From contig CM060985.1 of the NCBI GenBank assembly GCA_030765065.1, positions 2,976,001-3,040,000 of the forward strand: 64,000 bases of DNA. Direction: 5' to 3'. A program made the translations under genes and the position numbers. The stretch comes from Deroplatys truncata (lineage: Eukaryota > Arthropoda > Insecta > Mantodea > Mantidae). Each line of letters starts with the position of its first letter. Within the stretch, counting starts at the first letter, position 1. The notes below the pieces were generated by a model that made no database searches, was not told the origin of the DNA, and worked only from the letters and a program-made list of their open reading frames with translations. Of this stretch, positions 1 through 64,000 are shown one piece after another.

Positions 1-3000
1 ATGGAGATATTGTTACAACTCCCTCTGTACCTAAACACCCAGGACATCCTGGGCAGAGTGCAACAATAGGGGCAGCATATGGTCATCATGTCACTTATCA
101 CATGCAGATATTGTTACAACTCCCTCCGTACCTACACACCCAGGACATCCCTGACATAGTGCAACAATAGAGGCAGCATATGGTCAACATGTTACTTATC
201 ACATGCAGATATTGTTACAACAACTCCCTCCGTACCTACACACCCAGGACATCCTGAACAGAGTGCAACAATAGCTGCAGCATATGGTCAACATGTTACT
301 TATCACACGCAGATATTGTTACAACTCCCTCCGTACCTACACACCCAGGACATCCTGAACAGAGTGCAACAATAGAGGCAGCAAAATGACATCATCTTAC
401 TTATCACATGCAGATATTGTTAAAACAACTCCCTCCGTACCTACACACGCAGGACATCCTGAACAGAGTGCAACAATAGAGGCAGCATATGGTCAACATG
501 TTACTTATCACATGCAGATACTGTTAAAACAACTCCCTCCGTACCTACACACCCAGGAAATCCTGAACAGAGTGCAACAATAGAGGCAGCATATGGTCAA
601 CATGTTACTTATCACATGCAGATATTGATACAACAACTCCCTCCGTAACTACACACCCAGGACACCCAGAACGGAGTATAACAATAGAGGCAGCATATGG
701 TATACATGTTAATTATCATATGCAGATATTGGTACAACTCCCTCCGTACGTACACACCCAGGACATCCTGAACAGAGTGCAACAATAGAGGCAGCATATG
801 GTCAACATGTTACTTATCACATGCAGATATTGTTACAACTCCCTCCGTACGTACACACCCAGGACATCCTGAACAGAGTGTAACAATAGAGGCAGCATAT
901 GGTCTACATGTTACTTATCACATGCAGATATTGCTACAACTTCTTCTGTACCTACACACCCAGGACATCCTGGACAGAGTGCAACAATAGAGGCAGCATA
1001 TGGTCTACATGTTACTTATCACATGCAGATATTGTTACAACAACTCCCTCTGTACCTACACACCCAGGACATCCTGGACACAGTGCAACAATAGAAGCAC
1101 CATATGGTCAACATATTACTTATCACATGCAGAATTGTTACAAAAACTCCCTCTGTACCTACACACCCAGGACTCCTGAACAGAGTGCAACAATAGAAGC
1201 AGCATATGGTCAACATGTCACTTATCACATGCAGATATTGTTACAACTCCCGCTGTACCTAAACACCCAGGACATCATGAACAGAGTGCAACAATAGGGG
1301 CAGCATACGGTCACCATCTTACTTATCACATGCAGATATTGTTACAAGTCCCTCCGTACCTACACACCCAGGACATCATGAACAGAGTGCAACAATAGGG
1401 GCAGCATATGGTCAACATCTTACTTATCACATGCAGATATTGTTACAACTCCCTCCTTACCTACACACCCAGGACATCCTGGACAGCGTGCAGCAATAGG
1501 GGCAGCATATGGTCAACATGTCATTTATCACATGCAGATATTGTTACAACTCCCTCCGTACGAACACACCCAGGACATCCTGAACAGAGTGCAACAATAG
1601 GGGCAGCATATGGTCAACCTCTTACTTATCACATGCAGATATTGTTACAACTCCCTCGGTACGAACACACCCAGGAAATCCTGAACAGAGTGCAACAATA
1701 GAGGCAGCATATGGTCAACATGTTACTTATCACATGCAGATATTGTTACAACTCCCTCCGTACCTACACACCCAGGAAATCCTGAACAGAGTGCAACAAT
1801 AGAGGCAGCATATGGTCAACATGTTACTTATCACATGCAGATATTGTTACAACAACTCCCTCGGTACGTACACACCCAGGAAATCCTGAACAGAGTGCAA
1901 CAATAGAGGCAGCATATGGTCAACATGTTACTTATCACATGCAGATATTGTTACAACAACTCCCTCGGTACGTACACACCCAGGACATCCTGAACAGAGT
2001 GCAACAATAGAGGCAGCATTAGGTTAACATGTTACTTATCACATGCAGATATTGCTACAACTTCTTCTGTACCTACACACCCAGGACATCCTGGACAGAG
2101 TGCAACAATAGAGGCAGCATATGGTCTACATGTTACTTATCACATGCAGATATTGTTACAACAACTCCCTCTGTACCTACACACCCAGGACATCCTGGAC
2201 AGAGTGCAACAATAGAAGCACCATATGGTCAACATATTACTTATCACATGCAGAATTGTTACAAAAACCCCTCTGTACCTACACACCCAGGACTCCTGAA
2301 CAGAGTGCAACAATAGAGGCAGCATGTGGTCAACATGTTACTTATCACATGGAGATATAGTTACAACTCCTTCCTTACCTACACACCCAGGACATCCTGA
2401 ACAGAGTGCAGCAATAAGGCCAGCATATGGTCAACATGTCACTTATCACATGCAGATATTGTTAGAACAACTCCCTCCGTACCTACACACGAAGGACATC
2501 CTGATCAGAGTGCAACAATAGAGGCAGCATATGGTCAACATGTCACTTATCACATGCAGATATTGTTACAACAACTCCCTCCGTACCTACACACCCAGGA
2601 CTTCCTGATCAGAGTGCAGCAATAGAGGCACCATACGGTCTACATGTTACTTATCACATGCAGATATTGTTACAACAACTCCCTCCGTACCTACACACCC
2701 AGGACTTCCTGATCCGAGTGCAACAACAGAGGCAGCATATGGTCTACATGTTACTTATCACATGCAGATATTGTTACAACTCCCTCTGTACCTACACACC
2801 CAGGACATCCTGGACACAGTGCAACAATAGAGGCAGTATATGGTCTACATGTTACTTATCACATGCAGATATTGTTACAACTCCCTCTGTACCTACACAC
2901 CCAGGACATCCTGGACAGAGTGCAACAATAGAGGCAGCATATGGTCAACATGTTACTTATCGCATGCAGATATTGTTACCACTCCCTCTGTACTTACACA

Positions 3001-5070
3001 CCCAGGACATCCTGGACAGAGTGCAACAATAGAGGCAGCATATGGTCAACATGTTACTTATTACATGCAGATATTGTTAAAACAACTCCCTCCGTACCAA
3101 CACATCCAGGACATCCTGAACAGAGTGCAACAATAGAGGCAGCATATGGTCTACATGTTACTTATCACATGCAGATATTGTTACAACTACTCCCTCTGTA
3201 CCTACACACCCAGGACATCCTGAACAGAGTGCAACAATAGAGGCAGCATTAGGTTAACATGTTACTTATCACATGTAGATATTGTTACAACTCCTTCTGT
3301 ACCTACACACCCAGGACATCCTGGACAGAGTCAAACAATAGGGGCAGCATATGGTCAACATGTTACTTATCACATGCAGATATTGTTACCACTCCCTCTG
3401 TACTTACACACCCAGGACATCCTGGACAGAGTGCAACAATAGAGGCAGCATATGGTCAACATGTCACTTATCACATGGAGATATTGTTACAACTCCTTCT
3501 GTACCTACACATCCAGGACATGCTGGACAGAGTGCAACAATAGAGGAAGCATATGGTCAACATGTCACTTATCACATGCAGATATTGTTACAACTCCCGC
3601 CGTACCTACACACCAAGGACATCATGAACAGAGTGCAACAATAGGGGCAGCATATGGTCAACATCTTACTTATCACATGCAGATATTGTTACAAGTCCCT
3701 CCGTACCTACACACCCAGGACATCATGAACAGAGTGCAAGAATAGGGGCAGCATATGGTCAATATCTTACCTATCACATGCAGATATTGTTACAACTCCC
3801 TCCTTACCTACACACCCAGGACATCCTGGACAGCGTGCAGCAATAGGGGCAGCATATGGTCAACATGTCACTTATCACATGCAGATATTGTTACAACTCC
3901 CTCCGTACGAACACACCCAGGACATCCTGAACAGAGTGAAACAATAGGGGCAGCATATGGTCAACCTCTTACTTATCACATGCAGATATTGTTACAACTC
4001 CCACCGTACATAGACACCCAGGACATCCTGAACAGAGTGCAACAATAGGGGCAGCATATGGTCAACATCTTATTTATCACATGCAGATATTGTTACAACT
4101 CCCTCCGTACCTACACACCCAGGACATCCTGAACAGAGTGCAACAATAGAGGTAGAATATGGTCAACATGTTACTTATCACATGCGGATATTGTTACAAC
4201 TCCCTCCGTACCTACACACCCAGGACATATTGAACAGAGTGCAACAATAGGGGCAGCATATGGTCAACATCTTACTTATCACATGCAGATATTGTTACAA
4301 CTCCCTCCGTAACTACACACCCAGGACATCCTGAACAGAGTACAGCAATAGAGGGAGCATATGCTGAACATGTTACTTATCACATGCAGATATTGTTACA
4401 ACAACTCCCTCCGTACCTACACACACAGGACATCCTGATCAGAGTGCAACAATAGAGGCAGCATATGGTCAACATGTCACTTATCACATGCAAATATTGT
4501 TACAACTCCCTCCGTACGAACACACCCAGGACATCCTGAACAGAGTGCTACAATAGGGGCAGCATATGGTCAACATGTCACTTATCACATGCAGATATTG
4601 TTACAACTCCCTCCGTACGAACACACCCAGGACATCCTGAACGGAGTGCTACAAAGGGGGATGCATATGGTCAACATGTCACTTATCACATGCAAATATT
4701 GTTACAACTCCCTCCGTACGAACACACCCAGGACATCCTGAACAGAGTGCTACAATAGAGGCAGCATATGGTCAACATGTCACTTATCACATGCAGATAT
4801 TGTTACAACTCCCTCCGTACGAACACACCCAGGACATCCTGAACGGAGTGCTACAAAGGGGGATGCATATGGTCAACATCTTACTTATCACATGCAGATA
4901 TTGTTAAAACTCCCACCGTACCTAGACACCCAGGACATCCTGAACAGAATGCAACAATAGGGGCAGCATATGGTCAACATCTTATTTATCACATGCAGAT
5001 ATTGTTACAACTCCTTCCCTACCTACACACCCAGGACATCCTGAACAGAGTGCAACAATAGAGGCTGCAT
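1..5070 (+). repeat. Unit 0 (partial): module A, partial A, C, approach to B
   Basis: The left end is cut by the window. Bases 1-1340 match 10298-11637 (offset 10297), and 1-2245 match 36756-39000 (offset 36755, with one monomer gained and one lost near 1340 and 1600). About 2300-2830 repeats an earlier part of module A: GATATAGTTACAACTCC at 2352 corresponds to the copy near 9793. About 2840-3640 matches 18310-19110 of module C (offset 15470). The rest (3640-5070) is monomers of the D and E type leading into the approach to B. Several monomers near 4486-4870 alternate GCTACAATAGG with GCTACAAAGGGGGATGC. No gene is present. Confidence 0.85.
4488..4495 (+). other. Octamer-like ATGCAAAT variant
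   Basis: The common word ATGCAGAT is changed to ATGCAAAT in a subset of monomers, for example here, at 5815-5822 and in the approach to each B unit. ATGCAAAT is the textbook octamer bound by POU-domain factors in animals. The match is exact, but eight bases in a huge array prove nothing about binding; it is mainly useful as a monomer-subtype marker. Confidence 0.4.
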
Positions 5071-5170
5071 ATGGCCAACATGTCACTTATCACATGCAGA
5101 TATTGTTACAACTCCCTCCGTTCCTACACACCCAGGACATCCTGACACAGTGCAACAATAGAGGCAGCAT
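5071..5170 (+). repeat. Leader monomer, 100 bp, first of 16 copies
   Basis: This monomer has CCGTTCCTACAC in place of CCGTACCTACAC, and GACACAGTG in place of GAACAGAGTG. The second change removes one base, giving 100 bp. The preceding monomer ends in GGCTGCAT rather than GGCAGCAT. The other copies start at 8840, 14233, 16068, 22459, 24294, 26226, 30298, 35298, 39586, 43759, 48849, 50684, 56977, 58812 and 60743. It stands at the head of both A-type and B-type modules, so the two share a common beginning. Confidence 0.92.
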
Positions 5171-6804
5171 ATGGTCAACATGTCACTTATCACATGCAGA
5201 TATTGTTACAACGACTCCCTCCGTACCTACACACCCAAGACATCCTGGAGAGAGTGCAACAATAGAGGCAGTTTATGGTCAACATGTTACTTATCACATG
5301 CAGATATTGTTACAACTCCCTCCGTACCTACACACCCAGGACATCCTGGAGAGAGTGCAACAATAGAGGCAGTTTATGGTCAACATGTTACTTATCACAT
5401 GCAGATATTGTTACAACAACTCCCTCCGTACCTACACACCCAGGACATCCTGAACAGAGTGCAACAATAGAGGCAGCATATGGTCAACATGTTACTTATT
5501 ACATGCAGATATTGTTAAAACAACTCCCTCCGTACCAACACATCCAGGACAACCTGAACAGAGTGCAACAATAGAGGCAGCATATGGTCAACATGTTACT
5601 TATCACATGCAGATATTGTTAAAACAACTCCCACCGTAGCTACACACCCAGGACATCCTGAACAGAGTGCAACAATAGAGGCAGCATATGGTCAACATGT
5701 TACTTATAACATGCAGATATTGTTACAACAACTCCCTCCATACCTACACACCCAGGACATCCTTAACAGAGTGCCATAATAGAGGCAGCGTATGGTCTAC
5801 ATGTTACTTATCACATGCAAATATTGTTACAACTCCCTCTGTACCTACACACCCAGGACATCATGGACAGAGTGCAACAATAGAGGCAGCATATGGTCTA
5901 CATGTTACTTATCACATGCAGATATTGTTAAGACAACTCCCTCTGTACCTACACACCCAGGACATCCTGGACAGAGTGCAACAATAGAGGCAGCATATGG
6001 TCAACATCTTACTTATCACATGCAGATATTGTTACAACTCCCTCCTTACCTACACTTCCAGGACATCCTGAACAGAGTGCAACAATAGGGGCAGAATATG
6101 TCCACATCTTACTTATCATATGCAGATATTGTTACAACTCCCTCCGTACCTACACACCCAGGACATCATGAACAGAGTGCAACAATAGGGGCAGCATATG
6201 GTCAACATCTTACTTATCACATGCAGATATTGTTACAACTCCCTCCTTACCTACACACCCAGGACATCCTGGACAGCGTGCAGCAATAGGGGCAGCATAT
6301 GGTCAACATGTCACTTATCACATGCAGATATTGTTACAACTCCCTCCGTACCTACACGCCCAGGACATCCTGGACCGAGTGCAATAATAGAGGCAGCATA
6401 TGGTCAACATCTCACTTATCACATGCAGATATTGTTACAACTCCCTTTGTACCTACACGCCCAGGACATCCTGGACAGAGTGCAACAATAGAGGCAGCAT
6501 ATGGTCAGCATGTTACTTATCACATTCAGATTTTTGTTACAACAACTCCCTCTGTACCTACACACCCAGGACCTCCTGGACAGAGTGCAACAATAGAGGC
6601 AGCATATGGTTAACATGTTACTTATCACATGCAGATATTGTTACAACTCCCTGTGTACCTACACACCCAGGACATCCTGAACAGAGTGCAACAATATAGG
6701 TAGCATATGGTCAACATGTTACTTAGCACATGCAGATATTGTTACAACAACTCCCTCTGTACCTACACGCCCAGGACATCCTGAACAGAGTACAGCAATA
6801 GAGG

Positions 6805-6816
6805 CAGCATATGCTG
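6805..6816. other. 12-bp perfect palindrome CAGCATATGCTG
   Basis: In monomers that follow a GTACAGCAATAG ending, CATATGGTC is replaced by CATATGCTG. With the preceding CAG this makes a perfect 12-bp palindrome. The same form recurs ahead of many B units (for example near 13821, 22047 and 28162). The copy near 4356 lacks it because it reads GGGAGCATATGC. Confidence 0.75.
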
Positions 6817-8839
6817 AACATGTTACTTATCACATGCAGATATTGTTACAACAACTCCCTCCGTACCTACACACACAGGACATCCTGATCAGAGTGCAAT
6901 AATAGAGGCAGCATATGGTCAACATGTCACTTATCACATGCAGATATTGTTACAACTCCCTCCGTACGAACACACCCAGGACATCCTGAACAGAGTGCTA
7001 CAATGGGGGCAGCATATGGTCAACATCTTACTTATCACATGCAGATATTGTTAAAACTCCTTCCCTACCTACACACCCAGGACATCCTGAACAGAGTGCA
7101 ACAATAGAGGAAGCATATGGTCAACATGTTACTTATCACATGCAGATATTGTTACAACTCCCGCCGTACCTACACACCCAGGACATCCTGGACAGAGTGC
7201 AACAATAGGGGCAGCATACGGTCATTATCTTACTTATCACATGCAGATATTGTTACAACAACTCCCTCTGTACCTACACACCCAGGACATCCTGAACAGA
7301 GTGCAACAATAGGGGCAGAATATGGTCAACATCTTACTTATCACATGCAGATATTGTTACAAGTCCCTCCGTACCTACACACCCAGGACATCATGAACAG
7401 AGTGCAACAATAGGGGCAGCATATGGTCAACATCTTACTTATCACATGCAGATATTGTTACAACTCCCTCCTTACCTACACACCCAGGACATCCTGGACA
7501 GCGTGCAGCAATAGGGGCAGCATATGGTCAACATGTCACTTATCACATGCAGATATTGTTACAACTCCCTCCGTACGAACACACCCAGGACATCCTGAAC
7601 AGAGTGCAACAATAGAGGCAGCATATGGTCAACATGTTACTTATCACATGCAGATATTGTTACAACTCCCTCCGTACGAACACACCCAGGACATCCTGAA
7701 CAGAGTGCAACAATAGGGGCAGCATATGGTCAACATCTTACTTATCACATGCAGATATTGTTACAACTCCCTCCTTACCTACACACCCAGGACATCCTGG
7801 ACAGCGTGCAGCAATAGGGGCAGCATATGGTCAACATGTCACTTATCACATGCAGATATTGTTACAACTCCCTCCGTACGAACACACCCAGGACATCCTG
7901 AACAGAGTGCAACAATAGGGGCAGCATATGGTCAACATCTTATTTATCACATGCAGATATTGTTACAACTCCCTCCGTACCTACACACACAGAACATCCT
8001 GAACAGAGTGCAACAATAGAGAAGGCATATGGTCAACATGTTACTTATCACATGCAGATATTGTTACAACTCCCTCCGTACCTACACACCCAGGACATCA
8101 TGAACAGAGTGCAACAATAGGGGCAGCATATGGTCAACATCTTACTTATCACATGCAGATATTGTTACAACTCCCTCCGTACCTACACACCCAGTACATC
8201 CTGAACAGAGTGCAGCAATAGGGGCAGCATATGGTCAACATGTCACTTATCACATGCAGATATTGTTACAACTCCCTCCGTACCTACACACCCAGGACAT
8301 CATGAACAGAGTGCAACAATAGGGGCAGCATATGGTCAACATCTTACTTATCACATGCAGATATTGTTACAACTCCCTCCGTACCTAGACACCCAGGACA
8401 TCCTGAACAGAGTGCAACAATAGGGGCAGCATATGGTCATCATGTCACTTATCACATGCAGATATTATTACAACAACTCCCTCCGTAACTACACACCCAG
8501 GACATCCTGAACAGAGTACAGCAATAGAGGCAGCATATGGTCATCATGTCACTTATCACATGCAGATATTGTTACAACTCCCTCCGTACGAACACACCCA
8601 GGACATCCTGAACAGAGTGCTACAATGGGGGATGCATATGGTCAACATCTTACTTATCACATGCAGATATTGTTAAAACTCCCACCGTACCTAGACACCC
8701 AGGACATCCTGAACAGAATGCAACAATAGGGGCAGCATATGGTCAACATCTTATTTATCACATGCAGATATTGTTACAACTCCTTCCCTACCTACACACC
8801 CAGGACATCCTGAAATGAGTGCAAGAATAGAGGCTGCAT

Positions 8840-11800
8840 ATGGTCAACATGTCACTTATCACATGCAGATATTGTTACAACTCCCTCCGTTCCTACACAC
8901 CCAGGACATCCTGACACAGTGCAACAATAGAGGCAGCATATGGTCAACATGTCACTTATCACATGCAGAGATTGTTACAACAACTCCCTCCGTACCTACA
9001 CACCCAGGACATCCTGGAGAGAGTGCAACAATAGAGGCAGTTTATGGTCAACATGTTACTTATCACATGCAGATATTGTTACAACTCCCTCCGTACCTAC
9101 ACACCCAGGACATCCTGAACAGAGTGCAACAATAGAGGCAGCAAAATGACATCATCTTACTTATCACATGCAGATATTGTTAAAACAACTCCCTCAGTAC
9201 CTACACACGCAGGACATCCTGAACAGAGTGCAACAATAGAGGCAGCATATGGTCAACATGTTACTTATCACATGCAGATACTGTTAAAACACCTCCCTCC
9301 GTACCTACACACTCAGGAAATCCTGAACAGAGTGCAACAATAGAGGCAGCATATGGTCAACATGTTACTTATCACATGCAGATATTGTTACAACAACTCC
9401 CTCCGTAACTACACACCCATGACATCCTGAACGGAGAGTAACAATAGAGGCAGCATATGGTATACATGTTAATTATCACATGCAGATATTGGTACAACTC
9501 CCTCTGTACCTACACACCCAGGACATCCTGGACAGAGTGCAACAATAGAGGCAGCATATGGTCTACATGTTACTTATCACATGCAGATACTGTTAAAACA
9601 ACTCCCTCCGTATCTACACACCCAGGAAATCCTGAACAGAGTGCAACAATAGAGGCAGCATATGGTCAACATGTTACTTATCACATGCAGATATTGTTAC
9701 AACAACTCCCTCCGTACCTACACACCCAGGACTCCTGAACAGAGTGCAACAATAGAGGCAGCATATGGTCAACATGTTACTTATCACATGGAGATATAGT
9801 TACAACTCCTTCCTAACCTACACACCCAGGACATCCTGAACAGAGTGCAGCAATAGGGCCAGCATATGGTCAACATGTCACTTATCACATGCAGATATTG
9901 TTAGAACAACTCCCTCCGTACCTACACACGCAGGACATCCTGATCAGAGTGCAACAATAGAGGCAGCATATGGTCAACATGTCACTTATCACATGCAGAT
10001 ATTGTTACAACAACTCCCTCCGTACCTACACACCCAGGACTTCCTGATCAGAGTGCAGCAATAGAGGCAGCATACGGTCTACATGTTACTTATCACATGC
10101 AGATATTGTTACAACTCCCTCTGTACCTACACGCCCAGGACATCCTGGACACAGTGCAAGAATAGAGGCAGCATATGGTCTAAATGTTACTTATCACATG
10201 CAGATATTGTTACAACTCCCTCTGTACCTACACACCCAGGACATCCTGAACAGAGTGCACAATAGAGGCAGCATATGGTCAAAATGTCACTTATCACATG
10301 GAGATATTGTTACAACTCCCTCTGTACCTAAACACCCAGGACATCCTGGGCAGAGTGCAACAATAGGGGCAGCATATGGTCATCATGTCACTTATCACAT
10401 GCAGATATTGTTACAACTCCCTCCGTACCTACACACCCAGGACATCCTGGACATAGTGCAACAATAGAGGCAGCATATGGTCAACATGTTACTTATCACA
10501 TGCAGATATTGTTACAACAACTCCCTCCGTACCTACACACCCAGGACATCCTGAACAGAGTGCAACAATAGCTGCAGCATATGGTCAACATGTTACTTAT
10601 CACACGCAGATATTGTTACAACTCCCTCCGTACCTACACACCCAGGACATCCTGAACAGAGTGCAACAATAGAGGCAGCAAAATGACATCATCTTACTTA
10701 TCACATGCAGATATTGTTAAAACAACTCCCTCCGTACCTACACACGCAGGACATCCTGAACAGAGTGCAACAATAGAGGCAGCATATGGTCAACATGTTA
10801 CTTATCACATGCAGATACTGTTAAAACAACTCCCTCCGTACCTACACACCCAGGAAATCCTGAACAGAGTGCAACAATAGAGGCAGCATATGGTCAACAT
10901 GTTACTTATCACATGCAGATATTGATACAACAACTCCCTCCGTAACTACACACCCAGGACACCCAGAACGGAGTATAACAATAGAGGCAGCATATGGTAT
11001 ACATGTTAATTATCATATGCAGATATTGGTACAACTCCCTCCGTACGTACACACCCAGGACATCCTGAACAGAGTGCAACAATAGAGGCAGCATATGGTC
11101 AACATGTTACTTATCACATGCAGATATTGTTACAACTCCCTCCGTACGTACACACCCAGGACATCCTGAACAGAGTGTAACAATAGAGGCAGCATATGGT
11201 CTACATGTTACTTATCACATGCAGATATTGCTACAACTTCTTCTGTACCTACACACCCAGGACATCCTGGACAGAGTGCAACAATAGAGGCAGCATATGG
11301 TCTACATGTTACTTATCACATGCAGATATTGTTACAACAACTCCCTCTGTACCTACACACCCAGGACATCCTGGACACAGTGCAACAATAGAAGCACCAT
11401 ATGGTCAACATATTACTTATCACATGCAGAATTGTTACAAAAACTCCCTCTGTACCTACACACCCAGGACTCCTGAACAGAGTGCAACAATAGAAGCAGC
11501 ATATGGTCAACATGTCACTTATCACATGCAGATATTGTTACAACTCCCGCTGTACCTAAACACCCAGGACATCATGAACAGAGTGCAACAATAGGGGCAG
11601 CATACGGTCACCATCTTACTTATCACATGCAGATATTGTTACAACTCCCACCGTACCTACACTTCCAGGACATCCTGAACAGAGTGCAACAATAGGGGCA
11701 GAATATGGTCAACATCTTACTTATCACATGCAGATATTGTTACAAGTCCCTCCGTACCTACACACCCAGGACATCCTGAACAGAGTGCAACAATAGGGGC

Positions 11801-14232
11801 AGCATATGGTCAACCTCTTACTTATCACATGCAGATATTGTTACAACTCCCTCCGTACCTACACACCCAGGACATATTGAACAGAGTGCAACAATAGGGG
11901 CAGCATATGGTCAACATCTTACTTATCACATGCAGATATTGTTACAACTCCCTCCGTACCTAGACACCCAGGACATCCTGAACAGAGTGCAACAATAGGG
12001 GCAGCATATGGTCAACCTCTTACTTATCAAATGCAGATATTGTTACAACTCCCACCGTACATAGACACCCAGGACATCCTGAACAGAGTGCAACAATAGG
12101 GGCAGCATATGGTCAACATCTTACTTATCACATGCAGATATTGTTACAACTCCCTCCGTACCTAGACACCCAGGACATCCTGAACAGAGTGCAACAATAG
12201 GGGCAGCATATGGTCAACATGTCACTTATCACATGCAGATATTGTTACAACTCCCACCGTACCTAGACACCCAGGACATCCTGAACAGAGTGCAACAATA
12301 GGGGCAGCATATGGTCAACCTCTTACTTATCAAATGCAGATATTGTTACAACTCCCACCGTACATAGACACCCAGGACATCCTGAACAGAGTGCAACAAT
12401 AGGGGCAGCATATGGTCAACATGTCACTTATCACATGCAGATATTGTTACAACTCCCACCGTACCTAAACACCCAGTACATCCTGAACAGAGTGCAACAA
12501 TAGGGGCAGCATATGGTCAACCTCTTACTTATCAAATGCAGATATTGTTACAACTCCCACCGTACATAGACACCCAGGACATCCTGAACAGAGTGCAACA
12601 ATAGGGGCAGCATATGGTCAACCTCTTACTTATCAAATGCAGATATTGTTACAACTCCCACCGTACATAGACACCCAGGACATCCTGAACAGAGTGCAAC
12701 AATAGGGGCAGCATATGGTCAACCTCTTACTTATCAAATGCAGATATTGTTACAACTCCCACCGTACATAGACACCCAGGACATCCTGAACAGAGTGCAA
12801 CAATAGGGGCAGCATATGGTCAACATCTTATTTATCACATGCAGATATTGTTACAACTCCCTCCGTACCTACACACCCAGGACATCATGAACAGAGTGCA
12901 ACAATAGAGGTAGAATATGGTCAACATGTTACTTATCAAATGCAGATATTGTTACAACTCCCTCCGTACATAGACACCCAGGACATCATGAACAGAGTGC
13001 AACAATAGGGGCAGCATATGGTCAACATCTTATTTATCACATGCAGATATTGTTACAACTCCCTCCGTACCTACACACCCAGGACATCATGAACAGAGTG
13101 CAACAATAGAGGTAGAATATGGTCAACATGTTACTTATCAAATGCAGATATTGTTACAACTCCCTCCGTACCTACACACCCAGGACATCATGAACAGAGT
13201 GCAACAATAGAGGTAGAATATGGTCAACATGTTACTTATCAAATGCAGATATTGTTACAACTCCCACCGTACATAGACACCCAGGACATCCTGAACAGAG
13301 TGCAACAATAGGGGCAGCATATGGTCAACATCTTATTTATCACATGCAGATATTGTTACAACTCCCTCCGTACCTACACACCCAGGACATCATGAACAGA
13401 GTGCAACAATAGGGGCAGCATATGGTCAACCTCTTACTTATCAAATGCAGATATTGTTACAACTCCCACCGTACATAGACACCCAGGACATCCTGAACAG
13501 AGTGCAACAATAGGGGCAGCATATGGTCAACATCTTATTTATCACATGCAGATATTGTTACAACTCCCTCCGTACCTACACACCCAGGACATCATGAACA
13601 GAGTGCAACAATAGAGGTAGAATATGGTCAAAATGTTACTTCTCACATGCGGATATTGTTACAACTCCCTCCGTACCTACACACCCAGGACATATTGAAC
13701 AGAGTGCAACAATAGGGGCAGCATATGGCCAACATCTTACTTATCACATGCAGATATTGTTACAACTCCCTCCGTAACTACACACCCAGGACATCCTGAA
13801 CAGAGTACAGCAATAGAGGCAGCATATGCTGAACATGTTACTTATCACATGCAGATATTGTTACAACAACTCCCTCCGTACCTACACACACAGGACATCC
13901 TGATCAGAGTGCAACAATAGAGGCAGCATATGGTCAACATGTCACTTATCACATGCAAATATTGTTACAACTCCCTCCGTACGAACACACCCAGGACATC
14001 CTGAACAGAGTGCTACAATAGGGGCAGCATATAGTCAACATCTTACTTATCACATGCAGATATTGTTAAAACTCCCACCGTACCTAGACACCCAGGACAT
14101 CCTGAACAGAATGCAACAATAGGGGCAGCATATGGTCAACATCTTATTTATCACATGCAGATATTGTTACAACTCCTTCCCTACCTACACACCCAGGACA
14201 TCCTGAACAGAGTGCAACAATAGAGGCTGCAT
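8840..14232 (+). repeat. Unit 2 (5393 bp): complete A module, E array, approach to B
   Basis: The leader is at 8840-8939. Module A runs to about 11640 and carries GCAAAATGACATC at 9140 and again near 10678, the GCTGCAGC word near 10571, and monomers with single-base losses (AGAATTGTTAC, GGACTCCTG) near 11430-11475. From 11640 to about 13640 it becomes an E array. It closes with the approach to B (CATATGCTGAAC near 13821, then ATGCAAATATTG near 13956). The equivalent unit 11 is 303 bp shorter, within the E array. Confidence 0.88.
12513..12815 (+). repeat. E array 1: three identical 101-bp monomers
   Basis: Three successive monomers read the same, each with CCTCTTACTTATCAAATG, CTCCCACCGTAC and CATAGACACC. 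Related copies at 12008, 12311 and 13422 are interspersed with CATCTTATTTATC monomers. The surrounding block (about 11640-13640) is made almost only of 101-bp monomers, with no CAA insertion seen. Confidence 0.85.
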
Positions 14233-16067
14233 ATGGCCAACATGTCACTTATCACATGCAGATATTGTTACAACTCCCTCCGTTCCTACACACCCAGGAC
14301 ATCCTGACACAGTGCAACAATAGAGGCAGCATATGGTCAACATGTCACTTATCACATGCAGATATTGTTACAACGACTCCCTCCGTACCTACACACCCAA
14401 GACATCCTGGAGAGAGTGCAACAATAGAGGCAGTTTATGGTCAACATGTTACTTATCACATGCAGATATTGTTACAACTCCCTCCGTACCTACACACCCA
14501 GGACATCCTGAACAGAGGGCAACAATAGAGGAAGCATATGGTCAACATGTTACTTATCACATGCAGATATTGTTACAACTCCCTCCGTACCTACACACCC
14601 AGGACATCCTGAACAGAGTGCAACAATAGAGGAAGCATATGGTCAACATGTTACTTATCACATGCAGATATTGTTACAACTCCCTCCGTACGAACACACC
14701 CAGGACATCCTGGACAGAGTGCAGCAATAGGGGCACCATATGGTCAACATGTCACTTATCACATGCAGATATTGTTACAACTCCCTCCGTACGAACACAC
14801 CCAGGACATCCTGGACAGAGTGCAGCAATAGGGGCAGCATATGGTCAACATGTCACTTATCACATGCAGATATTGTTACAACTCCCTCCGTACGAACACA
14901 CCCAGGACATCCTGAACAGAGTGCAACAATAGAGGCAGCATATGGTCAACATGTTACTTATTACATGCAGATATTGTTAAAACAACTCCCTCCGTACCAA
15001 CACATCCAGGACAACCTGAACAGAGTGCAACAATAGAGGCAGCATATGGTCAACATGTTACTTATCACATGCAGATATTGTTAAAACAACTCCCACCGTA
15101 GCTACACACCCAGGACATCCTGAACAGAGTGCAACAATAGAGGCAGCATATGGTCAACATGTTACTTATAACATGCAGATATTGTTACAACAACTCCCTC
15201 CATACCTACACACCCAGGACATCCTTAACAGAGTGCCATAATAGAGGCAGCGTATGGTCTACATGTTACTTATCACATGCAAATATTGTTACAACTCCCT
15301 CTGTACCTACACACCCAGGACATCATGGACAGAGTGCAACAATAGAGGCAGCATATGGTCTACATGTTACTTATCACATGCAGATATTGTTAAGACAACT
15401 CCCTCTGTACCTACACACCCAGGACATCCTGGACAGAGTCAAACAATAGGGGCAGCATATGGTCTACATGTTACTTATCACATGCAGATATTGTTACAAC
15501 TCCCTCCGTACGAACACACCCAGGACATCCTGGACAGAGTGCAACATTAGGGGCAGCATATGGTCAACATCTTACTTATCACATGCAGATATTGTTACAA
15601 CTCCCTCCGTAACTACACACCCAGGACATCCTGAACAGAGTAGAGCAATAGAGGCAGCATATGCTGAACATGTTACTTATCACATGCAGATATTGTTACA
15701 ACAACTCCCTCCGTACCTACACACACAGGACATCCTGATCAGAGTGCAACAATAGAGGCAGCATATGGTCAACATGTCACTTATCACATGCAAATATTGT
15801 TACAACTCCCTCCGTACGAACACACCCAGGACATCCTGAACAGAGTGCTACAATAGGGGCAGCATATAGTCAACATCTTACTTATCACATGCAGATATTG
15901 TTAAAACTCCCACCGTACCTAGACACCCAGGACATCCTGAACAGAATGCAACAATAGGGGCAGCATATGGTCAACATCTTATTTATCACATGCAGATATT
16001 GTTACAACTCCTTCCCTACCTACACACCCAGGACATCCTGAACAGAGTGCAACAATAGAGGCTGCAT
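14233..16067 (+). repeat. Unit 3: 1835-bp 18-monomer B unit
   Basis: The length resolves exactly as eleven 101-bp monomers, six 104-bp monomers and the 100-bp leader (1111 + 624 + 100 = 1835). The six long monomers are marked by CAACGACTCC, AAAACAACTCCCTCC, AAAACAACTCCCACC, ACAACAACTCCCTCCATAC, AAGACAACTCC and the one ending CTACACACACAGG. The same 1835-bp spacing occurs at units 5, 12 and 14. Unit 4 begins with a further copy of the first monomers and then diverges. Confidence 0.92.
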
Positions 16068-16372
16068 ATGGCCAACATGTCACTTATCACATGCAGATAT
16101 TGTTACAACTCCCTCCGTTCCTACACACCCAGGACATCCTGACACAGTGCAACAATAGAGGCAGCATATGGTCAACATGTCACTTATCACATGCAGATAT
16201 TGTTACAACGACTCCCTCCGTACCTACACACCCAAGACATCCTGGAGAGAGTGCAACAATAGAGGCAGTTTATGGTCAACATGTTACTTATCACATGCAG
16301 ATATTGTTACAACTCCCTCCGTACCTACACACCCAGGACATCCTGAACAGAGTGCAACAATAGAGGCAGCAT

Positions 16373-16473
16373 ATGGTCAACATGTTACTTATCACATGCA
16401 GATATTGTTACAACTCCCTCCGTACCTACACACCCAGGACATCCTGAACAGAGTGCAACAATAGAGGCAGCAT
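16373..16473 (+). repeat. Exemplar 101-bp consensus monomer
   Basis: This copy matches the majority base at every position I checked, so it serves as a reference monomer beginning at ATGGTCAAC and ending at GAGGCAGCAT. Internal landmarks are the self-complementary AACATGTT near its start, TATTGTTACA at 16403-16412, the C-rich block CTCCCTCCGTACC, and TGCAACAATA at 16454-16463. TGCAACAATA is the reverse complement of TATTGTTGCA, so it is an inverted copy of the first word with one mismatch in ten. CATATG spans the monomer boundary and is present in most copies, so an NdeI-type site recurs once per monomer. Confidence 0.9.
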
Positions 16474-17290
16474 ATGGTCAACATGTTACTTATTACATGC
16501 AGATATTGTTAAAAAAACTCCCTCCGTACCAACACATCCAGGACAACCTGAACAGATTGCAACAATAGAGGAAGCATATGGTCAACATGTTACTTATCAC
16601 ATGCAGATATTGTTAAAACAACTCCCACCGTAGCTACACACCCAGGACATCCTGAACAGAGTGCAACAATAGAGGCAGCATATGGTCAACATGTTACTTA
16701 TAACATGCAGATATTGTTACAACAACTCCCTCCATATCTACACACCCAGGACATCGTGAACAGAGTGCCACAATAGAGGCAGCATATGGTCTACATGTTA
16801 CTTATCACATGCAGATATTGTTACAACTCCCTCCGTACGAACACACCCAGGACATCCTGAACAGAGTGCAACAATAGGGGCAGCATATGGTCAACATGTC
16901 ACTTATCACATGGAGATATTGTTACAACTCCTTCTGTACCTACACACCCAGGACATCCTGAACAGAGTGCAACAATAGAGGCAGCATATGGTCAAAATGT
17001 CACTTATCACATGGAGATATTGTTACAACTCCTTCTGTACCTACACACCCAGGACATCCTGAACAGTGTGCAACAATAGAGGCAGCATATGGTCAACATC
17101 TCACTTATCACATGGAGATATTGTTACAACTCCCTCTGTACCTACACACCCAGGACATCCTGAACAGAGTGCAACAATAGGGGCAGCATATGGTCTACAT
17201 GTTACTTATCACATGCAGATATTGTTACAACTCCCTCTGTACCTACACACCCAGGACATCCTGAACAGAGTGCAACAATAGGGGCAGCAT

Positions 17291-17896
17291 ATGGTCTCAT
17301 GTTACTTATCACATGCAGATATTGTTACAACTCCTTCTGTACCTAGACACCCAGGACATCCTGAACAGAGTGCAACAATAGGGGCAGCATATGGTCTCAT
17401 GTTACTTATCACATGCAGATATTGTTACAACAACTCCCTCTGTACCTAGACACCCAGGACATCCTGAACAGAGTGCAACAATAGGGGCAGCATATGGTCT
17501 CATGTTACTTATCACATGCAGATATTGTTACAACAACTCCCTCTGTACCTAGACACCCAGGACATCATGAACAGAGTGCAACAATAGAGGCAGCATATGG
17601 TCTCATGTTACTTATCACATGCAGATATTGTTACAACTTCCTCTGTACCTACACACCCAGGACATCATGAACAGAGTGCAACAATAGAGGCAGCATATGG
17701 TCTCATGTTACTTATCACATGCAGATATTGTTACAACTTCCTCTGTACCTACACACCCAGGACATCATGAACAGAGTGCAACAATAGAGGCAGCATATGG
17801 TCTCATGTTACTTATCACATGCAGATATTGTTACAACTTCCTCTGTACCTACACACCCAGGACATCCTGGACAGAGTGCAACAATAGAGGCAGCAT
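17291..17896 (+). repeat. Run of six TCTCATG monomers (100/103 bp)
   Basis: Six successive monomers carry ATGGTCTCATG where neighbours have ATGGTCTACATG, a loss of one base. Their lengths are 100, 103, 103, 100, 100 and 100 bp, totalling 606. The last three also share ACAACTTCCTCTG. The run marks module C. Confidence 0.9.
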
Positions 17897-20800
17897 ATGG
17901 TCTACATGTTACTTATCAAATGCAGATATTGTTACAACAACTCCCTCCATACCTACACACCCAGGACATCCTGAACAGAGTGCCACAATAGAGGCAGCAT
18001 ATGGTCTACATGTTACTTATCACATGCAGATATTGTTACAACAACTCCCTCTGTACCTACACACCCAGGGCATCCTGAACAGAGTGCAACAATAGAGGCA
18101 GCATTAGGTCAACATGTCACTTATCACATGTAGATATTGTTACAACTCCTTCTGTACCTACACACCCAGGACATCCTGGACAGAGTCAAACAATAGGGGC
18201 AGCATATGGTCAACATGTTACTTATTACATGCAGATATTGTTACCACTCCCTCTGTACTTACACACCCAGGACATCCTGGACAGAGTGCAACAATAGAGG
18301 CAGCATATGGTCAACATGTTACTTATTACATGCAGATATTGTTAAAACAACTCCCTCCGTACCAACACATCCAGGACATCCTGAACAGAGTCAAACAATA
18401 GGGGCAGCATATGGTCAACATGTTACTTATCGCATGCAGATATTGTTACCACTCCCTCTGTACTTACACACCCAGGACATACTGGACAGAGTGCAACAAT
18501 AGAGGCAGCATATGGTCAACATGTTACTTATTACATGCAGATATTGTTAAAACAACTCCCTCCGTACCAACACATCCAGGACATCCTGAACAGAGTGCAA
18601 CAATAGAGGCAGCATATGGTCTACATGTTACTTATCACATGCAGATATTGTTACAACAACTCCCTCTGTACCTACACACCCAGGACATCCTGAACAGAGT
18701 GCAACAATAGAGGCAGCATTAGGTTAACATGTTACTTATCACATGTAGATATTGTTACAACTCCTTCTGTACCTACACACCCAGGACATCCTGGACAGAG
18801 TCAAACAATAGGGGCAGCATATGGTCAACATGTTACTTATCACATGCAGATATTGTTACCACTCCCTCTGTACTTACACACCCAGGACATCCTGGACAGA
18901 GTGCAACAATAGAGGCAGCATATGGTCAACATGTCACTTATCACATGGAGATATTGTTACAACTCCTTCTGTACCTACACATCCAGGACATGCTGGACAG
19001 AGTGCAACAATAGAGGAAGCATATGGTCAACATGTCACTTATCACATGCAGATATTGTTACAACTCCCGCGTACCTACACACCAAGGACATCATGAACAG
19101 AGTGCAACAATAGGGGCAGCATATGGTCAACATCTTACTTATCACATGCAGATATTGTTACAAATCCCTCCTTAGCTACACTTCCAGGACATCCTGAACA
19201 GAGTGCAACAATAGGGGCAGAATATGGTCAACATCTTACTTATCACATGCAGATATTGTTACAAGTCCCTCCGTACCTACACACCCAGGACATCATGAAC
19301 AGAGTGCAAGAATAGGGGCAGCATATGGTCAATATCTTACTTATCACATGCAGATATTGTTACAACTCCCTCCTTACCTACACACCCAGTACATCCTGAA
19401 CAGAGTGCAGCAATAGGGGCAGCATATGGTCAACATCTTACTTATCACATGCAGATATTGTTACAACTCCCTCCTTACCTACACACCCAGTACATCCTGA
19501 ACAGAGTGCAACAATAGGGGCAGCATATGGTCAATATCTTACTTATCACATGCAGATATTGTTACAACTCCCTCCTTACCTACACACCCAGGACATCCTG
19601 GACAGCGTGCAGCAATAGGGGCAGCATATGGTCAACATGTCACTTATCACATGCAGATATTGTTACAACTCCCTCCGTACGAACACACCCAGGACATCCT
19701 GAACAGAGTGCAACAATAGGGGCAGCATATGGTCAACCTCTTACTTATCAAATGCAGATATTGTTACAAGTCCCTCCGTACCTAGACACCCAGGACATCC
19801 TGAACAGAGCGCAACAATAGGGGCAGCATATGGTCAACATCTTACTTATCAAATGCAGATATTGTTACAACTCCCACCGTACATAGACACCCAGGACATC
19901 CTGAACAGAGTGCAACAATAGGGGCAGCATATGGTCAACATCTTACTTATCACATGCAGATATTGTTACAACTTCCTCCGTACCTAGACACCCAGGACAT
20001 CCTGAACAGAGTGCAACAATAGGGGCAGCATATGGTCAACCTCTTACTTATCAAATGCAGATATTGTTACAACTTCCTCCGTACATAGACACCCAGGACA
20101 TCCTGAACAGAGCGCAACAATAGGGGCAGCATATGGTCAACATCTTACTTATCAAATGCAGATATTGTTACAACTTCCTCCGTACATAGACACCCAGGAC
20201 ATCCTGAACAGAGCGCAACAATAGGGGCAGCATATGGTCAACATCTTACTTATCAAATGCAGATATTGTTACAACTCCCACCGTACATAGACACCCAGGA
20301 CATCCTGAACAGAGCGCAACAATAGGGGCAGCATATGGTCAACATCTTACTTATCACATGCAGATATTGTTACAACTTCCTCCGTACCTAGACACCCAGG
20401 ACATCCTGAACAGAGTGCAACAATAGAGGCAGCATATGGTCAACCTCTTACTTATCAAATGCAGATATTGTTACAACTTCCTCCGTACCTACACACCCAG
20501 TACATCCTGAACAGAGTGCAACAATAGCGGCAGCATATGGTCAACCTCTTACTTATCACATGCAGATATTGTTACAACTTCCTCCGTACCTACACACCCA
20601 GTACATCCTGAACAGAGTGCAACAATAGAGGCAGCATATGGTCAACCTCTTACTTATCACATGCAGATATTGTTACAACTTCCTCCGTACCTACACACCC
20701 AGGACATCCTGAACAGAGTGCAACAATAGAGGCAGCATATGGTCAACCTCTTACTTATCACATGCAGATATTGTTACAACTCCCACCGTACATAGACACC

Positions 20801-21243
20801 CAGGACATCCTGAACAGAGTGCAACAATAGGGGCAGCATATGGTCAACATCTTACTTATCACATGCAGATATTGTTACAACTTCCTCCGTACCTAGACAC
20901 CCAGGACATCCTGAACAGAGTGCAACAATAGGGGCAGCATATGGTCAACATGTCACTTATCACATGCAGATATTGTTACAACTCCCACCGTACCTACACA
21001 CCCAGGACATCCTGAACAGAGTGCAACAATAGGGGCAGCATATGGTCAACCTCTTACTTATCAAATGCAGATATTGTTACAACTCCCACCGTACATAGAC
21101 ACCCAGGACATCCTGAACAGATTGCAACAATAGGGGCAGCATATGGTCAACATCTTATTTATCACATGCAGATATTGTTACAACTCCCTCCGTACGAACA
21201 CACCCAGGACATCCTGAACAGAGTGCAACAATAGGGGCAGCAT

Positions 21244-21748
21244 ATGGTCAACCTCTTACTTATCAAATGCAGATATTGTTACAACTCCCACCGTACATAG
21301 ACACCCAGGACATCCTGAACAGAGTGCAACAATAGGGGCAGCATATGGTCAACCTCTTACTTATCAAATGCAGATATTGTTACAACTCCCACCGTACATA
21401 GACACCCAGGACATCCTGAACAGAGTGCAACAATAGGGGCAGCATATGGTCAACCTCTTACTTATCAAATGCAGATATTGTTACAACTCCCACCGTACAT
21501 AGACACCCAGGACATCCTGAACAGAGTGCAACAATAGGGGCAGCATATGGTCAACCTCTTACTTATCAAATGCAGATATTGTTACAACTCCCACCGTACA
21601 TAGACACCCAGGACATCCTGAACAGAGTGCAACAATAGGGGCAGCATATGGTCAACCTCTTACTTATCAAATGCAGATATTGTTACAACTCCCACCGTAC
21701 ATAGACACCCAGGACATCCTGAACAGAGTGCAACAATAGGGGCAGCAT
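21244..21748 (+). repeat. E array 2: five identical 101-bp monomers
   Basis: Five successive E monomers occur here without a visible difference. Just upstream, a further E monomer carrying GAACAGATTGC is separated from the run by a CATCTTATTTATC monomer with CGAACACACC. Confidence 0.85.
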
Positions 21749-22458
21749 ATGGTCAACATCTTATTTATCACATGCAGATATTGTTACAACTCCCTCCGTA
21801 CCTACACACCCAGGACATCATGAACAGAGTGCAACAATAGAGGTAGAATATGGTCAACATGTTACTTATCACATGCGGATATTGTTACAACTCCCTCCGT
21901 ACCTACACACCCAGGACATATTGAACAGAGTGCAACAATAGGGGCAGCATATGGTCAACATCTTACTTATCACATGCAGATATTGTTACAACTCCCTCCG
22001 TAACTACACACCCAGGACATCCTGAACAGAGTACAGCAATAGAGGCAGCATATGCTGAACATGTTACTTATCACATGCAGATATTGTTACAACAACTCCC
22101 TCCGTACCTACACACACAGGACATCCTGATCAGAGTGCAACAATAGAGGCAGCATATGGTCAACATGTCACTTATCACATGCAAATATTGTTACAACTCC
22201 CTCCGTACGAACACACCCAGGACATCCTGAACAGAGTGCTACAATAGGGGCAGCATATAGTCAACATCTTACTTATCACATGCAGATATTGTTAAAACTC
22301 CCACCGTACCTAGACACCCAGGACATCCTGAACAGAATGCAACAATAGGGGCAGCATATGGTCAACATCTTATTTATCACATGCAGATATTGTTACAACT
22401 CCTTCCCTACCTACACACCCAGGACATCCTGAACAGAGTGCAACAATAGAGGCTGCAT

Positions 22459-24293
22459 ATGGCCAACATGTCACTTATCACATGCAGATATTGTTACAAC
22501 TCCCTCCGTTCCTACACACCCAGGACATCCTGACACAGTGCAACAATAGAGGCAGCATATGGTCAACATGTCACTTATCACATGCAGATATTGTTACAAC
22601 GACTCCCTCCGTACCTACACACCCAAGACATCCTGGAGAGAGTGCAACAATAGAGGCAGTTTATGGTCAACATGTTACTTATCACATGCAGATATTGTTA
22701 CAACTCCCTCCGTACCTACACACCCAGGACATCCTGAACAGAGTGCAACAATAGAGGAAGCATATGGTCAACATGTTACTTATCACATGCAGATATTGTT
22801 ACAACTCCCTCCGTACCTACACACCCAGGACATCCTGAACAGAGTGCAACAATAGAGGAAGCATATGGTCAACATGTTACTTATCACATGCAGATATTGT
22901 TACAACTCCCTCCGTACGAACACACCCAGGACATCCTGGACAGAGTGCAGCAATAGGGGCACCATATGGTCAACATGTCACTTATCACATGCAGATATTG
23001 TTACAACTCCCTCCGTACGAACACACCCAGGACATCCTGGACAGAGTGCAGCAATAGGGGCAGCATATGGTCAACATGTCACTTATCACATGCAGATATT
23101 GTTACAACTCCCTCCGTACGAACACACCCAGGACATCCTGAACAGAGTGCAACAATAGAGGCAGCATATGGTCAACATGTTACTTATTACATGCAGATAT
23201 TGTTAAAACAACTCCCTCCGTACCAACACATCCAGGACAACCTGAACAGAGTGCAACAATAGAGGCAGCATATGGTCAACATGTTACTTATCACATGCAG
23301 ATATTGTTAAAACAACTCCCACCGTAGCTACACACCCAGGACATCCTGAACAGAGTGCAACAATAGAGGCAGCATATGGTCAACATGTTACTTATAACAT
23401 GCAGATATTGTTACAACAACTCCCTCCATACCTACACACCCAGGACATCCTTAACAGAGTGCCATAATAGAGGCAGCGTATGGTCTACATGTTACTTATC
23501 ACATGCAAATATTGTTACAACTCCCTCTGTACCTACACACCCAGGACATCATGGACAGAGTGCAACAATAGAGGCAGCATATGGTCTACATGTTACTTAT
23601 CACATGCAGATATTGTTAAGACAACTCCCTCTGTACCTACACACCCAGGACATCCTGGACAGAGTCAAACAATAGGGGCAGCATATGGTCTACATGTTAC
23701 TTATCACATGCAGATATTGTTACAACTCCCTCCGTACGAACACACCCAGGACATCCTGGACAGAGTGCAACATTAGGGGCAGCATATGGTCAACATCTTA
23801 CTTATCACATGCAGATATTGTTACAACTCCCTCCGTAACTACACACCCAGGACATCCTGAACAGAGTACAGCAATAGAGGCAGCATATGCTGAACATGTT
23901 ACTTATCACATGCAGATATTGTTACAACAACTCCCTCCGTACCTACACACACAGGACATCCTGATCAGAGTGCAACAATAGAGGCAGCATATGGTCAACA
24001 TGTCACTTATCACATGCAAATATTGTTACAACTCCCTCCGTACGAACACACCCAGGACATCCTGAACAGAGTGCTACAATAGGGGCAGCATATAGTCAAC
24101 ATCTTACTTATCACATGCAGATATTGTTAAAACTCCCACCGTACCTAGACACCCAGGACATCCTGAACAGAATGCAACAATAGGGGCAGCATATGGTCAA
24201 CATCTTATTTATCACATGCAGATATTGTTACAACTCCTTCCCTACCTACACACCCAGGACATCCTGAACAGAGTGCAACAATAGAGGCTGCAT
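22459..24293 (+). repeat. Unit 5: 1835-bp 18-monomer B unit
   Basis: It has the same length and the same order of 101, 104 and 100-bp monomers as unit 3. It differs from unit 3 at a few bases, for example AACAGAGTGCAAC where unit 3 has AACAGAGGGCAAC at 14512-14525. Its superrepeat partner is unit 14. Confidence 0.92.
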
Positions 24294-26225
24294 ATGGCCA
24301 ACATGTCACTTATCACATGCAGATATTGTTACAACTCCCTCCGTTCCTACACACCCAGGACATCCTGACACAGTGCAACAATAGAGGCAGCATATGGTCA
24401 ACATGTCACTTATCACATGCAGATATTGTTACAACGACTCCCTCCGTACCTACACACCCAAGACATCCTGGAGAGAGTGCAACAATAGAGGCAGTTTATG
24501 GTCAACATGTTACTTATCACATGCAGATATTGTTACAACTCCCTCCGTACCTACACACCCAGGACATCCTGAACAGAGTGCAACAATAGAGGCAGCATAT
24601 GGTCAATATGTTACTTATCACATGCAGATATTGTTACAACTCCCTCCGTACCTACACACCCAGGAATTCCTGAACAGAGTGCAACAATAGAGGCAGCATA
24701 TGGTCAACATGTTACTTATTACATGCAGATATTGTTAAAAAAACTCCCTCCGTACCAACACATCCAGGACAACCTGAACAGATTGCAACAATAGAGGAAG
24801 CATATGGTCAACATGTTACTTATCACATGCAGATATTGTTAAAACAACTCCCACCGTAGCTACACACCCAGGACATCCTGAACAGAGTGCAACAATAGAG
24901 GCAGCATATGGTCAACATGTTACTTATAACATGCAGATATTGTTACAACAACTCCCTCCATATCTACACACCCAGGACATCGTGAACAGAGTGCCACAAT
25001 AGAGGCAGCATATGGTCTACATGTTACTTATCACATGCAGATATTGTTACAACTCCCTCCGTACGAACACACCCAGGACATCCTGAACAGAGTGCAACAA
25101 TAGGGGCAGCATATGGTCAACATGTCACTTATCACATGCAGATATTGTTACAACTCCCTCCGTACGAACACACCCAGGACATCCTGGACAGAGTGCAGCA
25201 ATAGGGGCAGCATATGGTCAACATGTCACTTATCACATGCAGATATTGTTACAACTCCCTCCGTACGAACACACCCAGGACATCCTGAACAGAGTGCAAC
25301 AATAGGGGCAGCATATGGTCAACCTCTTACTTATCACATGCAGATATTGTTACAACTCCCACCGTACATAGACACCCAGGACATCCTGAACAGAGTGCAA
25401 CAATAGGAGCAGCATATGGTCAACATCTTATTTATCACATGCAGATATTGTTACAACTCCCTCCGTACCTACACACCCAGGACATCCTGAACAGAGTGCA
25501 ACAATAGAGATAGCATATGGTCAACATGTTACTTATCACATGCAGATATTGTTACAACTCCCTCCGTACCTACACACCCAGGACATCATGAACAGAGTGC
25601 AACAATAGGGGCAGCACATGGTCAACATCTTACTTATCACATGCAGATATTGTTAAAACTCCCTCCGTACCTACACACCCAGTACATCCTGAACAGAGTG
25701 CAGCAATAGGGGCAGCATATGGTCAACATCTTACTTATCACATGCAGATATTGTTACAATTCCCTCCGTACCTAGACACCCAGGACATCCTGAACAGAGT
25801 GCAACAATAGGGGCAGCATATGGTCATCATGTCACTTATCACATGCAGATATTGTTACAACAACTCCCTCCGTAACTACACACCCAGGACATCCTGAACA
25901 GAGTACAGCAATAGAGGCAGCATATGCTGAACATGTTACTTATCACATGCAGATATTGTTAAACTCCCTCCGTACGAACACACCCTTGACATCCTGAACA
26001 GAGTGCTACAATGGGGGATGCATATGGTCAACATCTTACTTATCACATGCAGATATTGTTAAAACTCCCACCGTACCTAGACACCCAGGACATCCTGAAC
26101 GGAATGCAACAATAGGGGCAGCATATGGTCAACATCTTATTTATCACATGCAGATATTGTTACAACTCCTTCCGTACCTACACACCCAGGACATCCTGAA
26201 ATGAGTGCAACAATAGAGGCTGCAT
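24294..26225 (+). repeat. Unit 6 (1932 bp): truncated B, then mixed monomers
   Basis: The first part matches the start of unit 4, including the TTAAAAAAACTCC and GACATCGTGAAC monomers. It carries a private change giving CAGGAATTCCTG at 24661-24672. After about 25100 it runs through monomers with CGAACACACC, then D-like and E-like ones. It includes GAGATAGC near 25508, GCACATGG near 25616 and a shortened TTAAACTCCC monomer near 25962, and ends in an AAATGAGTGC monomer. Unit 15 is the partner and is one base shorter. Confidence 0.88.
24661..24672. other. Rare CAGGAATTCCTG variant (contains GAATTC)
   Basis: CAGGACATCCTG is changed to CAGGAATTCCTG, a perfect palindrome containing an EcoRI-type site at 24664-24669. 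The only other instance I saw is at 59179-59190 (GAATTC 59182-59187), exactly 34518 bp away in the partner unit. The corresponding monomers of units 4 and 13 have the normal form. Confidence 0.8.
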
Positions 26226-29200
26226 ATGGTCAACATGTCACTTATCACATGCAGATATTGTTACAACTCCCTCCGTTCCTACACACCTAGGACATCCTGA
26301 CACAGTGCAACAATAGAGGCAGCATATGGTCAACATGTCACTTATCACATGCAGATATTGTTACAACAACTCCCTCCGTACCTACACACCCAGGACATCC
26401 TGGAGAGAGTGCAACAATAGAGGCAGTTTATGGTCAACATGTTACTTATCACATGCAGATATTGTTACAACAACTCCCTCCGTACCTACACACCCAGGAC
26501 ATCCTGAACAGAGTGCAACAATAGAGGCAGCATATGGTCAACATGTTACTTATTACATGCAGATATTGTTAAAACAACTCCCTCCGTACCAACACATCCA
26601 GGACAACCTGAACAGAGTGCAACAATAGAGGCAGCATATGGTCAACATGTTACTTATCACATGCAGATATTGTTAAAACAACTCCCACCGTAGCTACACA
26701 CCCAGGACATCCTGAACAGAGTGCAACAATAGAGGCAGCATATGGTCAACATGTTACTTATAACATGCAGATATTGTTACAACAACTCCCTCCATACCTA
26801 CACACCCAGGACATCCTTAACAGAGTGCCATAATAGAGGCAGCGTATGGTCTACATGTTACTTATCACATGCAAATATTGTTACAACTCCCTCTGTACCT
26901 ACACACCCAGGACATCATGGACAGAGTGCAACAATAGAGGCAGCATATGGTCTACATGTTACTTATCACATGCAGATATTGTTAAGACAACTCCCTCTGT
27001 ACCTACACACCCAGGACATCCTGGACAGAGTGCAACAATAGAGGCAGCATATGGTCAACATCTTACTTATCACATGCAGATATTGTTACAACTCCCTCCT
27101 TACCTACACTTCCAGGACATCCTGAACAGAGTGCAACAATAGGGGCAGAATATGTCCACATCTTACTTATCATATGCAGATATTGTTACAACTCCCTCCT
27201 TACCTACACACCCAGGACATCATGAACAGAGTGCAACAATAGGGGCAGCATATGGTCAACATCTTACTTATCACATGCAGATATTGTTACAACTCCCTCC
27301 TTACCTACACACCCAGGACATCCTGGACAGCGTGCAGCAATAGGGGCAGCATATGGTCAACATGTCACTTATCACATGCAGATATTGTTACAACTCCCTC
27401 CGTACGAACACACCCAGGACATCCTGAACAGAGTGCAACAATAGGGGCAGCATATGGTCAACCTCTTACTTATCACATGCAGATATTGTTACAACTCCCA
27501 CCGTACCTAGACACCCAGGACATCATGAACAGAGTGCAACAATAGGGGCAGCATATGGTCAACATCTTATTTATCACATGCAGATATTGTTACAACTCCT
27601 TCCGTACCTACACACCCAGGACATCCTGAACACAGTGCAACAATAGAGGTAGCATATGGTCAACATGTCACTTATCACATGCAGATATTGTTACAACTCC
27701 CTCCGTACCTACACGCCCAGGACATCCTGGACCGAGTGCAATAATAGAGGCAGCATATGGTCAACATCTCACTTATCACATGCAGATATTGTTACAACTC
27801 CCTTTGTACCTACACGCCCAGGACATCCTGGACAGAGTGCAACAATAGAGGCAGCATATGGTCAGCATGTTACTTATCACATTCAGATTTTTGTTACAAC
27901 AACTCCCTCTGTACCTACACACCCAGGACCTCCTGGACAGAGTGCAACAATAGAGGCAGCATATGGTTAACATGTTACTTATCACATGCAGATATTGTTA
28001 CAACTCCCTGTGTACCTACACACCCAGGACATCCTGAACAGAGTGCAACAATATAGGTAGCATATGGTCAACATGTTACTTAGCACATGCAGATATTGTT
28101 ACAACAACTCCCTCTGTACCTACACGCCCAGGACATCCTGAACAGAGTACAGCAATAGAGGCAGCATATGCTGAACATGTTACTTATCACATGCAGATAT
28201 TGTTACAACAACTCCCTCCGTACCTACACACACAGGACATCCTGATCAGAGTGCAATAATAGAGGCAGCATATGGTCAACATGTCACTTATCACATTCAG
28301 ATATTGTTACAACTCCCTCCGTACGAACACACCCAGGACATCCTGAACAGAGTGCTACAATGGGGGCAGCATATGGTCAACATCTTACTTATCACATGCA
28401 GATATTGTTAAAACTCCTTCCCTACCTACACACCCAGGACATCCTGAACAGAGTGCAACAATAGAGGAAGCATATGGTCAACATGTTACTTATCACATGC
28501 AGATATTGTTACAACTCCCGCCGTACCTACACACCCAGGACATCCTGGACAGAGTGCAACAATAGAGGAAGCATATGGTCAACATGTTACTTATCACATG
28601 CAGATATTGTTACAACTCCCGCCGTACCTACACACCCAGGACATCCTGAACAGAGTGCAACAATAGAGGAAGCATATGGTCAACATGTTACTTATCACAT
28701 GCAGATATTGTTACAACTCCCGCCGTACCTACACACCCAGGACATCCTGGACAGAGTGCAACAATAGGGGCAGCATACGGTCATTATCTTACTTATCACA
28801 TGCAGATATTGTTACAACAACTCCCTCTGTACCTACACACCCAGGACATCCTGAACAGAGTGCAACAATAGGGGCAGAATATGGTCAACATCTTACTTAT
28901 CACATGCAGATATTGTTACAAGTCCCTCCGTACCTACACACCCAGGACATCATGAACAGAGTGCAACAATAGGGGCAGCATATGGTCAACATCTTACTTA
29001 TCACATGCAGATATTGTTACAACTCCCTCCTTACCTACACACCCAGGACATCCTGGACAGCGTGCAGCAATAGGGGCAGCATATGGTCAACATGTCACTT
29101 ATCACATGCAGATATTGTTACAACTCCCTCCGTACGAACACACCCAGGACATCCTGAACAGAGTGCAGCAATAGGGGCAGCATATGGTCAACATGTCACT

Positions 29201-30297
29201 TATCACATGCAGATATTGTTACAACTCCCTCCGTACGAACACACCCAGGACATCCTGAACAGAGTGCAACAATAGGGGCAGCATATGGTCAACCTCTTAC
29301 TTATCACATGCAGATATTGTTACAACTCCCTCCGTACGAACACACCCAGGACATCCTGAACAGAGTGCAACAATAGGGGCAGCATATGGTCAACATCTTA
29401 TTTATCACATGCAGATATTGTTACAACTCCCTCCGTACCTACACACACAGAACATCCTGAACAGAGTGCAACAATAGAGAAGGCATATGGTCAACATGTT
29501 ACTTATCACATGCAGATATTGTTACAACTCCCTCCGTACCTACACACCCAGGACATCATGAACAGAGTGCAACAATAGGGGCAGCATATGGTCAACATCT
29601 TACTTATCACATGCAGATATTGTTACAACTCCCTCCGTACCTACACACCCAGTACATCCTGAACAGAGTGCAGCAATAGGGGCAGCATATGGTCAACATG
29701 TCACTTATCACATGCAGATATTGTTACAACTCCCTCCGTACCTACACACCCAGGACATCATGAACAGAGTGCAACAATAGGGGCAGCATATGGTCAACAT
29801 CTTACTTATCACATGCAGATATTGTTACAACTCCCTCCGTACCTAGACACCCAGGACATCCTGAACAGAGTGCAACAATAGAGGCAGCATATGGTCATCA
29901 TGTCACTTATCACATGCAGATATTATTACAACAACTCCCTCCGTAACTACACACCCAGGACATCCTGAACAGAGTACAGCAATAGAGGCAGCATATGGTC
30001 ATCATGTCACTTATCACATGCAGATATTGTTACAACTCCCTCCGTACGAACACACCCAGGACATCCTGAACAGAGTGCTACAATGGGGGATGCATATGGT
30101 CAACATCTTACTTATCACATGCAGATATTGTTAAAACTCCCACCGTACCTAGACACCCAGGACATCCTGAACAGAATGCAACAATAGGGGCAGCATATGG
30201 TCAACATCTTATTTATCACATGCAGATATTGTTACAACTCCTTCCCTACCTACACACCCAGGACATCCTGAAATGAGTGCAAGAATAGAGGCTGCAT
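26226..30297 (+). repeat. Unit 7 (4072 bp): B head plus D module with a local triplication
   Basis: The leader has CACCTAGGAC in place of CACCCAGGAC (CCTAGG at 26286-26291), a change shared only with unit 16. The B head runs to about 27150 and module D from 27152 to the end. A monomer with CCCGCCGTACC is present three times in a row (from 28474, 28575 and 28676), whereas units 1, 8, 10 and 16 have it once. This accounts for the 202-bp excess over the right arm. Confidence 0.88.
28474..28776 (+). repeat. Local triplication of one monomer in module D
   Basis: Three tandem monomers start at 28474, 28575 and 28676. Each has AACATGTTAC and CTCCCGCCGTACC, and the first two are followed by GAGGAAGC. 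The equivalent places at 7117, 34080, 41935 and 62991 have one copy. The second copy differs from its neighbours by CCTGAAC against CCTGGAC. Confidence 0.85.
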
Positions 30298-33200
30298 ATG
30301 GTCAACATGTCACTTATCACATGCAGATATTGTTACAACTCCCTCCGTTCCTACACACCCAGGACATCCTGACACAGTGCAACAATAGAGGCAGCATATG
30401 GTCAACATGTCACTTATCACATGCAGAGATTGTTACAACAACTCCCTCCGTACCTACACACCCAGGACATCCTGGAGAGAGTGCAACAATAGAGGCAGTT
30501 TATGGTCAACATGTTACTTATCACATGCAGATATTGTTACAACTCCCTCCGTACCTACACACCCAGGACATCCTGAACAGAGTGCAACAATAGAGGCAGC
30601 AAAATGACATCATCTTACTTATCACATGCAGATATTGTTAAAACAACTCCCTCAGTACCTACACACGCAGGACATCCTGAACAGAGTGCAACAATAGAGG
30701 CAGCATATGGTCAACATGTTACTTATCACATGCAGATACTGTTAAAACACCTCCCTCCGTACCTACACACTCAGGAAATCCTGAACAGAGTGCAACAATA
30801 GAGGCAGCATATGGTCAACATGTTACTTATCACATGCAGATATTGTTACAACAACTCCCTCCGTAACTACACACCCATGACATCCTGAACGGAGTGTAAC
30901 AATAGAGGCAGCATATGGTATACATGTTAATTATCACATGCAGATATTGGTACAACTCCCTCTGTACCTACACACCCAGGACATCCTGGACAGAGTGCAA
31001 CAATAGAGGCAGCATATGGTCTACATGTTACTTATCACATGCAGATACTGTTAAAACAACTCCCTCCGTATCTACACACCCAGGAAATCCTGAACAGAGT
31101 GCAACAATAGAGGCAGCATATGGTCAACATGTTACTTATCACATGCAGATATTGTTACAACAACTCCCTCCGTACCTACACACCCAGGACTCCTGAACAG
31201 AGTGCAACAATAGAGGCAGCATATGGTCAACATGTTACTTATCACATGGAGATATAGTTACAACTCCTTCCTAACCTACACACCCAGGACATCCTGAACA
31301 GAGTGCAGCAATAGGGCCAGCATATGGTCAACATGTCACTTATCACATGCAGATATTGTTAGAACAACTCCCTCCGTACCTACACACGCAGGACATCCTG
31401 ATCAGAGTGCAACAATAGAGGCAGCATATGGTCAACATGTCACTTATCACATGCAGATATTGTTACAACAACTCCCTCCGTACCTACACACCCAGGACTT
31501 CCTGATCAGAGTGCAGCAATAGAGGCAGCATACGGTCTACATGTTACTTATCACATGCAGATATTGTTACAACTCCCTCTGTACCTACACGCCCAGGACA
31601 TCCTGGACACAGTGCAAGAATAGAGGCAGCATATGGTCTAAATGTTACTTATCACATGCAGATATTGTTACAACTCCCTCTGTACCTACACACCCAGGAC
31701 ATCCTGAACAGAGTGCACAATAGAGGCAGCATATGGTCAAAATGTCACTTATCACATGGAGATATTGTTACAACTCCCTCTGTACCTAAACACCCAGGAC
31801 ATCCTGGGCAGAGTGCAACAATAGGGGCAGCATATGGTCATCATGTCACTTATCACATGCAGATATTGTTACAACTCCCTCCGTACCTACACACCCAGGA
31901 CATCCTGGACATAGTGCAACAATAGAGGCAGCATATGGTCAACATGTTACTTATCACATGCAGATATTGTTACAACAACTCCCTCCGTACCTACACACCC
32001 AGGACATCCTGAACAGAGTGCAACAATAGCTGCAGCATATGGTCAACATGTTACTTATCACACGCAGATATTGTTACAACTCCCTCCGTACCTACACACC
32101 CAGGACATCCTGAACAGAGTGCAACAATAGAGGCAGCAAAATGACATCATCTTACTTATCACATGCAGATATTGTTACAACAACTCCCTCCGTACCTACA
32201 CACCCAGGACATCCTGAACAGAGTGCAACAATAGAGGCAGCATATGGTCAACATGTTACTTATTACATGCAGATATTGTTAAAACAACTCCCTCCGTACC
32301 AACACATCCAGGACAACCTGAACAGAGTGCAACAATAGAGGCAGCATATGGTCAACATGTTACTTATCACATGCAGATATTGTTAAAACAACTCCCACCG
32401 TAGCTACACACCCAGGACATCCTGAACAGAGTGCAACAATAGAGGCAGCATATGGTCAACATGTTACTTATAACATGCAGATATTGTTACAACAACTCCC
32501 TCCATACCTACACACCCAGGACATCCTTAACAGAGTGCCATAATAGAGGCAGCGTATGGTCTACATGTTACTTATCACATGCAAATATTGTTACAACTCC
32601 CTCTGTACCTACACACCCAGGACATCATGGACACAGTGCAACAATAGAGGCAGCATATGGTCAACATCTTACTTATCACATGCAGATATTGTTACAACTC
32701 CCTCCTTACCTACACTTCCAGGACATCCTGAACAGAGTGCAACAATAGGGGCAGAATATGTCCACATCTTACTTATCATATGCAGATATTGTTACAACTC
32801 CCTCCGTACCTACACACCCAGGACATCATGAACAGAGTGCAACAATAGGGGCAGCATATGGTCAACATCTTACTTATCACATGCAGATATTGTTACAACT
32901 CCCTCCTTACCTACACACCCAGGACATCCTGGACAGCGTGCAGCAATAGGGGCAGCATATGGTCAACATGTCACTTATCACATGCAGATATTGTTACAAC
33001 TCCCTCCGTACGAACACACCCAGGACATCCTGAACAGAGTGCAACAATAGGGGCAGCATATGGTCAACCTCTTACTTATCACATGCAGATATTGTTACAA
33101 CTCCCACCGTACCTAGACACCCAGGACATCATGAACAGAGTGCAACAATAGGGGCAGCATATGGTCAACATCTTATTTATCACATGCAGATATTGTTACA

Positions 33201-35297
33201 ACTCCTTCCGTACCTACACACCCAGGACATCCTGAACACAGTGCAACAATAGAGGTAGCATATGGTCAACATGTCACTTATCACATGCAGATATTGTTAC
33301 AACTCCCTCCGTACCTACACGCCCAGGACATCCTGGACCGAGTGCAATAATAGAGGCAGCATATGGTCAACATCTCACTTATCACATGCAGATATTGTTA
33401 CAACTCCCTTTGTACCTACACGCCCAGGACATCCTGGACAGAGTGCAACAATAGAGGCAGCATATGGTCAGCATGTTACTTATCACATTCAGATTTTTGT
33501 TACAACAACTCCCTCTGTACCTACACACCCAGGACCTCCTGGACAGAGTGCAACAATAGAGGCAGCATATGGTTAACATGTTACTTATCACATGCAGATA
33601 TTGTTACAACTCCCTGTGTACCTACACACCCAGGACATCCTGAACAGAGTGCAACAATATAGGTAGCATATGGTCAACATGTTACTTAGCACATGCAGAT
33701 ATTGTTACAACAACTCCCTCTGTACCTACACGCCCAGGACATCCTGAACAGAGTACAGCAATAGAGGCAGCATATGCTGAACATGTTACTTATCACATGC
33801 AGATATTGTTACAACAACTCCCTCCGTACCTACACACACAGGACATCCTGATCAGAGTGCAATAATAGAGGCAGCATATGGTCAACATGTCACTTATCAC
33901 ATGCAGATATTGTTACAACTCCCTCCGTACGAACACACCCAGGACATCCTGAACAGAGTGCTACAATGGGGGCAGCATATGGTCAACATCTTACTTATCA
34001 CATGCAGATATTGTTAAAACTCCTTCCCTACCTACACACCCAGGACATCCTGAACAGAGTGCAACAATAGAGGAAGCATATGGTCAACATGTTACTTATC
34101 ACATGCAGATATTGTTACAACTCCCGCCGTACCTACACACCCAGGACATCCTGGACAGAGTGCAACAATAGGGGCAGCATACGGTCATTATCTTACTTAT
34201 CACATGCAGATATTGTTACAACAACTCCCTCTGTACCTACACACCCAGGACATCCTGAACAGAGTGCAACAATAGGGGCAGAATATGGTCAACATCTTAC
34301 TTATCACATGCAGATATTGTTACAAGTCCCTCCGTACCTACACACCCAGGACATCATGAACAGAGTGCAACAATAGGGGCAGCATATGGTCAACATCTTA
34401 CTTATCACATGCAGATATTGTTACAACTCCCTCCTTACCTACACACCCAGGACATCCTGGACAGCGTGCAGCAATAGGGGCAGCATATGGTCAACATGTC
34501 ACTTATCACATGCAGATATTGTTACAACTCCCTCCGTACGAACACACCCAGGACATCCTGAACAGAGTGCAACAATAGGGGCAGCATATGGTCAACCTCT
34601 TACTTATCACATGCAGATATTGTTACAACTCCCTCCGTACGAACACACCCAGGACATCCTGAACAGAGTGCAACAATAGAGAAGGCATATGGTCAACATG
34701 TCACTTATCACATGCAGATATTGTTACAACTCCCTCCGTACCTACACACCCAGGACATCATGAACAGAGTGCAACAATAGGGGCAGCATATGGTCAACAT
34801 CTTACTTATCACATGCAGATATTGTTACAACTCCCTCCGTACCTAGACACCCAGGACATCCTGAACAGAGTGCAACAATAGGAGCAGCATATGGTCATCA
34901 TGTCACTTATCACATGCAGATATTATTACAACAACTCCCTCCGTAACTACACACCCAGGACATCCTGAACAGAGTACAGCAATAGAGGCAGCATATGGTC
35001 ATCATGTCACTTATCACATGCAGATATTGTTACAACTCCCTCCGTACGAACACACCCAGGACATCCTGAACAGAGTGCTACAATGGGGGATGCATATGGT
35101 CAACATCTTACTTATCACATGCAGATATTGTTAAAACTCCCACCGTACCTAGACACCCAGGACATCCTGAACAGAATGCAACAATAGGGGCAGCATATGG
35201 TCAACATCTTATTTATCACATGCAGATATTGTTACAACTCCTTCCCTACCTACACACCCAGGACATCCTGAAATGAGTGCAAGAATAGAGGCTGCAT
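30298..35297 (+). repeat. Unit 8 (5000 bp): A-to-B hybrid followed by D
   Basis: From the leader to about 32170 it follows module A (offset 21458 from unit 2). Within the GCAAAATGACATC monomer it switches to the B head: the word after the switch is ATTGTTACAACAACTCC where module A has ATTGTTAAAACAACTCC. It then follows 26461 onward at offset 5710. One 104-bp monomer is missing near 32635, changing the offset to 5606. A D module of 2515 bp from 32758 completes it, shorter than the 3121 bp in units 7 and 10. It has no partner in the right arm within this window. Confidence 0.87.
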
Positions 35298-38200
35298 ATG
35301 GTCAACATGTCACTTATCACATGCAGATAGTGTTACAACTCCCTCCGTTCCTACACACCCAGGACATCCTGACACAGTGCAACAATAGAGGCAGCATATG
35401 GTCAACATGTCACTTATCACATGCAGAGATTGTTACAACAACTCCCTCCGTACCTACACACCCAGGACATCCTGGAGAGAGTGCAACAATAGAGGCAGTT
35501 TATGGTCAACATGTTACTTATCACATGCAGATATTGTTACAACTCCCTCCGTACCTACACACCCAGGACATCCTGAACAGAGTGCAACAATAGAGGCAGC
35601 AAAATGACATCATCTTACTTATCACATGCAGATATTGTTAAAACAACTCCCTCAGTACCTACACACGCAGGACATCCTGAACAGAGTGCAACAATAGAGG
35701 CAGCATATGGTCAACATGTTACTTATCACATGCAGATACTGTTAAAACACCTCCCTCCGTACCTACACACTCAGGAAATCCTGAACAGAGTGCAACAATA
35801 GAGGCAGCATATGGTCAACATGTTACTTATCACATGCAGATATTGTTACAACAACTCCCTCCGTAACTACACACCCATGACATCCTGAACGGAGTGTAAC
35901 AATAGAGGCAGCATATGGTATACATTTTAATTATCACATGCAGATATTGGTACAACTCCCTCTGTACCTACACACCCAGGACATCCTGGACAGAGTGCAA
36001 CAATAGAGGCAGCATATGGTCTACATGTTACTTATCACATGCAGATACTGTTAAAACAACTCCCTCCGTATCTACACACCCAGGAAATCCTGAACAGAGT
36101 GCAACAATAGAGGCAGCATATGGTCAACATGTTACTTATCACATGCAGATATTGTTACAACAACTCCCTCCGTACCTACACACCCAGGACTCCTGAACAG
36201 AGTGCAACAATAGAGGCAGCATATGGTCAACATGTTACTTATCACATGGAGATATAGTTACAACTCCTTCCTAACCTACACACCCAGGACATCCTGAACA
36301 GAGTGCAGCAATAGGGCCAGCATATGGTCAACATGTCACTTATCACATGCAGATATTGTTAGAACAACTCCCTCCGTACCTACACACGCAGGACATCCTG
36401 ATCAGAGTGCAACAATAGAGGCAGCATATGGTCAACATGTCACTTATCACATGCAGATATTGTTACAACAACTCCCTCCGTACCTACACACCCAGGACTT
36501 CCTGATCAGAGTGCAGCAATAGAGGCAGCATACGGTCTACATGTTACTTATCACATGCAGATATTGTTACAACTCCCTCTGTACCTACACGCCCAGGACA
36601 TCCTGGACACAGTGCAAGAATAGAGGCAGCATATGGTCTAAATGTTACTTATCACATGCAGATATTGTTACAACTCCCTCTGTACCTACACACCCAGGAC
36701 ATCCTGAACAGAGTGCACAATAGAGGCAGCATATGGTCAAAATGTCACTTATCACATGGAGATATTGTTACAACTCCCTCTGTACCTAAACACCCAGGAC
36801 ATCCTGGGCAGAGTGCAACAATAGGGGCAGCATATGGTCATCATGTCACTTATCACATGCAGATATTGTTACAACTCCCTCCGTACCTACACACCCAGGA
36901 CATCCTGGACATAGTGCAACAATAGAGGCAGCATATGGTCAACATGTTACTTATCACATGCAGATATTGTTACAACAACTCCCTCCGTACCTACACACCC
37001 AGGACATCCTGAACAGAGTGCAACAATAGCTGCAGCATATGGTCAACATGTTACTTATCACACGCAGATATTGTTACAACTCCCTCCGTACCTACACACC
37101 CAGGACATCCTGAACAGAGTGCAACAATAGAGGCAGCAAAATGACATCATCTTACTTATCACATGCAGATATTGTTAAAACAACTCCCTCCGTACCTACA
37201 CACGCAGGACATCCTGAACAGAGTGCAACAATAGAGGCAGCATATGGTCAACATGTTACTTATCACATGCAGATACTGTTAAAACAACTCCCTCCGTACC
37301 TACACACCCAGGAAATCCTGAACAGAGTGCAACAATAGAGGCAGCATATGGTCAACATGTTACTTATCACATGCAGATATTGATACAACAACTCCCTCCG
37401 TAACTACACACCCAGGACACCCAGAACGGAGTATAACAATAGAGGCAGCATATGGTATACATGTTAATTATCATATGCAGATATTGGTACAACTCCCTCC
37501 GTACGTACACACCCAGGACATCCTGAACAGAGTGCAACAATAGAGGCAGCATATGGTCAACATGTTACTTATCACATGCAGATATTGTTACAACTCCCTC
37601 CGTACGTACACACCCAGGACATCCTGAACAGAGTGTAACAATAGAGGCAGCATATGGTCTACATGTTACTTATCACATGCAGATATTGCTACAACTTCTT
37701 CTGTACCTACACACCCAGGACATCCTGGACAGAGTGCAACAATAGAGGCAGCATATGGTCTACATGTTACTTATCACATGCAGATATTGTTACAACAACT
37801 CCCTCTGTACCTACACACCCAGGACATCCTGGACACAGTGCAACAATAGAAGCACCATATGGTCAACATATTACTTATCACATGCAGAATTGTTACAAAA
37901 ACTCCCTCTGTACCTACACACCCAGGACTCCTGAACAGAGTGCAACAATAGAAGCAGCATATGGTCAACATGTCACTTATCACATGCAGATATTGTTACA
38001 ACTCCCGCTGTACCTAAACACCCAGGACATCATGAACAGAGTGCAACAATAGGGGCAGCATACGGTCACCATCTTACTTATCACATGCAGATATTGTTAC
38101 AACTCACTCCTTACCTACACTTCCAGGACATCCTGAACAGAGTGCAACAATAGGGGCAGAATATGGTCAACATCTTACTTATCACATGCAGATATTGTTA

Positions 38201-39585
38201 CAAGTCCCTCCGTACCTACACACCCAGGACATCATGAACAGAGTGCAACAATAGGGGCAGCATATGGTCAACATCTTACTTATCACATGCAGATATTGTT
38301 ACAACTCCCTCCTTACCTACACACCCAGGACATCCTGGACAGCGTGCAGCAATAGGGGCAGCATATGGTCAACATGTCATTTATCACATGCAGATATTGT
38401 TACAACTCCCTCGGTACGAACACACCCAGGAAATCCTGAACAGAGTGCAACAATAGAGGCAGCATATGGTCAACATGTTACTTATCACATGCAGATATTG
38501 TTACAACTCCCTCCGTACCTACACACCCAGGAAATCCTGAACAGAGTGCAACAATAGAGGCAGCATATGGTCAACATGTTACTTATCACATGCAGATATT
38601 GTTACAACAACTCCCTCGGTACGTACACACCCAGGAAATCCTGAACAGAGTGCAACAATAGAGGCAGCATATGGTCAACATGTTACTTATCACATGCAGA
38701 TATTGTTACAACAACTCCCTCGGTACGTACACACCCAGGACATCCTGAACAGAGTGCAACAATAGAGGCAGCATTAGGTTAACATGTTACTTATCACATG
38801 CAGATATTGCTACAACTTCTTCTGTACCTACACACCCAGGACATCCTGGACAGAGTGCAACAATAGAGGCAGCATATGGTCTACATGTTACTTATCACAT
38901 GCAGATATTGTTACAACAACTCCCTCTGTACCTACACACCCAGGACATCCTGGACAGAGTGCAACAATAGAAGCACCATATGGTCAACATATTACTTATC
39001 ACATGCAAATATTGTTACAACTCCCTCCGTACGAACACACCCAGGACATCCTGAACAGAGTGCTACAATAGGGGCAGCATATGGTCAACATGTCACTTAT
39101 CACATGCAGATATTGTTACAACTCCCTCCGTACGAACACACCCAGGACATCCTGAACGGAGTGCTACAAAGGGGGATGCATATGGTCAACATGTCACTTA
39201 TCACATGCAAATATTGTTACAACTCCCTCCGTACGAACACACCCAGGACATCCTGAACAGAGTGCTACAATAGAGGCAGCATATGGTCAACATGTCACTT
39301 ATCACATGCAGATATTGTTACAACTCCCTCCGTACGAACACACCCAGGACATCCTGAACGGAGTGCTACAAAGGGGGATGCATATGGTCAACATCTTACT
39401 TATCACATGCAGATATTGTTAAAACTCCCACCGTACCTAGACACCCAGGACATCCTGAACAGAATGCAACAATAGGGGCAGCATATGGTCAACATCTTAT
39501 TTATCACATGCAGATATTGTTACAACTCCTTCCCTACCTACACACCCAGGACATCCTGAACAGAGTGCAACAATAGAGGCTGCAT
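35298..39585 (+). repeat. Unit 9 (4288 bp): A module joined to approach to B
   Basis: It follows module A from the leader through about 38990, matching unit 0 over 36756-39000. It shares ACGGAGTGTAAC (35889) with unit 8 against ACGGAGAGTAAC in units 2 and 11. Private changes are GATAGTGTTAC near 35327 and ACATTTTAATT near 35924. At about 38994 it switches to the approach to B. That approach has four monomers alternating GCTACAATA and GCTACAAAGGGGGATGC, as seen at 4486-4870. Confidence 0.87.
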
Positions 39586-42500
39586 ATGGCCAACATGTCA
39601 CTTATCACATGCAGATATTGTTACAACTCCCTCCGTTCCTACACACCCAGGACATCCTGACACAGTGCAACAATAGAGGCAGCATATGGTCAACATGTCA
39701 CTTATCACATGCAGATATTGTTACAACGACTCCCTCCGTACCTACACACCCAAGACATCCTGGAGAGAGTGCAACAATAGAGGCAGTTTATGGTCAACAT
39801 GTTACTTATCACATGCAGATATTGTTACAACTCCCTCCGTACCTACACACCCAGGACATCCTGGAGAGAGTGCAACAATAGAGGCAGTTTATGGTCAACA
39901 TGTTACTTATCACATGCAGATATTGTTACAACAACTCCCTCCGTACCTACACACCCAGGACATCCTGAACAGAGTGCAACAATAGAGGCAGCATATGGTC
40001 AACATGTTACTTATTACATGCAGATATTGTTAAAACAACTCCCTCCGTACCAACACATCCAGGACAACCTGAACAGAGTGCAACAATAGAGGCAGCATAT
40101 GGTCAACATGTTACTTATCACATGCAGATATTGTTAAAACAACTCCCACCGTAGCTACACACCCAGGACATCCTGAACAGAGTGCAACAATAGAGGCAGC
40201 ATATGGTCAACATGTTACTTATAACATGCAGATATTGTTACAACAACTCCCTCCATACCTACACACCCAGGACATCCTTAACAGAGTGCCATAATAGAGG
40301 CAGCGTATGGTCTACATGTTACTTATCACATGCAAATATTGTTACAACTCCCTCTGTACCTACACACCCAGGACATCATGGACAGAGTGCAACAATAGAG
40401 GCAGCATATGGTCTACATGTTACTTATCACATGCAGATATTGTTAAGACAACTCCCTCTGTACCTACACACCCAGGACATCCTGGACAGAGTGCAACAAT
40501 AGAGGCAGCATATGGTCAACATCTTACTTATCACATGCAGATATTGTTACAACTCCCTCCTTACCTACACTTCCAGGACATCCTGAACAGAGTGCAACAA
40601 TAGGGGCAGAATATGTCCACATCTTACTTATCATATGCAGATATTGTTACAACTCCCTCCGTACCTACACACCCAGGACATCATGAACAGAGTGCAACAA
40701 TAGGGGCAGCATATGGTCAACATCTTACTTATCACATGCAGATATTGTTACAACTCCCTCCTTACCTACACACCCAGGACATCCTGGACAGCGTGCAGCA
40801 ATAGGGGCAGCATATGGTCAACATGTCACTTATCACATGCAGATATTGTTACAACTCCCTCCGTACGAACACACCCAGGACATCCTGAACAGAGTGCAAC
40901 AATAGGGGCAGCATATGGTCAACCTCTTACTTATCACATGCAGATATTGTTACAACTCCCACCGTACCTAGACACCCAGGACATCATGAACAGAGTGCAA
41001 CAATAGGGGCAGCATATGGTCAACATCTTATTTATCACATGCAGATATTGTTACAACTCCTTCCGTACCTACACACCCAGGACATCCTGAACACAGTGCA
41101 ACAATAGAGGTAGCATATGGTCAACATGTCACTTATCACATGCAGATATTGTTACAACTCCCTCCGTACCTACACGCCCAGGACATCCTGGACCGAGTGC
41201 AATAATAGAGGCAGCATATGGTCAACATCTCACTTATCACATGCAGATATTGTTACAACTCCCTTTGTACCTACACGCCCAGGACATCCTGGACAGAGTG
41301 CAACAATAGAGGCAGCATATGGTCAGCATGTTACTTATCACATTCAGATTTTTGTTACAACAACTCCCTCTGTACCTACACACCCAGGACCTCCTGGACA
41401 GAGTGCAACAATAGAGGCAGCATATGGTTAACATGTTACTTATCACATGCAGATATTGTTACAACTCCCTGTGTACCTACACACCCAGGACATCCTGAAC
41501 AGAGTGCAACAATATAGGTAGCATATGGTCAACATGTTACTTAGCACATGCAGATATTGTTACAACAACTCCCTCTGTACCTACACGCCCAGGACATCCT
41601 GAACAGAGTACAGCAATAGAGGCAGCATATGCTGAACATGTTACTTATCACATGCAGATATTGTTACAACAACTCCCTCCGTACCTACACACACAGGACA
41701 TCCTGATCAGAGTGCAATAATAGAGGCAGCATATGGTCAACATGTCACTTATCACATGCAGATATTGTTACAACTCCCTCCGTACGAACACACCCAGGAC
41801 ATCCTGAACAGAGTGCTACAATGGGGGCAGCATATGGTCAACATCTTACTTATCACATGCAGATATTGTTAAAACTCCTTCCCTACCTACACACCCAGGA
41901 CATCCTGAACAGAGTGCAACAATAGAGGAAGCATATGGTCAACATGTTACTTATCACATGCAGATATTGTTACAACTCCCGCCGTACCTACACACCCAGG
42001 ACATCCTGGACAGAGTGCAACAATAGGGGCAGCATACGGTCATTATCTTACTTATCACATGCAGATATTGTTACAACAACTCCCTCTGTACCTACACACC
42101 CAGGACATCCTGAACAGAGTGCAACAATAGGGGCAGAATATGGTCAACATCTTACTTATCACATGCAGATATTGTTACAACTCCCGCTGTACCTACACAC
42201 CCAGGACATCCTGAACAGAGTGCAACAATAGGGGCAGAATATGGTCAACATCTTACTTATCACATGCAGATATTGTTACAAGTCCCTCCGTACCTACACA
42301 CCCAGGACATCATGAACAGAGTGCAACAATAGGGGCAGCATATGGTCAACATCTTACTTATCACATGCAGATATTGTTACAACTCCCTCCTTACCTACAC
42401 ACCCAGGACATCCTGGACAGCGTGCAGCAATAGGGGCAGCATATGGTCAACATGTCACTTATCACATGCAGATATTGTTACAACTCCCTCCGTACGAACA

Positions 42501-43758
42501 CACCCAGGACATCCTGAACAGAGTGCAACAATAGAGGCAGCATATGGTCAACATGTTACTTATCACATGCAGATATTGTTACAACTCCCTCCGTACGAAC
42601 ACACCCAGGACATCCTGAACAGAGTGCAACAATAGGGGCAGCATATGGTCAACATCTTACTTATCACATGCAGATATTGTTACAACTCCCTCCTTACCTA
42701 CACACCCAGGACATCCTGGACAGCGTGCAGCAATAGGGGCAGCATATGGTCAACATGTCACTTATCACATGCAGATATTGTTACAACTCCCTCCGTACGA
42801 ACACACCCAGGACATCCTGAACAGAGTGCAACAATAGGGGCAGCATATGGTCAACATCTTATTTATCACATGCAGATATTGTTACAACTCCCTCCGTACC
42901 TACACACACAGAACATCCTGAACAGAGTGCAACAATAGAGAAGGCATATGGTCAACATGTTACTTATCACATGCAGATATTGTTACAACTCCCTCCGTAC
43001 CTACACACCCAGGACATCATGAACAGAGTGCAACAATAGGGGCAGCATATGGTCAACATCTTACTTATCACATGCAGATATTGTTACAACTCCCTCCGTA
43101 CCTACACACCCAGTACATCCTGAACAGAGTGCAGCAATAGGGGCAGCATATGGTCAACATGTCACTTATCACATGCAGATATTGTTACAACTCCCTCCGT
43201 ACCTACACACCCAGGACATCATGAACAGAGTGCAACAATAGGGGCAGCATATGGTCAACATCTTACTTATCACATGCAGATATTGTTACAACTCCCTCCG
43301 TACCTAGACACCCAGGACATCCTGAACAGAGTGCAACAATAGGGGCAGCATATGGTCATCATGTCACTTATCACATGCAGATATTATTACAACAACTCCC
43401 TCCGTAACTACACACCCAGGACATCCTGAACAGAGTACAGCAATAGAGGCAGCATATGGTCATCATGTCACTTATCACATGCAGATATTGTTACAACTCC
43501 CTCCGTACGAACACACCCAGGACATCCTGAACAGAGTGCTACAATGGGGGATGCATATGGTCAACATCTTACTTATCACATGCAGATATTGTTAAAACTC
43601 CCACCGTACCTAGACACCCAGGACATCCTGAACAGAATGCAACAATAGGGGCAGCATATGGTCAACATCTTATTTATCACATGCAGATATTGTTACAACT
43701 CCTTCCCTACCTACACACCCAGGACATCCTGAAATGAGTGCAAGAATAGAGGCTGCAT
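39586..43758 (+). repeat. Unit 10 (4173 bp): B head plus full D module
   Basis: This is the partner of unit 1, including the doubled GGCAGTTTATGG monomers. The D module from 40613 is complete, with the three monomers that unit 1 lacks (about 40805-41110) and one additional CCCGCTGTACC monomer near 42182. It ends in the AAATGAGTGCAAGAATAG monomer that precedes every A module. Confidence 0.88.
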
Positions 43759-46700
43759 ATGGTCAACATGTCACTTATCACATGCAGATATTGTTACAAC
43801 TCCCTCCGTTCCTACACACCCAGGACATCCTGACACAGTGCAACAATAGAGGCAGCATATGGTCAACATGTCACTTATCACATGCAGAGATTGTTACAAC
43901 AACTCCCTCCGTACCTACACACCCAGGACATCCTGGAGAGAGTGCAACAATAGAGGCAGTTTATGGTCAACATGTTACTTATCACATGCAGATATTGTTA
44001 CAACTCCCTCCGTACCTACACACCCAGGACATCCTGAACAGAGTGCAACAATAGAGGCAGCAAAATGACATCATCTTACTTATCACATGCAGATATTGTT
44101 AAAACAACTCCCTCAGTACCTACACACGCAGGACATCCTGAACAGAGTGCAACAATAGAGGCAGCATATGGTCAACATGTTACTTATCACATGCAGATAC
44201 TGTTAAAACACCTCCCTCCGTACCTACACACTCAGGAAATCCTGAACAGAGTGCAACAATAGAGGCAGCATATGGTCAACATGTTACTTATCACATGCAG
44301 ATATTGTTACAACAACTCCCTCCGTAACTACACACCCATGACATCCTGAACGGAGAGTAACAATAGAGGCAGCATATGGTATACATGTTAATTATCACAT
44401 GCAGATATTGGTACAACTCCCTCTGTACCTACACACCCAGGACATCCTGGACAGAGTGCAACAATAGAGGCAGCATATGGTCTACATGTTACTTATCACA
44501 TGCAGATACTGTTAAAACAACTCCCTCCGTATCTACACACCCAGGAAATCCTGAACAGAGTGCAACAATAGAGGCAGCATATGGTCAACATGTTACTTAT
44601 CACATGCAGATATTGTTACAACAACTCCCTCCGTACCTACACACCCAGGACTCCTGAACAGAGTGCAACAATAGAGGCAGCATATGGTCAACATGTTACT
44701 TATCACATGGAGATATAGTTACAACTCCTTCCTAACCTACACACCCAGGACATCCTGAACAGAGTGCAGCAATAGGGCCAGCATATGGTCAACATGTCAC
44801 TTATCACATGCAGATATTGTTAGAACAACTCCCTCCGTACCTACACACGCAGGACATCCTGATCAGAGTGCAACAATAGAGGCAGCATATGGTCAACATG
44901 TCACTTATCACATGCAGATATTGTTACAACAACTCCCTCCGTACCTACACACCCAGGACTTCCTGATCAGAGTGCAGCAATAGAGGCAGCATACGGTCTA
45001 CATGTTACTTATCACATGCAGATATTGTTACAACTCCCTCTGTACCTACACGCCCAGGACATCCTGGACACAGTGCAAGAATAGAGGCAGCATATGGTCT
45101 AAATGTTACTTATCACATGCAGATATTGTTACAACTCCCTCTGTACCTACACACCCAGGACATCCTGAACAGAGTGCACAATAGAGGCAGCATATGGTCA
45201 AAATGTCACTTATCACATGGAGATATTGTTACAACTCCCTCTGTACCTAAACACCCAGGACATCCTGGGCAGAGTGCAACAATAGGGGCAGCATATGGTC
45301 ATCATGTCACTTATCACATGCAGATATTGTTACAACTCCCTCCGTACCTACACACCCAGGACATCCTGGACATAGTGCAACAATAGAGGCAGCATATGGT
45401 CAACATGTTACTTATCACATGCAGATATTGTTACAACAACTCCCTCCGTACCTACACACCCAGGACATCCTGAACAGAGTGCAACAATAGCTGCAGCATA
45501 TGGTCAACATGTTACTTATCACACGCAGATATTGTTACAACTCCCTCCGTACCTACACACCCAGGACATCCTGAACAGAGTGCAACAATAGAGGCAGCAA
45601 AATGACATCATCTTACTTATCACATGCAGATATTGTTAAAACAACTCCCTCCGTACCTACACACGCAGGACATCCTGAACAGAGTGCAACAATAGAGGCA
45701 GCATATGGTCAACATGTTACTTATCACATGCAGATACTGTTAAAACAACTCCCTCCGTACCTACACACCCAGGAAATCCTGAACAGAGTGCAACAATAGA
45801 GGCAGCATATGGTCAACATGTTACTTATCACATGCAGATATTGATACAACAACTCCCTCCGTAACTACACACCCAGGACACCCAGAACGGAGTATAACAA
45901 TAGAGGCAGCATATGGTATACATGTTAATTATCATATGCAGATATTGGTACAACTCCCTCCGTACGTACACACCCAGGACATCCTGAACAGAGTGCAACA
46001 ATAGAGGCAGCATATGGTCAACATGTTACTTATCACATGCAGATATTGTTACAACTCCCTCCGTACGTACACACCCAGGACATCCTGAACAGAGTGTAAC
46101 AATAGAGGCAGCATATGGTCTACATGTTACTTATCACATGCAGATATTGCTACAACTTCTTCTGTACCTACACACCCAGGACATCCTGGACAGAGTGCAA
46201 CAATAGAGGCAGCATATGGTCTACATGTTACTTATCACATGCAGATATTGTTACAACAACTCCCTCTGTACCTACACACCCAGGACATCCTGGACACAGT
46301 GCAACAATAGAAGCACCATATGGTCAACATATTACTTATCACATGCAGAATTGTTACAAAAACTCCCTCTGTACCTACACACCCAGGACTCCTGAACAGA
46401 GTGCAACAATAGAAGCAGCATATGGTCAACATGTCACTTATCACATGCAGATATTGTTACAACTCCCGCTGTACCTAAACACCCAGGACATCATGAACAG
46501 AGTGCAACAATAGGGGCAGCATACGGTCACCATCTTACTTATCACATGCAGATATTGTTACAAGTCCCTCCTTACCTACACTTCCAGGACATCCTGAACA
46601 GAGTGCAACAATAGGGGCAGAATATGGTCAACATCTTACTTATCACATGCAGATATTGTTACAAGTCCCTCCGTACCTACACACCCAGGACATCATGAAC

Positions 46701-48848
46701 AGAGTGCAACAATAGGGGCAGCATATGGTCAACCTCTTACTTATCAAATGCAGATATTGTTACAACTCCCACCGTACATAGACACCCAGGACATCCTGAA
46801 CAGAGTGCAACAATAGGGGCAGCATATGGTCAACATCTTACTTATCACATGCAGATATTGTTACAACTCCCTCCGTACCTAGACACCCAGGACATCCTGA
46901 ACAGAGTGCAACAATAGGGGCAGCATATGGTCAACATGTCACTTATCACATGCAGATATTGTTACAACTCCCACCGTACCTAGACACCCAGGACATCCTG
47001 AACAGAGTGCAACAATAGGGGCAGCATATGGTCAACCTCTTACTTATCAAATGCAGATATTGTTACAACTCCCACCGTACATAGACACCCAGGACATCCT
47101 GAACAGAGTGCAACAATAGGGGCAGCATATGGTCAACCTCTTACTTATCAAATGCAGATATTGTTACAACTCCCACCGTACATAGACACCCAGGACATCC
47201 TGAACAGAGTGCAACAATAGGGGCAGCATATGGTCAACCTCTTACTTATCAAATGCAGATATTGTTACAACTCCCACCGTACATAGACACCCAGGACATC
47301 CTGAACAGAGTGCAACAATAGGGGCAGCATATGGTCAACCTCTTACTTATCAAATGCAGATATTGTTACAACTCCCACCGTACATAGACACCCAGGACAT
47401 CCTGAACAGAGTGCAACAATAGGGGCAGCATATGGTCAACATCTTATTTATCACATGCAGATATTGTTACAACTCCCTCCGTACCTACACACCCAGGACA
47501 TCATGAACAGAGTGCAACAATAGAGGTAGAATATGGTCAACATGTTACTTATCAAATGCAGATATTGTTACAACTCCCTCCGTACATAGACACCCAGGAC
47601 ATCATGAACAGAGTGCAACAATAGGGGCAGCATATGGTCAACATCTTATTTATCACATGCAGATATTGTTACAACTCCCTCCGTACCTACACACCCAGGA
47701 CATCATGAACAGAGTGCAACAATAGAGGTAGAATATGGTCAACATGTTACTTATCAAATGCAGATATTGTTACAACTCCCTCCGTACCTACACACCCAGG
47801 ACATCATGAACAGAGTGCAACAATAGAGGTAGAATATGGTCAACATGTTACTTATCAAATGCAGATATTGTTACAACTCCCACCGTACATAGACACCCAG
47901 GACATCCTGAACAGAGTGCAACAATAGGGGCAGCATATGGTCAACATCTTATTTATCACATGCAGATATTGTTACAACTCCCTCCGTACCTACACACCCA
48001 GGACATCATGAACAGAGTGCAACAATAGGGGCAGCATATGGTCAACCTCTTACTTATCAAATGCAGATATTGTTACAACTCCCACCGTACATAGACACCC
48101 AGGACATCCTGAACAGAGTGCAACAATAGGGGCAGCATATGGTCAACATCTTATTTATCACATGCAGATATTGTTACAACTCCCTCCGTACCTACACACC
48201 CAGGACATCATGAACAGAGTGCAACAATAGAGGTAGAATATGGTCAAAATGTTACTTATCACATGCGGATATTGTTACAACTCCCTCCGTACCTACACAC
48301 CCAGGACATATTGAACAGAGTGCAACAATAGGGGCAGCATATGGCCAACATCTTACTTATCACATGCAGATATTGTTACAACTCCCTCCGTAACTACACA
48401 CCCAGGACATCCTGAACAGAGTACAGCAATAGAGGCAGCATATGCTGAACATGTTACTTATCACATGCAGATATTGTTACAACAACTCCCTCCGTACCTA
48501 CACACACAGGACATCCTGATCAGAGTGCAACAATAGAGGCAGCATATGGTCAACATGTCACTTATCACATGCAAATATTGTTACAACTCCCTCCGTACGA
48601 ACACACCCAGGACATCCTGAACAGAGTGCTACAATAGGGGCAGCATATAGTCAACATCTTACTTATCACATGCAGATATTGTTAAAACTCCCACCGTACC
48701 TAGACACCCAGGACATCCTGAACAGAATGCAACAATAGGGGCAGCATATGGTCAACATCTTATTTATCACATGCAGATATTGTTACAACTCCTTCCCTAC
48801 CTACACACCCAGGACATCCTGAACAGAGTGCAACAATAGAGGCTGCAT
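43759..48848 (+). repeat. Unit 11 (5090 bp): A module, E array, approach to B
   Basis: Partner of unit 2 at offset 34919 across the A module, where I saw almost no difference. The E array (about 46560-48240) is three monomers shorter overall. Even so, its run of identical monomers is four rather than three, so both gain and loss have occurred since duplication. Confidence 0.88.
47028..47431 (+). repeat. E array 3: four identical 101-bp monomers
   Basis: This is the counterpart of the run at 12513 in the right superrepeat arm, with four copies instead of three. It is flanked on the left by a CATGTCACTTATC monomer and on the right by a CATCTTATTTATC monomer, as in the left arm. Confidence 0.85.
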
Positions 48849-50683
48849 ATGGCCAACATGTCACTTATCACATGCAGATATTGTTACAACTCCCTCCGTT
48901 CCTACACACCCAGGACATCCTGACACAGTGCAACAATAGAGGCAGCATATGGTCAACATGTCACTTATCACATGCAGATATTGTTACAACGACTCCCTCC
49001 GTACCTACACACCCAAGACATCCTGGAGAGAGTGCAACAATAGAGGCAGTTTATGGTCAACATGTTACTTATCACATGCAGATATTGTTACAACTCCCTC
49101 CGTACCTACACACCCAGGACATCCTGAACAGAGGGCAACAATAGAGGAAGCATATGGTCAACATGTTACTTATCACATGCAGATATTGTTACAACTCCCT
49201 CCGTACCTACACACCCAGGACATCCTGAACAGAGTGCAACAATAGAGGAAGCATATGGTCAACATGTTACTTATCACATGCAGATATTGTTACAACTCCC
49301 TCCGTACGAACACACCCAGGACATCCTGGACAGAGTGCAGCAATAGGGGCACCATATGGTCAACATGTCACTTATCACATGCAGATATTGTTACAACTCC
49401 CTCCGTACGAACACACCCAGGACATCCTGGACAGAGTGCAGCAATAGGGGCAGCATATGGTCAACATGTCACTTATCACATGCAGATATTGTTACAACTC
49501 CCTCCGTACGAACACACCCAGGACATCCTGAACAGAGTGCAACAATAGAGGCAGCATATGGTCAACATGTTACTTATTACATGCAGATATTGTTAAAACA
49601 ACTCCCTCCGTACCAACACATCCAGGACAACCTGAACAGAGTGCAACAATAGAGGCAGCATATGGTCAACATGTTACTTATCACATGCAGATATTGTTAA
49701 AACAACTCCCACCGTAGCTACACACCCAGGACATCCTGAACAGAGTGCAACAATAGAGGCAGCATATGGTCAACATGTTACTTATAACATGCAGATATTG
49801 TTACAACAACTCCCTCCATACCTACACACCCAGGACATCCTTAACAGAGTGCCATAATAGAGGCAGCGTATGGTCTACATGTTACTTATCACATGCAAAT
49901 ATTGTTACAACTCCCTCTGTACCTACACACCCAGGACATCATGGACAGAGTGCAACAATAGAGGCAGCATATGGTCTACATGTTACTTATCACATGCAGA
50001 TATTGTTAAGACAACTCCCTCTGTACCTACACACCCAGGACATCCTGGACAGAGTCAAACAATAGGGGCAGCATATGGTCTACATGTTACTTATCACATG
50101 CAGATATTGTTACAACTCCCTCCGTACGAACACACCCAGGACATCCTGGACAGAGTGCAACATTAGGGGCAGCATATGGTCAACATCTTACTTATCACAT
50201 GCAGATATTGTTACAACTCCCTCCGTAACTACACACCCAGGACATCCTGAACAGAGTACAGCAATAGAGGCAGCATATGCTGAACATGTTACTTATCACA
50301 TGCAGATATTGTTACAACAACTCCCTCCGTACCTACACACACAGGACATCCTGATCAGAGTGCAACAATAGAGGCAGCATATGGTCAACATGTCACTTAT
50401 CACATGCAAATATTGTTACAACTCCCTCCGTACGAACACACCCAGGACATCCTGAACAGAGTGCTACAATAGGGGCAGCATATAGTCAACATCTTACTTA
50501 TCACATGCAGATATTGTTAAAACTCCCACCGTACCTAGACACCCAGGACATCCTGAACAGAATGCAACAATAGGGGCAGCATATGGTCAACATCTTATTT
50601 ATCACATGCAGATATTGTTACAACTCCTTCCCTACCTACACACCCAGGACATCCTGAACAGAGTGCAACAATAGAGGCTGCAT
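48849..50683 (+). repeat. Unit 12: 1835-bp 18-monomer B unit
   Basis: Partner of unit 3 at offset 34616, sharing its private GAACAGAGGGC change (near 49131). It has the same length and monomer order as the other 1835-bp units. Confidence 0.92.
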
Positions 50684-51906
50684 ATGGCCAACATGTCACT
50701 TATCACATGCAGATATTGTTACAACTCCCTCCGTTCCTACACACCCAGGACATCCTGACACAGTGCAACAATAGAGGCAGCATATGGTCAACATGTCACT
50801 TATCACATGCAGATATTGTTACAACGACTCCCTCCGTACCTACACACCCAAGACATCCTGGAGAGAGTGCAACAATAGAGGCAGTTTATGGTCAACATGT
50901 TACTTATCACATGCAGATATTGTTACAACTCCCTCCGTACCTACACACCCAGGACATCCTGAACAGAGTGCAACAATAGAGGCAGCATATGGTCAACATG
51001 TTACTTATCACATGCAGATATTGTTACAACTCCCTCCGTACCTACACACCCAGGACATCCTGAACAGAGTGCAACAATAGAGGCAGCATATGGTCAACAT
51101 GTTACTTATTACATGCAGATATTGTTAAAAAAACTCCCTCCGTACCAACACATCCAGGACAACCTGAACAGATTGCAACAATAGAGGAAGCATATGGTCA
51201 ACATGTTACTTATCACATGCAGATATTGTTAAAACAACTCCCACCGTAGCTACACACCCAGGACATCCTGAACAGAGTGCAACAATAGAGGCAGCATATG
51301 GTCAACATGTTACTTATAACATGCAGATATTGTTACAACAACTCCCTCCATATCTACACACCCAGGACATCGTGAACAGAGTGCCACAATAGAGGCAGCA
51401 TATGGTCTACATGTTACTTATCACATGCAGATATTGTTACAACTCCCTCCGTACGAACACACCCAGGACATCCTGAACAGAGTGCAACAATAGGGGCAGC
51501 ATATGGTCAACATGTCACTTATCACATGGAGATATTGTTACAACTCCTTCTGTACCTACACACCCAGGACATCCTGAACAGAGTGCAACAATAGAGGCAG
51601 CATATGGTCAAAATGTCACTTATCACATGGAGATATTGTTACAACTCCTTCTGTACCTACACACCCAGGACATCCTGAACAGTGTGCAACAATAGAGGCA
51701 GCATATGGTCAACATCTCACTTATCACATGGAGATATTGTTACAACTCCCTCTGTACCTACACACCCAGGACATCCTGAACAGAGTGCAACAATAGGGGC
51801 AGCATATGGTCTACATGTTACTTATCACATGCAGATATTGTTACAACTCCCTCTGTACCTACACACCCAGGACATCCTGAACAGAGTGCAACAATAGGGG
51901 CAGCAT

Positions 51907-52512
51907 ATGGTCTCATGTTACTTATCACATGCAGATATTGTTACAACTCCTTCTGTACCTAGACACCCAGGACATCCTGAACAGAGTGCAACAATAGGGG
52001 CAGCATATGGTCTCATGTTACTTATCACATGCAGATATTGTTACAACAACTCCCTCTGTACCTAGACACCCAGGACATCCTGAACAGAGTGCAACAATAG
52101 GGGCAGCATATGGTCTCATGTTACTTATCACATGCAGATATTGTTACAACAACTCCCTCTGTACCTAGACACCCAGGACATCATGAACAGAGTGCAACAA
52201 TAGAGGCAGCATATGGTCTCATGTTACTTATCACATGCAGATATTGTTACAACTTCCTCTGTACCTACACACCCAGGACATCATGAACAGAGTGCAACAA
52301 TAGAGGCAGCATATGGTCTCATGTTACTTATCACATGCAGATATTGTTACAACTTCCTCTGTACCTACACACCCAGGACATCATGAACAGAGTGCAACAA
52401 TAGAGGCAGCATATGGTCTCATGTTACTTATCACATGCAGATATTGTTACAACTTCCTCTGTACCTACACACCCAGGACATCCTGGACAGAGTGCAACAA
52501 TAGAGGCAGCAT
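51907..52512 (+). repeat. Second run of six TCTCATG monomers
   Basis: This matches the run at 17291-17896 at offset 34616, with the same six monomers in the same order and the same 100/103-bp lengths. Confidence 0.9.
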
Positions 52513-55500
52513 ATGGTCTACATGTTACTTATCAAATGCAGATATTGTTACAACAACTCCCTCCATACCTACACACCCAGGACATCCTGAACAGAGTGCC
52601 ACAATAGAGGCAGCATATGGTCTACATGTTACTTATCACATGCAGATATTGTTACAACAACTCCCTCTGTACCTACACACCCAGGGCATCCTGAACAGAG
52701 TGCAACAATAGAGGCAGCATTAGGTCAACATGTCACTTATCACATGTAGATATTGTTACAACTCCTTCTGTACCTACACACCCAGGACATCCTGGACAGA
52801 GTCAAACAATAGGGGCAGCATATGGTCAACATGTTACTTATTACATGCAGATATTGTTACCACTCCCTCTGTACTTACACACCCAGGACATCCTGGACAG
52901 AGTGCAACAATAGAGGCAGCATATGGTCAACATGTTACTTATTACATGCAGATATTGTTAAAACAACTCCCTCCGTACCAACACATCCAGGACATCCTGA
53001 ACAGAGTCAAACAATAGGGGCAGCATATGGTCAACATGTTACTTATCGCATGCAGATATTGTTACCACTCCCTCTGTACTTACACACCCAGGACATACTG
53101 GACAGAGTGCAACAATAGAGGCAGCATATGGTCAACATGTTACTTATTACATGCAGATATTGTTAAAACAACTCCCTCCGTACCAACACATCCAGGACAT
53201 CCTGAACAGAGTGCAACAATAGAGGCAGCATATGGTCTACATGTTACTTATCACATGCAGATATTGTTACAACAACTCCCTCTGTACCTACACACCCAGG
53301 ACATCCTGAACAGAGTGCAACAATAGAGGCAGCATTAGGTTAACATGTTACTTATCACATGTAGATATTGTTACAACTCCTTCTGTACCTACACACCCAG
53401 GACATCCTGGACAGAGTCAAACAATAGGGGCAGCATATGGTCAACATGTTACTTATCACATGCAGATATTGTTACCACTCCCTCTGTACTTACACACCCA
53501 GGACATCCTGGACAGAGTGCAACAATAGAGGCAGCATATGGTCAACATGTCACTTATCACATGGAGATATTGTTACAACTCCTTCTGTACCTACACATCC
53601 AGGACATGCTGGACAGAGTGCAACAATAGAGGAAGCATATGGTCAACATGTCACTTATCACATGCAGATATTGTTACAACTCCCGCGTACCTACACACCA
53701 AGGACATCATGAACAGAGTGCAACAATAGGGGCAGCATATGGTCAACATCTTACTTATCACATGCAGATATTGTTACAAATCCCTCCTTAGCTACACTTC
53801 CAGGACATCCTGAACAGAGTGCAACAATAGGGGCAGAATATGGTCAACATCTTACTTATCACATGCAGATATTGTTACAAGTCCCTCCGTACCTACACAC
53901 CCAGGACATCATGAACAGAGTGCAAGAATAGGGGCAGCATATGGTCAATATCTTACTTATCACATGCAGATATTGTTAGAACTCCCTCCTTACCTACACA
54001 CCCAGTACATCCTGAACAGAGTGCAGCAATAGGGGCAGCATATGGTCAACATCTTACTTATCACATGCAGATATTGTTACAACTCCCTCCTTACCTACAC
54101 ACCCAGTACATCCTGAACAGAGTGCAACAATAGGGGCAGCATATGGTCAATATCTTACTTATCACATGCAGATATTGTTACAACTCCCTCCTTACCTACA
54201 CACCCAGGACATCCTTGACAGCGTGCAGCAATAGGGGCAGCATATGGTCAACATGTCACTTATCACATGCAGATATTGTTACAACAACTCCCTCCGTACG
54301 AACACACCCAGGACATCATGAACAGAGTGCAACAATAGGGGCAGCATATGGTCAACATCTTACTTATCACATGCAGATATTGTTACAACTCCCACCGTAC
54401 ATAGACACCCAGGACATCCTGAACAGAGTGCAACAATAGGGGCAGCATATGGTCAACATGTTACTTATCAAATGCAGATATTGTTACAACTCCCTCTGTA
54501 CCTACACACCCAGGACATCCTGAACAGAGTGCAACAATAGGGGCAGCATATGGTCAACCTCTTACTTATCACATGCAGATATTGTTACAACTCCCACCGT
54601 ACCTAGACACCCAGGACATCCTGAACAGAGTGCAACAATAGGGGCAGCACATGGTCAACCTCTTACTTATCACATGCAGATATTGTTACAACTCCCTCCT
54701 TACCTACACACCCAGTACATCCTGAACAGAGTGCAACAATAGGGGCAGCACATGGTCAACCTCTTACTTATCACATGCAGATATTGTTACAACTCCCTCC
54801 TTACCTACACACCCAGTACATCCTGAACAGAGTGCAACAATAGGGGCAGCATATGGTCAACCTCTTACTTATCAAATGCAGATATTGTTACAACTCCCAC
54901 CGTACATAGACACCCAGGACATCCTGAACAGAGCGCAACAATAGGGGCAGCATATGGTCAACATCTTACTTATCACATGCAGATATTGTTACAACTTCCT
55001 CCGTACCTAGACACCCAGGACATCCTGAACAGAGTGCAACAATAGAGGCAGCATATGGTCAACCTCTTACTTATCAAATGCAGATATTGTTACAACTTCC
55101 TCCGTACCTACACACCCAGTACATCCTGAACAGAGTGCAACAATAGCGGCAGCATATGGTCAACCTCTTACTTATCACATGCAGATATTGTTACAACTTC
55201 CTCCGTACCTACACACCCAGTACATCCTGAACAGAGTGCAACAATAGAGGCAGCATATGGTCAACCTCTTACTTATCACATGCAGATATTGTTACAACTT
55301 CCTCCGTACCTACACACCCAGTACATCCTGAACAGAGTGCAACAATAGGGGCAGCATATGGTCAACCTCTTACTTATCAAATGCAGATATTGTTACAACT
55401 CCCACCGTACATAGACACCCAGGACATCCTGAACAGAGTGCAACAATAGGGGCAGCATATGGTCAACATCTTACTTATCACATGCAGATATTGTTACAAC

Positions 55501-55660
55501 TTCCTCCGTACCTAGACACCCAGGACATCCTGAACAGAGTGCAACAATAGGGGCAGCATATGGTCAACATGTCACTTATCACATGCAGATATTGTTACAA
55601 CTCCCACCGTACCTACACACCCAGGACATCCTGAACAGAGTGCAACAATAGGGGCAGCAT

Positions 55661-56266
55661 ATGGTCAACCTCTTACTTATCAAATGCAGATATTGTTACA
55701 ACTCCCACCGTACATAGACACCCAGGACATCCTGAACAGAGTGCAACAATAGGGGCAGCATATGGTCAACCTCTTACTTATCAAATGCAGATATTGTTAC
55801 AACTCCCACCGTACATAGACACCCAGGACATCCTGAACAGAGTGCAACAATAGGGGCAGCATATGGTCAACCTCTTACTTATCAAATGCAGATATTGTTA
55901 CAACTCCCACCGTACATAGACACCCAGGACATCCTGAACAGAGTGCAACAATAGGGGCAGCATATGGTCAACCTCTTACTTATCAAATGCAGATATTGTT
56001 ACAACTCCCACCGTACATAGACACCCAGGACATCCTGAACAGAGTGCAACAATAGGGGCAGCATATGGTCAACCTCTTACTTATCAAATGCAGATATTGT
56101 TACAACTCCCACCGTACATAGACACCCAGGACATCCTGAACAGAGTGCAACAATAGGGGCAGCATATGGTCAACCTCTTACTTATCAAATGCAGATATTG
56201 TTACAACTCCCACCGTACATAGACACCCAGGACATCCTGAACAGAGTGCAACAATAGGGGCAGCAT
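55661..56266 (+). repeat. E array 4: six identical 101-bp monomers
   Basis: This is the counterpart of the run at 21244, with six copies instead of five. The interrupting CGAACACACC monomer seen on the left of the earlier run is absent here. Confidence 0.85.
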
Positions 56267-56976
56267 ATGGTCAACATCTTATTTATCACATGCAGATATT
56301 GTTACAACTCCCTCCGTACCTACACACCCAGGACATCATGAACAGAGTGCAACAATAGAGGTAGAATATGGTCAACATGTTACTTATCACATGCGGATAT
56401 TGTTACAACTCCCTCCGTACCTACACACCCAGGACATATTGAACAGAGTGCAACAATAGGGGCAGCATATGGTCAACATCTTACTTATCACATGCAGATA
56501 TTGTTACAACTCCCTCCGTAACTACACACCCAGGACATCCTGAACAGAGTACAGCAATAGAGGCAGCATATGCTGAACATGTTACTTATCACATGCAGAT
56601 ATTGTTACAACAACTCCCTCCGTACCTACACACACAGGACATCCTGATCAGAGTGCAACAATAGAGGCAGCATATGGTCAACATGTCACTTATCACATGC
56701 AAATATTGTTACAACTCCCTCCGTACGAACACACCCAGGACATCCTGAACAGAGTGCTACAATAGGGGCAGCATATAGTCAACATCTTACTTATCACATG
56801 CAGATATTGTTAAAACTCCCACCGTACCTAGACACCCAGGACATCCTGAACAGAATGCAACAATAGGGGCAGCATATGGTCAACATCTTATTTATCACAT
56901 GCAGATATTGTTACAACTCCTTCCCTACCTACACACCCAGGACATCCTGAACAGAGTGCAACAATAGAGGCTGCAT

Positions 56977-58811
56977 ATAGCCAACATGTCACTTATCACA
57001 TGCAGATATTGTTACAACTCCCTCCGTTCCTACACACCCAGGACATCCTGACACAGTGCAACAATAGAGGCAGCATATGGTCAACATGTCACTTATCACA
57101 TGCAGATATTGTTACAACGACTCCCTCCGTACCTACACACCCAAGACATCCTGGAGAGAGTGCAACAATAGAGGCAGTTTATGGTCAACATGTTACTTAT
57201 CACATGCAGATATTGTTACAACTCCCTCCGTACCTACACACCCAGGACATCCTGAACAGAGTGCAACAATAGAGGAAGCATATGGTCAACATGTTACTTA
57301 TCACATGCAGATATTGTTACAACTCCCTCCGTACCTACACACCCAGGACATCCTGAACAGAGTGCAACAATAGAGGAAGCATATGGTCAACATGTTACTT
57401 ATCACATGCAGATATTGTTACAACTCCCTCCGTACGAACACACCCAGGACATCCTGGACAGAGTGCAGCAATAGGGGCACCATATGGTCAACATGTCACT
57501 TATCACATGCAGATATTGTTACAACTCCCTCCGTACGAACACACCCAGGACATCCTGGACAGAGTGCAGCAATAGGGGCAGCATATGGTCAACATGTCAC
57601 TTATCACATGCAGATATTGTTACAACTCCCTCCGTACGAACACACCCAGGACATCCTGAACAGAGTGCAACAATAGAGGCAGCATATGGTCAACATGTTA
57701 CTTATTACATGCAGATATTGTTAAAACAACTCCCTCCGTACCAACACATCCAGGACAACCTGAACAGAGTGCAACAATAGAGGCAGCATATGGTCAACAT
57801 GTTACTTATCACATGCAGATATTGTTAAAACAACTCCCACCGTAGCTACACACCCAGGACATCCTGAACAGAGTGCAACAATAGAGGCAGCATATGGTCA
57901 ACATGTTACTTATAACATGCAGATATTGTTACAACAACTCCCTCCATACCTACACACCCAGGACATCCTTAACAGAGTGCCATAATAGAGGCAGCGTATG
58001 GTCTACATGTTACTTATCACATGCAAATATTGTTACAACTCCCTCTGTACCTACACACCCAGGACATCATGGACAGAGTGCAACAATAGAGGCAGCATAT
58101 GGTCTACATGTTACTTATCACATGCAGATATTGTTAAGACAACTCCCTCTGTACCTACACACCCAGGACATCCTGGACAGAGTCAAACAATAGGGGCAGC
58201 ATATGGTCTACATGTTACTTATCACATGCAGATATTGTTACAACTCCCTCCGTACGAACACACCCAGGACATCCTGGACAGAGTGCAACATTAGGGGCAG
58301 CATATGGTCAACATCTTACTTATCACATGCAGATATTGTTACAACTCCCTCCGTAACTACACACCCAGGACATCCTGAACAGAGTACAGCAATAGAGGCA
58401 GCATATGCTGAACATGTTACTTATCACATGCAGATATTGTTACAACAACTCCCTCCGTACCTACACACACAGGACATCCTGATCAGAGTGCAACAATAGA
58501 GGCAGCATATGGTCAACATGTCACTTATCACATGCAAATATTGTTACAACTCCCTCCGTACGAACACACCCAGGACATCCTGAACAGAGTGCTACAATAG
58601 GGGCAGCATATAGTCAACATCTTACTTATCACATGCAGATATTGTTAAAACTCCCACCGTACCTAGACACCCAGGACATCCTGAACAGAATGCAACAATA
58701 GGGGCAGCATATGGTCAACATCTTATTTATCACATGCAGATATTGTTACAACTCCTTCCCTACCTACACACCCAGGACATCCTGAACAGAGTGCAACAAT
58801 AGAGGCTGCAT
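56977..58811 (+). repeat. Unit 14: 1835-bp 18-monomer B unit
   Basis: Partner of unit 5 at offset 34518. Its leader has a private change, ATAGCCAAC in place of ATGGCCAAC at 56977. Length and monomer order are those of the other B units. Confidence 0.92.
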
Positions 58812-60742
58812 ATGGCCAACATGTCACTTATCACATGCAGATATTGTTACAACTCCCTCCGTTCCTACACACCCAGGACATCCTGACACAGTGCAACAAT
58901 AGAGGCAGCATATGGTCAACATGTCACTTATCACATGCAGATATTGTTACAACGACTCCCTCCGTACCTACACACCCAAGACATCCTGGAGAGAGTGCAA
59001 CAATAGAGGCAGTTTATGGTCAACATGTTACTTATCACATGCAGATATTGTTACAACTCCCTCCGTACCTACACACCCAGGACATCCTGAACAGAGTGCA
59101 ACAATAGAGGCAGCATATGGTCAACATGTTACTTATCACATGCAGATATTGTTACAACTCCCTCCGTACCTACACACCCAGGAATTCCTGAACAGAGTGC
59201 AACAATAGAGGCAGCATATGGTCAACATGTTACTTATTACATGCAGATATTGTTAAAAAACTCCCTCCGTACCAACACATCCAGGACAACCTGAACAGAT
59301 TGCAACAATAGAGGAAGCATATGGTCAACATGTTACTTATCACATGCAGATATTGTTAAAACAACTCCCACCGTAGCTACACACCCAGGACATCCTGAAC
59401 AGAGTGCAACAATAGAGGCAGCATATGGTCAACATGTTACTTATAACATGCAGATATTGTTACAACAACTCCCTCCATATCTACACACCCAGGACATCGT
59501 GAACAGAGTGCCACAATAGAGGCAGCATATGGTCTACATGTTACTTATCACATGCAGATATTGTTACAACTCCCTCCGTACGAACACACCCAGGACATCC
59601 TGAACAGAGTGCAACAATAGGGGCAGCATATGGTCAACATGTCACTTATCACATGCAGATATTGTTACAACTCCCTCCGTACGAACACACCCAGGACATC
59701 CTGGACAGAGTGCAGCAATAGGGGCAGCATATGGTCAACATGTCACTTATCACATGCAGATATTGTTACAACTCCCTCCGTACGAACACACCCAGGACAT
59801 CCTGAACAGAGTGCAACAATAGGGGCAGCATATGGTCAACCTCTTACTTATCACATGCAGATATTGTTACAACTCCCACCGTACATAGACACCCAGGACA
59901 TCCTGAACAGAGTGCAACAATAGGAGCAGCATATGGTCAACATCTTATTTATCACATGCAGATATTGTTACAACTCCCTCCGTACCTACACACCCAGGAC
60001 ATCCTGAACAGAGTGCAACAATAGAGATAGCATATGGTCAACATGTTACTTATCACATGCAGATATTGTTACAACTCCCTCCGTACCTACACACCCAGGA
60101 CATCATGAACAGAGTGCAACAATAGGGGCAGCACATGGTCAACATCTTACTTATCACATGCAGATATTGTTAAAACTCCCTCCGTACCTACACACCCAGT
60201 ACATCCTGAACAGAGTGCAGCAATAGGGGCAGCATATGGTCAACATCTTACTTATCACATGCAGATATTGTTACAATTCCCTCCGTACCTAGACACCCAG
60301 GACATCCTGAACAGAGTGCAACAATAGGGGCAGCATATGGTCATCATGTCACTTATCACATGCAGATATTGTTACAACAACTCCCTCCGTAACTACACAC
60401 CCAGGACATCCTGAACAGAGTACAGCAATAGAGGCAGCATATGCTGAACATGTTACTTATCACATGCAGATATTGTTAAACTCCCTCCGTACGAACACAC
60501 CCTTGACATCCTGAACAGAGTGCTACAATGGGGGATGCATATGGTCAACATCTTACTTATCACATGCAGATATTGTTAAAACTCCCACCGTACCTAGACA
60601 CCCAGGACATCCTGAACGGAATGCAACAATAGGGGCAGCATATGGTCAACATCTTATTTATCACATGCAGATATTGTTACAACTCCTTCCGTACCTACAC
60701 ACCCAGGACATCCTGAAATGAGTGCAACAATAGAGGCTGCAT
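58812..60742 (+). repeat. Unit 15 (1931 bp): truncated B, then mixed monomers
   Basis: Partner of unit 6, sharing its CAGGAATTCCTG (59179-59190). It is one base shorter because the A-run in TTAAAAAAACTCC has six A here against seven in units 4, 6 and 13. Confidence 0.9.
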
Positions 60743-63700
60743 ATGGTCAACATGTCACTTATCACATGCAGATATTGTTACAACTCCCTCCGTTCCTACA
60801 CACCTAGGACATCCTGACACAGTGCAACAATAGAGGCAGCATATGGTCAACATGTCACTTATCACATGCAGATATTGTTACAACAACTCCCTCCGTACCT
60901 ACACACCCAGGACATCCTGGAGAGAGTGCAACAATAGAGGCAGTTTATGGTCAACATGTTACTTATCACATGCAGATATTGTTACAACAACTCCCTCCGT
61001 ACCTACACACCCAGGACATCCTGAACAGAGTGCAACAATAGAGGCAGCATATGGTCAACATGTTACTTATTACATGCAGATATTGTTAAAACAACTCCCT
61101 CCGTACCAACACATCCAGGACAACCTGAACAGAGTGCAACAATAGAGGCAGCATATGGTCAACATGTTACTTATCACATGCAGATATTGTTAAAACAACT
61201 CCCACCTTAGCTACACACCCAGGACATCCTGAACAGAGTGCAACAATAGAGGCAGCATATGGTCAACATGTTACTTATAACATGCAGATATTGTTACAAC
61301 AACTCCCTCCATACCTACACACCCAGGACATCCTTAACAGAGTGCCATAATAGAGGCAGCGTATGGTCTACATGTTACTTATCACATGCAAATATTGTTA
61401 CAACTCCCTCTGTACCTACACACCCAGGACATCATGGACAGAGTGCAACAATAGAGGCAGCATATGGTCTACATGTTACTTATCACATGCAGATATTGTT
61501 AAGACAACTCCCTCTGTACCTACACACCCAGGACATCCTGGACAGAGTGCAACAATAGAGGCAGCATATGGTCAACATCTTACTTATCACATGCAGATAT
61601 TGTTACAACTCCCTCCTTACCTACACTTCCAGGACATCCTGAACAGAGTGCAACAATAGGGGCAGAATATGTCCACATCTTACTTATCATATGCAGATAT
61701 TGTTACAACTCCCTCCTTACCTACACACCCAGGACATCATGAACAGAGTGCAACAATAGGGGCAGCATATGGTCAACATCTTACTTATCACATGCAGATA
61801 TTGTTACAACTCCCTCCTTACCTACACACCCAGGACATCCTGGACAGCGTGCAGCAATAGGGGCAGCATATGGTCAACATGTCACTTATCACATGCAGAT
61901 ATTGTTACAACTCCCTCCGTACGAACACACCCAGGACATCCTGAACAGAGTGCAACAATAGGGGCAGCATATGGTCAACCTCTTACTTATCACATGCAGA
62001 TATTGTTACAACTCCCACCGTACCTAGACACCCAGGACATCATGAACAGAGTGCAACAATAGGGGCAGCATATGGTCAACATCTTATTTATCACATGCAG
62101 ATATTGTTACAACTCCTTCCGTACCTACACACCCAGGACATCCTGAACACAGTGCAACAATAGAGGTAGCATATGGTCAACATGTCACTTATCACATGCA
62201 GATATTGTTACAACTCCCTCCGTACCTACACGCCCAGGACATCCTGGACCGAGTGCAATAATAGAGGCAGCATATGGTCAACATCTCACTTATCACATGC
62301 AGATATTGTTACAACTCCCTTTGTACCTACACGCCCAGGACATCCTGGACAGAGTGCAACAATAGAGGCAGCATATGGTCAGCATGTTACTTATCACATT
62401 CAGATTTTTGTTACAACAACTCCCTCTGTACCTACACACCCAGGACCTCCTGGACAGAGTGCAACAATAGAGGCAGCATATGGTTAACATGTTACTTATC
62501 ACATGCAGATATTGTTACAACTCCCTGTGTACCTACACACCCAGGACATCCTGAACAGAGTGCAACAATATAGGTAGCATATGGTCAACATGTTACTTAG
62601 CACATGCAGATATTGTTACAACAACTCCCTCTGTACCTACACGCCCAGGACATCCTGAACAGAGTACAGCAATAGAGGCAGCATATGCTGAACATGTTAC
62701 TTATCACATGCAGATATTGTTACAACAACTCCCTCCGTACCTACACACACAGGACATCCTGATCAGAGTGCAATAATAGAGGCAGCATATGGTCAACATG
62801 TCACTTATCACATGCAGATATTGTTACAACTCCCTCCGTACGAACACACCCAGGACATCCTGAACAGAGTGCTACAATGGGGGCAGCATATGGTCAACAT
62901 CTTACTTATCACATGCAGATATTGTTAAAACTCCTTCCCTACCTACACACCCAGGACATCCTGAACAGAGTGCAACAATAGAGGAAGCATATGGTCAACA
63001 TGTTACTTATCACATGCAGATATTGTTACAACTCCCGCCGTACCTACACACCCAGGACATCCTGGACAGAGTGCAACAATAGGGGCAGCATACGGTCATT
63101 ATCTTACTTATCACATGCAGATATTGTTACAACAACTCCCTCTGTACCTACACACCCAGGACATCCTGAACAGAGTGCAACAATAGGGGCAGAATATGGT
63201 CAACATCTTACTTATCACATGCAGATATTGTTACAAGTCCCTCCGTACCTACACACCCAGGACATCATGAACAGAGTGCAACAATAGGGGCAGCATATGG
63301 TCAACATCTTACTTATCACATGCAGATATTGTTACAACTCCCTCCTTACCTACACACCCAGGACATCCTGGACAGCGTGCAGCAATAGGGGCAGCATATG
63401 GTCAACATGTCACTTATCACATGCAGATATTGTTACAACTCCCTCCGTACGAACACACCCAGGACATCCTGAACAGAGTGCAGCAATAGGGGCAGCATAT
63501 GGTCAACATGTCACTTATCACATGCAGATATTGTTACAACTCCCTCCGTACGAACACACCCAGGACATCCTGAACAGAGTGCAACAATAGGGGCAGCATA
63601 TGGTCAACCTCTTACTTATCACATGCAGATATTGTTACAACTCCCTCCGTACGAACACACCCAGGACATCCTGAACAGAGTGCAACAATAGGGGCAGCAT

Positions 63701-64000
63701 ATGGTCAACATCTTATTTATCACATGCAGATATTGTTACAACTCCCTCCGTACCTACACACACAGAACATCCTGAACAGAGTGCAACAATAGAGAAGGCA
63801 TATGGTCAACATGTTACTTATCACATGCAGATATTGTTACAACTCCCTCCGTACCTACACACCCAGGACATCATGAACAGAGTGCAACAATAGGGGCAGC
63901 ATATGGTCAACATCTTACTTATCACATGCAGATATTGTTACAACTCCCTCCGTACCTACACACCCAGTACATCCTGAACAGAGTGCAGCAATAGGGGCAG
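60743..64000 (+). repeat. Unit 16 (partial): B head plus D module
   Basis: Partner of unit 7, sharing the CCTAGG leader change (60803-60808). The CCCGCCGTACC monomer is single (from 62991), not triple. One private change gives CCACCTTAGC near 61203 in place of CCACCGTAGC. The unit is cut by the window end inside the D module. Confidence 0.88.

What the first reader, a model, noticed from the sequence alone, without database searches (positions are those of the whole stretch)
4479..64000. Very large nested superrepeat with a period near 34.5 kb
Seen: 4479-29685 recurs as 38994-64000, collinear apart from steps that are nearly all whole monomers, and including private variants. Known: satellites often form higher-order repeats, but usually of a few to some tens of monomers. 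Here the repeating unit is about 340 monomers and is itself a mosaic of smaller repeats. Inference: a large recent duplication or unequal sister-chromatid exchange copied a block that was already complex.
Basis: partly seen in the sequence, partly recalled or inferred. Interest (0 to 1): 0.72.

Follow-up and report, generated by a model that had tools for sequence, protein, structure and literature searches.

The report
Large tandem duplication inside satellite DNA
A 34.5-thousand-letter block of a chromosome's repetitive "satellite" DNA appears to have been copied next to itself almost unchanged, which suggests that satellite arrays can grow in big in-place steps and not only one repeat at a time.

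Summary
The window lies inside one 101-bp satellite array (C11:2,889,291 to between 3,262,689 and 3,300,000) of a 4.29-Gb genome, probably an arthropod. Unit A (window 4384-38898, 339 monomers) is followed directly by unit B (window 38899 onward, 341 monomers, ending about 9.6 kb beyond the window). Of 327 paired monomers 309 are identical (37 edits, 0.11%, 8 of them in the junction monomer); the alignment has ten gaps, each of 1-6 whole monomers. The window's end cut the match short: it is a complete head-to-tail duplication, and 29685-38993 is the rest of unit A, not a spacer. An older partial copy Z lies upstream; over 175 shared monomers the distances are Z-A 41, Z-B 42, A-B 9. The A|B junction keeps monomer register, switches within a 14-bp shared tract, and is unique in the genome. 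Best explanation: successive in-register unequal exchanges between sister chromatids. Assembly duplication is less likely but not excluded, since no reads were available. Upstream parts of the array and the neighbouring 88-bp satellite show similar nested kilobase-scale duplications. Kind and mechanism are known; unit size (about 340 monomers, against 59 for the largest primate unit in one paper) and nesting are unusual.

The parts
1..64000 (+). part of a 101-bp head-to-tail satellite array (C11:2,889,291 to between 3.263 and 3.300 Mb)
   Evidence: TRF 628.7 copies, 91% matches; array start; extent; 3,148 forward and 0 reverse matches genome-wide at up to 3 mismatches in 40
1..4383 (+). tail of the older, partial copy Z (Z as aligned = C11:2,956,982-2,980,383, 230 monomers)
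   Evidence: monomer alignments Z-A and Z-B; C11:2977626-2980654 matches 3049000-3052028, beyond unit B, at 99.87%
4384..38898 (+). superrepeat unit A, 339 monomers
38899..64000 (+). superrepeat unit B, 341 monomers; continues past the window to C11:3,049,621 (monomer boundary; base-level match to 3,049,626)
38994..39007 (+). 14-bp tract within which the A|B junction switches from unit end to unit start, in monomer register
   Evidence: comparison of left boundary, junction and right boundary; a 54-mer over it occurs once in the genome at up to 1 mismatch
13232..16931 (+). internal duplicate inside unit A, partner 21458-25157 (99.57%)
21458..25157 (+). internal duplicate inside unit A, partner 13232-16931
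29299..32300 (+). internal duplicate inside unit A; partner 7841-10842 (99.8%), and 29685-32300 also matches 34685-37300 at an offset of exactly 5,000 bp (99.69%)
34685..37300 (+). second member of the 5,000-bp-offset internal duplication; copy Z has a 49-monomer, 5,000-bp gap relative to A here

Best explanation
The feature is a true tandem segmental duplication of about 34.5 kb inside a 101-bp satellite array that seems to be confined to one locus. Shown: two complete adjacent units (A, B) at 0.11% divergence, an older partial relative (Z), an in-register junction, and whole-monomer differences between copies. Inferred: a chromatid mispaired with its sister about 34.5 kb out of phase, and homologous exchange (or a break-repair event with the same outcome) joined the end of one unit to the start of the other. 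An earlier event of similar size made Z and the ancestor of A/B. Small slippages or conversions of 1-6 monomers, and kilobase-scale duplications inside the unit, happen alongside. Repetition of this makes the array a nested mosaic. No function beyond array growth is indicated.
For: A and B abut: the chain 2980368-3015007 pairs with 3014883-3049626. 309 of 327 paired monomers identical; gaps are whole monomers. Three-way distances over the 175 monomers (17,810 bp) aligned consistently in all three: Z-A 41, Z-B 42, A-B 9, so Z split first and both branches are equally long. The junction switches in register within 14 bp and is unique in the genome. A second tandem duplication upstream (2900903-2911866/2911776-2922739, 10,964 bp, 99.95%) also has an in-register chimeric junction. 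In the 176.7 kb held, no block of at least 1 kb and 99% links 2892-2940 kb to 2957-3053 kb, and the largest offset is 77.6 kb (I drew these domain limits after seeing the blocks), so recent exchange is local. Human pedigrees show de novo changes of whole alpha-satellite repeat units from 680 to 12,228 bp in one transmission (PMC12240836, passages seen).
Against: No reads, second assembly or second individual was available, so copy number is that of one assembly. Only two junctions were examined at base level, and the 10.9-kb one has a substitution beside the switch point. Fourteen bp of shared sequence does not by itself tell crossover from break-induced replication or circle reintegration. 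A facing 6-monomer/6-monomer difference between A and B looks more like conversion or replacement than slippage. The unit is larger than the one-generation events cited.
Confidence: 0.8

Rival explanations
1. Assembly duplicate: two haplotypes, or overlapping contig ends, laid in tandem, so that only one unit exists per chromosome.
For: 0.11% divergence with small structural steps is also what two alleles could show. No read evidence was available.
Against: No N in the 176.7 kb of array held or in the 264 kb up to the window's end. A third copy at clearly greater distance lies in line. In the stretch held the longest exact match found between A and B is 4,377 bp, and 6,644 bp anywhere, short against long accurate reads. 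Nested duplications recur elsewhere in the array and in a different satellite, which one false join would not give.
Confidence: 0.12
2. Circular DNA excised from the array and reinserted by homologous recombination.
For: Reinsertion at the homologous place gives the same tandem product and the same kind of junction (reasoning, not a test).
Against: Needs an extra intermediate; the two private 40-mers tested occur only in this array, at the expected copies, and no copy elsewhere was seen.
Confidence: 0.06
3. A long regular higher-order repeat array, with many more copies of the 34.5-kb unit downstream.
For: Three copies in line, one of them partial.
Against: Private 40-mers occur 3 and 2 times in the genome and not downstream of unit B. 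The match fades at about C11:3,052,690. Probes at 3.100, 3.200 and 3.250 Mb match the held array in blocks of at most 532, 288 and 247 bp at 99% or more (longest at lower identity 811, 735 and 262 bp).
Confidence: 0.02

Closest known systems
Higher-order repeats of primate alpha satellite, including cascading HORs and the 59mer of orangutan chromosome 13 (PMC11276891, passages seen)
   Same: Unit of many diverged monomers copied in tandem with very small divergence between copies (0.1% given for the 59mer; 0.11% here); variant copies differ by whole monomers
   Different: About 340 monomers (34.5 kb) instead of 59; two complete copies and one partial instead of the eight of the 59mer; monomers about 10% apart instead of 22.4%; the unit contains near-identical internal duplicates; centromere role unknown
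De novo structural changes in human centromeric arrays (PMC12240836, passages seen)
   Same: Gains and losses in whole repeat units inside satellite arrays
   Different: Reported sizes 680-12,228 bp in alpha-satellite HOR arrays; here 34.5 kb, inferred from one assembly
Evolutionary layers of alpha-satellite arrays (PMC11062924, passages seen)
   Same: Locally confined blocks with their own history inside an array
   Different: The human examples seen are 870 kb and 1.2 Mb and are attributed to saltatory amplification; here few copies of a large block
Large tandem repeats in the mouse genome, where the text uses 'single locus' (PMC3218096, search listing and start of abstract only)
   Same: May be a precedent for tandem repeat families tied to one place
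   Different: Not read and not compared in sequence or structure

Membership tests
Satellite higher-order repeat (HOR) | unit made of several diverged monomers | tested here: met
   mean edit distance of random monomer pairs 10.7
Satellite higher-order repeat (HOR) | copies of the unit far more alike than monomers within it | tested here: met
   0.11% between A and B
Satellite higher-order repeat (HOR) | copies head to tail in register | tested here: met
Satellite higher-order repeat (HOR) | a run of many regular copies | tested here: not met
   two complete copies and one partial; 40-mers found 3 and 2 times genome-wide
Segmental tandem duplication | at least 1 kb at 90% identity or more, adjacent, unique junction | tested here: met
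   the usual definition (recalled) leaves out satellite sequence
Assembly (false) duplication | gap at or near the join | tested here: not met
   0 N in 176.7 kb of array
Assembly (false) duplication | half the normal read depth on each copy | not testable with these tools
   no reads held
Centromeric satellite | CENP-A or kinetochore occupancy | not testable with these tools
   no chromatin data; the array lies 2.9-3.3 Mb from the start of a 200-Mb contig

The most novel reading that the evidence does not exclude
This chromosome end is a patchwork of satellites, each private to a single array, that arise and grow only in place: by nested in-register duplications of kilobases to tens of kilobases, confined to tens of kilobases, with no spread to other chromosomes and no inversion. 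That would separate local growth from between-chromosome homogenisation, which satellite models usually combine.
Probability: 0.35. Interest if true: 0.5.

Novelty: new member of a known kind. Interest (0 to 1): 0.36.

Why it matters
The locus records single growth steps of a satellite array: an order of events (Z before A/B), a unique junction, and whole-monomer gaps in numbers comparable with point changes. It suggests that large block duplications, and not only exchange of one or a few monomers, build such arrays. The junction can be tested in other individuals.

Tried and rejected
Coding tandem repeat: no ORF of 250 aa or more in the window. Continuation of the unit downstream: the BLAST step failed and only word counts came out (2,646 of 2,960 and 2,165 of 2,960 41-mers of the two probes are shared with the array); rerun, which shows short blocks only. 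Common origin of the satellites here: 13 consensus units compared in 156 pair-orientations, 60 shuffles each; the best are 60-bp versus 106-bp (score 22, best shuffle 18, z 4.9) and 88-bp versus 98-bp (21, best shuffle 18, z 3.9); 101-bp versus 88-bp gives z 1.7. With that many tests I take these as weak and unproven, not as shown absent. Mollusc haemocyanin domain PF14830: no match, but it rang in no control either, so this says nothing. A search of the genome with 2 kb of the window gave no scored result, because there were too many candidates. Paper PMC9233505 is not held and was not read. Literature searches (listings seen, capped at 10-15 rows) showed nothing that describes this locus or a satellite unit of this size; passages of four papers were seen, and (maize) added nothing used here.

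Full report
WHERE IT IS. The window is C11:2,976,001-3,040,000 of a 4.29-Gb genome in 818 contigs; C11 is 200.3 Mb long. The genome has 27 matches to the haemocyanin domain PF00372, best E 7.7e-43; it rang in none of 14 control genomes. The family is typical of arthropods (recalled), so the organism is probably an arthropod; its name is not given. Window coordinate equals C11 coordinate minus 2,976,000.

THE ARRAY. All 64 kb are one head-to-tail 101-bp satellite. It begins abruptly at C11:2,889,291, directly after an 88-bp satellite that starts at 2,831,375. It is still present at 3,250,001-3,250,600 and 3,262,689 and absent from a probe at 3,300,001. A 40-base core with up to 3 mismatches occurs 3,148 times forward and 0 times reverse in the genome. 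The 176.7 kb held contains 1,419 of them, which extrapolates to a 392-kb array, so this one array can hold all of them. The tool lists only the first places, so this is arithmetic and not a full list.

THE SUPERREPEAT. I split 176.7 kb into 1,738 monomers; the inner ones fall into 470 distinct sequences, and random pairs differ by 10.7 edits on average. In whole monomers unit A is 2,980,384-3,014,898 (339) and unit B 3,014,899-3,049,621 (341). 327 pair, 309 identically, with 37 edits (0.111%), 8 of them in the first pair, the chimeric junction monomer. The alignment has ten gaps of 1-6 whole monomers; one is at the very end of B and two of 6 monomers face each other. The longest run of identical monomers in the window is 42, against a maximum of 3 in 30 order shuffles.

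ORDER OF EVENTS. A third, partial copy Z (2,956,982-2,980,383, 230 monomers) lies directly upstream. Z-A: 190 monomers paired, 48 edits (0.25%); Z-B: 189 paired, 55 edits (0.29%); 40 and 41 of Z's 230 monomers stay unpaired, 22 and 21 of them a tail whose counterpart lies beyond unit B. On the 175 monomers aligned consistently in all three the distances are 41 (Z-A), 42 (Z-B) and 9 (A-B). A and B are therefore sisters and Z split earlier, at about 4.6 times the depth. Relative to A, Z has a 49-monomer, 5,000-bp gap that fits A's internal 5,000-bp-offset duplication: A's ancestor gained it or Z lost it. With a point mutation rate of a few 1e-9 per base per generation (recalled for insects, not measured here), the A/B event would be of the order of 1e5 generations old; a rough figure.

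JUNCTION. At the A|B join the sequence follows the right end of unit B up to C11:3,015,007 and the left start of unit A from 3,014,994, so the switch lies in a 14-bp shared tract and keeps monomer register. A 54-mer over it occurs once in the genome at up to 1 mismatch. The 10.9-kb duplication upstream has the same kind of in-register chimeric junction, with one substitution near the switch. These are two junctions; it was the only adjacent pair that an automatic filter for ungapped tandem blocks of at least 1 kb found, and other duplications were not resolved to their joins.

NESTING AND LOCALITY. 71% of unit A is covered by blocks of at least 1 kb and 99% identity with partners inside A; 82% of the 176.7 kb has such a partner somewhere in it. 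There are 89 such block pairs. None joins 2892-2940 kb to 2957-3053 kb, 4 touch the stretch between, and the largest offset is 77.6 kb (domain limits drawn after seeing the blocks). Between 3,193 and 3,227 kb, positions of one 30-mer recur at 7.7-8.9 kb, suggesting another local repeat (inference from positions). The 88-bp array shows 4.9-5.4-kb blocks at 5.9-kb offset and 3.3-3.9-kb blocks at 19-kb offset, 99.6-99.9% identical.

MECHANISM. In-register junctions, whole-monomer gaps, adjacency and local confinement point to unequal exchange between sister chromatids, or break repair with the same product. Reintegration of a circle at the homologous place would look the same and is kept as a rival. 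Assembly duplication is the main practical doubt. Against it stand the third copy at greater distance, the absence of N, the modest longest exact match (4,377 bp between A and B) and the recurrence of the pattern elsewhere; reads would settle it.

COMPARISON WITH WHAT IS KNOWN. It works like a higher-order repeat, but as a member it fails on the run of many copies. The 59mer of orangutan is called the longest primate HOR unit by its authors (PMC11276891, passages); the unit here has about 340 monomers, though as a two-copy duplication. De novo human events change whole units by 680-12,228 bp (PMC12240836, passages). I found no description of this locus in the searches made (listings). I file it as a new member of a known kind, unusual in size.

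SURROUNDINGS. Of 20 three-kb probes along C11:0-10 Mb (chosen, denser near the window, three of them in this array), 13 are tandem repeats over at least 85% of their length, two more (L006, L009) over a bit more than 40%, and 5 over little or nothing; by their consensus units the ten of the 13 outside this array are all different. Of 16 interior probes of 600 bp on C11 and other contigs, 0 show tandem repeats; of three probes at 2.0 Mb on C3, C5 and C12, one does. Four families were tested genome-wide and none gave a reverse match: 101-bp (289 exact; the listed places are all in this array), 88-bp (45 of 45 in its array), 80-bp (94 of 94 at 1.967-2.028 Mb), 85-bp (599; the listed first ones all at 2.680-2.704 Mb). 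For all but the 101-bp family the patterns were exact 26- to 29-mers, which would miss diverged relatives. This patchwork of private satellites may be more interesting than the superrepeat itself.

Noticed in passing
C11:0-10 Mb (L001-L020): The chromosome end is a patchwork of many satellites of different unit (39-164 bp); four of four families tested genome-wide show one orientation only and, as far as places are listed, a single array.
   Followed up: partly
C11:2,889,291-2,889,299 (L032): The 88-bp satellite changes into the 101-bp satellite within a short shared GCAACAA stretch, with no other sequence between them.
   Followed up: no
C11:2,776,001-2,831,374 (L021-L026): Non-satellite segments recur at about 96-98% identity (for example 2781565-2782439/2821706-2822580) beside short tandem arrays of 41-72 bp, as if a mobile element carried tandem repeats; a 6,756-bp stretch is also duplicated at 6,356-bp offset at 99.75%.
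   Followed up: no
C11:3,193,311-3,226,903: A 30-mer recurs in pairs 3.5-3.6 kb apart, the pairs spaced 7.7-8.9 kb, suggesting a further local superrepeat of four copies downstream.
   Followed up: no
C11:2,892,781-2,939,520 (L032-L037): A separate domain of the same array has its own duplications at offsets 8.4, 10.9, 25.5 and 32.1 kb, 99.9-100% identical, including a run of 6,644 identical bases.
   Followed up: partly
C16:281.8, 428.0-428.2 and 607.7-607.9 Mb; C5:10.24-10.53 Mb: Clusters of exons of the haemocyanin family; several C5 matches and one on C16 contain stops.
   Followed up: no
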